The notes under the pieces were generated by a model, which saw only the letters and a list, made by a program, of their open reading frames with translations, had not been told where the DNA came from and did not search any database. Shown here piece after piece: positions 1 through 64,000 of a stretch of DNA of 64,000 nucleotides. The position numbers and the translations under genes were made by a program. Numbering within the stretch: position 1 is the first letter of the stretch; each line of letters opens with the position of its first letter. Where the stretch lies: the NCBI RefSeq assembly GCF_021295095.1, contig NZ_JAJLQX010000001.1, forward strand, positions 1-64,000. The letters run 5' to 3'. Origin of the DNA: Phocaeicola oris. Lineage in GTDB: Bacteria; Bacteroidota; Bacteroidia; Bacteroidales; Bacteroidaceae.

Positions 1-333
1 TCCACCGTCAGGGAGGAAGAGCGGAAGTTTCAAAGACAATGGTTGAAGAAGGCTGCAAGCCGTGCCATGGTAGGAGACGGAAAAGGGATGTACCACTATA
101 AGGTCTGCAAGGCAATCCGCATAGATGCATGTTCGTATAGCCATATATACGTATATACAGCTATACAAGAATGCACCTATATGACAATATGGAAATATAG
201 GAATGCGGCAATAAAGATATGCCGCTATATAGAAAGAAAGGTAAGTACTCTATATCCAACAATGTGGGCAGTGTCTGCAAGTCTCTGCCCTTCCGCTTTT
301 GGGAGCTTTTTCCTGTGGCGTGCCGGAAGGTGA
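1..333 (+). CDS. Open frame entering from the left edge, unknown
   Basis: A reading frame is open from the first base of the window to a stop at 331-333 (110 codons). The first 40 or so codons are rich in charged residues and could be the C-terminal end of a gene cut by the window edge. From about base 125 the DNA becomes TATA-rich and nearly repetitive, and all frames there look alike, so coding is doubtful. I recognise no family. The neighbouring small minus-strand genes and IS30 element suggest accessory, possibly conjugative-element, DNA. Confidence 0.2.
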   Translation, partial: STVREEERKFQRQWLKKAASRAMVGDGKGMYHYKVCKAIRIDACSYSHIYVYTAIQECTYMTIWKYRNAAIKICRYIERKVSTLYPTMWAVSASLCPSAFGSFFLWRAGR

Positions 334-427
334 AAGCGACCCCGGCGGACGGGATTCGACAATGTCTTTGACTTCAATCTTAAAGGGAGCCGGTTCATAA
401 TCAGGGTGTGGGGCGGTAAGCCCCACC

Positions 428-470
428 GAAAAAACCACGCTCCCATACAATTAGACATATAGGAGCGTGG
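428..470 (-). terminator. Rho-independent terminator of the 78-residue gene
   Basis: On the minus strand CCACGCTCC (470-462) pairs with GGAGCGTGG (443-435) across an 18-nt loop and is followed at once by a run of six T. It starts six bases after the stop codon of the minus-strand gene at 476-712, so it should end that transcript. Confidence 0.8.
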
Positions 471-475
471 AAACT

Positions 476-712
476 TCATAAAACAAATTTCCGTAAATCA
501 ATCAGTACAGACTTGAATACGGCTTTATCATATCCTTCCTTTTTCAGAAGAGCCAACATACGCTTTGAATAAGCATTGGCTTGTGTCTTGCTCATGCCAA
601 ATTTGCTTTGCATCGGTCGGTTAGGGCGCATAGTCTGCACTTCGTAACTTTCTCGATAAATCGGAACATAAATTGTTCGCTTGATGACTTCTATTCTTGG
701 AAACCTAAGCAT
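476..712 (-). CDS. Small basic hypothetical protein
   Basis: Encodes 78 residues with an ATG start at 712-710. The C-terminal half is basic, with a KTQANAYSKRML stretch that could form a helix. I recognise no domain. It is the last gene of a minus-strand set with 730-1290 and 1353-1682, and a good terminator follows directly, which supports real expression. Small proteins of this kind are common in Bacteroides mobile elements; that origin is inferred from the setting only. Confidence 0.5.
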   Translation of the reverse strand: MLRFPRIEVIKRTIYVPIYRESYEVQTMRPNRPMQSKFGMSKTQANAYSKRMLALLKKEGYDKAVFKSVLIDLRKFVL

Positions 713-729
713 AGTGTGTTATTTATAAA

Positions 730-1290
730 TTAAAACAGTTCTAATTGGCAGGGGTTGAACAATTTTCTGTAAGACTTAATCTTATTCATCGTATCCTTAA
801 GTATTGGAAGAGCAGACGAACCTCTTGTTTCGAGTTTGTTTGCATCATCATCATTCGGGTCACCGTCTCTGAATAGAATTTCGTCAATGACCCGTTGACA
901 ATTTTCCTCTACACGGTTTAAGGCAGCGGAGACAGCTTCTTTCTCGGTATTGTAACCGTCTTTTAGTGTGTCAATATAAGTTGCACCACAGCAACCGCCT
1001 TGTGTCCAAAAATTATAACTAAGTCCAAAGTCCCATCGCCCATTGTCTGATTGCGCTGTTGTAACCTTAAAGAAACAGACTTTTTTAGCCCAATCAATTT
1101 TAATATGTGGTGTCAGACACACATCGGCAATATTGAAACAAAATTCTTTATATGTATGCACAACCTTTGGTGGATTCCCTTTCAAATAGTTACACCATTC
1201 CTTAAATGTAAATCTCTGACCTGTACACCGGCATTTATAGTGAATTTCTTTATTCATTTGTTTGATATTCATTTTATGAAACACAGTCAT
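730..1290 (-). CDS. Hypothetical protein, accessory region
   Basis: Encodes 186 residues from an ATG at 1290; a second in-frame ATG at 1272 is equally possible. It is cysteine-rich, with a GGCCGATYI segment near residue 97 and an acidic DPNDDDANK stretch near residue 145. There is no signal peptide or membrane helix. I do not recognise the family. It lies 17 bp upstream of the 78-residue gene on the same strand and is probably co-transcribed with it. A soluble protein encoded on a mobile element is the most that can be inferred. Confidence 0.55.
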   Translation of the reverse strand: MTVFHKMNIKQMNKEIHYKCRCTGQRFTFKEWCNYLKGNPPKVVHTYKEFCFNIADVCLTPHIKIDWAKKVCFFKVTTAQSDNGRWDFGLSYNFWTQGGCCGATYIDTLKDGYNTEKEAVSAALNRVEENCQRVIDEILFRDGDPNDDDANKLETRGSSALPILKDTMNKIKSYRKLFNPCQLELF

Positions 1291-1352
1291 TATCTTGTTT
1301 TATAGGGTACAAACTATTCAACAATTTTGCAAATCCTATTTTTGAGTTGTTT

Positions 1353-1682
1353 TTATGCTGCGTTTACAAGTTTCCAAAGTTCCTCTTCAGACTTGACTTC
1401 TGTCCCGTTGTAATAAAAATGGGTATCAAGCGATCCGTTGATATAGCTGTCGAACATTTCTCGGCTGCAATCCATTGTGTCAACAAAGTAATAAACGACT
1501 TTAAGCCAAAGTATTTCCATGAGGCAATTTCTCACATTTGAGGTGTTGTATCCGGCCACCTCTATCGCTTCGTCCAAGTCTTCACCTGTCCAATCATAAC
1601 CGAAGTTGGTTTTGAACTCATCTAACTGACTGTCCCAATTAGAAAAACCTAATGCTGCTAAAATCATTTCGTTGTTTGACAT
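1353..1682 (-). CDS. Acidic hypothetical protein
   Basis: Encodes 109 residues, strongly acidic, with an ATG at 1682. It has no signal peptide and no motif I can name. A small acidic protein next to an insertion sequence is reminiscent of antirestriction or DNA-mimic proteins, but nothing in the sequence proves that. It is the first of three consecutive minus-strand genes (then 730-1290 and 476-712). Confidence 0.5.
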   Translation of the reverse strand: MSNNEMILAALGFSNWDSQLDEFKTNFGYDWTGEDLDEAIEVAGYNTSNVRNCLMEILWLKVVYYFVDTMDCSREMFDSYINGSLDTHFYYNGTEVKSEEELWKLVNAA

Positions 1683-1943
1683 AATCTATTATTTTATGAA
1701 GTTGTTATTTATTCTGGGCCTCCCGATTCTCAACCTTTTTATAGGTTTTTCGTTTCTTCGACCCGAACTTTTTTTTATCATTCCGGTGTAACCGTCATCT
1801 CGAACCTTTTATGTGCAAGGTAAGATCGTAGGCTTTAAGGGAACCTAAGGCAAAGAATTGGCCGGTAAAAGTTTTCAGGAAACCGCAATCTTTGATTTCG
1901 GAGGGTCATGAAAAGTTTTCCGCCAATAGGAAGCATTCCGGTG

Positions 1944-1974
1944 TTTGCCGTGTTCCCTGCCTGCGATACTTTTG
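1944..1974 (+). promoter_or_regulatory. Perfect Bacteroidota-type promoter
   Basis: TTTG at 1944-1947 and TACTTTTG at 1967-1974 are separated by exactly 19 bp and match the known Bacteroides -33/-7 consensus fully. Only a 19-codon frame and then the IS30 gene lie downstream, so the original gene served by this promoter is probably lost. Confidence 0.75.
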
Positions 1975-1988
1975 CAGAATAAAAGTCG

Positions 1989-2048
1989 ATGGATGACTAC
2001 AAGCGGACGAAAGTGAGGTCGAAACCAGAAACGGAAATGGAAAGATAG
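1989..2048 (+). CDS. Short frame after the promoter, possible truncated gene head
   Basis: ATG at 1989 opens a 19-codon charged peptide (beginning MDDYKRTKVRSK) that ends at TAG 2046-2048. It starts 15 bp after a perfect -7 box. It may be the surviving start of a gene interrupted by the nearby insertion sequence, or a leader peptide. Unverified. Confidence 0.25.
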   Translation: MDDYKRTKVRSKPETEMER

Positions 2049-2225
2049 ATATACATCAAATAAATAATACAGGAAGAGACTTTTTGCAGTAGCCTATTGA
2101 ATAAAAAAGACTACAAAGCGTAAGTATTAAAAAATCATAAACATAGGCATTATAAGCCTCGTGTTAAAATTATTTAATTAAAATAATAAGATCAATTATC
2201 TCATTAAGTAACAGATTATACATTT

Positions 2226-3173
2226 ATGTACAACCATTTAACTTCACAGCAAAGATACGCAATTTCAACTTTTATTCAAAACGGATGGAGCAGGGCAAAG
2301 ATAGCAGACTCGATAGGAGTTAATCATTCTACCGTTACTCGTGAAATCAATCGCAACAGCGGAGTCCGTGGAACTTATAATTGGGAGACTGCCCAGAAAA
2401 ATGCCGATTATAGAAAGATACGAAGACCAGGCAACCGCGCTATTTCTCAAGAGATAAAGGATGAAGCAGTGCGGCTATTAGTGGAAGAACAGTGGTCGCC
2501 GGAACAGATTTCGGCAGTTTTAAAGGAACGGGGTATGTCAATATCTCATGAGACTATATACAAGATCATCCGCACAGACAAGAAGAATGGAGGGTCTTTG
2601 TATCTTTACTGTCGTCATAAACTTAAACACCGGGCACGTCCAGTAAGTGGCAGTGGATCAATTATTTGTAATAGGGTAAATATAAGCGAAAGACCGGAAG
2701 AAGCAGATGGTAGACGCTTTGGTGATTTCGAGATGGACACCATTGTAGGCAAAGGGAACCATGGAGCCATACTGACCCTTACTGAAAAAAGCACAGGCAT
2801 GTTGTTTATGAGAAAGTTGAACAAAGGAAAAGAAGCTAAAGAACTTGCAAAGACGGTTGTTCGAATACTAATGCCATATAAAGCTTTCCTTAAATCAATA
2901 ACGACTGATAACGGTTTGGAGTTTGCCTGTCATGAATACATTACAAAAAAATTGGGTGTTACGGTCTACTTCACCGATCCGTATTCATCATGGCAAAAAG
3001 GTTCGATTGAAAATCAGAACGGTCTTATCAGGCAATATATCCCCAAATCATCCACTTTTGAAAATATCAGTCATCAGTTTGTTACCAAAGTTGCTGACAA
3101 AATAAACCGTCGCCCAAGAGAAAAATTAAATTTTCGTACCCCTTTTGAGTGTTTTTACGAAAATATTCTTTAA
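2226..3173 (+). CDS. IS30-family transposase
   Basis: Encodes 315 residues, the full length for the IS30 family. An N-terminal helix-turn-helix (about residues 5-45, with the GVNHSTVTREINRN recognition segment) precedes an rve-type catalytic core. The DDE triad is visible: D171 in FEMDTIVG, D228 in TTDNGLEF and E262 in GSIENQNG. The C-terminal NRRPREKLNFRTPFE motif is typical. The gene is intact and probably active. It cuts and joins its own element's ends. An array of 22-bp repeats lies about 210 bp downstream. Confidence 0.96.
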   Translation: MYNHLTSQQRYAISTFIQNGWSRAKIADSIGVNHSTVTREINRNSGVRGTYNWETAQKNADYRKIRRPGNRAISQEIKDEAVRLLVEEQWSPEQISAVLKERGMSISHETIYKIIRTDKKNGGSLYLYCRHKLKHRARPVSGSGSIICNRVNISERPEEADGRRFGDFEMDTIVGKGNHGAILTLTEKSTGMLFMRKLNKGKEAKELAKTVVRILMPYKAFLKSITTDNGLEFACHEYITKKLGVTVYFTDPYSSWQKGSIENQNGLIRQYIPKSSTFENISHQFVTKVADKINRRPREKLNFRTPFECFYENIL

Positions 3174-3178
3174 CTTTG

Positions 3179-3210
3179 CGGGCGGTGCATTTGCATGTTG
3201 AAACCGCCCG
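3179..3210 (+). terminator. Stem-loop after the transposase gene
   Basis: CGGGCGGT (3179-3186) pairs perfectly with ACCGCCCG (3203-3210), six bases after the transposase stop. No U-run follows immediately, so it may be a weak terminator or part of the element's right-end structure. Confidence 0.5.
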
Positions 3211-3382
3211 AACATTATATGTTCTTTTATGTTAAAATATATAAAAATCTTGGCAGCCTATCATTGGAGTTTTCGCTTCGATACTGAAATGACTTGGAGA
3301 CATTGGTAATATCGGCAATTAAAGATACGGGGAAAATCATCAACTCAACAAGAGAATGGAAAAATTGATATATATCATCGAG

Positions 3383-3492
3383 AAAAGTCATCCGCATGAA
3401 CTGATCAACTCATCCGCATGAACTGATCAACTCGTCCGCATGAATCGATCAACTCATCCGCATGAACTGATCAACTCATCCGCGTCACTTTT
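3383..3492. repeat. 22-bp phased dyad array A (5 units)
   Basis: Cores of the form TCATCCGCATGA begin at 3388, 3410, 3432, 3454 and 3476, exactly 22 bp apart. The 10-bp linkers contain TGATCA. The array is bounded by AAAAGTCAT on the left and GTCACTTTT on the right. It lies between the ends of the convergent transposase and Crp-family genes. Period 22 is not a multiple of three, so it is not coding. Same family as the arrays near 12.5, 27.6, 43.6, 51.9 and 57.9 kb. Confidence 0.9.
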
Positions 3493-3584
3493 CAGAAACT
3501 TCTGATGAATTCGATAACTCGTACATATCGTTTTCTTTGAAGATAGGTGCCATATTCCCATTCGATGACTGTGGCCGTAGCGTT

Positions 3585-4250
3585 TTACTTTAATTTATCG
3601 GAGTTGAGTATGGTGATTTCGCGACCTTCAACGCGAATAGCTCCCGACTCTTCAAATTCAGAGAGGCAACGGAGCAGAGAGAATTTCTGAATGCCGAACA
3701 TATCGGCTATTTCCTGCCGCGACTTATCGATTCTTATCGTACGACTCCCCTGATGCTGAGCTGCCGAAATAAGGAAATAAGCCACCTTTTCGCGTACGGA
3801 GAAAAGCGATAACATCCGCATTTTCCGAGTAAGAAACACATTGATAATAGACAATTGCCGGATAAAGTTCATCCGTATACGTTCGTTTTCGTCCATAAGC
3901 TTTTTCAGTTCAGATGGTGCCATGCGGAGTAAACGGGTAGGGCGGGAGGTTTCCACATTTACCGGCATGGCATTGTCTTTTGCGAAGATAAAAGCCGGAG
4001 CAATAAGCGTACCCTCTTGCAATCGGTCTATTTGCACCTGCTTTCCCGACAGTCCTTCCATACGGGCTATCATCTCACCATCTATAATGATGTCCGCGTA
4101 CTTGCAGGGGTTACCGGCCAGCGTATAAATCTCTTTAGCGGGAATCTCCACTATACGATAAAATATTTTCAGCAATACATCTTCTATTTCCTTTGGCTCG
4201 AATCCGGAGAACAAGGGGCAAGTCGACAAAACGGTCAGCGTATCTATCAT
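3585..4250 (-). CDS. Crp/Fnr-family transcription regulator
   Basis: Encodes 221 residues. Residues 15-115 form a cyclic-nucleotide-binding-like beta-barrel and residues 150-215 a winged helix-turn-helix (RQEIADMFGIQKFSLLRCLSE). The cysteines are C11, C48 and C189, with no FNR-type iron-sulphur cluster at the N-terminus, so a small molecule or haem is a likelier effector. It follows the DUF438/hemerythrin gene by 75 bp but has its own promoter overlapped by an inverted repeat, which suggests autoregulation. Regulators of this type often control nitrosative or anaerobic genes; that role here is inference. Confidence 0.92.
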   Translation of the reverse strand: MIDTLTVLSTCPLFSGFEPKEIEDVLLKIFYRIVEIPAKEIYTLAGNPCKYADIIIDGEMIARMEGLSGKQVQIDRLQEGTLIAPAFIFAKDNAMPVNVETSRPTRLLRMAPSELKKLMDENERIRMNFIRQLSIINVFLTRKMRMLSLFSVREKVAYFLISAAQHQGSRTIRIDKSRQEIADMFGIQKFSLLRCLSEFEESGAIRVEGREITILNSDKLK

Positions 4251-4266
4251 TTTTTCCTTTATATCG

Positions 4267-4297
4267 CAAAAGTACCAAGAATTTCTGATCCTTCCAA
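4267..4297 (-). promoter_or_regulatory. Promoter of the Crp/Fnr regulator
   Basis: On the minus strand TTGG (4297-4294) is followed after 19 bp by TACTTTTG (4274-4267), a full match to the -7 consensus. It is 17 bp upstream of the ATG at 4250. Confidence 0.65.
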
Positions 4298-4309
4298 TTC
4301 GACTTGGAA
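4292..4309. promoter_or_regulatory. Inverted repeat, likely Crp-family operator
   Basis: TTCCAA (4292-4297) and TTGGAA (4304-4309) form a perfect dyad with a 6-bp gap, the same geometry as CRP sites. It covers the -33 box of the regulator's own promoter, a classic position for autorepression. No U-run follows on either strand, so it is less likely to be a terminator. Confidence 0.5.
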
Positions 4310-4325
4310 AAATTCCGGAGTTTCG

Positions 4326-5768
4326 TTATTTGTTTTTATTGGTAGAATGCATAAAGTGCTCTTTTGCAAATTCCATATCTTGAACAAATTCGGCTGTACC
4401 CACATAATGTCCTTCCTTATCTCGAACAGCAGTATAGGTAACCAACATGGTTCGTCCGTTTTTCTCCATCCATATAGGAACTTGATTGCGTTTGCCCTCC
4501 CGAAATTCTTTGATGATGGTACGTACCATAGGTTCTATCTTTGGCGGGTGACAAGTGAATACTTCGCGGTCGACAGCCATAGCCGGGCGTTTGAACACTT
4601 TCGGTCCCTCATTAAAGTAACGGTTGATGTTTCCATCGTCCACGAAACTGATTTCTAATGGGATGGTATTCAGCAAAGCAGTGAGTTGTTCCACTGTGAG
4701 ATGTCCACCGGGCATCACCACTTCTCCTTGATGATCGGGCAGAACAATCTGTCTTTTTTCTGCCTGCTCCCACATAACACTTTCTACGCCAAGGCAGGGA
4801 GCATAATCTTTCGCGTCACGGTAAATTTGTTCCCACTCCTCATCGGTAAAGTTAGCCGCGCAGATTGGAAAGAGTATATTATCCTCTTTATATATCATTT
4901 CGTTTGACCGTTGTAAGACTGCTCTTACCCTTTCTTTCCATTCATCGTTTTGTTCTGTGCTTTTCAGTAAGGACGCGAATTCGTCCCTGATTTCATCATC
5001 TACGGTCCACATTACCTCCGATGGTCCGGTAATGCCGTATTTCACTTTCAAATGCGGATAAAGCAAATCCCCTTTCTTGGCATAATGAATGGCTACCTGT
5101 CGGATACGTTTCAGCGTATCGGTAGGGTCTTCCTGTCGTCCCAATTGTTTGCGTGCCTTTTCGATGAGTTTCTTCAACGCCTTGTTTTCGCGTGTGAACG
5201 TTTGTAGCGGATGCCCTTCTATAGCTATAAGAGAGGTACATTTCCCTGTATTGGTGTTAGCCATAGCGATGGTTTTCTCCTGTTCCCGCTTAATTGAAGC
5301 CTCCACTTCTTTTTCAGCATGGAGTATTTTCTCTTCCATTGTAGCGCCATGAAAGAGAGCGGAATGGACATCACAGAGTCTTTGTACATTTTTCAGCGGT
5401 TCGCCTTCAGCCATCAATTCCTGTTCGGCACGCATAATTTCGGCGGCTTCCACGTTTTTAAAGTTGTCTACAAAATCGGCACGTACGCTCTCCAGATCCT
5501 CTCCCTGACTAAGTCGATGGAGGTAGCTTTTCAGCAGTGCTATCCGGTCGAGTTCAAATCCGTTAGAGATAAGTGTATCTGTAATCAGATCCATACTGAT
5601 ACCTTTCATTTTAGCACCCTTAGGTATAGTCATCAGTTTGCCTACCGACTCTCGTATAAACTTCTTGCGGATTTCAGTAAATCCAATTGATGATAGGATT
5701 TCTATCAATTCCGGATACTGTTTTGTCAGCTCATAGACAGAGCTGTTGAAATCAATTTTTTTTGCCAT
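4326..5768 (-). CDS. DUF1858/DUF438/hemerythrin/PAS sensor protein
   Basis: Encodes 480 residues from ATG 5768; a TTG seven codons earlier falls inside the -7 box and is not used. A DUF1858 domain (about 5-65) is followed by a DUF438 segment (about 85-150), a hemerythrin HHE helical domain (about 200-335, with histidines spaced for a di-iron site) and a PAS-like domain (about 360-470). Proteins of this make-up are thought to sense or handle oxygen or nitric oxide in anaerobes. It is cytosolic, with no signal peptide. The Crp/Fnr gene lies directly downstream, a plausible sensor-regulator pair. Confidence 0.88.
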   Translation of the reverse strand: MAKKIDFNSSVYELTKQYPELIEILSSIGFTEIRKKFIRESVGKLMTIPKGAKMKGISMDLITDTLISNGFELDRIALLKSYLHRLSQGEDLESVRADFVDNFKNVEAAEIMRAEQELMAEGEPLKNVQRLCDVHSALFHGATMEEKILHAEKEVEASIKREQEKTIAMANTNTGKCTSLIAIEGHPLQTFTRENKALKKLIEKARKQLGRQEDPTDTLKRIRQVAIHYAKKGDLLYPHLKVKYGITGPSEVMWTVDDEIRDEFASLLKSTEQNDEWKERVRAVLQRSNEMIYKEDNILFPICAANFTDEEWEQIYRDAKDYAPCLGVESVMWEQAEKRQIVLPDHQGEVVMPGGHLTVEQLTALLNTIPLEISFVDDGNINRYFNEGPKVFKRPAMAVDREVFTCHPPKIEPMVRTIIKEFREGKRNQVPIWMEKNGRTMLVTYTAVRDKEGHYVGTAEFVQDMEFAKEHFMHSTNKNK

Positions 5769-5786
5769 AATATTATTTGTTTTGTG

Positions 5787-5794
5787 CAAAGATA
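5787..5794 (-). promoter_or_regulatory. -7 box of the DUF438 gene
   Basis: TATCTTTG on the minus strand matches TAnnTTTG, 18 bp before the ATG at 5768. The -33 region is weak. A dyad TTAAT-AATC-ATTAA at 5840-5853 lies about 45 bp upstream and could be an activator site. Confidence 0.5.
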
Positions 5795-6003
5795 AGAGGG
5801 TGGAAATCTTTTTTCGGTAACAATTGTGTCGGTCATGAGTTAATAATCATTAAAGCAGATAGTCAGATTGTCTCGTTCTCATCATTTTTTTTATCAGGAT
5901 ATAGGATGATTTCTGTTAAGATTGGATTGGGATTTAAAATATATTATTTACCTTTACCACCTCATCGAAAGACATACCAAGAATTGAAAAACATATCAAA
6001 AAG

Positions 6004-8607
6004 ATGAAAGCAAACATTTTAAAGAGTATTGCAATTGTAGCGCTTGTTGCATTTGTTCCTCTGACAGGATGCGAAAAGCAAGGCAATGTAGTGAAAGACT
6101 ACGCAGGCATGCGAACCAGTGCGCTGGATAATTCCGCATGGGATCAATCCATTTGGATTTCAGCAGTTAATGCCTCGGTTGTAACCGATACCATTAAAGG
6201 CAACGTTTGTCGTGCTGCCGATGGGGCAAGTTTTTTTGCTTCAACTATTAAGAACGAGAAGAAAGTCACTTCGGTAAAGTGGATGACTGCCGGACTCGGT
6301 GTGTATGAGTTGTATATCAATGGTAAAGAAGTAGGTAACGAGTTTCTGAAACCGGGATTCACACATTATGCTAAGACGAAACGTTCGTTTACTTACGATG
6401 TTACGGATGCCATTGATAATAAGGCAGACAATGAGAACTTGTTTGCTGTTCAGGTCACTCCGGGATGGTGGGCCGATAAGATTGTTACTCCGGGCGACCA
6501 TGTGGGAATGATTGGAAAGAAATGTGCTTTCCGTGGTGTATTGGAATATACCTTTGCCGATGGCAGTAAAAAACTCTATGGCACGAATGTAGAAGATTGG
6601 AAAGCCGGAATAGCCGGTCCTGTTCTACATGCGGCTATCTTTGACGGTGAGGTTTACGACGCTCGTATCAAGCCGGGGTATGAAACTCCGGAGAAGTTAA
6701 GTAAACCTGAGCAGAATAATGAGTTCAATGGTGAGATTCTTCCTTCGGACGGAGCGGAGATTTATCTGCGTCAGGATTTAGCCCTTGCTCCGGTTAAAGC
6801 TTATGTATGGAAGGACGTAGAGGGCGTAACGGATGATGCTTTTGGTAAGGTCGTTATTTCTAAAGAATTTACTCATGGAGAAGAAATAGTTGTTAAACAG
6901 GGCGAGACACTTGTCGTTGATTTTGGTCAGAATGCAGCTGCCGTACCTTCATTTGAATTCAACGCTAAAGAAGGAACTGTCCTTACTTGTCTTCCGGCAG
7001 AATTGCTGAACGATGGTAATGGAGCCAAGAGTCGTGGCATGGATGGTCCGGAGGGAAGTTGTCACCGTACCAACCTGAGAACTCCCGATCAAGGGATGCA
7101 GCTGATATATACATTTGGTAATAATGAAGGATTTGTTTCATTCTACCCGCGTTGTACCTTCTTCGGATATCGTTTCGTATCCGTAACAGCTACCGATGAA
7201 GTTCGTATTAAATCCATTCAATCAGTTCCGGTGACTTCTATTGCCAAGGATTTGGAAATAGGTACGATAACTACCGGTAATGATTTGATCAATCAACTTA
7301 TTTCGAATACGATATGGGGTGAGCGTTCTAACTATCTGTCAGTTACTACCGACTGCCCTCAGCGTAACGAGCGTTTGGGCTGGACAGCCGATACTCAGGT
7401 ATTTACCGAAACAGGTACATTCTTTGCCAATACCGATAAGTTCTTCCATAAATGGATGCGTGACATGCGTGACTCTCAGAGTGAGAAGGGCGGATTTCCG
7501 GGTGTTGCTCCTACTGCTCAATATGGTGGCGATATGATGCGTGTCGGTTGGGCTGACGCAGGGATAATTGTTCCTTGGACTGTCTGGAAGCAGTTTGGTG
7601 ATAATCAGATTGTTGACGAGAACTGGGAAGCAATGAATAAGTATATGACATACGTCAATGATACGAAATATGATCATAAAGCACACATTGAAGAGAACGG
7701 TAATTATCAATGGGCTGACTGGTTGAGCTATGAGCCTCTGGAGAGCTGTGGCGGCTTGGCATTCGAGGTTGATAAATCGGGCAAGCGTGGTCCTAAGGCT
7801 GACGCTGTGGATTACTGGAACTATCTGAGTGCTTCTTATTGGGCTATCGATGCCGGAATGATGCGCGATATGGCAACAGCTACCGGTCGTGACGCAGCTG
7901 TTTATCAGAAGATGGAGGATGACGCGAAAGCGTATTTGAAAGCTACTTTCTTAAATGAAAATGGAGAATTTAAGGTTCCGATTTTGAATACTATGCAGAC
8001 TCCTGCTTTGTTCGCTTTGAAAAATAATCTGGTTGAAGGTCAGGCTAAAGAGAATATGATTGCCCATTTGCGTGATAACTTTAAAGAACATGGCAATTGT
8101 CTTCAAACAGGTTTCTTGGGAACATCTATTCTGATGCAGACATTGACGGATAATGGTATGGCCGACATATCTTATGAGTTGCTTTTCCAGCGCAAGAATC
8201 CAAGCTGGTTATATTCTGTTGATAACGGCGCTACTACTATCTGGGAGCGTTGGAACAGTTACATGATTGATAAAGGCATGGGACCATCGGGTATGAACAG
8301 TTTCAATCACTATGCATACGGTTGTGTATGTCAGTGGATTTGGGAGACTGCTGCCGGTATTGCTGCCGACCCTGCCGTTCCCGGATTTAAGCATATTATT
8401 ATGCGTCCTGTTCCGGACAAACGTTTAGGTTATATAAAGGCTGAATATAATTCTGCTGCCGGTCTGATTAAGAGTGAGTGGAAGTATGATGGTGATAAGT
8501 GGACTTGGAGTTTTACTGTCCCTGAAGGTGCCACTGCGTCAGTTACGCTTCCGGGTGAGACAGAAGTTAAAGAATATAAGAGTGGATCTTATACAGTAGA
8601 GAAATAA
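6004..8607 (+). CDS. GH78 alpha-L-rhamnosidase lipoprotein
   Basis: Encodes 867 residues. A lipoprotein signal peptide with lipobox LTGC (Cys23) places it at the cell envelope. Beta-sandwich domains (about 40-400) precede the catalytic (alpha/alpha)6 barrel (about 410-770), where TTDCPQRNERLGWTAD carries the conserved acidic residues of the family; the usual GD at its end is AD here. A C-terminal beta domain ends the protein. It should release rhamnose from plant or bacterial glycans. It stands alone, with no SusC/D neighbour, and is followed by a strong terminator. Confidence 0.92.
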   Translation: MKANILKSIAIVALVAFVPLTGCEKQGNVVKDYAGMRTSALDNSAWDQSIWISAVNASVVTDTIKGNVCRAADGASFFASTIKNEKKVTSVKWMTAGLGVYELYINGKEVGNEFLKPGFTHYAKTKRSFTYDVTDAIDNKADNENLFAVQVTPGWWADKIVTPGDHVGMIGKKCAFRGVLEYTFADGSKKLYGTNVEDWKAGIAGPVLHAAIFDGEVYDARIKPGYETPEKLSKPEQNNEFNGEILPSDGAEIYLRQDLALAPVKAYVWKDVEGVTDDAFGKVVISKEFTHGEEIVVKQGETLVVDFGQNAAAVPSFEFNAKEGTVLTCLPAELLNDGNGAKSRGMDGPEGSCHRTNLRTPDQGMQLIYTFGNNEGFVSFYPRCTFFGYRFVSVTATDEVRIKSIQSVPVTSIAKDLEIGTITTGNDLINQLISNTIWGERSNYLSVTTDCPQRNERLGWTADTQVFTETGTFFANTDKFFHKWMRDMRDSQSEKGGFPGVAPTAQYGGDMMRVGWADAGIIVPWTVWKQFGDNQIVDENWEAMNKYMTYVNDTKYDHKAHIEENGNYQWADWLSYEPLESCGGLAFEVDKSGKRGPKADAVDYWNYLSASYWAIDAGMMRDMATATGRDAAVYQKMEDDAKAYLKATFLNENGEFKVPILNTMQTPALFALKNNLVEGQAKENMIAHLRDNFKEHGNCLQTGFLGTSILMQTLTDNGMADISYELLFQRKNPSWLYSVDNGATTIWERWNSYMIDKGMGPSGMNSFNHYAYGCVCQWIWETAAGIAADPAVPGFKHIIMRPVPDKRLGYIKAEYNSAAGLIKSEWKYDGDKWTWSFTVPEGATASVTLPGETEVKEYKSGSYTVEK

Positions 8608-8626
8608 GTGACGGATTGATATAAAT

Positions 8627-8672
8627 AAAGAGGCTGTCTCAAAACAAAATATGAATATGAGACAGCCTCTTT
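8627..8672. terminator. Bidirectional terminator
   Basis: AAAGAGGCTGTCTCA (8627-8641) pairs with TGAGACAGCCTCTTT (8658-8672), a 15-bp perfect stem. A-rich and T-rich flanks on both sides suit termination of both the rhamnosidase gene and the convergent bcp operon. Confidence 0.9.
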
Positions 8673-8698
8673 ATATTATGATTTCTAACTTGTATTGT

Positions 8699-9160
8699 TT
8701 ATTTCTTGATATAATCTAAGATCTGTTCCGCGTGAATCTTGGTCTTGATTTCTTTCGGTGTGAATATTTTTTCGATGATACCTTCTTCGTTCACTAAATA
8801 AGTAGTGCGTAATATGCCAAAATAATGTCGCCCATACAAAACCTTTTCACCCCATGCTCCAAGTGCTTGGAGTAAGGTTGTATCAGTGTCAGCGATGAGT
8901 GAAAACTCCAAGCCTTGTGTATCCGCGAACTTCTTTTGTTGTTCTACTTTGTCTTTGCTCACGCCAATTATCTCGTAATCGGCAGCAGCCAATTCTGCTT
9001 TATGTGCCTGAAGTGAACAAGCCTCTGCCGTACAGCCGCTGGTATTTGCTTTGGGATAGCTGTAGAGTATCAATTTACGACCTTTGTAGTCGCTTGATTT
9101 TATTTCTTTCCCGTTTTGGTCTATGCCAAGAATCTCAGGTATTTTGTCTCCAATTTCCAT
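8699..9160 (-). CDS. bcp: Thioredoxin-dependent peroxiredoxin Bcp
   Basis: Encodes 153 residues from ATG 9160; a longer TTG-started frame would run back into the upstream gene's end. It has the AhpC/TSA fold, with peroxidatic Cys in NTSGCTAEACSLQ (about 44) and a second Cys five residues later, the usual atypical 2-Cys layout of Bcp/PrxQ. It reduces peroxides in the cytosol with thioredoxin. It lies 22 bp downstream of the ZIP transporter gene and is co-transcribed with it. Confidence 0.95.
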   Translation of the reverse strand: MEIGDKIPEILGIDQNGKEIKSSDYKGRKLILYSYPKANTSGCTAEACSLQAHKAELAAADYEIIGVSKDKVEQQKKFADTQGLEFSLIADTDTTLLQALGAWGEKVLYGRHYFGILRTTYLVNEEGIIEKIFTPKEIKTKIHAEQILDYIKK

Positions 9161-9182
9161 GATTTTATAATGATATGGTTTG

Positions 9183-9935
9183 TTATTCAAAAATTTTTTC
9201 AAAGAGAAGAAGTGTCATGAACCCAAGCAGCAATGCATAGGTCGCTTGTTTTTGGTATCCATGAGCGTGAGTCTCGGGAATCATTTCATCGCTTATAATA
9301 TAAAGCATGGCTCCACCGGCGAAGCCCAGCATGGCAGGAAGGAAAGATTGTGAAGCCGTGCCCAAACCAAACCCGATCCACACTCCAATGATTTCAAGCA
9401 TTCCGATTACAAAGGAAATGGCTAAAGTGCGCGCTTGGCTGACTCCGGCAAGCAATAGGGGAGCGATGATTACCATACCTTCCGGAATATTTTGCAGAGC
9501 AATACCGAACGATACACTCCATGATGGCTCTGAGGTATCACTCATGCTGACTCCCGCGGCTATTCCTTCAGGCAACTTGTGAAGCGCGATGGCCATAACA
9601 AAGAGTAAGATATGGTTGATGGTGCTGTTGTTGGCATGTTGCTCGGGATCTAACCCTGTGATATGGTGCAGATGAGGCGTTACAAAATCTAAAAGATTTA
9701 AGAAGAGAGCACCGACCATCACTCCAACCACAATCATCCACCAGCCGGAAGGAGGACAGAGGTCGAAAGCCGGAACGATCAGTCCTAAAGTGGAGGCAGC
9801 CAGCATGATGCCGGCACAGTATCCGAGTAATGTGTCATTCCATTTATGTGGCAGTTCCTTGACAAGAAAGCCTAAGAATGCTCCTATGATGGTTGCTCCG
9901 CATAACCCTAAGGCACTAATCCAAACCTGTGTCAT
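9183..9935 (-). CDS. ZIP-family divalent metal transporter
   Basis: Encodes 250 residues with about eight membrane helices. Helix 4 carries HKLPEG and helix 5 QNIPEG, the metal-binding signatures of ZIP (ZupT/GufA-like) transporters, and the loop before helix 4 is histidine-containing (HLHH). It should import zinc, iron or manganese. It is the first gene of a two-gene unit with bcp, a pairing of metal uptake and peroxide defence. Confidence 0.93.
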   Translation of the reverse strand: MTQVWISALGLCGATIIGAFLGFLVKELPHKWNDTLLGYCAGIMLAASTLGLIVPAFDLCPPSGWWMIVVGVMVGALFLNLLDFVTPHLHHITGLDPEQHANNSTINHILLFVMAIALHKLPEGIAAGVSMSDTSEPSWSVSFGIALQNIPEGMVIIAPLLLAGVSQARTLAISFVIGMLEIIGVWIGFGLGTASQSFLPAMLGFAGGAMLYIISDEMIPETHAHGYQKQATYALLLGFMTLLLFEKIFE

Positions 9936-10111
9936 TTCTGTAGGTCTTTATAAGTCATAACTTTGTCGCTTATTTTCAATTAGTCTGCGAATGTATGGAT
10001 TATTATTTGAAAAGCGAAAGTAAATCATAGATGAAGAATAAATAGGATGGAATTTTAACCGTTTTTAAATATATTCTTACTAAAATCAGTCATTATCTTT
10101 TTATAAAAACA

Positions 10112-10142
10112 CTTGATGTTTGGTAAATAATCAATATCTTTG
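10112..10142 (+). promoter_or_regulatory. Rubrerythrin promoter
   Basis: CTTG (10112-10115), a 19-bp spacer and TATCTTTG (10135-10142) give a near-perfect Bacteroidota promoter 40 bp before the rubrerythrin start. Confidence 0.7.
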
Positions 10143-10182
10143 CGACAGATAACTACTATAACTTTTTTAAAATTTATCGAAT

Positions 10183-10722
10183 ATGGCTACAAAGTATACC
10201 GGTACCCAGACCGAGAAGAATCTGGAAGCTGCTTTCGCAGGCGAGAGTCAGGCACGTAATAAGTACACCTATTTTGCGTCAAAGGCAAAGAAAGAGGGAT
10301 TTGAGCAAATCGCGGAGATGTTTCTGAAGACTGCTGATAATGAGAAAGAACATGCTAAGATTTGGTTTAAAGAACTGAATGGCATTGGCGATACAAAACA
10401 GAATTTGGAAGCTGCGGCAGCAGGCGAAAATTATGAGTGGACAGATATGTACGATGGTTTTGCTAAGACTGCGGAAGAAGAAGGTTTTACTGCATTGGCT
10501 AAGAAGTTCCGTCTTGTTGCGGCTATCGAAAAGCGCCATGAGGAGCGTTATCGTGCTCTTTTGAAGAATGTTGAAATGCAAGAGGTATTTGCAAGAAGTG
10601 AAGTGAAGGTTTGGGAGTGTCGTAACTGCGGTCACATTGTAGTTGGTGAGAAAGCTCCTGAAGTATGTCCGGTATGTGCCCATCCGCAAGCTTATTTCGA
10701 GATTCATATAGATAATTTCTAA
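10183..10722 (+). CDS. rbr: Rubrerythrin
   Basis: Encodes 179 residues. An N-terminal four-helix di-iron domain ([14 protein letters not shown] near residue 15, EKEHAK near 57, EKRHEERY near 115) is followed by a rubredoxin-like domain with CRNCG (about 147) and [10 protein letters not shown] (about 164). It is a cytosolic NADH-dependent peroxidase that protects anaerobes from hydrogen peroxide. Monocistronic, with its own promoter and terminator. Confidence 0.97.
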
Positions 10723-10752
10723 TCTTTTCCTTGCAGAGAGGGATACAGTATA

Positions 10753-10794
10753 AAAGAGAATCGGGAAGAGTTTGCTCTTCCCGATTCTCTTTTT
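10753..10794 (+). terminator. Strong terminator after rubrerythrin
   Basis: A perfect 18-bp stem, AAAGAGAATCGGGAAGAG (10753-10770) with its complement from 10775, a TTTG tetraloop and a T-run. Confidence 0.93.
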
Positions 10795-10867
10795 ATGATG
10801 GATAAAGGGTAGGTTATCATATCCCGACGACCGATGGTTAAATAATCAGATTCTCTTTTCTTCTTCT

Positions 10868-11233
10868 TTATTTATCTTTTGAAACTAATTTTTGAATACA
10901 TTCAGGCAGCTTCACGTTGTCGCAGTTGATTTCAGATAGAAGCTGTTCACCCTTCTTTGTGATGCTGAATTTCATGCACCGCAGGTCTTCTTTGCATGCA
11001 TGACGGTCGATGAGTCGCTGCTTCTCCATTGAAGCAATGACTTTTGACATGTTAGAATTGGATAGTCCCATCTCCTCAGCGAGTTCACCGGATGAGATAT
11101 TCTCGTGTTCGGATACAATACACAGCAGCATAGCCTCATTGATATTGAGGCTGAAATTCTGCTGCAGTGTATGTTCAAAGGCAGCTATCGAGCGATAGAT
11201 ATCTCGGATATGACAAAGACAGTCTCTGTTCAT
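10868..11233 (-). CDS. MarR-family regulator
   Basis: Encodes 121 residues with a winged helix (ISSGELAEEMGLSNSNMSKVI, about 46-66) and the wing CKEDLRCMKFSITKKG. Cysteines at about 5, 7, 38, 80 and 86 could allow thiol sensing as in OhrR-type MarR proteins; that is inference. Its ATG overlaps the thioredoxin stop by 4 bp (ATGA), so it is translationally coupled as third gene of the redox operon. A dyad just upstream of the operon promoter is its likely operator. Confidence 0.9.
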   Translation of the reverse strand: MNRDCLCHIRDIYRSIAAFEHTLQQNFSLNINEAMLLCIVSEHENISSGELAEEMGLSNSNMSKVIASMEKQRLIDRHACKEDLRCMKFSITKKGEQLLSEINCDNVKLPECIQKLVSKDK

Positions 11234-11709
11234 TTAAGCAAGATGGTTTTTATTGCTTCGTTGAAGTTCATGCGATTCATGGCGCCAACTTGCATCTGTG
11301 GCTGTCCCTCTAAAGGAATGAATAGGAGTGAAGGGATGGAACGGACGCCGAACATGGCAGCCAGTTCTTGTTGTTTGTCAACATCTACCTTGTAGAAGTC
11401 TACCTTACCATCATATTCCTTGGCCAAAGAATCTACTATTGGCGCTGTTGCCTTACACGGACCGCACCATACAGCATAAAAATCAATAACGGCAGGACGT
11501 TCACCCTTATATTTCCATTCTTCCGGATTTGCCTCATAATCCATGATCTTATTTTTGAAGGCATCTAATGTTAATTCTGTTACATTCATTTTCTTTTCTT
11601 TTTTTATTTGTTCATTATTCACCGCATTCAGATTCTTATTCTTTTGCGCGCAACCGGTGTTGAAGAGCATCAACCCCATCATTACTGTCATTATTACTTT
11701 TTTTTGCAT
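11230..11709 (-). CDS. Thioredoxin-like lipoprotein
   Basis: Encodes 159 residues. Signal peptide with lipobox FNTGC (Cys19), then a thioredoxin fold with active site WCGPCK (about 85-90) and the cis-Pro loop RSIPSL. It is probably an inner-membrane-anchored, periplasm-facing disulphide reductase. It sits between a C_GCAxxG redox protein (12 bp upstream) and the coupled MarR gene. An internal ATG at Met41 would give a cytosolic form without the signal peptide. Confidence 0.93.
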   Translation of the reverse strand: MQKKVIMTVMMGLMLFNTGCAQKNKNLNAVNNEQIKKEKKMNVTELTLDAFKNKIMDYEANPEEWKYKGERPAVIDFYAVWCGPCKATAPIVDSLAKEYDGKVDFYKVDVDKQQELAAMFGVRSIPSLLFIPLEGQPQMQVGAMNRMNFNEAIKTILLK

Positions 11710-11721
11710 ATTATGTCATAT

Positions 11722-12105
11722 TTATAAATTCAACTGATTTTCTAAAAACTCCGCGGTATCAGCCACACAATTATTGCATGGGCGAAGTACCCTCTTGGTT
11801 TCAATGCCTTTCAGTTCCTTGCAAATGGTAGAACTGTTTCTTGCTTTGAATTTGTCCATGATAATTTTCATTTCTTTCATTGACTGTATTTTATCTTTAC
11901 GAGTAAGACCAAGCACAACACCTGCTCCAACCAGACTGCCACATGTCCCTTCCATACATCCCATGCCTACACCAAAGGCATTGGTTACGTTCTTGATGGT
12001 ATCCTCATCCATACCTGTGAAGTCGCAATACGTACATGCTATGGCTTGTGCGCAATTATATCCCGCCTGCTTTTTATTTACTGCTTCTTTTACTCTTGAT
12101 TCCAT
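11722..12105 (-). CDS. C_GCAxxG_C_C family redox protein
   Basis: Encodes 127 residues. The cysteine pattern YNCAQAIACTYC (about 16-27), GMGCMEGTCGSLVGAG (about 48-63) and RPCNNC near the C-terminus fits the C_GCAxxG_C_C family, putative redox-active proteins often found beside thioredoxins. It is the first gene of the operon (this gene, thioredoxin, MarR) and has a consensus promoter. Confidence 0.9.
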   Translation of the reverse strand: MESRVKEAVNKKQAGYNCAQAIACTYCDFTGMDEDTIKNVTNAFGVGMGCMEGTCGSLVGAGVVLGLTRKDKIQSMKEMKIIMDKFKARNSSTICKELKGIETKRVLRPCNNCVADTAEFLENQLNL

Positions 12106-12231
12106 TTTATTTATTTTACTTAGTAGGTTATTGGAAACATGTCTTTAAATATGCGGCATATTTCGTATAGTGGTCAGTTTCATTTTATATTCATTTATTC
12201 TTATAAATAATATTCTATCGGAAAATTGTCG

Positions 12232-12263
12232 CAAATATATGTTGTTCTATACATATAGACAAA
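12232..12263 (-). promoter_or_regulatory. Promoter of the thiol-redox operon
   Basis: On the minus strand TTTG (12263-12260), a 20-bp spacer and TATATTTG (12239-12232) match the Bacteroidota consensus fully. The leader to the ATG at 12105 is about 120 nt. Confidence 0.75.
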
Positions 12264-12276
12264 TTTCCAATGGAAA
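12264..12276. promoter_or_regulatory. Dyad, candidate MarR operator
   Basis: TTTCCA-A-TGGAAA is a perfect 13-bp dyad that touches the -33 box. A partial copy of the half-site (GGAAAATT) lies near the transcription start at about 12221. The last gene of the operon encodes a MarR protein, so autoregulation is likely. Confidence 0.5.
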
Positions 12277-12480
12277 ATAATGTAAGAAATAAGATAATTT
12301 AAGAATAATGATTATAAGAAAAATTGTAGAAAGAATGATAGTGTTCAAAGTTTTATGGGCTGGTATGTGACTCGTTTTTTATAAAGAGCGCAATACATCA
12401 TTACTTCTTTTTAGTTGGATATATGACTTTTGGAAAACCGACCTATAATAGTTATTGTTCTGATGCATGAGAGTATGGAA

Positions 12481-12565
12481 AGTGATGCGGATGAGTTGCT
12501 TGGTTCATGCGGATGAGTTTGTCGGTTCATGCGTATGAGTTGATCGATTCATCCGTATCACTTTT
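12481..12565. repeat. 22-bp phased dyad array B (4 units)
   Basis: Cores begin (AT of ATnCG) at 12485, 12507, 12529 and 12551, exactly 22 bp apart. The array starts AGTGATGCGG and ends CGTATCACTTTT, which are near-complements of each other. It lies in a divergent intergenic region, far from both gene starts. Confidence 0.9.
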
Positions 12566-12779
12566 CTCACTCTCTTTACGATATGGTTAATGAACCCAGA
12601 TAAAAAATAATTCTTTAGGACATCGCAAAGTGATTTTAACAAAAAAAATATCTAAATTCGCGCTTAGTAATTGAAATTGCCATGGAATTGGAAGAAGACA
12701 ATTCTCAACAATAAGATAGGTCATAGGCACATAATGGGGTATATGAGATGGGTAAATCAATCATTTCAAATTAAATCTG

Positions 12780-12983
12780 ATGAGTAACGAGAAGAAGAAA
12801 AAGGCAGGATGTACGTTCATCTTTATTCTATTACATCTGGTAATCACTCGCTTTTATGTGCGAATTGTGGATGCGATGGTGCATATTGATGATGACATAG
12901 CGTTGCTTATTATATCAGTATTGATACTGAATGCCGTGCTTTTCCTATTTTTCAGAATGATTTATAGAAAGATGTTTAAATAG
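12780..12983 (+). CDS. Small membrane protein, unknown
   Basis: Encodes 67 residues: a lysine-rich N-terminus (KKKK), two hydrophobic helices (about 11-33 and 41-60) and a basic C-terminus (RMIYRKMFK). Probably an inner-membrane protein of unknown role. It leads a plus-strand set that continues with crcB, an acetyltransferase and DUF1294. Confidence 0.5.
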   Translation: MSNEKKKKAGCTFIFILLHLVITRFYVRIVDAMVHIDDDIALLIISVLILNAVLFLFFRMIYRKMFK

Positions 12984-12997
12984 AAAAAGCGTGAGCG

Positions 12998-13090
12998 ATG
13001 AAAGAAATAATTATCGAAACAATGGGATATGTAGACAAGAGAGTGGTGCTCTCATGTTTTGCACGTTTCAGGATGAAAAATGTAGAATAG
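12998..13090 (+). CDS. Possible 30-residue peptide
   Basis: ATG 12998 to TAG 13088 encodes 30 residues (starts MKEIIIETMGYVDKR). It fills the space between the small membrane protein and crcB with a 1-bp gap to crcB, which suggests coupling. It may be a real small protein or a gene remnant. No family recognised. Confidence 0.3.
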   Translation: MKEIIIETMGYVDKRVVLSCFARFRMKNVE

Positions 13091-13091
13091 T

Positions 13092-13478
13092 ATGACAGCA
13101 TTGTTTAAAAGTATCATATATGTAGCCTTTGGTGGTGCGATGGGATCAGTAGGGCGGTTTTTGATGTCGAAATATATTCAGATACATACCGCGGGCGTAT
13201 TCCCATGGGGGACAATGGTAGTAAATGTCATGGGATGCCTGCTTATCGGTCTGCTTTATGGTGTTTTTGAGCGCACCAATGTGCTTAGTCCCGATATGCG
13301 ACTTCTGCTTACTGTGGGTATTTGCGGAGGATTCACCACTTTCTCCACATTCATGAACGAGAGCTTGGGATTAGTACATAGTGGTAATATAATTTATGCA
13401 GCCCTGTATATGGGTGGAAGCGTAACCTTTGGCTTCATTACCGTATATCTTGGTTCAGTAATGGTAAAAATGATATAA
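13092..13478 (+). CDS. crcB: Fluoride channel FluC/CrcB
   Basis: Encodes 128 residues with four membrane helices. The GGAMGSVGRF start, WGTMVVNVMGCLLIG in helix 2 and GGFTTFSTFMNE in helix 3 are the family's pore and Na+-site motifs. It exports fluoride passively as a dual-topology dimer. Length is normal. No crcB-motif riboswitch was found upstream. Followed after 6 bp by an acetyltransferase gene. Confidence 0.95.
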   Translation: MTALFKSIIYVAFGGAMGSVGRFLMSKYIQIHTAGVFPWGTMVVNVMGCLLIGLLYGVFERTNVLSPDMRLLLTVGICGGFTTFSTFMNESLGLVHSGNIIYAALYMGGSVTFGFITVYLGSVMVKMI

Positions 13479-13484
13479 GAAAAG

Positions 13485-13796
13485 ATGATGAATTATATAA
13501 CAGAAAATGATCGCATTTATGCGACAGATGATAGTGGTAAAGTGATTGCGGAAGTAACATTCCCGACAGAGAATGGTGTTGCCACCATAGACCACACCTT
13601 TGTGGACGGTTCTTTGCGTGGTCAGGGCATCGCAGGACAGTTGGTAAAAATGGCCGTTGACAAGATTCTTGCTGACGGGAATAAGATTGCCGCAACATGC
13701 TCGTATGCCGTGGCTTGGTTGGAACGGCATTCTGAATACGAAATTGTTAATAGTGATACACCTATTGCATGCAAGATTGACGGACGGCATGAATAG
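13485..13796 (+). CDS. YjdJ-type GNAT acetyltransferase
   Basis: Encodes 103 residues, the short GNAT form (GNAT_acetyltr_2). The acetyl-CoA loop LRGQGIAGQLV (about 44-54) and the C-terminal CSYAVAWLERHSEY segment are typical. Substrate unknown. ATG at 13485 is followed directly by a second ATG. Six bp after crcB. Confidence 0.88.
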   Translation: MMNYITENDRIYATDDSGKVIAEVTFPTENGVATIDHTFVDGSLRGQGIAGQLVKMAVDKILADGNKIAATCSYAVAWLERHSEYEIVNSDTPIACKIDGRHE

Positions 13797-13841
13797 ATGG
13801 ATGGAAAAGAAATTTTAATGAGGCTATGACTCTGTAACGTT

Positions 13842-14102
13842 ATGCTGCAGTTTGCAATTATATATCTTATAATGATCAATCTTATTGCCTTTATCACTTA
13901 CGGTATTGATAAGTGGAAGGCACGGTATCATCGTTGGCGCATCCCTGAAGCCACATTGATACTGCTTGCCGTTACTGGTGGTGCATTGGGCGCATTTATC
14001 GGTATGAAGGTATTCCGGCACAAGACACAACATTGGAAGTTCAAAATACTTGTGCCGTTACTACTTGTACTTTGGATGGTAGTTATCGGGTATTTGATAT
14101 AG
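13842..14102 (+). CDS. DUF1294 membrane protein
   Basis: Encodes 86 residues with three hydrophobic segments and the DUF1294 signature: YGIDKWKA, RIPEATLILLAVTGGALGA, then GMKVFRHKTQHWKF. Inner membrane, function unknown. Last gene of the plus-strand set. Confidence 0.88.
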   Translation: MLQFAIIYLIMINLIAFITYGIDKWKARYHRWRIPEATLILLAVTGGALGAFIGMKVFRHKTQHWKFKILVPLLLVLWMVVIGYLI

Positions 14103-14202
14103 AAAATGGCTGAAAAAGAGAACAAATACGATAGATCATTTTTTATTTAAATAAAAAGATATGTTCAAAATGAATAATCTTCTTATTTGTCTTGGACAGT
14201 AT

Positions 14203-14970
14203 CTATCTAATTTTGCTTTCCCATGCCAAATGGGTTTCATGCCATTTTTTACTATGAGCACCTAACGCTCCTATTTGCCGAGGATGGGCTAAAGGTAAAA
14301 CTTGCAAATTCCTTTTGTTAATAACAACCTCCGTACTTGTACCATATCCGAATAAATCCACATATTGTTGGAGACTGCTATATTGGATTTCTGTCACCTT
14401 ATTTAGAAATTGCTGAATAGGTATGTCACCAAGCAAGACTAACAAATTTGCCCCAGATTCTTCCAACTCACTCGAAATCTCGTTGGCACGTTGTTCATTA
14501 CAAAATTCTTTTGACCTAAGAGGTATTGTTACTTCATTCAGCCCATATTGCTTTATGAGAGGGTTATATCTCTCACTGATTACTTTTTCTTGGCTTGGAT
14601 TAAGCCGGGCTTCTGGCAGAAGATCACAAAGCCATGTGTCTGACCTTGTAAATCCTAATGGAGAAAGAATATGTTCATCTAATGTTTTGGCAGATGGTCC
14701 GTTCAAGTGGGCTCCTGTGGGTTCTAATGTGCCAAGTTCTTTTGGAATATTAATTCTGCGGATAATGTCAGTAGCTTCTTGTTGATTACCATCCCAGAAA
14801 ATTCGAGGCTCACTGGCAACTGCAAGTGCCTGGCAGATGATTTTGTTTTCTATCTTCCATTTTGCATGTACTGCGCTTGCATAAACTCCAAGAATAAAAG
14901 CCTTCTTGGGTGTTCTGTCTTGTTGTACTAATGGATGAAGCTCTTCACCGAATGGATAATGATACCTCAT
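14203..14970 (-). CDS. Uracil-DNA-glycosylase-fold-like protein, unassigned
   Basis: Encodes 255 residues from ATG 14970; the upstream frame extension contains a -7 box (TATATTTG at 15019-15012). AFILGVYASAVHAKW (about 24-38), NLLVLLGDIPIQQFL (about 180) and VLPLAHPRQIGALG (about 230) are arranged like the motifs of uracil-DNA glycosylase superfamily members, the last resembling the HPS/HPR loop. Exact activity is unknown. Single gene, convergent with DUF1294. Confidence 0.65.
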   Translation of the reverse strand: MRYHYPFGEELHPLVQQDRTPKKAFILGVYASAVHAKWKIENKIICQALAVASEPRIFWDGNQQEATDIIRRINIPKELGTLEPTGAHLNGPSAKTLDEHILSPLGFTRSDTWLCDLLPEARLNPSQEKVISERYNPLIKQYGLNEVTIPLRSKEFCNEQRANEISSELEESGANLLVLLGDIPIQQFLNKVTEIQYSSLQQYVDLFGYGTSTEVVINKRNLQVLPLAHPRQIGALGAHSKKWHETHLAWESKIR

Positions 14971-15121
14971 ATAAAATATCTGTTTTTTCGTTGTTACATT
15001 CTTTGATATTGCAAATATAACGATAAATTTTGACCAAAAAAGACTTTTAATAAAAATAGACCTATGAAACACTCATGTTCATTGATGCCATTGACGATGG
15101 TTTTACAACGGTGATGATACT

Positions 15122-15402
15122 TTATTTGGAGAGGTCAACTTTAGAGGGTTCACAGTCTTTACCCATGAAAGCAGCAGCCCAGAAAAGACTGTCAAACTGC
15201 CTCTGAGTTGTAATCAATGGAGATTCAGGGATGGTAGCATCATTGCGGAAGAAATAATTGTTCACTGGTTGGAAGCTGATTTTTTCTTCTTGCGCAATCA
15301 ATTCAGTCTTACGGATAAGTTCCATTTTCTTTGTGGTACAGTTTGTAAATGACACGACAGTTACGAAAGCTAATATGAATATATAATACCTGAGTACCTC
15401 AT
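15122..15402 (-). pseudogene. Start-shifted, truncated lipoprotein gene
   Basis: From GTG 15355 a clean frame runs to the stop at 15122. Upstream in that same frame lies a signal peptide (YYIFILAFVTVVSFTNC, a lipobox) but with no usable start. The natural ATG at 15402 overlaps the MmcQ stop as ATGA but is out of frame by an 8-nt insertion (an AGG-flanked duplication) right after its second codon. The remaining 77 residues end abruptly after QFDSLFWAAAFMGKDC, so the C-terminus also looks cut. Confidence 0.55.
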
Positions 15403-15743
15403 AATGTTTCTTTTATCTTTCGGGATAACTTGGAATAGACAAGGTCGTATGACCTTTTTATCCATTCTTTCACCAATTCATCATCAATATGGTCAAGGTA
15501 GATGTCGCTCCAATGCTTCTTGTTCCAGTGAAAAGCAGGTTTGACTCCGTCGTAATGCTCACGAAGTTCTTCGGCAAAGTCAGGTTCCAACTTGATCGTA
15601 ATCTTGGGCTCTTCTGAATCCAAGCCTATAGCCATAAATATCTTCTCACCGATTCTGAATGTCAACACATCAGGACCGAAAGGTAAATCTTCTGTTACTC
15701 TTGGCATGGTCAGCGCGTATTCTCTTACTTCTTCTATGTCCAT
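15399..15743 (-). CDS. MmcQ/YjbR family DNA-binding protein
   Basis: Encodes 114 residues. LPFGPDVLTFRIGEKIFM near the start, HWNKKHWSDIYLD in the middle and the C-terminal helix VKEWIKRSYDLVYSKL are typical of the CyaY-like fold of MmcQ/YjbR. Role unclear; a DNA-binding function is suggested for the family. Full length. It overlaps the AlkZ-like fragment end by 10 bp. A decayed paralogue lies at 20137-20453. Confidence 0.9.
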   Translation of the reverse strand: MDIEEVREYALTMPRVTEDLPFGPDVLTFRIGEKIFMAIGLDSEEPKITIKLEPDFAEELREHYDGVKPAFHWNKKHWSDIYLDHIDDELVKEWIKRSYDLVYSKLSRKIKETL

Positions 15744-16204
15744 AGCGTCTTTGTGACTTTAGTCTCTTCTTGTTTCCAATTACCAATAACCTTTCCCTTG
15801 TCAAGAAGAACTGGTTGTAAAATATCATTATTGGAATATGTCTTCCACTCGTCTTTCTTCCTCAACACATTATAACGATACTTGTAGCTGATAAGATATT
15901 GCATACATGTCCGGTGTAAATAGTCACGTGAGAGTTCGTACATCCATTGTATGTCCTCTGCCGCAACCAGATGCCATGTTGGTCGAAGAATATGGGCACG
16001 CAGGATTGTGCCTTGATTTAACGCATCGACGACATCTTCTGTCGAGCCCTTCTGCATTCTTATTGCCACGGTCATCATCGCCATCTTGGCTTGTTGAGTT
16101 TGCACGGCTCCCATCCACGAAACGACCTCTGCAGGATTCGTCATCTTTGAACCCACCAAATGCTGGGTCTGAAATCGTATCTTGGGTATATTCAGTTTAC
16201 TCAT
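15734..16204 (-). pseudogene. AlkZ/YcaQ-like glycosylase, internally deleted
   Basis: Encodes 156 residues, while the winged-helix HTH_42 family runs to about 350. The N-terminal 110 residues are normal, with the Q-x-Q type motif in GAVQTQQAKMA and RPTWHLVAAEDIQW. Then about 200 residues are missing and the frame resumes in the C-terminal beta region (PVLLDKGKVIGNWK) before an early stop. Members excise alkylated or cross-linked bases; this copy should be inactive. Confidence 0.75.
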
Positions 16205-16603
16205 ATCATTACCTTTTCAAATCTGAATGCTCCTTCAAACTCATCGTCCATCGCGGGATGCTCTGCTTCCCAATTATCATGCGGATTTTGATGAAGTTTG
16301 TTGAAGAACTCCACGGCTCTGTACGCCACGCTTCACAAAAAGGAATCCCAACTCATTATGCTGCGAATTTTTGTCTATTACCACAATGGCTCCACCCACC
16401 ATAGTTCCATTTACTATGGCTTCGTATGCAGCGGCATCCTTCATGGCAAGGCACATATTGATGTCTTTCTCGGGAAGAATTTCACCATCTACTTTGCCCA
16501 TGACATCCTCAGCACCGTACTGAAATGCTTCCTGTATGTCGTGTTTGAATTGTTTCATATCTTCTTCGCAAAGAGGAATAAGTTTGAAATTCTCTATTTC
16601 CAT
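16201..16603 (-). pseudogene. GNAT acetyltransferase with internal deletion and frameshift
   Basis: From ATG 16603 the N-terminal GNAT half is clear (FKLIPLCEEDMKQF, then ELGFLFVKRGVQSRG, the acetyl-CoA loop). After GVQSRG the frame shifts and ends at 16277. The true C-terminus (starting VEFFNKLHQNPHDNW, about 37 residues) is present in another frame and stops at 16201, overlapping the AlkZ-like ATG as ATGA. About 40-50 residues are lost between the halves. Confidence 0.75.
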
Positions 16604-16604
16604 A

Positions 16605-16970
16605 TCAGATACCGAATATCAACAATAGTATAAGTGCTATAAGTGCCAGTCCTCCCTGCTTCGGGAAAATCTTTGGATCAGAGCTGACGGCTCCGTAAGC
16701 TGCCACAAGAATGATATAATTCAGAAGAAGGATTATAGTCCCTTTGGAGTGCATGAAGAACAACGCTATCAAAAGCATCATGGCAATGAGAAGATTATAC
16801 ACTCCCTGATTCTTCAAAAGCACGTTTACGTTTCTTCCATCCAAGGCTTTTTGACTGATACCAAAAGTCTCGGAAGTTTTCTTCGATGTGGTTGCTATCG
16901 TTTCGAGGTAGAAGATATACACGAACTCGATTGCTACAAGCACAACAAATATGTCTGTCAATATATTCAT
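16605..16970 (-). CDS. DUF1304 membrane protein
   Basis: Encodes 121 residues with four membrane helices. The family signature is visible: a first helix with AIEFVYIFYLE, then LLKNQGVYN and YGAVSSDPKIFPKQGG. Inner-membrane protein of unknown function. One bp upstream of the GNAT pseudogene; follows the epimerase gene by 6 bp in one operon. Confidence 0.9.
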   Translation of the reverse strand: MNILTDIFVVLVAIEFVYIFYLETIATTSKKTSETFGISQKALDGRNVNVLLKNQGVYNLLIAMMLLIALFFMHSKGTIILLLNYIILVAAYGAVSSDPKIFPKQGGLALIALILLLIFGI

Positions 16971-16976
16971 AAGTTT

Positions 16977-17624
16977 CTATTTTCTTGCTAAATTGGTCAC
17001 ATCCTTAACTGTTACCGCATAGTGGTCGCAGTTACCCTTGGCACACGCAATCATTGCTTTTGCCACCTCATCCATGGTGTTAGTTTGACCGAAGATGCGC
17101 ATGATGGGATACATAATTTGGGACATTCGAATGATTTTGGGACTTGCAGCCTGACCTTCGTAGGGTTTCATCACCATCACGCGGAAACCATAATAGTCCT
17201 TAAATCCCATTGCCTTGATTTCCATTTCTGTCTTGCCCTTTACACGAGCCCACATTGTTTTGCTATCAGGGTCCAGTTCCGCACCGCCACCAGTAACATA
17301 GATGAATGTTGTATTCTCCCGCTGCTCTATCACCCCGGCGAAATGTACAGGTATATCATGGCATGGCACGGAATAATCCTTCTCGTTCATACCTACGCTA
17401 CTCACGCCCATGCAATAGAACACAGCATCATATCCTTGCAGATGCTCATCGCCATTGGAAAGCGTCATGAAATCTTTTATCAGAAGTTCCTTCAGCTTGG
17501 GATGAGTCCTGCCTGTTGACCTTCGGCTCACACTGAGCACTTCCGTTATCTCCGGATTATCGAGGCATGAGAGCAATACTCCCTCACCCACATATCCTGT
17601 TGTTCCTGTGATAATGACTTTCAT
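16977..17624 (-). CDS. NAD(P)-binding epimerase-like protein
   Basis: Encodes 215 residues. The Rossmann motif GTTGYVGEG (about 7-15) and the YVTGGGAELD segment place it among atypical short-chain NAD(P)H-binding proteins. Substrate unknown. It looks intact, with no frame break. Second intact gene of the minus-strand operon after the glutaredoxin-like gene (21 bp). Confidence 0.87.
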   Translation of the reverse strand: MKVIITGTTGYVGEGVLLSCLDNPEITEVLSVSRRSTGRTHPKLKELLIKDFMTLSNGDEHLQGYDAVFYCMGVSSVGMNEKDYSVPCHDIPVHFAGVIEQRENTTFIYVTGGGAELDPDSKTMWARVKGKTEMEIKAMGFKDYYGFRVMVMKPYEGQAASPKIIRMSQIMYPIMRIFGQTNTMDEVAKAMIACAKGNCDHYAVTVKDVTNLARK

Positions 17625-17645
17625 TTCTCTGCAATTTTTAAGTTA

Positions 17646-17945
17646 TCAGCATCCTTTGCCATCAATACTACAGGCAGTACCATTTGTCTGAGGTCGTGGT
17701 TCCAATCCAACATCTTTCGAATATAGAGTCACCGTGCCATCTTCAAGCACATAGCAAGGAATGCCTATATCATCCATCGCCTTAGCTTCATCAAAAACGG
17801 GATTGGTATCGCGGAGCTTAATAAACTCCTTTAGGTTTCTAACGTGCTTACCTATATCGATAATTTCAAAGTTAGGATTTCCTTCCACCTGCTTTTCCAC
17901 GTACTCACAGTCGGGACAGGTCTGCATCACATACATTTTAATCAT
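17646..17945 (-). CDS. Glutaredoxin-related protein
   Basis: Encodes 99 residues from ATG 17945 (an ATG 36 bp upstream lies inside the preceding pseudogene). The active site CPDC (about 9-12) sits in MYVMQTCPDCEYVEK, with cis-Pro GIPCYV (about 62) and a C-terminal CSIDGKGC. Cytosolic thiol-disulphide oxidoreductase. Its upstream neighbour is a decayed gene end. Confidence 0.85.
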   Translation of the reverse strand: MIKMYVMQTCPDCEYVEKQVEGNPNFEIIDIGKHVRNLKEFIKLRDTNPVFDEAKAMDDIGIPCYVLEDGTVTLYSKDVGLEPRPQTNGTACSIDGKGC

Positions 17946-17961
17946 ATATTCATTGTTTGAT

Positions 17962-18200
17962 TTATTGAAATGCCATATCATAACCGTATCTAATATTTAG
18001 ATACTGAGCCCACTTTGCATATCAATCTGACTCATCTATCAAATGTGCTATGGCTCTTGGCTCAATCCATTGGTATTTGTTCTGATCGATATTATATTAC
18101 GCCATGTGTCCTCCAATCCCATATTCGAATATTTGTATCTACGGTGCAATAAATGAACGTTCTCGTGGAGTTTCACTTGTTCCTTTTGAGCAATTGTCAT
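17962..18200 (-). pseudogene. Decayed gene fragment upstream of glutaredoxin
   Basis: ATG 18200 opens a plausible frame (MTIAQKEQVKLHENVHLLHR) that loses phase near 18085. In another frame the reading continues as WIEPRAIAHLIDESD, then a TGA where a Trp codon would fit, then YAKWAQYLNIRYGYDMAFQ and TAA at 17962. The coherent amino-acid text across two frames and a stop shows a dead gene. Family not recognised. Confidence 0.6.
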
Positions 18201-18255
18201 TTTTTCTGCTATAGTTCTACTTGAATTAAAAGATAATCACTTTATGTCTCTCCGA

Positions 18256-18322
18256 GGGACACTAATTCTGTCCCCTGAAGATAAAAATCTGAACCTTCAT
18301 TGTAATCTCCGGGGATATCTGG
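18256..18322 (-). promoter_or_regulatory. Two dyads in the transcript leader
   Basis: GGGACA/TGTCCC (18256-18261 and 18269-18274, 7-nt loop) and an imperfect 18-bp dyad around GATATC at 18307-18324 lie in the leader between the promoter and ATG 18200. They could be operators or leader structures. Confidence 0.35.
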
Positions 18323-18326
18323 AGGA

Positions 18327-18359
18327 CAAATTTACGAAAAAAACTGCAAATATTCCAAA
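18327..18359 (-). promoter_or_regulatory. Promoter of the glutaredoxin-to-MmcQ operon
   Basis: On the minus strand TTTG (18359-18356), a 21-bp spacer and TAAATTTG (18334-18327) fit the consensus. It would drive the decayed fragment, glutaredoxin, epimerase, DUF1304, GNAT, AlkZ-like and MmcQ genes. Confidence 0.65.
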
Positions 18360-18473
18360 TGTAATACAAGAAAAAGAAAAAATTCTTGTATATTTTAATA
18401 CTTGATTTTAAGCGGTTTATAAGGATATCTTTACTTTTCTTATGATTTTCTTTTCAGTGGTATCATTTTCATT

Positions 18474-19012
18474 TTATAGTTGTTTGGGGGTTAATGTCCA
18501 ACCGTTATCACCATGATAAATCATCTGCCGGGTCATGCCACCGTCTATGCAGATGTTCTCGCCCGTAATGAAATCGGCTTTCTCACTACAGAGAAAGAGT
18601 ACCATTTGGGCGATGTCCTGCGGGTTGCCCACACGTCCGCAAGGCTGCTGAACAGCATTAGCACCTTCATAGACCATGTATGCCGTGTCTATCCATCCGG
18701 GGGAAATGGAGTTAACTCTTATTTTCGGACCGAGGCTCACGGCCATTGCATGGGTCAGTGCTACAATACCTCCCTTTGCCGCCGTATAGCTCTCCGTCTG
18801 CGGCTGGCTCATGCGGTCACGCGAAGAAGAAATGTTGATGATACTGCTTCCTTTAGGCATGGAATCCTTGAAGAGCTTTGCGAGATAAAAGGGTGCCACA
18901 ACTCCTACGCGCTGGGCATAGCAGAACTCTTCATAACTGCATTCGTCGATGCCCTTGAACAGAGGCAAGGCATTGCTTCTTCGCAAAGAGGAATAAGTTT
19001 GAAATCGTTCAT
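18474..19012 (-). pseudogene. SDR lacking its N-terminus, fused to a GNAT start
   Basis: The readable SDR part begins at about PLFKGIDECSYEEF and includes NISSSRDRM, the YTAAKGG catalytic Tyr-Lys motif and the C-terminal TGENICIDGG. The cofactor-binding GxxxGxG half is gone. Immediately upstream lies the first dozen codons of a GNAT gene (ATG 19012, reading MNDFKLIPLCEEA) in a different frame, 11 bp after the CDF stop. A deletion has joined the two genes; no working enzyme is expected. Confidence 0.75.
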
Positions 19013-19023
19013 GCTCAATCCTC

Positions 19024-20124
19024 TTATTCAGTATAATTATGATCGATGACCACCATGAACTCATAGTCAGGGAATTGCTGGTGGAGCGTATCTGCTACTA
19101 ATTGCTGGAACTCACCGTCATTGTGAACATCATCGTCAGGAATGACATCGAGAGTAATGCAGTGCTGCTCTTCATAGACATAGAAGGCATGGACGTAGAG
19201 CGCATGAGGAATGGCTTTGGCAGTGGCTGTCACTTTTTCCTGTAGTTCGCCCATCTTTCCTGTGTGCGTGGCGTAGATACCCACATTAATAATCATACCA
19301 TGGCGATCAGCCATTTCTGTAGAAATAGTGCGTGTCAGTCCGTGAATCTCACGGGCCGTCATCGTATCGGGTACACTGACGTTCATTGAGCCAATGATGG
19401 TGCCGGGACCGTAGTAATTCAGGATGATGTCATAAACACCATTCACCTCCTGATGGTCATGCATCACTTCCTCACGCAGTTGGTGATAAAGATCTTTCGG
19501 GATGCTCTCGCCAAGCAATTGGCTGACTGGCGAACCAAGCATCTCCACGCCGGCCTTGATGATGATCAGTGAGATGAGTGTACCAAAGATGCCGTCGAGA
19601 TTGATACCCCACAGCAGCATGATGCCGGCAGAGATGAGTGTGGAGAGTGTCACCACGGCATCAAACAACGCATCAGCTCCAGAGGCAATCAGCGAATCGC
19701 TCTTTAACTGATCGCCCTTGCCTTTAACGTAGCGACCAAGGATGAGTTTCACGAGGATGGCCACGATAATGACCGTCAGCGTCACCGTGGTATATTCCGG
19801 CTCCGAGGGATTGAAGATTTTTTTCACCGACTCGATGAGCGAGGTGAAACCGGCTATCAGTACGATAATGGCAATGATGATAGCACTGAAATACTCGATG
19901 CGTCCATAGCCGAATGGATGCTTGCGGTCGGGATTGCGCTCCGAAAGTTTCGTGCCCACAATGGTGATGACCGACGAGAGCGCGTCACTCAGGTTGTTCA
20001 CTGCGTCCATCACAATAGCGATGCTGCTTGCCAGCAGTCCCACTGCCGCCTTGAATCCAGCCAGCAGCACATTGGCCACAATGCCGATAATGCTTGTGCG
20101 GATAATCTGTTTGTTTCTGTCCAT
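19024..20124 (-). CDS. Cation diffusion facilitator (CDF) transporter
   Basis: Encodes 366 residues. Six membrane helices (about 10-210) carry the metal site motifs DAVNNLSDAL (helix 2) and DALFDAVVT (helix 5), with HPFGYGR between helices 2 and 3. A cytoplasmic ferredoxin-like domain (about 215-300) and a C-terminal extension follow. It exports zinc, iron or manganese. Full length and intact although both neighbours are pseudogenes. Confidence 0.95.
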   Translation of the reverse strand: MDRNKQIIRTSIIGIVANVLLAGFKAAVGLLASSIAIVMDAVNNLSDALSSVITIVGTKLSERNPDRKHPFGYGRIEYFSAIIIAIIVLIAGFTSLIESVKKIFNPSEPEYTTVTLTVIIVAILVKLILGRYVKGKGDQLKSDSLIASGADALFDAVVTLSTLISAGIMLLWGINLDGIFGTLISLIIIKAGVEMLGSPVSQLLGESIPKDLYHQLREEVMHDHQEVNGVYDIILNYYGPGTIIGSMNVSVPDTMTAREIHGLTRTISTEMADRHGMIINVGIYATHTGKMGELQEKVTATAKAIPHALYVHAFYVYEEQHCITLDVIPDDDVHNDGEFQQLVADTLHQQFPDYEFMVVIDHNYTE

Positions 20125-20136
20125 GTAGCTTAACTA

Positions 20137-20453
20137 TTATTTCACTGATTCTCTTATTTTCTTTGGTAATTTACTCACCACGAGGCGATAGGAAGTCTGT
20201 ATCTGTTTCTTTACGAAGTCATCATCAAATTACTTCAAATAGAGGTCACTCCAATGTTGCTTATTCATGTGATCAGTAGGAGTTATACCCTCATTTGTTT
20301 TTCTTAGGTTTACTGCCACTTTTGGCGCGTCCAACTGCATCAGCAGGAACCATTTGCCTTCGATTCGCCAAGGATCCATTCTTCGGCGAACAGCTCTTCC
20401 GTCATTCGCTCATTCCGTGATAGCGTATATTGTCTTTCCTCTTCGATGTTCAT
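20137..20453 (-). pseudogene. Frameshifted MmcQ/YjbR paralogue
   Basis: Starting at ATG 20453 (MNIEEERQYTLS), the family text continues in different frames: FRIEGKWFLLMQLDAPKVAVNL, then HMNKQHWSDLYLK, a TAA in place of a sense codon, then FDDDFVKKQIQTSYRLVVSK, ending at TAA 20137. At least two frameshifts and one nonsense codon. It resembles the intact copy at 15399-15743 (HWNKKHWSDIYLD). Confidence 0.75.
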
Positions 20454-20468
20454 ACTTGTTGTGTTTAT

Positions 20469-21152
20469 CTAAACCCAATCGAACTTGTCCTTTCCGGCAC
20501 CAATCTCGAAATGGAGCTTGGCAATGCCCAAGTCCATGTGAGTATAGCCAATCATAGAGAAACCTTTGTCGGCCTTAACAAGGTGATGACCGCCTTTATT
20601 TCCCAGATACTCGAACGAGAACTTCTGTTGGTTGACAGCGGTAGGAGCAAGCAAGGCTGCTTCCACTCCATCCTTGAACCAAGATGGGGTGAGATCGCTG
20701 GCGTTACTTACCTGTTCAAAGGTTTTGATCTTATGCTTCATGCCTTGGTTCTCTCCATATCCGAGAGCTATCATGCAGCAGATCTTTTCGTCCTGGCCCA
20801 AATCGTAGGCACCTTTTACCTTACGATAGGAGAGACCGGTCCAGCAAGTATTCAGTCCCAACTGCTGTGCTAACAGTACAAGCTGTTCGCCATAGTACCC
20901 GATACGCTCGTCAAGTCCATCCTCTTTTTTCCCTACCATCACGAAATAGTTCTCCACGCCTGAGAAAGAGCCGTAGGCGAAGATACCTGTGAAAGCTTTC
21001 GTCTCGTTGGTGACCAGTTGTATGTGCAGACAGCCCCGGGCATTGCATTTGTCCACCTTCGCCTGTAACGTGTCAATGATGTCCTGTTCCAGAGGTTTGT
21101 GCAGGTACCTCCTCACGCTATGACGTGATTCTATTGCTTCAAGTATTGTCAT
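20469..21152 (-). CDS. Nitroreductase-family protein
   Basis: Encodes 227 residues. The N-terminal SRHSVRRYLHKPL, central GEQLVLLAQQLGLNTCW and C-terminal ALLAPTAVNQQKFSFE fit the FMN-binding nitroreductase fold of the TM1586-like group. It probably reduces flavin-dependent substrates such as quinones or nitro compounds. Monocistronic; upstream of the MmcQ pseudogene. Confidence 0.9.
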   Translation of the reverse strand: MTILEAIESRHSVRRYLHKPLEQDIIDTLQAKVDKCNARGCLHIQLVTNETKAFTGIFAYGSFSGVENYFVMVGKKEDGLDERIGYYGEQLVLLAQQLGLNTCWTGLSYRKVKGAYDLGQDEKICCMIALGYGENQGMKHKIKTFEQVSNASDLTPSWFKDGVEAALLAPTAVNQQKFSFEYLGNKGGHHLVKADKGFSMIGYTHMDLGIAKLHFEIGAGKDKFDWV

Positions 21153-21285
21153 CTTTTGTCTTCTTTGATTATTGGATTCTCACGTTCATTCCACTTTTTA
21201 TTGGACCGGAGTGTGGGTCACGATTCATGATTCTACCATATTTACGCAGTACTCTGAAAATTAAACTTCTGCATTTTCAGCGACC

Positions 21286-22683
21286 TCATTTACCGATGCA
21301 GAAATTTTTGAAGATGTTGCCGAGTACTTCATCGGTGGTGACATCTCCAACGATGTCGGAGAGTTCGTAAATGCATTGACGGAGGTCTTCACTGATAAGG
21401 TCTCCGGAGAGGCCGGTTTTAAGCCCGTACAGGACACGACGGATAGATGATAGGGCTTTGCTAAGCGCTTCGTAGTGACGGACGTTGGTGACGATGAAAT
21501 CGTTCTCTGTGACTTCAGGAATAGCGGATAGACAGACGAGTTTGTTCTCTAACTCATTCAACTGTTTTCCATATTTGGCTGAGATGAACATCTTGTCGGA
21601 AGGAACATCTGTAAAGTCGGAGAGAAGGGCTTGTCGTTCCTGTTCATTAATCAGATCTGATTTGTTGAAAAGAACCAGTAACTTAGCTTCTCCTATATGT
21701 GGAATCACTTCTTTCTTAATCTCGTGCAGACGGGATAACAAATCAGTGGAGTCAACCATCCACAGAATGATGTTCGCTTGTTTCATCTGCTGGTAAGTTC
21801 TCTCTATTCCCAAATTCTCTATTTCATCCTCGGTTTGTCGGATGCCGGCCGTATCAATAAATCGGAAAGTGATGCCTTGCACATTAATGGTGTCTTCTAT
21901 CACGTCACGGGTAGTTCCGTGAATATCGCTGACAATCGCTTTATCTTCATGCAGAAGCAGATTAAGTAAGGTAGATTTACCCGCGTTCGTTTCACCGATA
22001 ATGGCAACCGGTACGCCGTTTTTGATAGCATTTCCTACGTTGAATGAATTGGTCAGTTTAGCTATTGTTTCCTCGATGTGTGATGCTAATGCTTTTAGTT
22101 CATCACGATTGGCGAACTCTAACTCCTCATGGTCGCTGAAGTCCAATTCAAGCTCTATTAACGAAGTGATATGTAGCAGTTGATCTCGTAGATTCTTTAG
22201 CTCTTTATTGAATCCGCCTCGCATCTGATTGATGGCTAACCGATGCGTGGCCGCTGATGAAGAGGATACCAAGTCTGCCACTGCTTCTGCCTGACTTAAG
22301 TCCATCTTTCCATTAAGGAAAGCCCGTTGTGTGTATTCTCCGGGATTAGCCATACGACATCCTTTGCGAATAAGCAGTTGCATTACCTGTTGCAGAATAT
22401 AACTTGAACCATGACATGCTATTTCCGTGCTATCTTCGCCGGTGTAGGAATGAGGTGCTTTGAAGAGGGACACCAATACTTCATCTATCTCTTCGTTTTC
22501 TTCATTATATATTTTTCCAAAGGTAAGCGTGTAAGCTCTCCGATCGCTCAATGGAGCACCTTGGATGGGAGCGAATACGGATGAAGTAATCTCAATAGCT
22601 CTCGGACCGGAGACCCGAATGATCCCGATTGCTCCGCCTTGAGCGGTGGCAATAGCGCAAATAGTATCTTGGTTAATATTCAT
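21286..22683 (-). CDS. mnmE: tRNA modification GTPase MnmE
   Basis: Encodes 465 residues. N-terminal folate-binding domain (1-120), helical domain, and inserted G domain with GETNAGKST (P-loop), DIHGTTRD, DTAG and NKSD. It ends with the family's CIGK motif, whose Cys is catalytic. With MnmG it makes the carboxymethylaminomethyl group at U34 of several tRNAs. Its ATG overlaps the fRMsr gene stop by 4 bp; last gene of a six-gene operon. Confidence 0.98.
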   Translation of the reverse strand: MNINQDTICAIATAQGGAIGIIRVSGPRAIEITSSVFAPIQGAPLSDRRAYTLTFGKIYNEENEEIDEVLVSLFKAPHSYTGEDSTEIACHGSSYILQQVMQLLIRKGCRMANPGEYTQRAFLNGKMDLSQAEAVADLVSSSSAATHRLAINQMRGGFNKELKNLRDQLLHITSLIELELDFSDHEELEFANRDELKALASHIEETIAKLTNSFNVGNAIKNGVPVAIIGETNAGKSTLLNLLLHEDKAIVSDIHGTTRDVIEDTINVQGITFRFIDTAGIRQTEDEIENLGIERTYQQMKQANIILWMVDSTDLLSRLHEIKKEVIPHIGEAKLLVLFNKSDLINEQERQALLSDFTDVPSDKMFISAKYGKQLNELENKLVCLSAIPEVTENDFIVTNVRHYEALSKALSSIRRVLYGLKTGLSGDLISEDLRQCIYELSDIVGDVTTDEVLGNIFKNFCIGK

Positions 22684-23144
22684 TCCTTATTATATATAGT
22701 GTCGGCAAGGATAGAAGCAACCTGTTCTAAGTATTTCCGGTCGATGGCATCGAAAGTGTTCAATTGTGTTGAATCTATGTCGAGCACTGCTTTTACCTCA
22801 TTGTTTGCGAATACAGGAACAACTATCTCCGAGCGTGACAGAGAACTGCAGGCAATGTGTCCGGGGAACTGTTCCACATCGGGGACAACCTGTGTTTTTT
22901 GCTCTTTCCAGGCCGTACCGCATACTCCCTTTCCGAATCGGATAGTAGAGCAAGCAACCGGACCTTGGAACGGACCGAGAATAAGTTTATCGGCTTTCAC
23001 TATGTAAAACCCAACCCAGAAGAAATGGAATTCATCGTGTATGGCAGCTGATGTATTAGCCATAGCGCTAACTTCTTCCGTCTCTCCTGATATGAGCCGT
23101 TTATAATCGTCTACAAACTGTATGTATTGTTCTTCTTTTGTCAT
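22680..23144 (-). CDS. msrC: Free methionine-(R)-sulfoxide reductase
   Basis: Encodes 154 residues, one GAF domain. The conserved cysteines are in PVACSTIRFGKGVCGTAW (about 64-81) and HIACSSLSRSEIVVP (about 96-110). It reduces free Met-R-sulfoxide in the cytosol. It lies 1 bp after the nucleoside phosphorylase gene and overlaps mnmE. Confidence 0.95.
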   Translation of the reverse strand: MTKEEQYIQFVDDYKRLISGETEEVSAMANTSAAIHDEFHFFWVGFYIVKADKLILGPFQGPVACSTIRFGKGVCGTAWKEQKTQVVPDVEQFPGHIACSSLSRSEIVVPVFANNEVKAVLDIDSTQLNTFDAIDRKYLEQVASILADTIYNKE

Positions 23145-23145
23145 A

Positions 23146-24030
23146 TCAAATTCTGTCGAGTACCAACTTTATCAGCCCTTCTATGGAGTTCTTATAGCCT
23201 GTATTGGCTTCTTTTGCCAGACGGTTGGCTATCACCATGCAACAGGTCATTGCCTTGTGTCCCATCAATTTGGCTAATCCTGCCAAGGCTGAACTCTCCA
23301 TCTCAAAGTTGGTGATACGGTATCCTTCATACTCAAAGTTTTCTATCTTCTTGTTTTGTTCCGGATCGGCCAGAGGAATACGCAATTCACGTCCCTGAGG
23401 TCCGAAGAATCCGTTAGCGGCAATAGTCACTCCGTGTACCATATTTTCGTTGGCAATACGATTCAGCAGCTCCTTGTTCGCGTCAATAACGTAAGGATGA
23501 GCCTGACACACATTTCCTTCCCATCCCATGAATTCTACGAATGCTTGCTCGAATTTCAAATCACAGACTTCATTCCGACCGGCATAGAAGTTGAGCAGTC
23601 CGTCCAGACCAATCGACTTGTCGCTGGCAATGTACGTACCTACGGGTGTATTGGGTTGAAGACCTCCGCAAGTACCTATCCTGACCAGTTCCAGTGAGCG
23701 GAGACGGTCTTTTGCAGTACGGGTCTTGAAATCAATGTTAGCTAATGCGTCTAATTCGTTCATCACGATATCTATGTTATCACAACCTATTCCGGTGGAT
23801 AACGCTGTAATTCTTTTTCCTTTATATGTTCCCGTAACGGTATGGAACTCACGACTGTTCACTTCACATTCTATTTCATCGAAGTTGGAAGCTACAATGG
23901 TTACCCGTCCCGGATCTCCGCAGAGAATGACTTTATCAGCCAACTGCTCGGGTTTTACATGTAAATGGAACACCGAACCGTCTTCATTGATAATCAGTTC
24001 GGACGGTGCAAAATATTTTTTCTCTCTCAT
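23146..24030 (-). CDS. Nucleoside phosphorylase (uridine phosphorylase-like)
   Basis: Encodes 294 residues of the PNP/UDP family. CGDPGR (about 37-42) binds phosphate, LVRIGTCGGLQPNTPVG is the family signature and NFEMESSAL (about 242) binds the ribose. It splits nucleosides for base salvage. Base preference cannot be set by eye, though Bacteroidota members of this length are annotated as uridine phosphorylases. Seven bp after floA. Confidence 0.9.
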   Translation of the reverse strand: MREKKYFAPSELIINEDGSVFHLHVKPEQLADKVILCGDPGRVTIVASNFDEIECEVNSREFHTVTGTYKGKRITALSTGIGCDNIDIVMNELDALANIDFKTRTAKDRLRSLELVRIGTCGGLQPNTPVGTYIASDKSIGLDGLLNFYAGRNEVCDLKFEQAFVEFMGWEGNVCQAHPYVIDANKELLNRIANENMVHGVTIAANGFFGPQGRELRIPLADPEQNKKIENFEYEGYRITNFEMESSALAGLAKLMGHKAMTCCMVIANRLAKEANTGYKNSIEGLIKLVLDRI

Positions 24031-24037
24031 AATTATT

Positions 24038-25030
24038 TTATTTTAATGGTGAAGTAGTTGCGCTGCTATCCGGCTTTGCAATACTCTGACGCATATTAGT
24101 GTCAGCATCAATATTCTTAATGCGATAGTAATCCATGATACCTAAATTCCCCGAACGGAAAGCTTCGGCTATGGCCTTAGGAATCTCTGCCTCGGCTTGG
24201 ATAACGTTAGCACGAGCTTCTTGAGCCTTTGCTTTCATCTCCTGTTCCTGAGCGACAGCCATGGCACGACGCTCTTCTGCTTTAGCCTGAGCGATATTTT
24301 TATCGGCATTTGCCTGATCCATCTGAAGGGTAGCTCCAATGTTCTTACCTATATCTATGTCGGCGATGTCAATAGACAGAATCTCGAAAGCGGTACCGGC
24401 ATCCAATCCTTTCGAAAGCACGAGCTTGGAGATAGCATCCGGATGCTCTAAAACCAATTTATGGTTAGCAGATGAGCCGATGGAGGAAACAATGCCTTCG
24501 CCTACACGGGCAAGGACGGTATCTTCACCGGCACCTCCTACCAACTGCCGTATGTTGGCACGGACTGTTACACGAGCCTTGGCAATCATCTGAATACCAT
24601 CTTTGGCAACGGCTGTAACAGGAGGTGTGTCTATCACTTTAGGGTTTACCGACATCTGTACGGCCTGAAATACATCACGACCGGCAAGGTCGATTCCCGT
24701 AGCCATCTGGAACGTGAGGTCGATATTCGCTTTCGAAGCGGAGACCAATGCATGTACTACTTTCTCTACATGACCACCTGCCATATAGTGTGCCTCCAGT
24801 TCATCGCGGGTGATGGTTTTCAATCCGGCTTTATGCGATTCAATCATTGCCGGAACAATGGTGTATGGAGGAACATTTCGGATACGCATCAGAAACAACT
24901 GAACCAACGAGATGTGAACACCTGACACCTTGGCGGACAGCCAAAGGAAGAAGGGCACATAGTGGAAGAACACGATGAGGAAAATAATACATCCTCCTGC
25001 AAGGATAAACGGTAAAAAAGGATCAAACAT
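24038..25030 (-). CDS. floA: Flotillin-like protein FloA
   Basis: Encodes 330 residues: an N-terminal membrane-inserted hairpin (about 8-30), a PHB-like domain (about 40-230) and an alanine/glutamate-rich coiled coil (about 235-300, [20 protein letters not shown]). It forms membrane microdomain assemblies. Its partner NfeD is encoded 23 bp upstream, the standard arrangement. Confidence 0.96.
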
Positions 25031-25053
25031 ATTATTGAACTTTAAATTAATAA

Positions 25054-25518
25054 TCAGATTTTACGAACATATACGATTCCGTCGGTGATACGGTCGACAC
25101 ACACCGGAGTCTTTTCGTCAATGAATCCATCGGACGAGCGGACTTCTATAATGTGCCCCTCTATCTCGGCATTGCCTATCAACGCCAGACGTGTGACAGC
25201 CTTTCCCTGATCGCCGGGCTTGATGTTCAGCCCTTTCAGCGGGTTGATGTCATAATCGATTGATTTCTTCAATGCAATCTTGTCCAGTGTTTTCGATTTC
25301 ATAAACCAGACTGTGATTCCCACACCACCGATAATAGTGATAACTAACGTAATGATTCCTGCCGTCGGCCCTAAAGTGGCAAAGGCAAAATAGTTGGCAT
25401 AGAGCAGGCAACCGATGGCCGCGAGGCCTGTCAGCCCAAAGCCGGGAATAAGGAACACCTCGATGATGTACAGTACAAATCCGGCAATGATGAGTAATGT
25501 TAAGATGAGTAAATCCAT
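25054..25518 (-). CDS. NfeD-like membrane protein
   Basis: Encodes 154 residues with three membrane helices (about 2-75) and a C-terminal OB-fold domain (about 95-154, [22 protein letters not shown]). Short NfeD form without a protease domain, the usual partner of FloA. Three bp after the TPR/PD40 gene. Confidence 0.93.
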
Positions 25519-25521
25519 GAT

Positions 25522-26922
25522 TCAGATATTAACTGTTGTTTTTATTTCAGTGTTACGGACTTGGCCGGTAAGGGCTTCTATCTCGTCGTGGAGCTGCTTG
25601 ACGCGCTTTTCCATATCTAAGATACTTGCCGACGTTTGTTTGTTCCCCTCGGCGTACTGTTGACGTTTGTCGGTCAGTTCCTTCGACAGTATGGCATAGT
25701 CTTTCTGTTTCTGAATAATTTGTTGATATAAATGGCGTGCCTCGTCCGAACGGAATTGGTTCAGCGAGGTGTAGGTAATGTTATCGTTAACTATAAATTC
25801 AAAGTCTTCTTTTTTCTGCTGTTTCTGTTCTTTAGCGTACAGCAGAGCGGATAGGCGTTGTTTTGCCTCGTGAACCTTATCGTCGTCTTTCCATGTCCTT
25901 TTGATGGAACGCAGAGTGGCGGCATTCCTCAGTACGGCAGGGTTGGTGGTGTCATAATCCAGTGTTTTCTTCGATGTGTTCGGAACGAATATATAGACGC
26001 AGACCGAATCTTCCGGCTGATAGCGGTCGGAAGCGAACCATCCCAAATCGTTTAACTCGTCTATGGCGAGCATATAATCGTTCGAAGGGGAATTAAAAGG
26101 CATACCCTGATTGTTCGGCTTCAGATAATCATTGTCGTCCGTATTGTAACGGGTGACATAGATATCGTAACCACCTAATGTGCCTTCTTCGTCGGACGCG
26201 AAGTACAGGGTGACTCCGTCGCCCATCAGGAACGGATAGTTCACATTGCCCAACTCGTTCAGCGACGTGATGGGAGCGGGGGAAGACCACTCGTTAATCA
26301 GTTTATTCTCGGTGTACAACAGCGACTTGCCTGTATCGTCCGTCTGACTGATGATTCGCTTGTCGCCCTTTTCCGTTTGGTAGATAATCGATTTTCCTTC
26401 TTGCGCTAATGTCCCCGATTCTTTGCTTAATTTGTACAGGCTCAGAAAATCGTTCTTGTTCACCACCATGCTGTCTATAACGGTCACATCTTCCACACTT
26501 TTATACATGATAGATGCTCTCTGCAGTGCTTCCATTTCTTTTTCCGCTTCGGCAGTATCGCGCTTTTTATCCTCTAAGAGTGAGATATAACGCTCGTAAC
26601 TTTCTACTGCTTCATCAAAGCGATATAAGTCGGCATACGCCTTTCCCAAGTAACGGAAAGCACCTATATATTTGCGTTTGGCACTTTTCTCCAGATAGGG
26701 GACGGATTCTTCCAATGCGCCTGTTTCATAGCAGCAGGCACCGTAATAATAATTGTACGCGGGGTTCGACGGACTTTTTTTCACCAGCAATCGGTAAACT
26801 GTGAGCGCAGAGCTGAACTCTCCGGCATCGAACTGCTTTTGGGCTTGAGCGGCACTCTGAGCTATCAGCTGATGGCTGAAGAGAAAGGCAAGAAAGAAAA
26901 TGATATATTTCAGTTGTTTCAT
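25522..26922 (-). CDS. Secreted TPR and PD40-type protein
   Basis: Encodes 466 residues. A cleavable signal peptide (ends LIAQS, about 22) is followed by three or four TPR repeats (about 25-150), then beta-propeller-like WD40/PD40 segments with YFASDEEGTLGGYDIYV and WFASDRYQ (about 240-310), and a C-terminal coiled coil (about 400-450). Periplasmic or outer-membrane scaffold. PorE-like proteins have similar parts but also an OmpA domain, which is absent here. First gene of the operon. Confidence 0.82.
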   Translation of the reverse strand: MKQLKYIIFFLAFLFSHQLIAQSAAQAQKQFDAGEFSSALTVYRLLVKKSPSNPAYNYYYGACCYETGALEESVPYLEKSAKRKYIGAFRYLGKAYADLYRFDEAVESYERYISLLEDKKRDTAEAEKEMEALQRASIMYKSVEDVTVIDSMVVNKNDFLSLYKLSKESGTLAQEGKSIIYQTEKGDKRIISQTDDTGKSLLYTENKLINEWSSPAPITSLNELGNVNYPFLMGDGVTLYFASDEEGTLGGYDIYVTRYNTDDNDYLKPNNQGMPFNSPSNDYMLAIDELNDLGWFASDRYQPEDSVCVYIFVPNTSKKTLDYDTTNPAVLRNAATLRSIKRTWKDDDKVHEAKQRLSALLYAKEQKQQKKEDFEFIVNDNITYTSLNQFRSDEARHLYQQIIQKQKDYAILSKELTDKRQQYAEGNKQTSASILDMEKRVKQLHDEIEALTGQVRNTEIKTTVNI

Positions 26923-26959
26923 TTCAAATAGAATAAAAGTATATTATCATATTATAAAT

Positions 26960-27051
26960 CAAAGGTACTCATTTCTTTTGAATTTTCCGAGTAAAACACA
27001 TTTTATTTTTTTTATTTTCTTTTTCAAATTAGTTGAATTAGCGTATTTTTG
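26960..27051. promoter_or_regulatory. Divergent -7 boxes
   Basis: TACCTTTG on the minus strand (26967-26960) serves the TPR operon; TATTTTTG on the plus strand (27044-27051) serves the DUF486 gene. Their -33 regions are weak (no TTTG at the ideal distance). Confidence 0.5.
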
Positions 27052-27077
27052 TGCCCGTTTTATAAAAGCGGAAGAAA

Positions 27078-27452
27078 ATGTTATCATCGGGAATACAAAC
27101 GATTTCTTTATTGCTCTTTTCGAACATCTTCATGACATGCGCTTGGTACGGTCATTTAAAGATGCAGGAAGAGTTCAGCTGGTTCGCCTCTTTGCCTTTG
27201 ATAGGCGTCATTCTATTCAGTTGGGCGATAGCTTTTCTTGAGTACTGTCTTCAGGTTCCTGCCAATCGTATCGGCTTTTAGGACAACGGAGGACCTTTCA
27301 CGCTGATGCAGTTGAAGATTATCCAAGAGGTAATCACTCTCACGGTTTTTGCGGTCTTCTCCATGCTCGCTTTCAAAACCGAGATTCGCTGGAATCATTT
27401 GGCTGCTTTCGTTTGTCTTATTTTAGCGGTGTACTTTGTGTTTAAGAAATAA
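27078..27452 (+). pseudogene. DUF486 membrane protein with an in-frame TAG
   Basis: Residues 1-67 (LLLFSNIFMTCAWYGHLK through FLEYCLQVPANRIGF) are typical DUF486. A TAG at 27279-27281 then interrupts it, but the same frame continues perfectly (DNGGPFTLMQLKIIQEVITL, RWNHLAAF, YFVFKK) to TAA 27450. A single change such as CAG to TAG explains it. The full product would be 123 codons with four helices. Recent nonsense mutation or sequencing error. Confidence 0.85.
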
Positions 27453-27506
27453 GAAATGGGGATATGAAGCGATGGAACACGTCATCCGATACGTATGAAT
27501 GATGGA

Positions 27507-27634
27507 AGTGATACGGATGAGTTTCCGTATTCATCAGAAGAATTTGTGCGCTTATACGTATGAGTCATGGAACTCATCCGTATGAGTTGGGTGATTCATC
27601 CGCATAAGTTTCGGAACTCATGCGCATCACTTTC
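27507..27634. repeat. 22-bp phased dyad array C (6 units)
   Basis: Cores fall at 27511, 27533, 27554, 27576, 27598 and 27620, a 22-bp phase with one 1-bp slip; the second unit is degenerate. It starts AGTGATACGG and ends GCATCACTTT. It lies between two plus-strand genes. Confidence 0.85.
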
Positions 27635-27670
27635 CAATAGGTTGCTGATGGTAAATTTAATGAACACGTA

Positions 27671-27694
27671 GGTTCCATAGGTTCCACAGGTTCC
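27671..27694. repeat. Three GGTTCC repeats at 9-bp period, left copy
   Basis: GGTTCC at 27671, 27680 and 27689 with CAT/ACA linkers. An inverted counterpart follows the gene at 28272-28295, so the two arrays form a perfect flanking inverted repeat in which every unit matches. Confidence 0.85.
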
Positions 27695-27697
27695 GCT

Positions 27698-28270
27698 ATG
27701 CTGTTTTCGGAACCTGAAAAGAATGAAAATTTTTCAGAAAACATTGAGTCACAGGATGATATTATCGAGCACACCATTAGTGCCCTACCCTGCCTGCCCC
27801 GTTGTGTTTATACCCATCTTAATCAAATTTTGCTTACAATAACGAACATGGCGAACATATACTACGGACTGATAATGATGCGCCTCTGCACCATCCTCAC
27901 GGCCATGCGTAAGTGGGAAGCTAAAATGACGTTCACCGATGTTTATTGCGACGATGCCGATTTTAAAACGGCACGGGGCATAGTGCCGAACTGCATAAAG
28001 CACAGCTTGGCGCTGTTCACCATGCTGCCCGGCGGCATCAAGGTAACGCAGCCGGCAAAAAGCAACGAGGAAGTATTCTACATCCTCTTGGCTATGCCGG
28101 AAGAATTTACGTGGAGTGAATTTTGGGCTGCCCTGAAAGAAGCTCAGTTCTCAAAAAATATATGTAACAAAACATTGAAAAAGTTTGTCAAAAAAGGGTT
28201 TATTGTAAAAAAAGAAGGCAAGTATATAAAGAACAAAAAAGCCCTGAAGAAGGTTTCCAAAAGGGCATAG
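27698..28270 (+). CDS. DUF3987-like C-terminal fragment protein
   Basis: Encodes 190 residues. The middle (LTAMRKWEAKMTFTDVYCDD and DFKTARGIVPN, then HSLALFTML) resembles the C-terminal helical part of DUF3987 proteins, which normally have a much longer N-terminal helicase/primase-like part that is missing here. The C-terminus is a lysine-rich winged-helix-like region (CNKTLKKFVKKGFIVKKEGKY). It is boxed tightly by inverted 9-bp arrays: 4 bp before the ATG and 1 bp after the stop. Possibly a gene relic kept inside a repeat-bounded unit. Confidence 0.55.
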   Translation: MLFSEPEKNENFSENIESQDDIIEHTISALPCLPRCVYTHLNQILLTITNMANIYYGLIMMRLCTILTAMRKWEAKMTFTDVYCDDADFKTARGIVPNCIKHSLALFTMLPGGIKVTQPAKSNEEVFYILLAMPEEFTWSEFWAALKEAQFSKNICNKTLKKFVKKGFIVKKEGKYIKNKKALKKVSKRA

Positions 28271-28271
28271 T

Positions 28272-28295
28272 GGAACCTGTGGAACCTGTGGAACC
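28272..28295. repeat. Three GGAACC repeats at 9-bp period, right copy
   Basis: GGAACC at 28272, 28281 and 28290 with TGT linkers, the reverse complement of the left array at 27671-27694. Read in frame it would encode repeated Val-Glu-Pro followed by lysines. Confidence 0.85.
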
Positions 28296-28329
28296 TAAAA
28301 AAAAATAAAACGCTGTTTTAATCTATCCT

Positions 28330-28426
28330 GAGCCTGCTTTTCCGGGAAGTGCGAAAAAAAGACAACGGGTGTTGTGTTTCGCTCCCGAACAGGGAGCCCG
28401 CCCTGAAAACCGGAAAAAGCAGGCTC
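28330..28426. repeat. Large inverted-repeat element
   Basis: GAGCCTGCTTTTCCGG (28330-28345) pairs with the sequence at 28410-28426 over 16 bp with one bulged base. Inside is a second hairpin, GCTCCC/GGGAGC (28381-28397). The element folds into a two-level cruciform and carries no convincing gene. It may be a small non-autonomous mobile element or a structured RNA. Confidence 0.6.
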
Positions 28427-28588
28427 TTTCCCTATCAGGCGTAACGGTAACGCATTTTGACAAGTAAATAGATTCGTTATCAAGTTCTTATAAGTTTTAC
28501 GACCGGAGTATGTCGCATTCGACAGATAATCCCAATGCCTAAAAATACCACTTATTTTAGTCCGGTTAAATAAAAAATGTAAAAATGA

Positions 28589-28619
28589 TTTGGTGAAGTA
28601 GAAAAAGTGGTTAAATTTG
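28589..28619 (+). promoter_or_regulatory. Promoter of the SusC/SusD operon
   Basis: TTTG (28589-28592), 19-bp spacer, TAAATTTG (28612-28619): a perfect Bacteroidota promoter with a leader of about 110 nt to ATG 28734. No anti-sigma or hybrid two-component regulator gene is adjacent. Confidence 0.85.
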
Positions 28620-28733
28620 CAAGCGATTTATACCTATTGGCAGATAGATATTAATTATTGGTAGAACATTATCAAAAATTTGGAAATGGTTAAATTATTA
28701 ATTAAATTTGTATTACTTAATCCTAATTCTATT

Positions 28734-31718
28734 ATGACAAAAAACCTTTTAGGAAAAAGATTGGTGTCAGTCTTGGCAACATTCTTAATTGCAGTGACTG
28801 CTATGGCGCAGGTCACTGTGAAGGGTGTCGTGAAAGATGAGACGGGCGAACCTATTATTGGCGCGAACGTTCTCGTTAAGGGTACCACAAACGGTACAAT
28901 TACCGATATTGATGGTAACTACACGATTCAGAATGTAGCGAATAACGCTACGTTAGTTTTCTCCTACGTTGGCTTCAACAACATAGAGATTCCTGTTAAT
29001 GGAAAGACACAAATAAATGTCACCATGAAAGAGGATTCACAAGCATTGGATGAAGTCTTGGTGGTAGGTTATGCTACAGGTTCAAAACGTACGGTATCCG
29101 GTGTTGTTGAACGAGTAAAGAAAGAAGATATGAATAAAGGTATCGTTACCGACCCTACCGAAGCTTTGAAAGGCAAGGTAGCCGGTGTCAGCATTACTTC
29201 GGCCGGTGGCGGTGACCCGATGGGAGGTACCAACATTGCTATCCGTGGCGTATCCTCTTTATCCGGTGGTAACGACCCGTTGGTTATCGTTGACGGTGTG
29301 TTTGGTGACAAGCGTATGATGGAGGCTTTGTCTCCAAACGATATCGAGACCATCACCATTTTGAAGGACGCGTCAGAGACTGCTCAGTATGGTTCACGTG
29401 GCGCTGCCGGTGTAATTGTTATTACCACTACCAAGGGTAAAGCCGGTGTCGCACGCATTGATTATTCCGGTCAGTTTGGTGTTGGTACTACTTACAAGAA
29501 GATTGACATGTTGTCTCCGGAAGACTATGTTGCTCAGCCGGGCGCTATTGATGCCGGTTCCAGAAGCAATTGGTACGACTTGGTTACTCGCGACAATCCT
29601 ATTACTCAGAACCATAACGTAGCATTCTCTACCGGTTCGGAGAACGGAAACATGCGTGCTTCTCTCGGTGTTGTTCAGCGTCAGGGTTTGTTGAAGAGAA
29701 ACTCAGACATGATACACTATACTGCCAAGATGGACGCTACACAGTTTGCTTTCAATAAGAAGTTGAAGTTCGAGATGGGCTTGATGGGCTCGGAATTGGA
29801 CGGTTCAATGGTGTATAACCCAACCCGTACATGGAACTCTGTATTCGCTTGTATCCCTACTTATTCGGCAGAGCCTGTAAATGGTATTTATGTTCAGAAC
29901 GATGCCGGTGTAAACGCTTATAATCCGGTAGGTATTCTGCAAATCGACAACAAGTTCGATGTAACTGTATTGAACGCTCACGCCAAATTGACTTGGACTA
30001 TTATTGAAGGCTTAAATTTGAGCGCGTTCGGTTCATATACATCTATTAACTTGGCATCGAAGTCGTTTGTTCCTAACAACATTTATCAAGGTAAAGGTTC
30101 TAACGGTTATGCTCAGATAAACAACACTCGCCGTGGTGATATCATGGGTAATATCCAGTTGTCTTATACGAAAGACTTTGGTAAGCACCATATTGATGCT
30201 TTGGGCTTGGTTGAGGCACAGTCATACGATTCATTCTATAACTTCTCAGCTGCTCGTAACTTCGAAACCAATTATTTCGGTTACAACAACATGAAGTCGG
30301 GCGCTACACTTAATTGGGGCGATGTTGATTCTAACAACAGCAACAACAAGTTGATGTCTTACATGGGCCGTTTGAACTATATGTTCGCCGACCGTTACAT
30401 CGCAACCGTCAACGTACGTACCGATGGTTCTTCTAAGTTAGGTAAAAATCACAAGTGGGGTTTGTTCCCATCCGCGTCTGTTGCTTGGGTATTGAGCAAT
30501 GAGAGTTTCTTGAAGAACAATCATGTCATCAGCAACTTGAAACTTCGTGCAGGTTACGGTGTTACCGGTAATCAGGATGCTATTGATGCTTATAACTCAT
30601 TGGAGTTGATGAAACCAAGTGGAACAACTGTTTATAACGGTTCTCAAACTACTACATACGCTATCTATCAGAACGCTAACCCTGATTTGCAGTGGGAAAC
30701 CAAGAAAACTTTCGACGTTGGTGTTGATGCCGGTTTCTTAGGCGGTCGTTTCCACGCTACATTCGATTACTATCGTTCTACCACATCTAACATGTTGTAC
30801 ACTTATAATGTACCTGTTCCTCCATTTACTTATAACACACTGTTGGCTAACATCGGTGAGATGCAGAACAACGGTATTGAGTTTGCTATTGGCGGTGACA
30901 TTATTAAGACTAAGGACTTTACATTTACCGCTAACTTGAACGCGGCTTACGCGAAGAATAAGCTGACTAAGTTGGCAGGTACGTATAAAGGACAAGACTT
31001 GACACCTGCCGCTCATATCGAGATTGCCGGAGTATACGGTTCTTCCGGTTTGTCCGATGGTCGCGGTACCACTTATCTGATTGAGGGCCAGCCTGTAGGT
31101 ACTTTCTTTATTCCTAAATTCAAGAGCTTCAATGAAGGTGGTGGTTATGTATTGGAAGATTTGAACGGTGACGGTAAGATTGATACTTCTACCGAGGGTG
31201 GCGACCGCTATATTGCCGGTCAAGCTATTCCAAAGTGGACCGGTGCATTGAACTTGGGCTTCAAGTATAAGAACTGGGATTTAACAGCGCAGTTCAACGG
31301 TGCGTTCGGTCATAAGATCTACAACGGTACGTATGAGACTTACATGAACATGGATATGATCAATGCTTATAACGTTTTGGCTGATGCTCCTACCGGTGGT
31401 AACGGCAAGGGTATCCATGGTATTATCAACTCAGATTATTGGTTGGAGAAAGGTGATTATGTTCACTTCGATTACTTGACATTAGGTTATAACTTCAAGA
31501 CGCTTCCGAAGTTCATCCAGAACTTACGTCTGGCTCTTTCTTGCAATAACATTGCTACATTCACAAGTTACAGTGGTATGACTCCGCTCATCAACTCTAC
31601 TTCCATTACCGGAATGAAGTCACAGAATGAAGGTACTGTAGGAAACTTAGGTGTTGATGACAAGCGCGTTTACCCATTGCAGCGTACATTCTCTCTGCAG
31701 TTGAACGTAACATTCTAA
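28734..31718 (+). CDS. SusC-family TonB-dependent outer-membrane transporter
   Basis: Encodes 994 residues from ATG 28734. A signal peptide (ends AMAQ, about 26) is followed by the carboxypeptidase-like beta domain (VKGVVKDETGEPIIGANVLVKG, about 30-100), the TonB box region ALDEVLVVGY, the plug domain (about 110-240) and a 22-strand beta-barrel ending in FSLQLNVTF, with terminal Phe. It imports an oligosaccharide or peptide ligand with its SusD lid, energised by TonB. The next gene, 24 bp on, is that SusD. Confidence 0.97.
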   Translation: MTKNLLGKRLVSVLATFLIAVTAMAQVTVKGVVKDETGEPIIGANVLVKGTTNGTITDIDGNYTIQNVANNATLVFSYVGFNNIEIPVNGKTQINVTMKEDSQALDEVLVVGYATGSKRTVSGVVERVKKEDMNKGIVTDPTEALKGKVAGVSITSAGGGDPMGGTNIAIRGVSSLSGGNDPLVIVDGVFGDKRMMEALSPNDIETITILKDASETAQYGSRGAAGVIVITTTKGKAGVARIDYSGQFGVGTTYKKIDMLSPEDYVAQPGAIDAGSRSNWYDLVTRDNPITQNHNVAFSTGSENGNMRASLGVVQRQGLLKRNSDMIHYTAKMDATQFAFNKKLKFEMGLMGSELDGSMVYNPTRTWNSVFACIPTYSAEPVNGIYVQNDAGVNAYNPVGILQIDNKFDVTVLNAHAKLTWTIIEGLNLSAFGSYTSINLASKSFVPNNIYQGKGSNGYAQINNTRRGDIMGNIQLSYTKDFGKHHIDALGLVEAQSYDSFYNFSAARNFETNYFGYNNMKSGATLNWGDVDSNNSNNKLMSYMGRLNYMFADRYIATVNVRTDGSSKLGKNHKWGLFPSASVAWVLSNESFLKNNHVISNLKLRAGYGVTGNQDAIDAYNSLELMKPSGTTVYNGSQTTTYAIYQNANPDLQWETKKTFDVGVDAGFLGGRFHATFDYYRSTTSNMLYTYNVPVPPFTYNTLLANIGEMQNNGIEFAIGGDIIKTKDFTFTANLNAAYAKNKLTKLAGTYKGQDLTPAAHIEIAGVYGSSGLSDGRGTTYLIEGQPVGTFFIPKFKSFNEGGGYVLEDLNGDGKIDTSTEGGDRYIAGQAIPKWTGALNLGFKYKNWDLTAQFNGAFGHKIYNGTYETYMNMDMINAYNVLADAPTGGNGKGIHGIINSDYWLEKGDYVHFDYLTLGYNFKTLPKFIQNLRLALSCNNIATFTSYSGMTPLINSTSITGMKSQNEGTVGNLGVDDKRVYPLQRTFSLQLNVTF

Positions 31719-31742
31719 TAACATCTTAAAAGTATACAGATT

Positions 31743-33557
31743 ATGAATAAATACATTTTTGGTTCATTGCTCTTGGGTGTCGGTATGTTGACATCTTGTA
31801 GCTTGGATGAGAATCCTAAAAGCGCTTTCTTTGAGAAAGACGCTATGCAGAGCGAGACCTTGATTTACCTGAATACTGTTGCTGCCGTTTACAACAAGAT
31901 GGGCAACACACAGGAGACTACCGGCTCTGATGCATCCAACTTCGTTTCAGATGAATATTTTGTTCCCGGTCGTTTAGGAGACTGGGTAGATGGTGGCGTT
32001 CCACAGAATAAGTTTACTCACAACATTGTGCCTTCACATGGTTCACAGGGTAACTGGTCGGACATATATAGTACCATCGCGATGGCTAACAGCGCTATTG
32101 CCAAATTGGAAAGCTATAGTGAAATGGAAGCCGCGAAGAACTATATTTATGAGTTGCGTGCTTACCGTGCCATGTTGTATTATAATTTGTGCGACGTTTA
32201 CGGTAACTGTCCGTTGGTAACTTCTGCTGAGCAGAGTGTTGCCGACACCAAGTCAAGTCCTCGTAAAGATATTTTTGATTTCGCTGTAAAGGAACTGACA
32301 GAGTGTGTATCTCACTTGGCTCCGGATCAGTCACAGAAGTCGGGTACTTACTTTGGTCGTATGACTCAGCCTGTAGCTTACATGGTATTGGCTAAGTTGG
32401 CTTTGAATGCTTCTATTTATCAGTTGGATGTAACTCAGGCTAATTGGTCGAAAGATTATTTAGGTTCTGATATGACAGGTAGGGAGCAGATTGACGAAGC
32501 TCAGGGACAGAACATCACAAATCTGATGAAGGCTGTCACTATGACTATTGATGGTCAGACCATGAACTCATTGGAGGCAACTATCTACTGTGTTAATAAA
32601 TTGGAGAAAGATTACGGTTATAAATTGTCTCCTTCATACACTGAGAACTTTGCTGTTACTAACGAGAACTCTGTGGAGAACATTTGGACTATTCCTAACG
32701 ATGCCGTAACTTATAAGCGCAGTTGGGATCATCATCGTCGTTCATGGCATTATAACCATGCAGGTCACCCTACTTATAAGGGTTTCTCTTCATGGAACGG
32801 TCCTTGTGCAACCAAGCACTTGGTTGAGCTTTACGGCTACACCGAGGACAGGCAGGATTTATCAACTTGCGACCCACGTTTCGAATACAATTTCTACATC
32901 GATCGTGACTATGTTAACGAAACAGGAGTAAGAGTAACCGATGGTTTCAATAACAAACCGGGGGTTCTCGACACCGAGTTGGCATTGGAATACATGCCGT
33001 TGTGGTCGTGTGTCGATATGTCAAATTCAGAAGCTGCCATCAAAGCTAAGAAGCCTGCGCTTTACAGCAGCTTTACTGATGACGAATTCTTCCAGCATGT
33101 AGTTAAGAGCGCGGGCGCTCGTTTCAGAAAATATGCGTTCGACTTTACTACTTCCGATGCTTCTTATCCGGGTAACGATTTGGTAGTCTTCCGTTTCGCA
33201 GATGCTAAATTGATGCGTGCAGAAGCAGAATATCGTTTGGGTAAGACCGGCGAGGCTTTGCAAGAGGTTAATGATACTCGTGCCCGTGTTGGTTTACCGG
33301 CATTGACCGAAGTCAGCTTGCAAGTTATCGGTGATGAGCGTCAGAAAGAGTTGGCTTGGGAAGGTACCCGTCGTCAGGACATGATTCGTTACGCTATTAT
33401 GAATGAGCCTACTATCGACCGTTACGAAGGCGTTCCGGTAAACGTGTCCGCGTCTCCTTACAAACAGTCGAACATGGATGGTCACACTTATGTATGGCCT
33501 GTTCCTGCCGATCAGATTGCTACTAACTCTAATTTGAGTCAGGCTTGGGGATATTAA
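31743..33557 (+). CDS. SusD/RagB-family surface lipoprotein
   Basis: Encodes 604 residues. Lipobox MLTSC (Cys19), then the N-terminal SusD-like TPR domain with ELRAYRAMLYYNLCDVYGNCPLV (about 140-162, only part quoted) and the C-terminal RagB part with RLADAKLMRAEAEYRLGK-like text (FADAKLMRAEAEYR) and ERQKELAWEG. It caps the SusC barrel and binds substrate. No glycosidase gene follows, so the ligand cannot be guessed. Confidence 0.96.
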   Translation: MNKYIFGSLLLGVGMLTSCSLDENPKSAFFEKDAMQSETLIYLNTVAAVYNKMGNTQETTGSDASNFVSDEYFVPGRLGDWVDGGVPQNKFTHNIVPSHGSQGNWSDIYSTIAMANSAIAKLESYSEMEAAKNYIYELRAYRAMLYYNLCDVYGNCPLVTSAEQSVADTKSSPRKDIFDFAVKELTECVSHLAPDQSQKSGTYFGRMTQPVAYMVLAKLALNASIYQLDVTQANWSKDYLGSDMTGREQIDEAQGQNITNLMKAVTMTIDGQTMNSLEATIYCVNKLEKDYGYKLSPSYTENFAVTNENSVENIWTIPNDAVTYKRSWDHHRRSWHYNHAGHPTYKGFSSWNGPCATKHLVELYGYTEDRQDLSTCDPRFEYNFYIDRDYVNETGVRVTDGFNNKPGVLDTELALEYMPLWSCVDMSNSEAAIKAKKPALYSSFTDDEFFQHVVKSAGARFRKYAFDFTTSDASYPGNDLVVFRFADAKLMRAEAEYRLGKTGEALQEVNDTRARVGLPALTEVSLQVIGDERQKELAWEGTRRQDMIRYAIMNEPTIDRYEGVPVNVSASPYKQSNMDGHTYVWPVPADQIATNSNLSQAWGY

Positions 33558-33585
33558 TATCCTGAAATCAAGTTATTCCAATAGG

Positions 33586-33620
33586 GGAATGTGCATCATT
33601 TTTGGTGCACATTCCTTTTT
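33586..33620 (+). terminator. Terminator after susD
   Basis: GGAATGTGCA (33586-33595) pairs with TGCACATTCC (33606-33615), followed by five T. Confidence 0.92.
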
Positions 33621-33701
33621 ATATATTCAGGAATAAAGTTTGTTCTCACCTTGCTTTTTTCAGGAAAAATGAGTAAATTATGTATTATAAAAACGAATGC
33701 T

Positions 33702-35468
33702 ATGCAAAAGTTAGAACGATACTGTCCATACCTGTTTGCTTTGTTACTGATAGTTCTTTTTTATACTCAGTTGCAAAGTGTTCAGGAGTATGTCTTTTAT
33801 CATCGTGAGCAACAGCAGGTAATGGCTTGGGATTTCGATATACTCTGTCAGCGGTATCATGGTGTGGCAGGATTCTCTTTGTTTTTTGCGCATTTCCTTA
33901 GTCAGTTTTTCTTTATACCGGAAACAGGCGCCTGCATAACCGTTTTATTGGCCATGATTGCAGTCATGACTTTATGGTATGGTTGTAATCGATTCTGTCA
34001 TTCCTTTTATCTTTTCCCTTTATGTGCCATTCCGGTAGCATTTGAGTTGAGTAATTTGAATGACGCCTATTACCTTTATCAAGGTTTCATCAGTTATGTA
34101 TTGCTTTGCGTTTTTATAGCAGTTTACGCTTGGTTAGCCGATAAATTCTCCTTATATGCCCGAATGGTCATAGGAACTCTACTTTCCGTTCTGTTGTTTT
34201 ATTTGAGCGGACCGGTTTGTTTGTTATTGGGAACATTCATCTTGATTCATGCCTTGCTTGCTCATAAGGAAAAATGGTATTATCATATTCTCCCGTTATT
34301 GGTTGTAGCATTAATTACTGTTTATGCCGTCCGTTGGTGTTGGTTGCCATCTACCCGTACCGCTTTCAGTCAGGATTTATATTACAATATGTTGCTTTCC
34401 GTTCCAAAGACATTTAAGTTGTCTTGGGTTCTTTTGCTTATTCTTCCCTTTTTGTTCTTTGCCACTTCTAAATTACAAATATCCAAGTTGGGTATGCGGT
34501 TGGCTTTAAGTGTTGTTTTATTTTTGTGTGTAGGGACAGGCGTTTATGCTTTAAGTGAAAAAGACCGTAAGAATACCGATATTTTGTTAGAGTTGCAACA
34601 TGATGCCATTACGGAGAATTGGGACGCGATTCTCAACAATCGAAACGCTTACTCTCAAAACTATTTGGTGATGAACTATGTGAACTTGGCATTGTCAAAG
34701 AAACACCTGCTTCTGTCTCATTTCTTCCGTTATCCGCAACGGGATGTTCAAAATATTATGGTTGCCCGTGAGATTGATGATACCAATGTGCCATTATCTT
34801 TTGTCTTTAGTTTTATAACTTATCAGATGGGAGATATGGGAGCAGCTCAGAACCATGCTCATGATACTTTTGTCTGTACCATGTACGGTCAGCCAACCAT
34901 GTTGAAGATGTTGGTAAAAACTAACCTGATAAAGGGTGCCTATCCGGTGGCAGAGAAATATATCACTTTGTTGGAAAAGACTTGGCGTTACAGTGATTGG
35001 GCAAAAAATATGCGTAAGTTTCTTTATAATGACAAGGCGGTAGAGGCAGATCCCGATTTAGGGTTGATGCGCCGAGATCTTCCTGACGATGATACCATGA
35101 CTTCTGATACTTTTGAATGTCTGATAAAGACATTGGAAACTAATCCGGAGGATATGAATGCCCGTGATTATCTGATAGCATATCTCTTTCTTTATCGTGA
35201 TCAGGATTATATCAATCGTGTAGTGGAGAAATTTCATGACACTCCGGCATTAAAACCTTTTCCTGAACAGTTGCAGGAAGCCTTCTTGTTGGTAAATAAC
35301 GGAAACATTGATTATTGCCGTCCATACGGTGTTAGTGAAGGAATCATAAAACGTTATGCGCAATTTATGAATTTTCTGGATGAGGTTGAAAGGCGTGGAC
35401 TCAATCCTGCTCAAACCATGCGTAAGAGTTTTGGTAATACCATTTGGTATCAATTTATGTTTAACTGA
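33702..35468 (+). CDS. DUF6057 membrane protein
   Basis: Encodes 588 residues from ATG 33702; an in-frame ATG at 33669 is an alternative, and earlier starts lie inside the upstream terminator. About ten membrane helices (residues 10-330) are followed by a soluble helical repeat domain (about 340-588). It belongs to the Bacteroidota DUF6057 family. Its stop overlaps the next ATG (TGATG), so the two are translationally coupled. Function unknown. Confidence 0.8.
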   Translation: MQKLERYCPYLFALLLIVLFYTQLQSVQEYVFYHREQQQVMAWDFDILCQRYHGVAGFSLFFAHFLSQFFFIPETGACITVLLAMIAVMTLWYGCNRFCHSFYLFPLCAIPVAFELSNLNDAYYLYQGFISYVLLCVFIAVYAWLADKFSLYARMVIGTLLSVLLFYLSGPVCLLLGTFILIHALLAHKEKWYYHILPLLVVALITVYAVRWCWLPSTRTAFSQDLYYNMLLSVPKTFKLSWVLLLILPFLFFATSKLQISKLGMRLALSVVLFLCVGTGVYALSEKDRKNTDILLELQHDAITENWDAILNNRNAYSQNYLVMNYVNLALSKKHLLLSHFFRYPQRDVQNIMVAREIDDTNVPLSFVFSFITYQMGDMGAAQNHAHDTFVCTMYGQPTMLKMLVKTNLIKGAYPVAEKYITLLEKTWRYSDWAKNMRKFLYNDKAVEADPDLGLMRRDLPDDDTMTSDTFECLIKTLETNPEDMNARDYLIAYLFLYRDQDYINRVVEKFHDTPALKPFPEQLQEAFLLVNNGNIDYCRPYGVSEGIIKRYAQFMNFLDEVERRGLNPAQTMRKSFGNTIWYQFMFN

Positions 35469-36961
35469 TGTGTATGAAAAAGATAGCATACTTTATATTG
35501 TCAGGTGTCTTTCTTACCGCTTGTCAAGGTAATATCGAAGTGGCTCAGACATTGAATGAAGAACCGTTTATCTTCCCTGATTATAAGGAGGTGACAGTTC
35601 CATCGAATATTGCTCCATTGAACTTCCAATTGATGGATATGGGCGATACTGCCACTTGCTTGATTATAAAAGGTGGGTCTGCCTCGTTTCAAGTGTATGG
35701 CAAAGAAGGTGTTTTCGATATTCCTCAGCGTAAGTGGCGCGATATGCTTCAGCAGCAGAAAGGTAAAGAAGTTGAGTTTACCGTATGTAAGCGGAAAGAT
35801 GAACAATGGCAGGCATATCAGTCATTTTGTATACAAGTGGCAAATGAAGAGATAGATCCTTACTTAGTTTATCGTTTGGTTCCTCCCGGCTATTCTCCTT
35901 GGGATAAGATGGGTATTTATCAACGTAATCTTTCTACTTTTAAAGAAACGGCTATCTATGAGAATACGCTGACCGAATTGAACTGTCAGAATTGTCATTC
36001 TTTTAAGACGCAGAATCCCAATAAGATGATTTTCCATTCCCGTGCTTGGCATGGTGGAACCATATTGATTGATAATGGTAAAATTGAAAAGCTAAATACC
36101 AAAACTCCTGAAACCATATCCGCATTGGTATATCCGTCCTGGCATCCTACAGAAGATATGGTTGCCTTCTCAGTGAACGCTATCGGGCAAACATTCTTTA
36201 TGAGTCATGCTAATCGTCTGGAGGGTTTCGATGCCGCTTCGGATGTGGTGGTCTATGATACCAAGACTCATCAGATTTTCTCTTGCGATTTGTTGAAGAG
36301 TGATTCGGTCTTTGAGACACAACCGACATTTTCTTCTGATGGGAAAAGCCTGTACTTTGTTTCAGCTCCGGCTGTTAATCCTATGCCTGAACGTTATAAG
36401 GAATTGCATTATAATCTGTGCAGAATAGACTTCGACTCAAAAACAGAGACGTTTGGCGAAAAGGTAGATACCATATACAATGCCGCTCATGATTCTCTGA
36501 GTGTCTTTTTTCCACGGGTATCTCCCGACGGTAAGTATCTGGCTGTTGTCCGTCAACATTACGGACAATGGTCGATTTGGCATAAAGATGCCGACTTGTG
36601 TCTGATTAATCTTCAGACCGGAGAGATAGATCCGATGACAGACGCTAACAGTCATGATGCCGAGAGTTATCATTCATGGAGTCATAATAGCCGGTGGTTG
36701 GCTTTCAGCAGTCGGCGTGACGATGGATTGTATACCAAGCCGTATTTCACTTATATAGATAAGAACGGTAAAGCGCATAAACCATTTCTGTTGCCTCAGA
36801 AGAATCCTAAGAAGTATTACGACAATTTGCTGTTCGCGTACAATATTCCGGAACTTGTTACCGATAAAGTACAAGTGAATGAACGTTCAATTGCTGATAA
36901 ACTCAGAGACGATCCCGGTATCCATGTCACTTACAGTCATCACTTTTCAGGCCAGCGCTGA
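35468..36961 (+). CDS. PD40/TolB-like lipoprotein with a CxxCH motif
   Basis: Encodes 497 residues (ATG 35468 or 35474). Lipobox FLTAC (about Cys19), an N-terminal domain, then CQNCH (about 175), a c-type haem-binding motif, and six-bladed beta-propeller segments (YPSWHPTEDMVAFSVN, QPTFSSDGKSLYFVS, FPRVSPDGKYLAVVR, YHSWSHNSRWLAFSSRR). Periplasmic or surface protein coupled to the DUF6057 membrane protein. Its end overlaps the convergent uvrB gene by 22 bp. Confidence 0.82.
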   Translation: MCMKKIAYFILSGVFLTACQGNIEVAQTLNEEPFIFPDYKEVTVPSNIAPLNFQLMDMGDTATCLIIKGGSASFQVYGKEGVFDIPQRKWRDMLQQQKGKEVEFTVCKRKDEQWQAYQSFCIQVANEEIDPYLVYRLVPPGYSPWDKMGIYQRNLSTFKETAIYENTLTELNCQNCHSFKTQNPNKMIFHSRAWHGGTILIDNGKIEKLNTKTPETISALVYPSWHPTEDMVAFSVNAIGQTFFMSHANRLEGFDAASDVVVYDTKTHQIFSCDLLKSDSVFETQPTFSSDGKSLYFVSAPAVNPMPERYKELHYNLCRIDFDSKTETFGEKVDTIYNAAHDSLSVFFPRVSPDGKYLAVVRQHYGQWSIWHKDADLCLINLQTGEIDPMTDANSHDAESYHSWSHNSRWLAFSSRRDDGLYTKPYFTYIDKNGKAHKPFLLPQKNPKKYYDNLLFAYNIPELVTDKVQVNERSIADKLRDDPGIHVTYSHHFSGQR

Positions 36962-38985
36962 ATAAGAATGTCCTGTAGTTTCAACAGTTCATCGCGATAA
37001 GCAGCTGCTTGCATAAAGTCAAGTTCCTTAGCTGCTTGTTGCATTTGTTTTCGTGTTTCGTTGATTGCCTTTTCAAGCATTTGTCTGCTCATATACTGAA
37101 CTACGGGATCGGCAGCCAGCGAAGGGATCTCAGGCTCCACGTAAGCTTTCGGTTTGTTGATAAGCTTTTTCTTATCACTATGTTCTTCGGCCGCGGAGAG
37201 CAAAGCCTGATTCTGACGGCTTTTAATTTGTGTAGGAGTGATATGATGCTCCTCATTATACTTCAATTGCTTTTCACGTCGACGGTTGGTTTCACTGATG
37301 GTCTGTTGCATGCTATCGGTAATTTTATCGGCATACATAATGACTTTTCCGTTGACATTGCGTGCTGCACGACCTGCAGTCTGGGTGAGCGAGCGATGAG
37401 AACGTAGAAAGCCTTCCTTATCGGCATCGAGAATAGCCACGAGTGATACTTCCGGTAAGTCGAGTCCCTCACGCAGCAGATTAACTCCCACCAGTACATC
37501 AAAGAGTCCAGCTTTCAGATCGTTTAGAATTTTTACACGTTCCAATGTATCGACATCACTATGAATATAATTACATCGCACGTCATGATCAAGCAAGAAT
37601 TCGGTTAACTCTTCAGCCATTCGTTTGGTAAGTGTGGTTACTAATACGCGTTCATCTTTTTCAGCCCGCTGAAGAATTTCTTCCATCAGGTCGTCAATCT
37701 GATTCTTGCTGGGACGGACTTCTATCATCGGATCGAGCAAACCGGTAGGACGGATAACCTGTTCCACTACCACACCTTCGGCCTCTTGAAGTTCATAATC
37801 GGCCGGAGTGGCACTTACATAAATAATCTGCTTAGCCAGTTCCTGAAACTCATTGAACTTAAGCGGACGGTTATCGAAAGCAGATTTCATTCTGAAACCA
37901 TATTTTACTAAATTCTCCTTACGTGCACGATCTCCGCCATACATAGCCTTAATTTGTGGCACGCTGACATGACTTTCGTCAATGACTATGAGATAATCGT
38001 CAGGGAAGAAATCGAGCAGGCAGTAAGGACGTGTTCTGGCAGCCCTTCCGTCAAAGTAACGCGAGTAATTCTCTATGCCGGAGCAGTGTCCTAATTCGCG
38101 TATCATTTCCATATCGTAGGTAACACGTTCCTGTAGTCGTTTAGCTTCTAACATCTTACCCTCATCTTGCATTTCAGCCACTTCTTTTTTCAAGTCGTCT
38201 TCAATATGATAAACGGCTTGCATTTGGGAATCTTTTGTCGTCATGAACAGATTGGCCGGATAGATTTTATATTCGTCGAAAGTAGTCAGTGTCAATCCCG
38301 ATACCGGTTCCACTTCCGATATTTCGTCAATATCATCATCCCAAAATACCACTCTTAACAGGTTATCGCTATATGCGAGGAAGACATCTACCGTATCTCC
38401 TTTTACACGGAAGTTACCTCGATTTAGGTCTACATCGTTTCGTACATAAAGACTATCCACCAATCGGTGGAGAAATACATTTCTGTCGAGCTTCATTCCC
38501 TTTTTTATTTCGATGACATTATTATAGAAGTCCGCCGGATTTCCCATACCATATATACACGAGACGGAAGATACGACAATGACATCTTTTCGTCCTGAGA
38601 GCAGGGCAGAGGTAGCTGCCAGACGCAGCTTATCTATCTCATCGTTGATGGCAAGATCTTTTTCTATATAAGTATCCGAATTGGGCAGATAAGCCTCCGG
38701 TTGATAGTAATCGTAATACGAGACATAATATTCCACCGCATTGTTCGGGAAGAAACTCTTGAACTCTCCGTAAAGCTGTGCTGCCAATGTTTTGTTATGG
38801 CTCAGAACGAGCGTAGGCTTATTTACATTCTTGATGACATTGGCGATGGTAAAAGTCTTCCCTGAGCCGGTTACACCAATCAAAACCTGCGCGGGGTTAT
38901 GTTCTTCCACACCCTTTGTGAGCTGTTCTATTGCTTCAGGCTGGTCGCCGGTAGGCTGGTAGTCGGAAATAAGTTCAAAATTCAT
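36940..38985 (-). CDS. uvrB: Excinuclease ABC subunit B
   Basis: Encodes 681 residues from ATG 38985. Walker A GVTGSGKT (about 39), the beta-hairpin YYDYYQPEAY, DESH box, the helicase motif QTAGRAARN and a C-terminal UVR domain (about 635-670) that binds UvrC. Damage-verification helicase of nucleotide excision repair. A -7 box TACCTTTG lies at 39013-39006. UvrA is encoded 6 kb away. Confidence 0.98.
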   Translation of the reverse strand: MNFELISDYQPTGDQPEAIEQLTKGVEEHNPAQVLIGVTGSGKTFTIANVIKNVNKPTLVLSHNKTLAAQLYGEFKSFFPNNAVEYYVSYYDYYQPEAYLPNSDTYIEKDLAINDEIDKLRLAATSALLSGRKDVIVVSSVSCIYGMGNPADFYNNVIEIKKGMKLDRNVFLHRLVDSLYVRNDVDLNRGNFRVKGDTVDVFLAYSDNLLRVVFWDDDIDEISEVEPVSGLTLTTFDEYKIYPANLFMTTKDSQMQAVYHIEDDLKKEVAEMQDEGKMLEAKRLQERVTYDMEMIRELGHCSGIENYSRYFDGRAARTRPYCLLDFFPDDYLIVIDESHVSVPQIKAMYGGDRARKENLVKYGFRMKSAFDNRPLKFNEFQELAKQIIYVSATPADYELQEAEGVVVEQVIRPTGLLDPMIEVRPSKNQIDDLMEEILQRAEKDERVLVTTLTKRMAEELTEFLLDHDVRCNYIHSDVDTLERVKILNDLKAGLFDVLVGVNLLREGLDLPEVSLVAILDADKEGFLRSHRSLTQTAGRAARNVNGKVIMYADKITDSMQQTISETNRRREKQLKYNEEHHITPTQIKSRQNQALLSAAEEHSDKKKLINKPKAYVEPEIPSLAADPVVQYMSRQMLEKAINETRKQMQQAAKELDFMQAAAYRDELLKLQDILIQRWPEK

Positions 38986-39005
38986 AAACAAGTATATTAA
39001 GATTA

Positions 39006-39013
39006 CAAAGGTA
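39006..39013 (-). promoter_or_regulatory. -7 box of uvrB
   Basis: TACCTTTG on the minus strand, about 20 bp before the uvrB ATG. The -33 region is poor. The start region is divergent from bamD. Confidence 0.5.
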
Positions 39014-39095
39014 CGGCTATTTTTCTATTATTAATATCCGTTAGAATTAAAAAAAGGTTTGCAAAAATATTTTAGCATTAAAAAACAGTTAACTT

Positions 39096-39127
39096 TTTGT
39101 ATTATTCGATGGAATGGCGTAAATTTG
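39096..39127 (+). promoter_or_regulatory. bamD promoter
   Basis: TTTG (39096-39099), 20-bp spacer, TAAATTTG (39120-39127), a full consensus match. It also shows that the true start is ATG 39146, not the frame that opens at 39059. Confidence 0.8.
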
Positions 39128-39145
39128 TGCCCATATTTGATAAGA

Positions 39146-39991
39146 ATGAGAAGGAATACCATTATAGCTCTTGTATTAGCCTGCGGTGTTTTTACATCGT
39201 GTGGAGAATATAATAAGGTGTTAAAGAGTACTGACGCCGATTATCAGTATGAAGCAGCGAAGAGTTACTTTGGTGAGGGCAAGAATTCAAAAGCTGCCAC
39301 ATTACTGGAGGGATTGGTTACAGTGATGAAAGGTAGCGACAGGGCAGAGGAATCTCTTTATATGGAGGCAATGACTTATTATAATCAAACAGATTATCAA
39401 ACGGCTTCGCACTACTTCACTACCTATTACACTACTTATCCTCGTGGCTTATATGCTGAAGAGGCTCGTTACCATTCGGGGAAAGCTCTGTATCTGGATA
39501 CTCCGGAACCACGTCTGGATCAATCGGGTACTTATAAGGCGATTCAAGAATTACAATTGTTCATGGAATATTTTCCTCAAAGCAAGTATCATACGGAAGT
39601 TCAACAAATGATTTTCGAGTTGCAAGATAAGTTGGTTGTCAAGGATTATATGGCCGCCAAATTATATTATGACTTGGGTTCGTATACCGGTAACGGCAGT
39701 TATACTACCACGGGAAATAACTATTTGGCGTGCATTGTTACCGCGCAAAACGCGTTGAGGGATTATCCTTATACCAAGTTACGTGAGGATTTGTCTATCT
39801 TGGTGCTCCGTTCTAAGTACGATATGGCGAAGGAGAGTGTTTTAGAGAAGAAGCCTGAACGTATGCGTGAGACGATTGATGAGTATTATGCTTTCACCAA
39901 TGAGTTTCCTGAGAGCAAATACAAAAAGGAAGTCGACGCGATTTATAAGGATGCCAGCAAATACGTTGACAAGTTGAATGACGAAGAATAA
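39146..39991 (+). CDS. bamD: Outer-membrane assembly lipoprotein BamD
   Basis: Encodes 281 residues from ATG 39146, just after the promoter. Lipobox FTSCG (Cys19), then five TPR-like repeats (about 30-260; ADYQYEAAKSYF, AEEARYHSGKALY, MEYFPQSKYHTE, TNEFPESKYKKE). Part of the BAM complex that folds beta-barrel proteins into the outer membrane. Followed by the omega subunit gene (20 bp). Confidence 0.94.
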   Translation: MRRNTIIALVLACGVFTSCGEYNKVLKSTDADYQYEAAKSYFGEGKNSKAATLLEGLVTVMKGSDRAEESLYMEAMTYYNQTDYQTASHYFTTYYTTYPRGLYAEEARYHSGKALYLDTPEPRLDQSGTYKAIQELQLFMEYFPQSKYHTEVQQMIFELQDKLVVKDYMAAKLYYDLGSYTGNGSYTTTGNNYLACIVTAQNALRDYPYTKLREDLSILVLRSKYDMAKESVLEKKPERMRETIDEYYAFTNEFPESKYKKEVDAIYKDASKYVDKLNDEE

Positions 39992-40011
39992 AAGCATAAT
40001 TAAATATAAAT

Positions 40012-40347
40012 ATGGATTATAAAAAGACTAATGCTCCTACCAATACCACTGTCCGTGACATGGTAGATTTGTGGAAAGAGACCGGCAATGTGTATGAGAC
40101 TGTTGCTATTATAGGTAAACGTTCGAACCAAATTGCCGTTGAAATGAAAGCAGAACTCTCAAAAAAATTGCAAGAGTTTGCTTCTTATAGCGATAATCTG
40201 GAAGAAGTATTCGAGAACAGGGAGCAAATAGAGATCTCCCGCTATTACGAGAAGTTGCCAAAGCCAACGCTGATAGCTATTCAGGAGTTCGAGGACGGTA
40301 AGATTTATTATCGTAATCCGGCTAAGGAAAAAGAAAAATTTGATTAA
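40012..40347 (+). CDS. rpoZ: RNA polymerase omega subunit, Bacteroidota type
   Basis: Encodes 111 residues with the Rpb6/omega fold: NVYETVAIIGKRSNQIAVEMKAE (about 26-48, shown only as NVYETVAIIGKRSNQ) and a C-terminal acidic-basic tail. It assists assembly of the beta-prime subunit. Position directly after bamD is standard in Bacteroidales. Confidence 0.9.
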   Translation: MDYKKTNAPTNTTVRDMVDLWKETGNVYETVAIIGKRSNQIAVEMKAELSKKLQEFASYSDNLEEVFENREQIEISRYYEKLPKPTLIAIQEFEDGKIYYRNPAKEKEKFD

Positions 40348-40390
40348 GACCTTCTATTAAGGCCGTTTCGTTGAAGCGGTCTTATTTTTT
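40346..40390 (+). terminator. Terminator after rpoZ
   Basis: AAGACC (40346-40351) with GGTCTT (40378-40383), extended by TTC/GAA pairing, followed by a six-T run. Confidence 0.75.
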
Positions 40391-40429
40391 GCCTTATAGA
40401 TATCATCATTAACTTTAAATATTGTAAGA

Positions 40430-40876
40430 ATGATTCAACGTATACAATCTGTTTATTTGTTTATTGTGACCGTATTGAGCATTGTTAGTATGTGTCTTCC
40501 GGTAGGTTATTTCATGGGATCCGACGGTTCGATCATTACGTTTACCAATCTGTCGGTCATTGCTCAAGATCAAGTCAGTCATGCACCTTGGGCACTGTTT
40601 GTCATTCTACTCATTGTAGCTATATTGTCATTCGGGACCATCTTTTTGTTTAAACGCAGAATGCTGCAAATCCGTTTGACCATATTCAGCACCATTCTGC
40701 TGATATTTTATTATATTACATTTATCGTGTTCATTTTCATGCTGAAAGGTGATTCAAGTTATCGTCCGGCATTTGGAATCTGTCTGCCTGTTATCGGTAT
40801 AATCCTGAACTGGTTGGCTATCCGCGCCATCGGAAAAGATGAAGTATTAGTGAAAGCTTATGATCATTTAAGATAA
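40430..40876 (+). CDS. DUF4293 membrane protein
   Basis: Encodes 148 residues with four membrane helices, starting MIQRIQSVYLFIV and containing FKRRMLQIRLTIF and NWLAIRAIGKDEVLV near the end, as in the DUF4293 family of Bacteroidota. Function unknown. Often found beside rpoZ/bamD. Confidence 0.9.
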   Translation: MIQRIQSVYLFIVTVLSIVSMCLPVGYFMGSDGSIITFTNLSVIAQDQVSHAPWALFVILLIVAILSFGTIFLFKRRMLQIRLTIFSTILLIFYYITFIVFIFMLKGDSSYRPAFGICLPVIGIILNWLAIRAIGKDEVLVKAYDHLR

Positions 40877-40904
40877 GCATTTTGAAATTTACAGTGCGGG
40901 CTGT

Positions 40905-41600
40905 TTATCTCTTCAGGTCGAAGAGGTAGGCAGCCCGTACTCCCATATAAGTATTGGCCGATCGGTCGAAATAATCTTTCTTTGTATTCGGGTATATATC
41001 GCTCAGTCCATAGAAGAAACGTCCCTCAACGATGAAATGTCCTATTTTGGTATTCATCTCCATACCTGCTCCGGCTGCTATACCATATTCAAACTTCTTG
41101 TCTACTTCGAGGTTATACTGTGCGGTAGGAGAGCGTAAAGATGGATCCCAAGTGTCATCCGAACTCTTATCGACGCTGTCGCTAAGGTAATAGCCAAACT
41201 GCGGACCTGCGTTGATAAAGAATTGAAATCCCTTGGTAGTGGAGTCTTTTCCGAAAGCTAAATGAGCCATGAAAGGAATTTCCACATACTTAAACGAATG
41301 TTTGTAATAGTTTTCTGTTCCATCCTCTATCTTTTCGTTCCATCCTCGGGTAGAGTAGTTAATTTCCATCTGTACGCCACAAATCATACTGAAATATTTC
41401 TCGGTAATATAGCGCAACGTAACACCAACAGAAGGGCCGTTCAGCGTATTCTGCTTCACTTTAGGATTGAAGCTGACAGAAGCCATATTCATTCCACCGT
41501 TGATGCCGACAGCAAAGTTATGACGCTCGGAAATCAATTGCGCGGAAGCCGGAACGGAGAGAAGCGCTGTAACAGTTAATATAAGTATTGATCGTTTCAT
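40905..41600 (-). CDS. Outer-membrane beta-barrel protein (PorT-like)
   Basis: Encodes 231 residues. Signal peptide ends PASAQ (about 21); the rest is an eight-stranded beta-barrel with alternating hydrophobic strands (FAVGINGGMNMASV, FFINAGPQFGYYLSDS, YMGVRAAYLFDLKR). It resembles the OMP_b-brl_2/PorT family. Its ATG overlaps the stop of the LysM gene by 4 bp, so it is translationally coupled. Confidence 0.88.
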   Translation of the reverse strand: MKRSILILTVTALLSVPASAQLISERHNFAVGINGGMNMASVSFNPKVKQNTLNGPSVGVTLRYITEKYFSMICGVQMEINYSTRGWNEKIEDGTENYYKHSFKYVEIPFMAHLAFGKDSTTKGFQFFINAGPQFGYYLSDSVDKSSDDTWDPSLRSPTAQYNLEVDKKFEYGIAAGAGMEMNTKIGHFIVEGRFFYGLSDIYPNTKKDYFDRSANTYMGVRAAYLFDLKR

Positions 41601-43369
41601 TGCTCGAAGTCTGATTTGATCAGTTCACCGTTCTTGGCAAAGTGAACAAAAAATACTTTCTTATTGATGAAGCCTCCCCAATTGTTCACCCGCTCAAATT
41701 TGAATCCGGTCTGAATAGGGGTAACGGTGTATTTATTGAACGACTCTTCAAGATTATTTCCAAATCGTGATAACCCGCTCAACAGGTAGTAGGCGGTATC
41801 GAAGCCTAACATGCCATACTTAGGATAGGTGTTCGCCATCTCCTTTCCATACCAACGACGGAAAAGAGAGGAATAACTTACAGCTTCGGGGAACAGATTA
41901 TTTGTATAGAAAGAAGAATAAAAATATGTGCCGAGCGTATAAAAATCATGAATATGATCGCTGGTATAAGTTTGCCATTCCGGATAACCAAAAAGATGAA
42001 CCTCATACCCCGGATGTTCCTTGGTAAGAGCTACTAACTGAGGCAGCAGCTTAATAAGCGTTACGTTTGAGCCGGATACCGGAATGAAGATATTATTTTT
42101 CAGCGTGTCGGCTGCCGCGGACATGGAAGCCTCTAATATATTATCGCCTTTTAAGTCTGTATATGGAATATGATTGTCGTGAAGCTCAGACTTCAGTCCG
42201 TTAATGAAGACCAATTTGTCGTTTGAAGAATCATTCGTATCAAGGAAGATAACATTTGCGTTGTTATTGAACTTACGAATAAAATGATCGTAAACCTCCG
42301 AGAACAGATACGATTGTGGCGTATTGATTTGGTATATGTACGGATTGCTGAACACATGATTATCTTTTGAAGTGAACGGAATTACCGTACGGATTTTATT
42401 GGTTTGAGCGAACTGAGACAACGGTTCTATCTGTTCGGTAACAGCCGGACCGATGATGATATCCATGTTTTTCATCTCGCTCTTTCGCAGAATAGGGTCG
42501 ATGGAAGTGGAGGATGTACCGCTGTCGTATGTATAAATATCGAGAGAGGTACCTTTCTTTTTCAAACTGTCGGCAGCCAACAGAAATCCCTCGTAGTACT
42601 CCACCATACGGCGGTCGGATTTGAAAGGAAGGATAACGGCTACCTTAATCTTGTTGTATGCATGAAACTCTGTTTTATTGTTGCGGAAGAGTTCATCGTT
42701 GGTAGGATCATTGCTTTGCTTATTCGTCGTGGCGACAGAACTCGAATACGGAATAGCCAGATATGAGCCTTTTTTTAGTTTCCCGTTCTTTAATTCAGGA
42801 TTAGCGGCTTTCAGTTCGTCTTCTGTGATATGGTATTGACGACAGAGACTGAAAATAGTCTCTCCCTTTTTTACTTTGTGCATGTCTTGCCACTTGTTTT
42901 GAGACTGTCCAATTGATGAAATCGGATTATCAGTCTTATTATTGCTTTTCCGTATGTTATCGGCATCCTTTTTAGGGGTGTTCGATACCGGTATAACTAT
43001 CACCTGACCGGCACGGAAATTTTTTTCGCTTAAACCGGGATTGGCTTGGCAAATAGCATTGGCAGATACATTATAATTAACGGAGATACGATAGAGTGTT
43101 TCTCCCGATTGAATGGTGTGAAAGGTCTGCTTCGTCTTTGCTGTTACCTGTGGAATTTTCAGTGTCTTGCCTTCTTTAATTACCTGATCGCTTCCCGGGT
43201 TCAACCGTACGATATCATCGATTGTTACATTATACATACTGGCAATGGAATAAAGGCTTTGACCTTTAGTAATAGTATGTAGAAAGAATTTGTCTTGTGA
43301 CTGGCTGAATGCTGCGATGGGTAGAACCGACAAAGCAAGCATCACGTATAATGTCTTAAAAAATTTCAT
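41597..43369 (-). CDS. LysM-repeat protein with periplasmic-binding fold
   Basis: Encodes 590 residues from ATG 43369. Signal peptide ends AAFSQ, then three LysM domains (about 30-75, 85-130 and 165-210; e.g. HTITKGQSLYSIASMYNV) for peptidoglycan binding, and a type I periplasmic-binding domain (about 240-585, IKVAVILPFKSDRRM). Cell-wall-bound sensor or scaffold. Gene pair with the OMP barrel. A -7 box TACTTTTG lies at 43403-43396. Confidence 0.9.
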   Translation of the reverse strand: MKFFKTLYVMLALSVLPIAAFSQSQDKFFLHTITKGQSLYSIASMYNVTIDDIVRLNPGSDQVIKEGKTLKIPQVTAKTKQTFHTIQSGETLYRISVNYNVSANAICQANPGLSEKNFRAGQVIVIPVSNTPKKDADNIRKSNNKTDNPISSIGQSQNKWQDMHKVKKGETIFSLCRQYHITEDELKAANPELKNGKLKKGSYLAIPYSSSVATTNKQSNDPTNDELFRNNKTEFHAYNKIKVAVILPFKSDRRMVEYYEGFLLAADSLKKKGTSLDIYTYDSGTSSTSIDPILRKSEMKNMDIIIGPAVTEQIEPLSQFAQTNKIRTVIPFTSKDNHVFSNPYIYQINTPQSYLFSEVYDHFIRKFNNNANVIFLDTNDSSNDKLVFINGLKSELHDNHIPYTDLKGDNILEASMSAAADTLKNNIFIPVSGSNVTLIKLLPQLVALTKEHPGYEVHLFGYPEWQTYTSDHIHDFYTLGTYFYSSFYTNNLFPEAVSYSSLFRRWYGKEMANTYPKYGMLGFDTAYYLLSGLSRFGNNLEESFNKYTVTPIQTGFKFERVNNWGGFINKKVFFVHFAKNGELIKSDFEQ

Positions 43370-43515
43370 CGGCAATCATAATTAGTTTCTGGTTACAAAA
43401 GTACAAAAAAAACGATACGAATCTGTTTTTATCTTATAATTAATGAGTTCTACCGATTATAAGACAGATGCCGATGCCCTTCATAGCATCTCAGGCATTG
43501 ATTATGGTCTCCTTA

Positions 43516-43650
43516 TAAAGTGATCAGTACGATATCCGAAACTGATCCGCATGAGTTGTTCGGTTCATGCGTATCAGTTGTCCAACTCATGCGCATCATT
43601 TGCTAAACTCATCCGCATGAGTTGCTCGGTTCATGCGTATCAACTCGGAT
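43516..43650. repeat. 22-bp phased dyad array D (6 units)
   Basis: Cores at 43523, 43545, 43567, 43589, 43611 and 43633, exact 22-bp steps. Left edge AAAGTGATCA; the right edge lacks the usual ATCACTTT. It lies 65 bp upstream of the uvrA -33 box. Confidence 0.88.
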
Positions 43651-43715
43651 GTTGTTAACCAACTCTTTACGTAAGTATACATACAACAAAGTTTATTAAT
43701 AAATATATAAGAAAT

Positions 43716-43747
43716 CTTGTTTCTTGAGGAGAATTGGAGTAACTTTG
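43716..43747 (+). promoter_or_regulatory. uvrA promoter
   Basis: CTTG (43716-43719), 20-bp spacer, TAACTTTG (43740-43747). It places the start at ATG 43760 and excludes the longer frame that begins at 43724. Confidence 0.65.
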
Positions 43748-43759
43748 TCGGTTCAAAAA

Positions 43760-46630
43760 ATGAGTATGAGTAAGGAAACTGAATATATAGATGTATATGG
43801 AGCTCGTGTACATAATCTCAAGAATATAGATGTAAGGATTCCACGAAACAGTTTGACAGTCATTACCGGACTGAGTGGCAGCGGGAAATCTTCATTGGCT
43901 TTCGATACTATTTTTGCAGAGGGACAACGTAGGTACATAGAAACCTTTTCGGCTTATGCACGTAACTTTTTAGGTGGTATGGAGCGTCCTGATATAGACA
44001 AAATTACAGGATTGAGCCCGGTCATTTCTATTGAGCAAAAGACCACCAATAAAAATCCTCGTTCTACTGTGGGTACCATCACCGAGATTTACGATTATTT
44101 CCGTTTGCTTTTTGCCAGAGCGGGTATCGCTTATTCGTACGTATCGGGTGAGCGGATGGTGAAATATACCGAGGAACAGGTGCTTGATTTGATTCATAAG
44201 GATTATGTGGGTAAACGTATTTTTATATTGGCTCCATTAGTTCATTCGCGTAAGGGACATTATCGTGAACTCTTTGAGCAAGTCCGTAGGAAAGGATATC
44301 TGTATGTCCGTGTAGACGGAGAAGTTAAAGAGATTGTTCATGGAATGAAACTCGACCGTTATAAGAATCACGATATAGAAGTGGTGATTGATAAAATGGT
44401 AGTGAACGATAAGGACGATAAGCGGTTGAGGGATAGTGTGTCTATGGCTATGAAGCAGGGCGACGGTCTTCTGACGATTCTTGATGCCGACATCAATCAG
44501 GCGCGTCATTATAGTAAGCGGCTTATGGATCCGGTGTCGGGTATATCTTATAAGGAGCCGGCTCCGAACAATTTCTCATTCAACTCTCCCGAAGGCGCTT
44601 GTCCGCATTGTAAAGGATTGGGATTTGTCGATTTGATTGATGTGGATAAAGTTATTCCCGACCCTAATTTGTCTATTTACGAAGGGGCCATTGCTCCGTT
44701 AGGCAAGTATAAGAATACCATGATTTTCTGGCAGATAGCGTCCTTGCTCGAGCGTAACGAATTAACATTAAAAGACCCTGTTGGTACCATTCCGGAAGAT
44801 GTTATCAATGAGATTCTATATGGCTCAACCGAACGAATTAAGATAAAAAGCAGTTTGATTCATACTACATCCGATTATTTTGTAGAATATGAGGGACTGG
44901 TGAAATATATTCAGATGCTTCAAGATAGAGAGGCATCTGCTACGGCACAGAAATGGGTAGAACAGTTCTCCAAGACAGCTGTCTGTCCGCATTGTCACGG
45001 ATCACGATTAAATCAGGAAGCACTCTCGTATCGCATTTACGATAAGAATATTCAGCAGTTGGCTGATATGGATATCAAGGATTTATACGAATGGATATGT
45101 GCGGTGGATGAACATTTAGAGGAGAAACAGAAGTTGATTGCCACAGAGATTCTCAAAGAGATTCGTTCCCGTCTGCAGTTCCTGCTCGATGTAGGGCTTG
45201 ATTACCTCTCACTGAATAGAAGTTCCGTTTCCCTTTCGGGTGGCGAGAGTCAGCGGATCCGCTTGGCTACGCAGATAGGTTCCCAATTGGTTAACGTACT
45301 TTATATACTTGATGAGCCAAGTATCGGACTCCATCAACGGGATAATTTGCGACTGATCAATTCGTTGAAGAAATTACGTGATGCAGGTAATACCGTCATC
45401 GTTGTGGAGCACGATAAAGACATGATGCTTAATGCCGATTATGTGGTTGACATGGGACCAAGAGCAGGCAGGTTGGGAGGTGAGGTGGTATTCCAAGGAA
45501 CTCCGCGTGAGATGTTGAAAAAAGATACACTTACATCCCAATATCTAACCGGTGAGCAGAAGATAGACGTTCCGGCCAAACGCCGTAAGGGGAATGGGAA
45601 ATCTATTATTCTGCATGGTGCACGAGGAAATAATCTGAAGAATGTGGATGTGGAGTTCCCATTGGGCAAGTTGATTTGTGTGACGGGAGTATCGGGTAGT
45701 GGCAAGTCCACGCTGGTTAATGAAACGCTCCAGCCAATTCTCTCTCAACATTTTTATCGCTCTTTACAAGATCCATTACCATACGACAGCATTGAAGGAA
45801 TGGAGAATGTTGATAAGGTAGTTAATGTAGATCAGTCGCCATTAGGACGAACTCCACGTTCTAATCCTGCTACCTATACCGGCGTATTCTCCGATATTCG
45901 TAATTTGTTTGTCAGCCTGCCCGAGGCGAAGATTCGCGGCTATAAACCCGGACGCTTCTCTTTTAATGTAACAGGAGGACGTTGTGAAGCCTGCAGTGGA
46001 AACGGATATAAAACTATTGAGATGAACTTTCTTCCCGATGTGCTTGTACCATGTGAAGTTTGTCATGGAAAACGTTATAACAGAGAAACTTTAGAGGTTC
46101 GATTTAAAGGGAAATCTATTGCCGATGTGCTCGATATGACCATAAATAGAGCAGTGGAGTTCTTTGAAAATATTCCGTCTATATTAAATAAAATAAAGGT
46201 ATTGCAGGATGTAGGACTTGGTTATATCAAGTTGGGGCAGCCATCTACTACTTTGTCGGGAGGAGAAAGTCAGCGTGTGAAACTTGCGACTGAGCTTTCG
46301 AAGCGTGATACCGGCAAGACTGTTTATATTTTAGATGAGCCGACTACCGGTTTGCACTTTGAGGATATTCGTGTTTTGATGAATGTATTGAATCGATTGG
46401 TAGATAAGGGTAATACGGTGATTGTCATTGAGCATAATCTGGACGTTATCAAGCAGGCCGATTATATTATAGATATGGGGCCTGATGGCGGTAGAAACGG
46501 TGGTCAGGTACTCTCTGCCTCCACTCCCGAGCAAGTAGCGAAAAGTGAGAAAGGATATACTCCTAAATATTTAAAAGAGGAACTTGACCTTTACAAGAAA
46601 GGGAACGATTCTTCGGATAAAGTGCAATGA
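43760..46630 (+). CDS. uvrA: Excinuclease ABC subunit A
   Basis: Encodes 956 residues. Two ABC ATPase domains: Walker [10 protein letters not shown] (about 33) and GVSGSGKST (about 645), signatures [10 protein letters not shown] and [10 protein letters not shown]. Zinc-binding cysteine pairs [20 protein letters not shown] and CEVCHGKR. Damage-recognition subunit of nucleotide excision repair. The ybaK gene follows with a 1-bp gap. Confidence 0.98.
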
Positions 46631-46631
46631 T

Positions 46632-47111
46632 ATGGCGATGAAAGTTACAAAAACAAATGCAGCTCGTTTGTTAGACCGGCAGAAAATTTCTTATGAACTG
46701 GTTCCTTATAGTGTGGACGAGACCGATTTAAGTGCTCAGCATGTAGCCGACAGTCTGGGTGAAAATATTGATCAGGTATATAAAACTTTGGTTCTTGAAG
46801 GCGATAAGACAGGGCATTTCATCTGTGTCATTCCGGGAGAGCATGAAATAAATTTGAAGCTTGCGGCAAAAGTTTCGGGAAATAAGAAGTGTGACCTGAT
46901 TCATTTAAAAGAGCTTCTTCCGCTTACCGGATATATCCGTGGGGGATGTTCGCCCATAGGAATGAAGAAACACTTCCCAACATACATTCATGAAACGTGT
47001 CTGCAGTTTGAGCATATCTATGTCAGTGCAGGAATGAGAGGATTGCAGTTAAAAATAGCTCCTGCCGATTTGATTAAGGCGACAGGAGCTCAGACTTGTG
47101 TATTGTTTTAA
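46632..47111 (+). CDS. ybaK: Cys-tRNA(Pro)/Cys-tRNA(Cys) deacylase YbaK
   Basis: Encodes 159 residues from ATG 46632 (a second ATG at 46638 is possible). The YbaK fold is clear: TNAARLLDRQKISYE, DQVYKTLVLEG, IPGEHEINLKLAAK, YIRGGCSPIGMKK and VSAGMRGLQLKI. It hydrolyses mischarged Cys-tRNA(Pro). One bp after uvrA; two bp from the convergent GH39 stop. Confidence 0.94.
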   Translation: MAMKVTKTNAARLLDRQKISYELVPYSVDETDLSAQHVADSLGENIDQVYKTLVLEGDKTGHFICVIPGEHEINLKLAAKVSGNKKCDLIHLKELLPLTGYIRGGCSPIGMKKHFPTYIHETCLQFEHIYVSAGMRGLQLKIAPADLIKATGAQTCVLF

Positions 47112-47113
47112 TA

Positions 47114-48493
47114 TTATATCTCTATAAAAATAAAGGCATTCGGTTCCAAAAGTACTTCAATCTCTCCATTCTCCACATTTACGGGAACCTCTGTATATAA
47201 GTGAGATGTGTCGGTCAAATGTCCGATAGCCGATTGGATGCTTTCATTGGCAATGCTGACTTTATACTTCTCAACACTGCTGGTGTTATCATCGTTGCTG
47301 TAACGGCTGATGAGGATTCCTATTTTTCCGTCTTTGCCTTGAGCAGCAGTGACATAGACATCTTTTTCATCCACATTCACTTTCAGCTGTTGGCCAAGCT
47401 GTATCAGTTTGTTCCATGCGTAGAAACCATAGTAGCAGGCTCTTGGCTTCAGTGTGTAGGAATCAAACAGCCCGTTAAAAAATATATCGACGCGAGCATC
47501 ATAATACATTAACATGTCTACAGGTTTGTCCTGACAGACAATCATTGTCGATAGGGTAAACGCTGCGCCTTTCTGATTGTTTATAGTCTGTATACTATAC
47601 GGATAATCTTTTGTCCAACCCTTCACATAGTTCCATTCGTTCAGAATAGATTCTATATCGCCGTATCCATGTATTTTCATCATGGTTCTGATGCGGTCGG
47701 CTTTGTTAGCTATATCCAGCGGACTTTGTGCATAAATGTGCCAACTGAAGAAATCCATTTTTACATTGTGATTGTGCATGTAAGCAAGGAATCGGTCACC
47801 CCAGTCATCATTACAACAGAGAGCCGGTCCTCCTATCTTCTGGTTCGGGAAACAACTTTTCAGATATTGCGCTACGGTTTTGTAGAATTCAAAGAACTGC
47901 TCTGCGGTGCCTCCCCAAGTGCGTGGATCAGTTTTCCATCGGTCACCATCTTCATCCAAATCAGGCTCATTCCAAATCTCCCAGTATGGGATGTTCCAAT
48001 GGTATCCGTTATTCCATCCTTCGGTATAATGACGGATGATATGCTCACATATCTGAGCCCATTTTTTATAATCCTTTGGAGGATATATGCCATATTTCTT
48101 CTTTGCATGCTCTATCTTCTGTCCTAAGCGATAGAAGACATTTGTTCCGGCATCTTGAATATTTTTCAGATAAATGTCGGTCAGAGTAAAATCGTATGAG
48201 TCAGGGGCATTTACATCCTTTGCGAAATCGGGGAAAATACTTGTGATATCTACCACGTGTTCTCCGCCATAGGCTGCACAGAAGGCCGCGTCGTGAATTC
48301 GTGCAAACGGGATATGAGCAGCTTTATATTCAGCAAAATTGTCTATGGTTTGGTCGGTACCCGAACGGACCGGTCCGTTATTAACGGCATTCATATACTT
48401 GATAGGTCCTTTTATTTCTTTTGTGACCACAATATCGGCCATGGTAAAGCCTGCCGATAGTAAAAAAAGTGTAATGAGAAATAATTTTTTCAT
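47114..48493 (-). CDS. Secreted GH39-like glycoside hydrolase
   Basis: Encodes 459 residues from ATG 48493. Signal peptide ends FTMAD (about 19), then a (beta/alpha)8 barrel with YWEIWNEPD (about 170, acid/base Glu) and ESILNEWNY (about 280, nucleophile Glu). A C-terminal beta domain follows. GH39 includes beta-xylosidases and iduronidases; the substrate here is not determined. Monocistronic. Confidence 0.88.
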   Translation of the reverse strand: MKKLFLITLFLLSAGFTMADIVVTKEIKGPIKYMNAVNNGPVRSGTDQTIDNFAEYKAAHIPFARIHDAAFCAAYGGEHVVDITSIFPDFAKDVNAPDSYDFTLTDIYLKNIQDAGTNVFYRLGQKIEHAKKKYGIYPPKDYKKWAQICEHIIRHYTEGWNNGYHWNIPYWEIWNEPDLDEDGDRWKTDPRTWGGTAEQFFEFYKTVAQYLKSCFPNQKIGGPALCCNDDWGDRFLAYMHNHNVKMDFFSWHIYAQSPLDIANKADRIRTMMKIHGYGDIESILNEWNYVKGWTKDYPYSIQTINNQKGAAFTLSTMIVCQDKPVDMLMYYDARVDIFFNGLFDSYTLKPRACYYGFYAWNKLIQLGQQLKVNVDEKDVYVTAAQGKDGKIGILISRYSNDDNTSSVEKYKVSIANESIQSAIGHLTDTSHLYTEVPVNVENGEIEVLLEPNAFIFIEI

Positions 48494-48517
48494 TGTAATT
48501 ATTGATAAATAATAGTG

Positions 48518-48548
48518 TAAAGATAAATGCTTTACATCGAAAATCAAA
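48518..48548 (-). promoter_or_regulatory. Promoter of the GH39-like gene
   Basis: On the minus strand TTTG (48548-48545), 19-bp spacer, TATCTTTA (48525-48518); the last base of the -7 box differs from consensus. Confidence 0.65.
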
Positions 48549-48590
48549 TAGTTTCAGTAAAAAGATTCATCTAATAAAAAGAAAGAAATC

Positions 48591-48621
48591 TTTGCACGAT
48601 TAATTTTAATTCCTAAATTTG
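48591..48621 (+). promoter_or_regulatory. Promoter of the first POT gene
   Basis: TTTG (48591-48594), 19-bp spacer, TAAATTTG (48614-48621): perfect match, about 40 bp before ATG 48663. A second possible -7 (TAACTTTG) lies at 48627-48634. Confidence 0.8.
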
Positions 48622-48662
48622 TCGAATAACTTTGAAATATTAATAATTTAAACGGATTTGTT

Positions 48663-50180
48663 ATGTTTGAAGGACAACCAAAAGGCCTTTTTGCGTTAGC
48701 ATTGGCCAACACGGGTGAGCGTTTCGGCTATTATACCATGATTGCTGTTTTCGCCCTATTTTTAAGAGCCAACTTTGGCTTATCTGCCGGTACAGCCGGT
48801 TTAATTTACAGTATTTTCTTGGCAATGGTCTATCTGGCTCCGCTGTTTGGCGGTATGCTGGCAGATAAGTATGGCTATGGAAAGATGGTTACTATTGGAA
48901 TCATTGTAATGTTCTTTGGTTATCTGTTTCTATCTGTTCCTTTAGGTGGAAATACCATTGCATTGGCCTGTATGCTTGCAGCTTTGTTGCTTATCAGTAT
49001 GGGTACAGGACTTTTTAAGGGCAATCTGCAGGTTATGGTAGGAAATCTTTATGATGACCCTCTTTATAAGGATAAGCGCGATTCCGGTTTCTCTATATTC
49101 TATATGGCCATCAATATTGGCGCGCTGTTTGCTCCGACAGCGGCTGTTGAGATTAAAGAATGGGCTGAGACAAGTCTGGGCTTTTCTTCTAACGATGCCT
49201 ATCATTTCTCTTTTGCCGTGGCCTGTCTTTCATTAGTGTTGTCTATTCTTATATATTATGCATTCCGTTATACTTTCCGTAGTGCCGAAGCAAGTGTTCA
49301 GTCATCTGCCGCTGCTGCTAAACATGAGGAAGAACTATCTCCGGCCGACACAAAGGCTCGTATCGTGGCACTCTGTCTGGTATTTGCAGTTGTTATTTTC
49401 TTTTGGATGTCTTTTCATCAGAATGGTCTGACATTGACTTACTTTGCTAACGAATTTACTCAGAAGACTTCTACAGGTATTCAGAGTATGGCGTTCGATG
49501 TTATCAATCTTGTTATGATTATTCTTATTGTCTATGCGTCATTCTCACTGGTACAGAGCAAGACATCTAAGGGCAAAAGCATCTCTGTGGTGGTTATCAT
49601 GGCCGCGTTAGCCGTATTGTATTATAAATATCAGCGAATTAGCGGATCTGTCGATGTCAGCGCGCCCATCTTCCAGCAATTCAATCCGTTCTATGTTGTT
49701 GCTTTGACACCGGTCAGCATGGCTATCTTCGGTTCACTTGCCAAGAAAGGAAAAGAACCTTCCGCACCACGAAAGATTGCTTATGGTATGCTCGTTGCAG
49801 CGGTAGCTTATTTGGTAATGATGGCCGCTTCTATGGGATTAAATACGCCTGACGCGCAGAAGGTGGCCGGTGATGGTGGAACTTTTGTTTCTGCCAACTG
49901 GTTGATAGGCACTTATCTTATTCTTACTTTCGGTGAATTGTTACTGAGTCCGATGGGTATCTCTTTTGTTTCTAAAGTGGCTCCTCCTAAGTATAAAGGT
50001 TTGATGATGGGTGGTTGGTTTGTTGCTACAGCAGCCGGAAACATGCTTGTCAGTGTAGGCGGATTCCTTTGGGGCGGACTTCCATTATGGGTAGTATGGC
50101 TCGTATTCATTATTGTTTGTACGCTCTCTGCTGCTTTCATGTTCGCTATGATGAAGCGATTAGAGAAAGTCGCGAAATAA
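48663..50180 (+). CDS. POT-family peptide transporter, copy 1
   Basis: Encodes 505 residues with about 14 membrane helices. NTGERFGYYTM (about 17-27) is the family's ExxERFxYY motif with Asn at the first Glu position; GGMLADKYGYGK and GIQSMAFDVINL follow, with SPMGISFVSKVAPPKYKG in helix 10. Proton-coupled import of di/tripeptides. Tandem twin of the next gene at 50302. Confidence 0.93.
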   Translation: MFEGQPKGLFALALANTGERFGYYTMIAVFALFLRANFGLSAGTAGLIYSIFLAMVYLAPLFGGMLADKYGYGKMVTIGIIVMFFGYLFLSVPLGGNTIALACMLAALLLISMGTGLFKGNLQVMVGNLYDDPLYKDKRDSGFSIFYMAINIGALFAPTAAVEIKEWAETSLGFSSNDAYHFSFAVACLSLVLSILIYYAFRYTFRSAEASVQSSAAAAKHEEELSPADTKARIVALCLVFAVVIFFWMSFHQNGLTLTYFANEFTQKTSTGIQSMAFDVINLVMIILIVYASFSLVQSKTSKGKSISVVVIMAALAVLYYKYQRISGSVDVSAPIFQQFNPFYVVALTPVSMAIFGSLAKKGKEPSAPRKIAYGMLVAAVAYLVMMAASMGLNTPDAQKVAGDGGTFVSANWLIGTYLILTFGELLLSPMGISFVSKVAPPKYKGLMMGGWFVATAAGNMLVSVGGFLWGGLPLWVVWLVFIIVCTLSAAFMFAMMKRLEKVAK

Positions 50181-50209
50181 TCTCTTTTTATAGTGTTTAT
50201 TAGTGTGAA

Positions 50210-50244
50210 ATAGCCCTCCTTTATAATACAAAAAGGGGGGCTAT
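50210..50244 (+). terminator. Stem-loop between twin transporters
   Basis: ATAGCCCTCC (50210-50219) pairs with GGGGGGCTAT (50235-50244) with one mismatch. No U-run, so probably a weak terminator or a processing hairpin. Confidence 0.55.
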
Positions 50245-50301
50245 GTGAATAATAAGATGCTTATTACATCATAAATTCTAAACATATTAATATTTAATAC
50301 T

Positions 50302-51819
50302 ATGTTTGAAGGACAACCTAAAGGTTTGTTTGCACTGGCTTTATCCAATACGGGTGAGCGGTTTGGGTACTATACCATGATAGCTGTCTTTGCCCTTTTT
50401 CTTAGAGCGAACTTCGGACTCTCTGCCGGAGCAGCCGGATTGATATACAGTCTGTTTTTGGCATTTGTTTATCTTTCGCCTATTGTGGGAGGTATTTTAG
50501 CCGACAAGTATGGCTATGGAAAGATGGTTACTTTAGGAATTGTCGTTATGTTATTCGGCTATCTGCTTCTTTCTATTCCGTTGGGTGGAAACACCTTTGC
50601 CCTGATTTTTATGCTGGCAGCATTGCTGCTTATCGGCGTAGGAACGGGACTCTATAAGGGGAATGTGCAGGTTATGGCGGGTAATCTGTACGATGATCTT
50701 AAGCTCGCCGGCAAGCGTGATGCCGGATTCTCCGTTTTTTATATGGCTGTGAACATTGGCGCGCTGTTTGCTCCTACGGCGGCAGTACGCATTAAGGAAT
50801 GGGCAGAGAACAGTCTTGGCTTCTCTTCTAACGATGCTTATCACTTCGCTTTTGCGGTAGCTTGCCTTTCTATGGTAGTTTCCATCATTATTTATTATAC
50901 ATTCCGCTATACTTTCAGGCATGTTGAGGGCAGTGTACAGTCATCGGCCGAGACTGCAAGCCACACAGCCGAGTTGTCATTAAAGGAGACAAAGTCGCGT
51001 ATCTTTGCGCTTTGTTTTGTGTTCGCTGTTGTTATCTTTTTCTGGATGTCGTATAATCAAAACGGTCTTACGCTGACTTATTTTGCCGACGAATTCACCC
51101 AAAAGACTTCTTACGGCTTACAGAGCATGTGGTTTGATGTGGTAAATTTAGTCATGATTATTTTCATCGTATACGCTACGTTCAGTTTATTTCAAAGCAA
51201 GACAAAGCGTGCCCGTTATATCGCGTCGGATGTCATTATTTTTGCCATGGCTGTACTTATTTATAAGTATACACAGGCGAATCAAGTCATAGATATCAGC
51301 GCGCCTATTTTTCAGCAATTCGGAGCTTTCTTTGTGGTAGCGCTCACACCGGTCAGTTTGGCTATATTTGGAGCGTTGGCAAAGAAGGATAAAGAACCTT
51401 CCGCGCCTCGAAAGATTGCTTATGGAATGCTTGTTGCTTCCTTGGCATACGTCGTAATGCTCATTGCGTCTTTCGGGCTGAATACTCCCGATCAACAAAA
51501 ATTAGCAGGAGATGATGGTACTTTCGTATCGGCCAACTGGTTAATAGTAAACTACCTCATCATCACTTTTGCCGAACTGTTGTTGAGTCCGATGGGCATT
51601 TCTTTTGTATCAAAAGTATCGCCTCCGAAGTATAAAGGCTTGATGATGGGAGGTTGGTTCGTTTCCACCGCGCTTGGAAATATCTTAGTCAGCGTAGGCG
51701 GATTCCTTTGGGGCAGTTATCCGTTGTGGTTCGTATGGATGGTATTTATTGTATTTTGCGTTATCTCCGCTCTCTTTATGTTCGCCATGATGAAACGCTT
51801 GGAGAAAGTGGCTGAGTAA
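50302..51819 (+). CDS. POT-family peptide transporter, copy 2
   Basis: Encodes 505 residues, the same length as copy 1 and aligned without visible gaps. It shares NTGERFGYYTM, GGILADKYGYGK and the C-terminal FAMMKRLEKVA. Differences are mostly conservative and concentrated in the middle loop (about 210-235) and helix 9. A tandem duplication that has diverged, maybe with different peptide preference. Array E follows 40 bp after its stop. Confidence 0.93.
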   Translation: MFEGQPKGLFALALSNTGERFGYYTMIAVFALFLRANFGLSAGAAGLIYSLFLAFVYLSPIVGGILADKYGYGKMVTLGIVVMLFGYLLLSIPLGGNTFALIFMLAALLLIGVGTGLYKGNVQVMAGNLYDDLKLAGKRDAGFSVFYMAVNIGALFAPTAAVRIKEWAENSLGFSSNDAYHFAFAVACLSMVVSIIIYYTFRYTFRHVEGSVQSSAETASHTAELSLKETKSRIFALCFVFAVVIFFWMSYNQNGLTLTYFADEFTQKTSYGLQSMWFDVVNLVMIIFIVYATFSLFQSKTKRARYIASDVIIFAMAVLIYKYTQANQVIDISAPIFQQFGAFFVVALTPVSLAIFGALAKKDKEPSAPRKIAYGMLVASLAYVVMLIASFGLNTPDQQKLAGDDGTFVSANWLIVNYLIITFAELLLSPMGISFVSKVSPPKYKGLMMGGWFVSTALGNILVSVGGFLWGSYPLWFVWMVFIVFCVISALFMFAMMKRLEKVAE

Positions 51820-51858
51820 ATGCTTATCGTTATGAAAAGTCATACCAATGAGAGTGCC

Positions 51859-52008
51859 AAGTGATGCTGATGAGTTGTTCGGTTCATGCGTATGAGTTGT
51901 TCGGTTCATGCGTATGAGTTGTTCGGTTCATGCGTATGAGTTGTTCGGTTCATGCGTATGAGTTTATCCGTTCATGCGTATCAGTTTATCTGTTCATACG
52001 TATCAGTA
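51859..52008. repeat. 22-bp phased dyad array E (7 units)
   Basis: After a first divergent unit near 51863, cores begin (TTCAT) at 51883, 51905, 51927, 51949, 51971 and 51993, exactly 22 bp apart. The middle four are identical over the whole unit, linker GTTGTTCGGT included. The left edge is AAGTGATGC. Tandem gene setting (POT copy 2 to HD gene). The uniform units suggest recent expansion. Confidence 0.93.
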
Positions 52009-52093
52009 TTGGCGTGTTACTTTTGTCTTTATTTTATTAGCAGAGATAATGATTTTAATTATCTTTGTATGCTTTAACAAAACAATAACAGAG

Positions 52094-52726
52094 ATGAAAA
52101 TTGATATAGAAGCGAATAAAAAAGAATTCATTACTCTGCTTAAATCGACGGAGCGGGAAGGGGTGGATTACGTGATAGAAGACTTGGAGAAGAACGGGTT
52201 CTTCACCGCTCCTGCGTCGGCAGGGCATCATCTGAATGTAGAAGGTGGATTGCTGGTTCACTCGCTGAATACGTGTAAGGCCGCGCTTATGCTATATGAG
52301 AACATGCAGAAGCTGGAGCCCACGCTGGCAGGTGAAGTGAAAAGAGAAAGCGTTATTCTGGCAAGCCTGTTGCACGATGTATGTAAAGAAGATGTGTATA
52401 TCCGTTCTACCAAGAGGCGTAAGAATGTGCTGGGCGAGTGGGAAGATTATGAAGGCTATAGGGTATCGTATAAGAACTTTCCGATGGGGCATGGAGAAAA
52501 GTCGGTTGTTCTGTTGCTATACAGTGGTTTGGAACTGAACGATGACGAAATGTTGGCTATTCGTTGGCATATGGGAGCATTCGGACTGAATCTGAACAGT
52601 GTAGAGGATATGAAAAACTATGATGCTGCCAAGACACGTTATCCATTGGTATCTATCGTTCAATGTGGTGATAATCTGGCAGCGAGCATCATGGAACGGA
52701 ACGCGGGGGATATAGACAATTTATAA
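52094..52726 (+). CDS. HD-domain hydrolase-like protein
   Basis: Encodes 210 residues from ATG 52094, 27 bp after a -7 box TATCTTTG (52060-52067); frames opening earlier run through array E. The HD motif is present: HLNVEGGLLVHSLNT (about 46) and ASLLHDVCKED (about 90), then GHGEKSVVLL and IRWHMGAFG. Phosphohydrolase of unknown substrate, perhaps a nucleotide. The YgbA gene starts 2 bp downstream. Confidence 0.88.
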   Translation: MKIDIEANKKEFITLLKSTEREGVDYVIEDLEKNGFFTAPASAGHHLNVEGGLLVHSLNTCKAALMLYENMQKLEPTLAGEVKRESVILASLLHDVCKEDVYIRSTKRRKNVLGEWEDYEGYRVSYKNFPMGHGEKSVVLLLYSGLELNDDEMLAIRWHMGAFGLNLNSVEDMKNYDAAKTRYPLVSIVQCGDNLAASIMERNAGDIDNL

Positions 52727-52728
52727 GA

Positions 52729-53025
52729 ATGTCAGGCAGAATAGAAAGAGAAAAGACTACTGTTCGTGAAATGATAGCGTTGTACTCCAAGCATAAGCTG
52801 AAACAGTCGGAAATATCGGAGGAATACAAACAGTTGACCGATTATGCCTGCAATCGTTTAGATCACTGTACGTTCGGAGAGAAGAAGACATCGTGTAAGA
52901 ACTGCCCGATACATTGTTATGCGCCAAAGCAAAGAGAGCAAATCAGGGAAGTGATGCGGTGGGTAGGACCGAGGATGTTTTTCTATAATCCGATATACGC
53001 CATAAAGCATCTTTTCGAGAAATAA
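52729..53025 (+). CDS. ygbA: YgbA, nitrous-oxide-stimulated promoter family protein
   Basis: Encodes 98 residues. Conserved ACNRLDHCTFGEKKTSCKNC (about 44-63) and PIHCYAPKQRE give four cysteines that could bind metal. The YgbA_NO family is induced by nitric oxide in enterobacteria; its biochemical role is unclear. Translationally close to the HD gene (2 bp). Confidence 0.92.
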   Translation: MSGRIEREKTTVREMIALYSKHKLKQSEISEEYKQLTDYACNRLDHCTFGEKKTSCKNCPIHCYAPKQREQIREVMRWVGPRMFFYNPIYAIKHLFEK

Positions 53026-53053
53026 ATATTTCATGTCATAAATCAAAACAAAA

Positions 53054-54352
53054 ATGGTATTACAAAAATTGTTTGGGTATGATCCCAAAAGCATGAAGGT
53101 GAGGACCGAGCTTATAGCAGGAGCCACAACTTTCCTCACCATGAGTTATATTTTAGCCGTAAATCCGGCCATTCTGAGTACTACAGGAATGGATAAGGCG
53201 GCATTGTTCACCAGTACGGCTATCGCTTCGGCTATAGCAACCATTCTGTTGGCAGTGATGGCCAAATTGCCGTTCGCTCAGGCCCCGAGTATGGGATTGA
53301 ATGCGTTTTTTGCCTTCACTCTTTGTCAGGCGATGGGATTCACTTGGCAACAATCGTTGGCCGCATTGCTCATTGAAGGAATTATATTTATCCTTATCAC
53401 GTTTTTAAATGTACGTGAATTGATATTGAACAGTATTCCTGTTAATCTGCGGTATGCTATCTCGGCGGGCATCGGAATGTTCATTGCTTTCATCGGTTTG
53501 AAGAATGCCGGTATTATAGTGGCTAATCCTGATACCTTTGTCGGATTAGGAAAGTTCACTCCGACAGCCATTTTGGGTATAATTGCCATACTGTTAAGCG
53601 GTATACTCATGGCTCGCAAGGTAAAAGGAGCGTTGTTTTATGGTATTATCATGGCTACTATCATAGGTATTCCAATGGGAGTGACTCAAATTCCGGAAGG
53701 TTGGTTGCCGGTATCTGCTCCACAATCGGTAGCCCCCATCTTCTGTAAGTTCGATTTCACGAACTTTTTCAATTTCAAGATGTTCATTGTCATCTTTTCA
53801 TTGCTGATAGTTAATATTTTTGATACCGTAGGAACATTGGTTGGTCTGGCCGAGAAGACAGGTATTGTAGAGGAAGACGGAACGATTCCACATGTAAAAG
53901 AAGCCATGATGAGCGATGCCATCGGTACTACTGCCGGAGCAATCCTTGGTTCATCGACTATTACTACTTATATAGAAAGCGCGTCGGGTATTGCCGAAGG
54001 CGGACGAAGCGGCTTGACATCCTTTGCAGTTGGTATTTTCTTTTTGTTATCATTGTTCCTTTCGCCGTTGTTCCTGCTTATTCCGGGTGCCGCGACCAGT
54101 GGAGCGTTGGTATTGGTTGGTGTACTGATGATTGATTCCGTGAAACGGATAGATTTAACCAACATATCCGAAGCGTTCCCGGCTTTCATTACCATGATTA
54201 CAATGGTGCTTTGTTACAGCATTGCCGATGGTATTTGCCTGGGAATCCTCAGTTATGTTATTATGAAACTTTGCATCGGTGAATATAAGAAAGTAAATCC
54301 TACCTTAGCAATACTTAGTGTTCTGTTTATTCTAAATTTTATCTTTGGATAA
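53054..54352 (+). CDS. NCS2-family nucleobase permease (AzgA-like)
   Basis: Encodes 432 residues with about 13 membrane helices. AGATTFLTMSYILAVNP (about 23-39), APSMGLNAFFAF, NIFDTVGTLVGL and SSTITTYIESASGIAEGGR are AzgA-branch signatures. Proton-coupled uptake of adenine, guanine or hypoxanthine. It ends one base before the convergent DUF5020 gene. Confidence 0.94.
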   Translation: MVLQKLFGYDPKSMKVRTELIAGATTFLTMSYILAVNPAILSTTGMDKAALFTSTAIASAIATILLAVMAKLPFAQAPSMGLNAFFAFTLCQAMGFTWQQSLAALLIEGIIFILITFLNVRELILNSIPVNLRYAISAGIGMFIAFIGLKNAGIIVANPDTFVGLGKFTPTAILGIIAILLSGILMARKVKGALFYGIIMATIIGIPMGVTQIPEGWLPVSAPQSVAPIFCKFDFTNFFNFKMFIVIFSLLIVNIFDTVGTLVGLAEKTGIVEEDGTIPHVKEAMMSDAIGTTAGAILGSSTITTYIESASGIAEGGRSGLTSFAVGIFFLLSLFLSPLFLLIPGAATSGALVLVGVLMIDSVKRIDLTNISEAFPAFITMITMVLCYSIADGICLGILSYVIMKLCIGEYKKVNPTLAILSVLFILNFIFG

Positions 54353-55093
54353 TCAGAAGGTCCATTTAATGGCAAGTGTCGGGATGGCATAGAACTTGTT
54401 GTTCTTGCTGTCCCGATTATATACAAAGTTGTTACTGATTTCTACCTCGGTACCGATACTCAGATTAAAATCCTCACATCCCTGAAGGGTGTTCATGTTA
54501 TACCAGAACTGCGGCTCAGAAAGCAGAATCCATTTTCCGTTTACATTTGGATCGTACCATAAATCACAGAATCCGGAAAAAGTACAAGCCTTATTAGCGA
54601 AGGTGATGCCCCAGACTTCAGTAAGTTGAAATCCGCTGAACGGACTGTTCCATGCATTTTGTCCCTTGAAATAATACTTATACATAGCTTGCAGAGAAAA
54701 TGTACGCGAGAAGTCGGCACTGTGCCAGTTCCATGCCGGACCAACTAATATGGCGTGTTGGAATCGGTTAGCGTAATTTCCTACTTGATTGCCCTGCATA
54801 CCTCCGTTATATTCCACATGAGCAGCCCACATTTTATTTTTCGAAACATTCAGTTCGCGTGCCACTTCCCAATAGGCACCGGCTATACCATCGTGATAAT
54901 AATCCAGATCGACAAAGAAGAATGTGCTTCCCCAGCGGTCGGGTTTGAACATCTCAATAGTAGTTGTAACACTCGGACGATTGCTTAATCCATCGAATAA
55001 GCTGTGTCCTAAATCATAATGGAACTGTAAGTTCTGCGCAGAGAGCATTCCGCAAAACAGAATAGCGACGAGAAGTGTTATATACCTCTTCAT
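54353..55093 (-). CDS. DUF5020 Tsx-like outer-membrane channel
   Basis: Encodes 246 residues. Signal peptide ends LSAQN (about 20); the rest is an aromatic-rich 12-stranded beta-barrel (WGSTFFFVDLDYY, FSLQAMYKYYFKG, GTEVEISNNFVYN, terminal AIKWTF). The fold resembles the nucleoside channel Tsx. Lying against a nucleobase permease, it may pass nucleosides or bases through the outer membrane (inference). A -7 box TACTTTTG is at 55130-55123. Confidence 0.82.
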   Translation of the reverse strand: MKRYITLLVAILFCGMLSAQNLQFHYDLGHSLFDGLSNRPSVTTTIEMFKPDRWGSTFFFVDLDYYHDGIAGAYWEVARELNVSKNKMWAAHVEYNGGMQGNQVGNYANRFQHAILVGPAWNWHSADFSRTFSLQAMYKYYFKGQNAWNSPFSGFQLTEVWGITFANKACTFSGFCDLWYDPNVNGKWILLSEPQFWYNMNTLQGCEDFNLSIGTEVEISNNFVYNRDSKNNKFYAIPTLAIKWTF

Positions 55094-55180
55094 GTATCAA
55101 ATAATTTATGTTAATATGGGCGCAAAAGTACAATTTTATATTTATCTGCCCAATAATTCTTCTTTAAATCTAACGGTTAT

Positions 55181-55840
55181 TTAATAACCTAAATTTTCTC
55201 CGACCAACAGAACGATGTGACGCTTGGCAGGATGTGACATTCGCATGATGGATATATAATTACAGATACTGTCGGGCGACTTGCAGTTATGACAGATTCC
55301 ATCAGTTTTACACGGAGTCTGATTATGGTCGAAACGAGCCATGTTAATTGGAGCGGCGGTCGATCGAGCGCGTTTAACAGCCGCGTCTATATCCTGACAT
55401 ACTTTGTTCATGCCTACGACGAGCAATACATGTTCAGGACCGAAAGTGATGGCAGCCACACGGTTACCGTTACTATCAATATTGACGATGATTCCGTCTT
55501 CGCTGATAGCGTTCACGCCGGCCAGATAGAAATCACATTCAAATGCTTTACGGTAAATTCGCGCTTTATCTTCTTGCGTAGTGACATCGTCACGGTCGAA
55601 TACCTGATAGTCTCCATTTTTCAGCGCCTCAGTCAGTCCCATATCACGGATACTCATGGAACCTCCCCATGAGATAGAACAACCCTTAGGAATGATTTTC
55701 AATGCTTTTCGGAGTGCTTCCTTAGCGGTAGGGCAGTAATAAGCATCGTAATGACGCATGTTCAGGTTTTTTATGAGCTTCTGAGCAAGTAAATCATTAC
55801 GTAATTCTCTTGGTGATTTCTTTTCATCCAACATAGTCAT
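55181..55840 (-). CDS. LUD-domain lactate-utilisation protein
   Basis: Encodes 219 residues of the LutC/YkgG (LUD) family: GCSISWGGSMSIRDMG (about 53-68), YLAGVNAISEDGIIVNIDSNGNRVA, HVLLVVGMNK and a C-terminal cysteine group (CKTDGICHNCKSPDSIC). Stand-alone LUD proteins are linked to lactate or fumarate/anaerobic metabolism. Third gene of a small operon with DUF4250. Confidence 0.9.
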   Translation of the reverse strand: MTMLDEKKSPRELRNDLLAQKLIKNLNMRHYDAYYCPTAKEALRKALKIIPKGCSISWGGSMSIRDMGLTEALKNGDYQVFDRDDVTTQEDKARIYRKAFECDFYLAGVNAISEDGIIVNIDSNGNRVAAITFGPEHVLLVVGMNKVCQDIDAAVKRARSTAAPINMARFDHNQTPCKTDGICHNCKSPDSICNYISIMRMSHPAKRHIVLLVGENLGY

Positions 55841-55850
55841 ATATAGTTAT

Positions 55851-56105
55851 TTACGATAATGATAATAATCTTTCCAATCGGTCGACCGATGAAGAAAGGT
55901 CGTGCGCGAAAGTGGTATGATCGAGCAAGTAGCTATCGTTTCCTTCCGCAATCTTTGCATACAAATCTTTATTCATTTGTATTATATACGAGTTAATGGC
56001 TATTTCTATCTCATCTTTCTGTGTGCTGCTGTTAGATTTCTCGTATACTTTCCATTTCTGATGAAAGAAACAATACGCAGCTTCTATGCTGTCTTTGGTT
56101 ATCAT
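55851..56105 (-). CDS. Small helical hypothetical protein
   Basis: Encodes 84 residues, mostly helical and soluble, ending SVDRLERLLSLS. No family recognised. It lies 7 bp after the DUF4250 gene and 10 bp before the LUD gene, so it is probably expressed with them. Confidence 0.6.
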   Translation of the reverse strand: MITKDSIEAAYCFFHQKWKVYEKSNSSTQKDEIEIAINSYIIQMNKDLYAKIAEGNDSYLLDHTTFAHDLSSSVDRLERLLSLS

Positions 56106-56112
56106 AATTTAT

Positions 56113-56298
56113 TTACCAAATTCTATTTTGTTTTCCATCATAGCGGTAACCGTTGTCAGCTAATTTCTTTTCAAGTTCTTTACGGTCGACATTATAATGA
56201 TAGCAAATCTCATCTAAATTGTTGAACATTTCGTCTCTCAATAGGAAATTGATGGCAGAGACAAGCATAGGTATGTCGTTTTCAGGTAAATGATCCAT
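56113..56298 (-). CDS. DUF4250 protein
   Basis: Encodes 61 residues. MLVSAINFLLRDEMFNNLDE, then YNVDRKELEKKLADNGY, fits the DUF4250 family of gut anaerobes. Function unknown. First gene of the three-gene minus-strand unit. Confidence 0.85.
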   Translation of the reverse strand: MDHLPENDIPMLVSAINFLLRDEMFNNLDEICYHYNVDRKELEKKLADNGYRYDGKQNRIW

Positions 56299-56438
56299 AT
56301 TTCATATTCGTTTATAATGCGACAAATTTAATAAAAAATCAGTTTACTTTACGATTTACAATGTGAAATATGATTTAGAGAAGTGTATAACCTTTTTGCG
56401 TCTTTCGTAAATTTTATATTAAATTATTCGTATGAATA

Positions 56439-56469
56439 TTTCTTATATTGTTTTTTAATTTTAAATTTG
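56439..56469 (+). promoter_or_regulatory. Promoter of the iron alcohol dehydrogenase
   Basis: TTTC (56439-56442), 19-bp spacer, TAAATTTG (56462-56469). It supports ATG 56496 as the start. Confidence 0.65.
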
Positions 56470-56495
56470 CATGTAGTAATACTAAACCATATATT

Positions 56496-57680
56496 ATGAT
56501 ACAAACAGGTTTAAGCTATAATTTTGGAGTTTCAACACAGGTATTGTTTGGTCCAGGGAAGTTGAACGAGTTGCATAACCAAGTTCTTCCGGGAAAGAAA
56601 GCGTTGTTGGTTATCTCGAATGGAAAGTCTACACGTGTGAACGGCTATCTTGACCGTACGGTAAAGGAACTGGAACAAGCCGGAGTTTCTTATGTCTTGT
56701 TTGATAAGGTACAGGCTAACCCGTTGAAGGCAACGGCTGAGGAAGGTGCCACTGTAGCTCGTGCGAACAATTGTGATTTTGTAGTAGCGCTTGGAGGAGG
56801 TTCGGTTATGGACTGCGCAAAGGCTATTGCGCTCAACGCGACTAATCCGGGCGATTTATGGGATTATGCTTTTGGTGGAACAGGAAAGCGCATCTTTGCC
56901 AAGAATGCTCCGTTGCCTATTATTGCTATTACTACTACAGCCGGAACAGGTTCGGAAGTTGATTGTGGTGGCGTTATCACCAATCCCGAAACCAACGAGA
57001 AGATAGGTATTGTCCATCCCGGTATTTTACCGCTTATAGCTATTGTTGATCCGGAACTCATGACCAGCGTTCCTCCTAAGTTCACTGCATACCAAGGTTT
57101 TGATGCCTTGTTCCATTCCACTGAAGGTTATATCTCTAAGCCGAGTAACCTGTTCAGCGACATGGTGGAAGAGACTGTAATTCGTATTATAGGAGAGTAT
57201 CTTCCTATTGCATATAAGGATGGGAAAAACATGGAAGCTCGTGCTCACATGGCATTTGCGAATACGCTATCGGGATATTCTATGATGACAGCATCGTGTA
57301 CAGCTGAACACAGCATTGAGCATGCGTTGAGTGCTTTTCATGGAGAACTTCCGCATGGAGCCGGCTTGATTATGATTTCAAAGGCATTTTATACTACTAT
57401 TATTAAGCAACATGTATGCGATGAGCGCTTTATCCGTATGGCAAAGATGTTAGGGAAAGCTGACGCAAAAGAACCGATGGATTTCATTACCGCTTTGACA
57501 GACATACAGAAAGCCTGTGAAGTAGATAATCTGAAAATGAGCGATTACGGTATTACTCGGGATGAGTTCAATAAGATGGCTGCCAATGCCCTTGAAGTAA
57601 TGGGAGGTTTGGTACAGATGGATCGTCAGCCACTCACGCACACTGATATAGTAAACATATTGCAAGATTCGTATAAGTAA
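56496..57680 (+). CDS. Iron-containing alcohol dehydrogenase
   Basis: Encodes 394 residues. NAD(P) loop ALGGGSVMDCAKAIAL (about 92-107), family motif ITTTAGTGSEVDCGGVI, and the metal site residues D and H in GFDALFHSTEGY, EHSIEHALSAF and HGAGLIM. Oxidises or reduces short-chain alcohols/aldehydes, butanol-dehydrogenase-like. Monocistronic with its own promoter and terminator. Confidence 0.94.
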   Translation: MIQTGLSYNFGVSTQVLFGPGKLNELHNQVLPGKKALLVISNGKSTRVNGYLDRTVKELEQAGVSYVLFDKVQANPLKATAEEGATVARANNCDFVVALGGGSVMDCAKAIALNATNPGDLWDYAFGGTGKRIFAKNAPLPIIAITTTAGTGSEVDCGGVITNPETNEKIGIVHPGILPLIAIVDPELMTSVPPKFTAYQGFDALFHSTEGYISKPSNLFSDMVEETVIRIIGEYLPIAYKDGKNMEARAHMAFANTLSGYSMMTASCTAEHSIEHALSAFHGELPHGAGLIMISKAFYTTIIKQHVCDERFIRMAKMLGKADAKEPMDFITALTDIQKACEVDNLKMSDYGITRDEFNKMAANALEVMGGLVQMDRQPLTHTDIVNILQDSYK

Positions 57681-57720
57681 ATCATTTGATTTACTCTTTT
57701 ATTCATAAATTATTGATTTG

Positions 57721-57755
57721 CGGGATAATGCTTAGCGTTATCCCGTTTCTTTTGA
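57721..57755 (+). terminator. Terminator after alcohol dehydrogenase
   Basis: CGGGATAATGC (57721-57731) pairs with GCGTTATCCCG (57735-57745; one G-U pair), loop TTA, then a T-rich stretch. Confidence 0.88.
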
Positions 57756-57784
57756 GTTAGAGATAATTAGAAAGTAATATGGTT

Positions 57785-57955
57785 ATATGCATCATCTTAG
57801 AATATGATGAGCATGACTTCTCAAGTTCATGCGTATAAAACAACAAAGTGATGCGTATGAGTTGGATGATTCATGCGTATGAGTTGATCAGTTCATGCGT
57901 ATCACTTTATCGCTTTATACGCATCACTTTATCGCTTTATACGCATCACTTTATT
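57785..57955. repeat. 22-bp phased dyad array F (about 7-8 units)
   Basis: Cores at 57807, 57829, 57851, 57873, 57895, 57917 and 57939, all at exact 22-bp steps, with a degenerate copy near 57785. The last three units end CATCACTTTAT or TATCACTTTAT. It lies between the convergent alcohol dehydrogenase and guaA genes, 60 bp beyond the dehydrogenase terminator. Confidence 0.9.
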
Positions 57956-57973
57956 ATGTTATCTATTTTGTTT

Positions 57974-59518
57974 TTATTCCCACTCAATTGTCGAAGGTGG
58001 TTTTGAGGAAATATCATAGCATACTCGATTGACTCCCTTTACTTTATTGATGATTTCGTTGGAAACTTTTGCAAGGAATTCATAAGGAAGATGAGCCCAA
58101 TCGGCTGTCATTGCGTCCGTACTTGTTACGGCACGGAGCGCAACGGGATGTTCGTATGTACGTTCATCACCCATGACACCAACACTGCGAACAGTAGATA
58201 AGAGAATGGCACCGGCTTGCCATACATGATCGTATAAAGGTTTTCCATCCTCACAAATCCAGTTATGTAGACCTTCCACGAAGATGTCATCGGCATTCTG
58301 AAGAATCTCAACTTTTTCTGGAGTGATGTCTCCTAAGATGCGGACAGCCAGTCCAGGTCCCGGGAACGGATGACGCATAATCAAGCTTTCGGGCATGTCC
58401 AATTCGTGTCCTACACGACGCACTTCATCCTTAAACAGCCATTGCAGCGGTTCACAAAGTTGTAATTTCATTTCTTTAGGAAGCCCGCCTACATTATGAT
58501 GGCTTTTAATAGTCTGCCCTGTAATGTTCAGACTTTCTATGCGGTCGGGGTAGATAGTTCCCTGCGCAAGCCATTTCGCGTCAGTAATCTTCTTTGCTTC
58601 GGTGTTGAATACTTCAACAAAGTTTCGACCTATGATTTTACGTTTTTGCTCAGGGTCTGTCACGCCTTTTAAGTCCTTAAAAAACTTTTCGCCGGCATCG
58701 ACCCCAATAACATTCAGCCCCAAACCTGAGTATTCGTTCATTACTTTTTGGAATTCATTCTTACGAAGCATTCCATGGTCAACAAAAATACAGGTAAGGT
58801 TTTTGCCGATGGCTCTATTTAATAAGGTAGCGCAAACAGAAGAGTCAACGCCACCGCTTAATCCGAGAATGACCCGGTCGTTTCCCAATTGTTTCTTCAG
58901 TTCTTCAACGGTAGAGTCGATGAACGATGCCGCGCTCCATTCCTGACGGCTTCCGCAGATGTCAACCACAAAGTTCTTCAACAGTTGGGTACCTTGAGTT
59001 GTGTGGAACACTTCGGGATGGAACTGAACAGCCCAAACCGGTTGTTTGCTGCTTGCGTAAGCCGCGAACTTCACATCGTTAGTTGATGCTATGACATGAC
59101 AATCGGAAGGGATAGCCGTAATGGTATCGCCATGACTCATCCAAACTTGTGAGTTGGGAGTGAATCCCTTAAAGAGCGGATCCGTTGCGTCAAACTCCTG
59201 AAGGAGAGCACGGCCATATTCGTGAGCTGCTGTTTTCTCTACTTTTCCCCCCAGTGTATGAGCGATGAACTGGGCACCATAGCAAATGCCGAGTACCGGT
59301 ATACGACCGATGAACTGACTGAGGTCAACCTTGAAGCCTTTCGGGTCGTGTACAGAATACGGGGATCCGCTGAGAATGACGCCAATAATATCTGAGTCAT
59401 CTTTTGGAAACTTGTTGTAAGGGAAAATCTCACAAAATGTATCAAGTTCACGTACACGGCGACCAATAAGTTGTGTGGTTTGTGAACCGAAGTCGAGAAT
59501 AACGATTTTTTGTTGCAT
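57974..59518 (-). CDS. guaA: GMP synthase (glutamine-hydrolysing)
   Basis: Encodes 514 residues. Glutamine amidotransferase domain with GICYGAQFI (catalytic Cys about 81) and FHPEVFHT, then the ATP pyrophosphatase PP-loop [11 protein letters not shown] and the C-terminal dimerisation domain (ends [10 protein letters not shown]). Converts XMP to GMP. Monocistronic; separated from mscL by a terminator. Confidence 0.98.
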
Positions 59519-59557
59519 ACGGAAAAGATTATTTCGAATTAGGGTGCGAATATAAAG

Positions 59558-59599
59558 AAAAAAGAGTGCATAGCCAAATATTATATTGATTATGCACTC
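59558..59599 (-). terminator. mscL terminator
   Basis: On the minus strand GAGTGCATA (59599-59591) pairs with TATGCACTC (59572-59564) and is followed by a six-T run toward 59558. Ends the mscL transcript before guaA. Confidence 0.85.
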
Positions 59600-59623
59600 A
59601 ATTTGTTTTTATTAATTCAAATC

Positions 59624-60007
59624 TTATTTATTTTTCAGCAAATCGCGGATTTCTGTCAACAGGATTTCTTCTTTAGTAGGAGCAGGAGGGGCAGCAGGTT
59701 CTTCTTTTTTCTTCTTTGAGAGCTTGTTTACAGCCTTTACCATAATGAAGATACACCACGCGATGATAAGGAAGTCTATAATGTTCTGGATGAACATACC
59801 ATAGTTTACGGTAGCATCGCTAATTTTCGCGGAAAGGTTTGAGAAATCGACACCACCCGTAATAACACCAATGATAGGCATAATGATATCACCCACCAAA
59901 GAACTTACGATTTTACCAAATGCACCGCCAATGATCACACCGACAGCCATGTCCATAACATTGCCACGCATAGCAAAGTTTTTGAACTCAGAAAGAAATT
60001 TTCCCAT
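59624..60007 (-). CDS. mscL: Large-conductance mechanosensitive channel MscL
   Basis: Encodes 127 residues. [21 protein letters not shown] (about 11-31, part only) is the first helix signature, then TM2 (about 68-92) and a C-terminal helix ([12 protein letters not shown]). Homopentamer releasing solutes on hypo-osmotic shock. A -7 box (TATATTTG, 60061-60054) lies just upstream, divergent from gapA. Confidence 0.95.
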
Positions 60008-60073
60008 AAATAAAAGAACTTAATTTTATAAAATTTAATAATTAATCCCTGTGCAAATATAGAAAGATTTTTA

Positions 60074-60108
60074 TAACTTTGCACCGTCAAAGAGAAAAAA
60101 ACTTTGAC
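60074..60108 (+). promoter_or_regulatory. gapA -7 box and leader hairpin
   Basis: TAACTTTG (60074-60081) is the -7 box. Five bases later GTCAAAG (60086-60092) and CTTTGAC (60102-60108) form a perfect 7-bp dyad around the expected start of the transcript; it may be an operator or a 5-prime stabilising hairpin. The -33 region is poor. Confidence 0.5.
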
Positions 60109-60149
60109 AGTGATATTTTAAGCGCGGATTATTTTTAAACCATTTATAA

Positions 60150-61202
<1,053 letters not shown>

Positions 61203-61223
61203 TCTGATTATTATATCTAAAAA

Positions 61224-61254
61224 AAAGCCGTCTACTTTTTGTAGGCGGCTTTTT
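61224..61254 (+). terminator. gapA terminator
   Basis: AAAGCCGTCTAC pairs with GTAGGCGGCTTT (one wobble) around a TTTTT-G loop, followed by a seven-T run. Confidence 0.92.
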
Positions 61255-61262
61255 TATGAGTG

Positions 61263-61296
61263 TTTGTGAGGAATAAAAATAAATTCATTACCTTTG
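61263..61296 (+). promoter_or_regulatory. miaA promoter
   Basis: TTTG (61263-61266), 22-bp spacer, TACCTTTG (61289-61296). The spacer is one base longer than usual. It drives the miaA, kinase and kdsA set. Confidence 0.55.
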
Positions 61297-61318
61297 TGTA
61301 ATTTGATGACTAAAAAGA

Positions 61319-62239
61319 ATGGGAAACTATGATTTGATAACGATTTTAGGTCCTACAGCTTCGGGAAAAACTCCCATAGCAGCTGCATTGGCTTATCGTC
61401 TGAATACGGAAATTATCAGTGGTGATAGTCGTCAGGTATACAGGAGAATGAATTTGGGAACAGGAAAGGACTTGGAAGATTATATGGTGAATGGCACACC
61501 TATTCCTTATCATCTTATAGACATAGTGGAGCCGGGATACAGATATAGCTTATTTGAGTATCAACGTGATTTTTTGAAAGCATATAATGAAATTATAGCT
61601 AAGCATAAAGTTCCGGTATTATGTGGAGGAACCGGTTTATATTTGGAATCAGTTTTGAAAGGATATAAATTGTTTGATGTTCCGGCTAACCCTGAGCTTC
61701 GATCAAGGTTGGCTGATGTTTCCTTAGAAGAGTTGACAAAACAATTGACTACCTATAAAAAATTGCATAATACGACTGATGTGGATACAGTTCAGCGGGC
61801 TATTCGGGCAATAGAAATAGAGGAATATTATCTTCGACAACCAACTGAACGCAGAGATTTTCCTCAGCTGAACAGTTTGATTATCGGTATAAATGTCGAC
61901 AGAAATCTTCGAAGAGAGAAGATATCCAAACGATTGAGGCAAAGATTGGAAAGTGGTATGGTGGACGAGGTGAGAGACTTGTTGAAAGAGGGTATTTCTG
62001 CTGCAGATTTGATCTATTACGGTTTGGAATATAAATTCCTCACCGAGTATGTAATAGGAAAACTTACATACGAGGAGATGTTCAGATTGCTGGAGATAGC
62101 TATTCATCAGTTTGCCAAGCGTCAAATGACGTGGTTCCGTGGAATGGAACGAAGAGGCTTTACCATTCATTGGATTGATGGAACCCTTTCGTTGGAGGAG
62201 AAAGTGGATGAGATTTTAAATTTATATAAAAAGAATTAA
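61319..62239 (+). CDS. miaA: tRNA dimethylallyltransferase MiaA
   Basis: Encodes 306 residues. P-loop GPTASGKT (about 11-18), SGDSRQVYRRMNLGTGK (DSRQ motif), HLIDIVEP, and GGTGLYLESVLKG. Adds dimethylallyl to A37 of tRNAs reading UNN codons. First of three close plus-strand genes (5-bp and 1-bp gaps). Confidence 0.96.
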   Translation: MGNYDLITILGPTASGKTPIAAALAYRLNTEIISGDSRQVYRRMNLGTGKDLEDYMVNGTPIPYHLIDIVEPGYRYSLFEYQRDFLKAYNEIIAKHKVPVLCGGTGLYLESVLKGYKLFDVPANPELRSRLADVSLEELTKQLTTYKKLHNTTDVDTVQRAIRAIEIEEYYLRQPTERRDFPQLNSLIIGINVDRNLRREKISKRLRQRLESGMVDEVRDLLKEGISAADLIYYGLEYKFLTEYVIGKLTYEEMFRLLEIAIHQFAKRQMTWFRGMERRGFTIHWIDGTLSLEEKVDEILNLYKKN

Positions 62240-62244
62240 GGTAT

Positions 62245-63177
62245 ATGGCAGTAGATCTGAACAGATGGGGAATAATTTATAACCCAAAAGCAGGTACCAG
62301 AAAGAAACAGAAACGCTGGAACAAAATTCGTCAGTACATGGAGAGCAAGAATGTAATGTTCGATTATGTACAGTCGGAAGGTTATGGCTCTATTGAACGA
62401 TTAGCCCGTATTTTGGCCGATAACGGTTATAAGACTATTGTTGTTGTGGGTGGCGATGGAGCTATTAATGATGCCATAAACGGTATTTTGACTTCAAATG
62501 TACCAGATAAAGCATCTATTGCTTTTGGAATTATACCCAATGGAACAGGTAACGACTTTGCCGGATTCTGGGGACTGGACGAGGATGATTATAAGCATGC
62601 TATCGACTGTATCATTAACCATCGTACTCGTAAGATTGACGTGGGTATTTGTAATTTCTTTAATGGACAATTACATGTTTCACGTTATTTTGTAAATGCT
62701 ATTTATATAGGTTTAGGAGCTAAAATTGTACAATACTCCAGCCGGACCGAACGCTTTTGGGGAATGCAAACGTTGTCGTTTATTAACTCTATGGTGCTAT
62801 TAGGATTTGAGCGTAAGCAGTACAGAACACATATCAGAGTCAATGGAGAACATATAAGTGGGCGATTCATGACAGTATGTATAGGGAATTGCCAAGGATA
62901 CGGACAGACTCCAAGTGCTTCGCCATATAACGGATTACTTGATGTGTCTGTTGTTGATCGGCCTAAGTTCGGACAGTTGATTTCCGGTCTTTGGATGTTG
63001 CTTCGAGGACGTTTCTTAAACCATAAAGTAGTCCATCCTTATCGTACGAAAGAAGTTAAAGTATTACGTGCACAAAATGCTCCTATTAGTTTGGATGGCA
63101 GATTATTGAAGGAAAAGCATTTTCCTCTTAAAGTGAATGTTTTACCAGAGGCTATGACCTTGATAATTCCTAATTGA
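62245..63177 (+). CDS. Diacylglycerol/lipid kinase family protein
   Basis: Encodes 310 residues of the DagK/YegS/sphingosine kinase-like family. IIYNPKAGTRKKQKR (about 10-24), VVGGDGAINDAINGI (about 72) and IPNGTGNDFAG (about 98) are the nucleotide-binding motifs; APISLDGRLL near the end is typical. Phosphorylates a lipid such as diacylglycerol or sphingoid base; the latter is relevant in Bacteroidota but not shown here. Confidence 0.92.
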   Translation: MAVDLNRWGIIYNPKAGTRKKQKRWNKIRQYMESKNVMFDYVQSEGYGSIERLARILADNGYKTIVVVGGDGAINDAINGILTSNVPDKASIAFGIIPNGTGNDFAGFWGLDEDDYKHAIDCIINHRTRKIDVGICNFFNGQLHVSRYFVNAIYIGLGAKIVQYSSRTERFWGMQTLSFINSMVLLGFERKQYRTHIRVNGEHISGRFMTVCIGNCQGYGQTPSASPYNGLLDVSVVDRPKFGQLISGLWMLLRGRFLNHKVVHPYRTKEVKVLRAQNAPISLDGRLLKEKHFPLKVNVLPEAMTLIIPN

Positions 63178-63178
63178 T

Positions 63179-63982
63179 ATGATTACTTTTGAAGATTTAA
63201 AACACTCCGATAATTTCTTCTTGTTGGCCGGACCATGTGTTATTGAAGGGGAAGACATGGCACTCCGTATAGCTGAGCGTATTGTTAATATTACTGACAG
63301 ACTTTGCATTCCTTATATTTTTAAAGGTTCGTATAGAAAGGCAAATCGTTCCCGTTTGGATTCGTTTACAGGTATTGGAGACGAGAAAGCATTAAGAGTG
63401 TTACGTAAGGTTCGTGAAACATTCGATGTCCCGGTAGTGACAGATATTCATGCATCAGGTGAAGCAGAGATGGCTGCCGAGTATGTTGATGTACTTCAAA
63501 TTCCGGCATTTCTCTGTCGTCAGACAGATTTATTGGTTGCAGCTGCCAAGACGGGCAAAATTGTCAATATAAAAAAGGGACAATTTCTTGCGCCCGATTC
63601 TATGCAGTTTGCTGCTAATAAGATAACCGAGATGGGAAATAATAAAGTAATGTTAACTGATAGAGGAACAACATTCGGTTATCAGGATCTCATTGTTGAT
63701 TTTCGAGGAATACCTGTAATGCAGTCCTTTGGTCATCCTGTCATTTTAGATGCAACTCATTCTCTTCAACGTCCGAATCAAAGCAGCGGAGTAACAGGAG
63801 GTCAGCCTCAGATGATAGAAACCATAGCGAAGGCCGGAGTAGCCGTAGGGGTGGACGGAGTGTTTATTGAAACACACGAAAATCCTTCCGTAGCTAAAAG
63901 CGATGGAGCAAACATGTTAAAATTAAATTTACTTGAAGGTTTGTTGGAGAAATTAGTGCGTATTCGTCAAGCTATAAAATAG
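63179..63982 (+). CDS. kdsA: KDO-8-phosphate synthase
   Basis: Encodes 267 residues. LAGPCVIEG (about 17), FKGSYRKANRSR, DIHASGEAE, LQIPAFLCRQTDLL, LTDRGTTFGYQDL and DATHSLQRPNQ are all present. Condenses phosphoenolpyruvate with arabinose-5-phosphate for lipid A core. One bp after the kinase stop. Confidence 0.97.
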   Translation: MITFEDLKHSDNFFLLAGPCVIEGEDMALRIAERIVNITDRLCIPYIFKGSYRKANRSRLDSFTGIGDEKALRVLRKVRETFDVPVVTDIHASGEAEMAAEYVDVLQIPAFLCRQTDLLVAAAKTGKIVNIKKGQFLAPDSMQFAANKITEMGNNKVMLTDRGTTFGYQDLIVDFRGIPVMQSFGHPVILDATHSLQRPNQSSGVTGGQPQMIETIAKAGVAVGVDGVFIETHENPSVAKSDGANMLKLNLLEGLLEKLVRIRQAIK

Positions 63983-64000
63983 TTAGCCTATTTTACTTAT

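Follow-up and report, generated by a model that had tools for sequence, protein, structure and literature searches.

The window, by which we mean the entire stretch of 64,000 nucleotides that was analysed, contains six arrays, here termed family A, that are built from a 12-bp dyad, TCATNCGNATGA, recurring with a 22-bp phase (Table 1). All six had been reported in a preliminary description of this DNA and were found again both by reading the loci and by re-detection with a script, and the orientations of the neighbouring genes are likewise as given there; Tandem Repeats Finder returned a period of 22 at each of the six loci. The spacers between the dyads are conserved and 10 bp long, which rules out a CRISPR array. 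The array beginning at 51840 overlaps the ORF at 51974-52726 by 32 bp, if that ORF is counted from its first start codon.

Table 1. Family-A arrays of the window and their gene context
Position	Strand	Units	Remarks	Neighbouring genes
3388..3487	-	5	TCATNCGNATGA at 22 bp	convergent (IS30-like transposase ORF / Crp-type regulator)
12483..12560	+	4	ends AAAGTGAT...ATCACTTT	divergent
27487..27629	+	7	outer units weak; one 21-bp step	tandem
43521..43642	+	6		divergent
51840..52005	+	8		tandem
57783..57948	+	8	first units weak	convergent (Fe-ADH / GMP synthase genes)

Across the 2.98-Mb genome, pairs of this motif occur 132 times in the forward and 140 times in the reverse orientation, rising to 505 and 519, respectively, when up to two mismatches are allowed, with the reversed-pattern control yielding 0 at either setting. 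Family-A arrays number 27 in 436 kb of this genome, whereas mononucleotide shuffling of each contig, done once, produced none; the phased core is thus in clear excess over shuffled DNA, the lack of which the preliminary description had named as an outcome that would speak against its element. In contiguous samples totalling 826 kb we counted 49 arrays, from which we extrapolate to about 175 per genome, and in keeping with the earlier claim that the arrays are intergenic none of the 49 is contained within an ORF of 100 aa or more, the coding fraction of the first four contigs being 0.86-0.90. Gene context was classified for 46 dispersed arrays: 25 lie between tandem, 13 between convergent and 8 between divergent genes, with no enrichment in divergent intergenic regions. 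Of the 61 genomes of the genus, the present one alone shows amplification of this order (505/519 motif pairs), eight others holding at most four pairs per strand.

The phase is strictly kept, with 201 of 207 steps measuring 22 bp, three 21 bp, two 44 bp and one 43 bp, as counted in 41 arrays, of which 27 come from contiguous stretches of the genome and 14 from stretches chosen mostly for a motif match. It had been proposed that the sequence of the units varies while phase and dyad are retained. The retention of both is borne out; nevertheless, the spacer of 10 bp shows partial conservation (GTTGNTCRRT), and in 13 of the 27 family-A arrays the two inverted end patterns, AAGTSAY...RTSACTT, are both matched, forming part of the array unit itself, so that more is kept than phase and dyad. 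By eye, the frame TCAY-N4-RTGA can be followed in the 12-bp dyad across much of the genus. Additionally, a right flank of ~130 bp is common to six of the 27 family-A arrays and recurs beside arrays of another family, B; some elements combine units of both families.

Arrays of the same build are carried by many genes for HU-HIG proteins (PF18291), which are HU-fold DNA binders, often with a C-terminal winged helix; the name reportedly goes back to a study of HU clades in Cell Cycle (2017). Matches to PF18291 are present in 61/61 genomes of the genus, with 1 to 18 in each, ordinary HU included. A modelled HU-HIG protein from RGIG7311 (L047) combines the HU fold with a winged-helix-like end, its best PDB match being 4fmr, followed by IHF and HU; 4fmr itself (BVU_2165 of Bacteroides vulgatus) is a solved HU-HIG relative, which shares both the domain call and the fold with the array-adjacent proteins. 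Taking a best period of 21-23 scoring 29/44 or more as the threshold, we detected an array of 21-23-bp period within 250 bp upstream of 46 of 95 Bacteroidota HU-HIG genes, a set partly drawn from genomes found via the motif and left from 98 loci after two with short and one with masked upstream regions were dropped. The same test gave 0/22 for ordinary HU genes, 0/95 for shuffled upstream regions, 17/96 for HU-HIG downstream regions and 11/362 for the upstream regions of other ORFs in this array-rich genome. In a second test, within the genus itself and with the threshold unchanged, 17 of 30 HU-HIG loci (the best locus per genome, for the 30 best-scoring of 61 genomes) carry an array as opposed to 0/30 shuffled sequences and 0/60 other windows of those loci. 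Genes without an array at this threshold make up 49/95 and 13/30 of the two sets. The association of such arrays with HU-HIG genes is far above controls and their motifs are gene-specific, varying from one HU-HIG gene to another. This link is a new result; the portions of the literature covered by our search hold no report of HU-HIG proteins owning phased operator arrays.

The unit consensuses of the 46 arrays attain a mean dyad score of 5.24/6 versus 4.41 for shuffled ones, and a TAnnTTTG box stands directly before nine of these arrays versus 2.9% in shuffled sequence. Single arrays are weakly dyadic on this score: for four promoter arrays of the present genome, 17-39 of 100 shuffles score equally high. 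Furthermore, very close paralogues (L232/L234; L190-L194) possess arrays with different dyads, which suggests fast co-change or else counts against strict recognition.

The motif of the window itself lies upstream of the L047 gene, and in a stretch from IMG/VR (L311) four units at 22 bp stand ~35 bp before the ATG of a HU-HIG gene. As the motif pair occurs in only two IMG/VR stretches, this one included, a mainly viral origin was rejected. Among Flavobacteriia retrieved by the motif alone, four of five loci adjoin a HU-HIG gene, in genomes with just 2-9 PF18291 matches. A search of 397 Flavobacteriaceae genomes found matches in four, and of eight places among the matches listed four adjoin a HU-HIG gene and four do not. 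A HU-HIG gene was found at only five of 63 motif loci checked; many of the others are either isolated weak matches or further copies of a repeat in genomes rich in arrays. HU-HIG proteins beside TCATNCGNATGA-like arrays fail to group as one clade in a quick tree, and a clade specific for TCATNCGNATGA was rejected on these grounds.

The present genome encodes eight PF18291 matches, including five full-length HU-HIG genes, of which four show about four 22-23-bp units ahead of the ATG; a PF14848 search yielded no further HU-type gene. Seven dispersed family-B arrays find their best match in the promoter of one of these genes, L103 (33-38/44 nt; other promoters at most 32), and two dispersed arrays of a third family, C, in that of L101 (35 and 38/44; others at most 31). 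Three genomes show a motif shared in this way between a promoter array and dispersed arrays, namely the present one (families B and C), RGIG7311 (the L047 family) and G213 (the L133 motif, by eye). None of the HU-HIG genes among the eight matches carries a TCATNCGNATGA array, and three family-A arrays compared with the four promoter arrays gave no match (at most 25/44). The notion that the dispersed arrays are remnants of HU-HIG genes was rejected: a low-threshold profile search in six frames, spanning 20 stretches in addition to the first sample, recovered the known HU genes and one extra weak HU-like match adjoining one of them, with nothing convincing beside the arrays. Low-threshold profile search also gave no support to the repeated right flank as a HU-HIG N-terminus.

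Based on the association with HU-HIG genes, we propose, with a probability of roughly 0.63, that dimers of the HU-HIG type use the arrays as phased platforms on which to bind. One homodimer would be seated on each 12-bp dyad, and the 22-bp phase, corresponding to about two helical turns, would align the dimers on one face and allow several to be bound side by side. DNA binding along two helical turns, as suggested at the outset, is still the interpretation that we favour, with HU-HIG as a named candidate family, the binding itself being what we infer. Where an array lies between the promoter and ATG of a HU-HIG gene, it would probably mediate autoregulation. The preliminary description had argued against a promoter role common to all arrays, and for the dispersed arrays, with their mixed gene contexts, this is sound; however, many HU-HIG genes have an array built in this way in their promoter or leader, so that some arrays are likely to be regulatory. 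In the window, the dispersed arrays may be occupied by a paralogue that recognises TCATNCGNATGA specifically, and are predicted to act as intergenic nucleoprotein patches, not as promoters or terminators.

HU proteins are classically non-specific DNA binders. If the arrays are docking sites for HU-HIG, these proteins would, in contrast to the HU described to date, bind the chromosome in a sequence-specific manner. Should they read private phased dyads and regulate themselves, a large uncharacterised family of Bacteroidota DNA-binding proteins would gain a testable target, the scattered intergenic repeats a reason to exist, and the many paralogues, each with its array, would form a natural series for following the gain and change of specificity in a DNA-bending protein. 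More speculatively, and at odds that we place somewhat below even, HU-HIG might constitute a widespread sequence-specific HU family of Bacteroidota, many members of which own a private, fast-changing dyad in the form of a 22-bp-phased array, with a self-control copy in their own promoter and, in some species, tens to ~200 intergenic copies, the resulting paralogue-specific patches serving as a second layer of chromosome marking.

It is also conceivable, albeit rather unlikely, that the dispersed arrays are non-autonomous mobile or mosaic repeats of MITE- or BIME-like type that spread selfishly, with HU-HIG binding as a by-product or a part of their mobility. The intergenic siting of every sampled array, amplification in a single genome of the genus, the inverted end pair, the right flank shared between families A and B and the mixing of their units are all consistent with such elements. 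However, inspection by eye revealed no target-site duplication beside the 13 arrays that match the inverted end pair in full, no transposase was noticed in connection with the array ends, most arrays lack the shared flank, and a plain MITE does not predict the same architecture before HU-HIG genes. In a comparison for empty sites in relatives, made at the guaA array, the main match in other genomes of the genus covers guaA only, at ~67-75% identity, too distant for the junction to be compared.

We regard as less probable still that the arrays serve to space or organise the chromosome, for instance by anchoring the nucleoid, with position rather than neighbouring genes being functional, an explanation compatible with HU-HIG platforms. 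It draws on the distances between arrays: the minimum gap in the first sample, 4812 bp, was matched by 0/5000 random intergenic placements, that of an independent 389-kb sample was 4459 bp (P = 0.003), and any two of the 49 sampled arrays are at least 4.4 kb apart. Yet a lack of near neighbours would equally result if recombination between closely spaced repeats deleted them, and the even spacing (low CV) of the first sample (P = 0.007) was not replicated in the second (P = 0.48; joint 0.055). Orientation, moreover, is without a clear link to GC skew, plus and minus arrays numbering 19 and 11 at positive and 9 and 10 at negative skew. That the arrays are transcription terminators, attenuators or RNA hairpins is highly improbable, for while dyads in HU-HIG leader regions could fold as RNA and 17 of the 25 arrays between tandem genes run in the direction of the genes, all gene orientations are represented, an Rfam scan of the window matched no known RNA family, and the two N positions of the unit (96 units) form a Watson-Crick pair in just 9, with G..T in 31 and residues unable to pair in 56.

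Among known systems, REP/BIME elements are short palindromic repeats that occur by the hundred between genes, arranged in mosaic arrays; the present arrays differ in their strict 22-bp phase and link to a HU-type protein, and no GTAG/CGTC tag was noticed in them. In Porphyromonas gingivalis, HU PG0121 is encoded beside a locus with a 77-bp inverted repeat; this is an ordinary HU with one large inverted repeat, and the parts of that account consulted describe no phased array (PMC3969353). The same species harbours BrickBuilt, a minisatellite MITE with a 23-nt unit, AGAYCATARTATCCTCTCRTRTG, at 19 loci, which resembles the present arrays as an intergenic short-unit array at many loci in Bacteroidota and has a flanking leader and tail of up to ~300 nt (PMC4596501). 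Identity with BrickBuilt was ruled out on comparing the units by eye, as AGAYCATARTATCCTCTCRTRTG lacks the TCATNCGNATGA dyad, and the sections consulted describe no link to HU (PMC4596501). PINSR of Prevotella intermedia, a lineage-specific 188-bp repeat judged to be non-coding and described, in the sections consulted, as lacking terminal inverted repeats, is present in 177-184 intergenic copies and, in a comparison by description rather than by sequence, resembles the present arrays in both copy number and intergenic siting (PMC4755523).

All six arrays of the preliminary description are present in the window at the places it gave, on reading and on re-detection by script, each unit being the 12-bp dyad TCATNCGNATGA followed by a 10-bp spacer (family A). 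Its claims of a 22-bp phase and an intergenic position also hold, and the core recurs across the genome: 201 of 207 steps in 41 arrays of the P. oris genome are exactly 22 bp; contiguous samples totalling 826 kb, the window among them, hold 49 arrays, none within an ORF of at least 100 aa; and the motif pair gave 132/140 matches on the two strands versus 0 in the reversed control (505/519 with two mismatches allowed). Extrapolation from the sample predicts about 175 arrays per 2.98-Mb genome. By script-called ORFs, without annotation, 46 classified arrays lie between tandem (25), convergent (13) and divergent (8) genes versus 103, 38 and 59 among background intergenic gaps of at least 150 bp, which shows no preference of dispersed arrays for promoters. 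Of 96 units, 9 have N positions that can pair by Watson-Crick rules and 31 have G..T there, which disfavors RNA hairpins and supports a half-site, TCATNC, read twice. Family-A arrays lie no more than about 300 bp from an end of each of contigs C1, C4 and C9 of this assembly (G000), which was probably interrupted there by the repeats or by sequence next to them.

We propose that such arrays are binding platforms for HU-HIG proteins (PF18291), predicted from their association with the genes for these HU-fold DNA binders. In four of five motif-found Flavobacteriia loci (L021, L028, L053 and L058, not L032) an HU-HIG gene adjoins the array at 85 to 635 bp, on either side, in genomes holding just 2-9 PF18291 matches each. 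Tandem Repeats Finder recovered 3-4 copies of a 22-bp repeat near many HU-HIG genes, mostly upstream, with motifs varying between loci. Scoring a region as array-positive when its best period was 21-23 with at least 29/44 matches within 250 bp upstream, we found 46 of 95 HU-HIG genes positive in a first set partly biased by 11 genomes found via the motif and by near-identical paralogues; the same criterion detected 0/95 shuffles, 0/22 ordinary HU genes, 11/362 other ORF upstreams of the array-rich P. oris genome and 17/96 regions downstream of HU-HIG genes. Scores of at least 32/44 were reached by 39 of the 46 positives, and with another best period in two of the 95 genes. Because of the bias and the paralogues, a second test applied the unchanged criterion to the best HU-HIG locus per genome in the best-scoring 30 of 61 own-genus genomes: 17/30 were positive (L312 and L313 sharing one array, and the best loci being mostly long proteins), as were 0/30 shuffles and 0/60 other windows of those loci. 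A frame that by eye recurs in this set, TCAC-N4-GTGA, is close to TCAT-NCGN-ATGA. Dyad symmetry in the 46 first-set arrays is clear in the average (5.24/6 arm matches versus 4.41 shuffled; 15 perfect dyads) and often not for single arrays. Two Flavobacterium paronense HU-HIG genes have upstream arrays phased at one helical turn rather than two (table).

The P. oris genome yielded five full-length HU-HIG genes, four of which (L099, L100, L101 and L103) carry about four 22-23-bp units that follow a TAnnTTTG box and precede the ATG; L102, the fifth, lacks an upstream array. Scanning the first sample plus 20 other stretches for period 21-23, with no motif imposed, uncovered two more dispersed families, B (7 places, each matching the L103 promoter at 33-38/44 nt) and C (2 places, with scores of 35 and 38/44 against the L101 promoter); against the remaining promoters these arrays reach at most 32/44. 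Three family-A arrays compared with the HU-HIG promoter arrays gave no match (at most 25/44), and the family-A protein is either absent from the assembly, which is 95% complete, or without an array of its own.

Elsewhere the window's own motif does precede HU-HIG genes. In genome RGIG7311, TCATGCGCATGA units lie upstream of the HU-HIG gene L047/L114 and recur as many dispersed copies; in G213, GCATCGCARCTGTCAT is by eye common to the L133 promoter repeat and the dispersed arrays. An HU-HIG gene (PF18291, E 4.8e-11) and a family-A array can also be paired on a virus-like contig (L311); the motif pair is present in just two IMG/VR stretches, this one included. Among 397 Flavobacteriaceae genomes four have motif matches, and 4 of 8 places among the matches listed, from three of the four genomes, adjoin HU-HIG. 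The motif pair occurs in at least 46 genome-contig stretches, one from Nocardia, one from Spirochaetia and all others with titles naming Bacteroidota groups (Prevotellaceae, Bacteroidaceae, Tannerellaceae, Bacteroidales and Flavobacteriia among those listed); the 22-bp phase is constant between genomes, and spacers and array ends vary. RGIG7311 (G208) has 45/46 matches on the two strands and G213 34/34, and the control pattern of this 15-genome search matched once per strand in one genome (G211). Within the genus (61 genomes) this P. oris genome alone is array-rich, eight others having at most four matches per strand and one a control-pattern match. The Spirochaetia MAG and Nocardia ninae stretches examined, which have similar dyads (table), hold no HU-HIG gene.

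The L047 protein model (5-row alignment, pLDDT 75) combines an HU fold with a winged-helix-like C-terminal part and, among solved structures, is closest to 4fmr from Bacteroides vulgatus, then to IHF and HU; by Pfam, L099, L101 and L114 have C-terminal helix-turn-helix matches and L103 has none. HU-family proteins act as dimers, and their two-fold symmetry fits a dyad of 12 bp; a step of 22 bp, being two turns, would set adjacent dimers on one face. HU-HIG dimers would line up along an array, in HU-HIG leaders hindering transcription and setting the protein's own level, and at dispersed arrays building local nucleoprotein patches between genes.

Against this proposal, about half of the HU-HIG genes are array-negative by the period 21-23 criterion, and an HU-HIG gene was found in 5 of 63 motif loci searched, many of the remainder being dispersed copies from array-rich genomes or weak single matches. 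Upstream dyads differ between near-identical paralogues (L190-L194 in genome G627, L232-L234 in G209, including the close pair L232 and L234), which implies either very fast joint change of specificity and array or recognition looser than a single motif for each protein. A single clade for proteins beside TCATNCGNATGA-like arrays was not seen in a quick tree.

The literature searched, mainly as listed records, held no recognised description of phased dyad arrays beside HU-HIG genes; the paper that named HU-HIG may mention them. As far as the parts consulted describe them, BrickBuilt of P. gingivalis (PMC4596501) has a different repeat unit, PINSR of P. intermedia (PMC4755523) is, by description rather than sequence, similar to family A in how many copies it has and in lying between genes, and PG0121 (PMC3969353) is an ordinary HU.

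The dispersed copies may alternatively be a mosaic mobile repeat, given that 6 of 27 family-A arrays have the same right flank, about 130 bp long, 13 of 27 match inverted end patterns, and A and B units occur together in one element. By eye no target-site duplication flanks arrays with both end patterns; at guaA, the one site compared, the main match in other genomes of the genus covers guaA alone at ~67-75% identity and shows no empty site; and unsystematic inspection linked no transposase to array ends. The smallest separation among the 49 arrays exceeds 4.4 kb; the first-sample minimum gap was equalled by 0/5000 random intergenic placements and that of the second had P = 0.003, which fits insertion immunity, recombination loss between neighbours or a spacing function. 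Overall even spacing (P = 0.007, then 0.48 in the second sample) did not replicate. The GGTTCC-type unit of the window and its C11 relative appear to be another small mobile element that adjoins arrays, and by reading the transposase-like ORF is of IS30 type.

Coordinates of individual arrays and of features neighbouring them
Sequence	Positions	Feature
Window	2226-3173	Transposase-like ORF (HTH_38 + rve), ~215 bp from first array
Window	27669-28297	Unit with inverted copies of 47-bp GGTTCC-type repeat
Window	27698-28270	190-aa ORF between these copies; no Pfam match
C11	116027-116689	Related to window 27669-28297 (75% nt over 378 columns); adjoins array C11:115860
L311	3887-4440	HU-HIG gene with four family-A units at 22 bp, ~35 bp ahead of its ATG
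L060 (Spirochaetia MAG)	4850-4998	Similar 22/23-bp phased dyads close to RelE-type gene
L035 (Nocardia ninae)	426-506	Similar 22/23-bp phased dyads
L109 (F. paronense)	1316-1430	10-bp-period array (AAAACATACC)
L118 (F. paronense)	1946-2102	10-bp-period array (TTTTTGCAGG)
Window	48663-51819	Tandem POT/MFS transporter genes, 72% nt identity, directly before 51840 array
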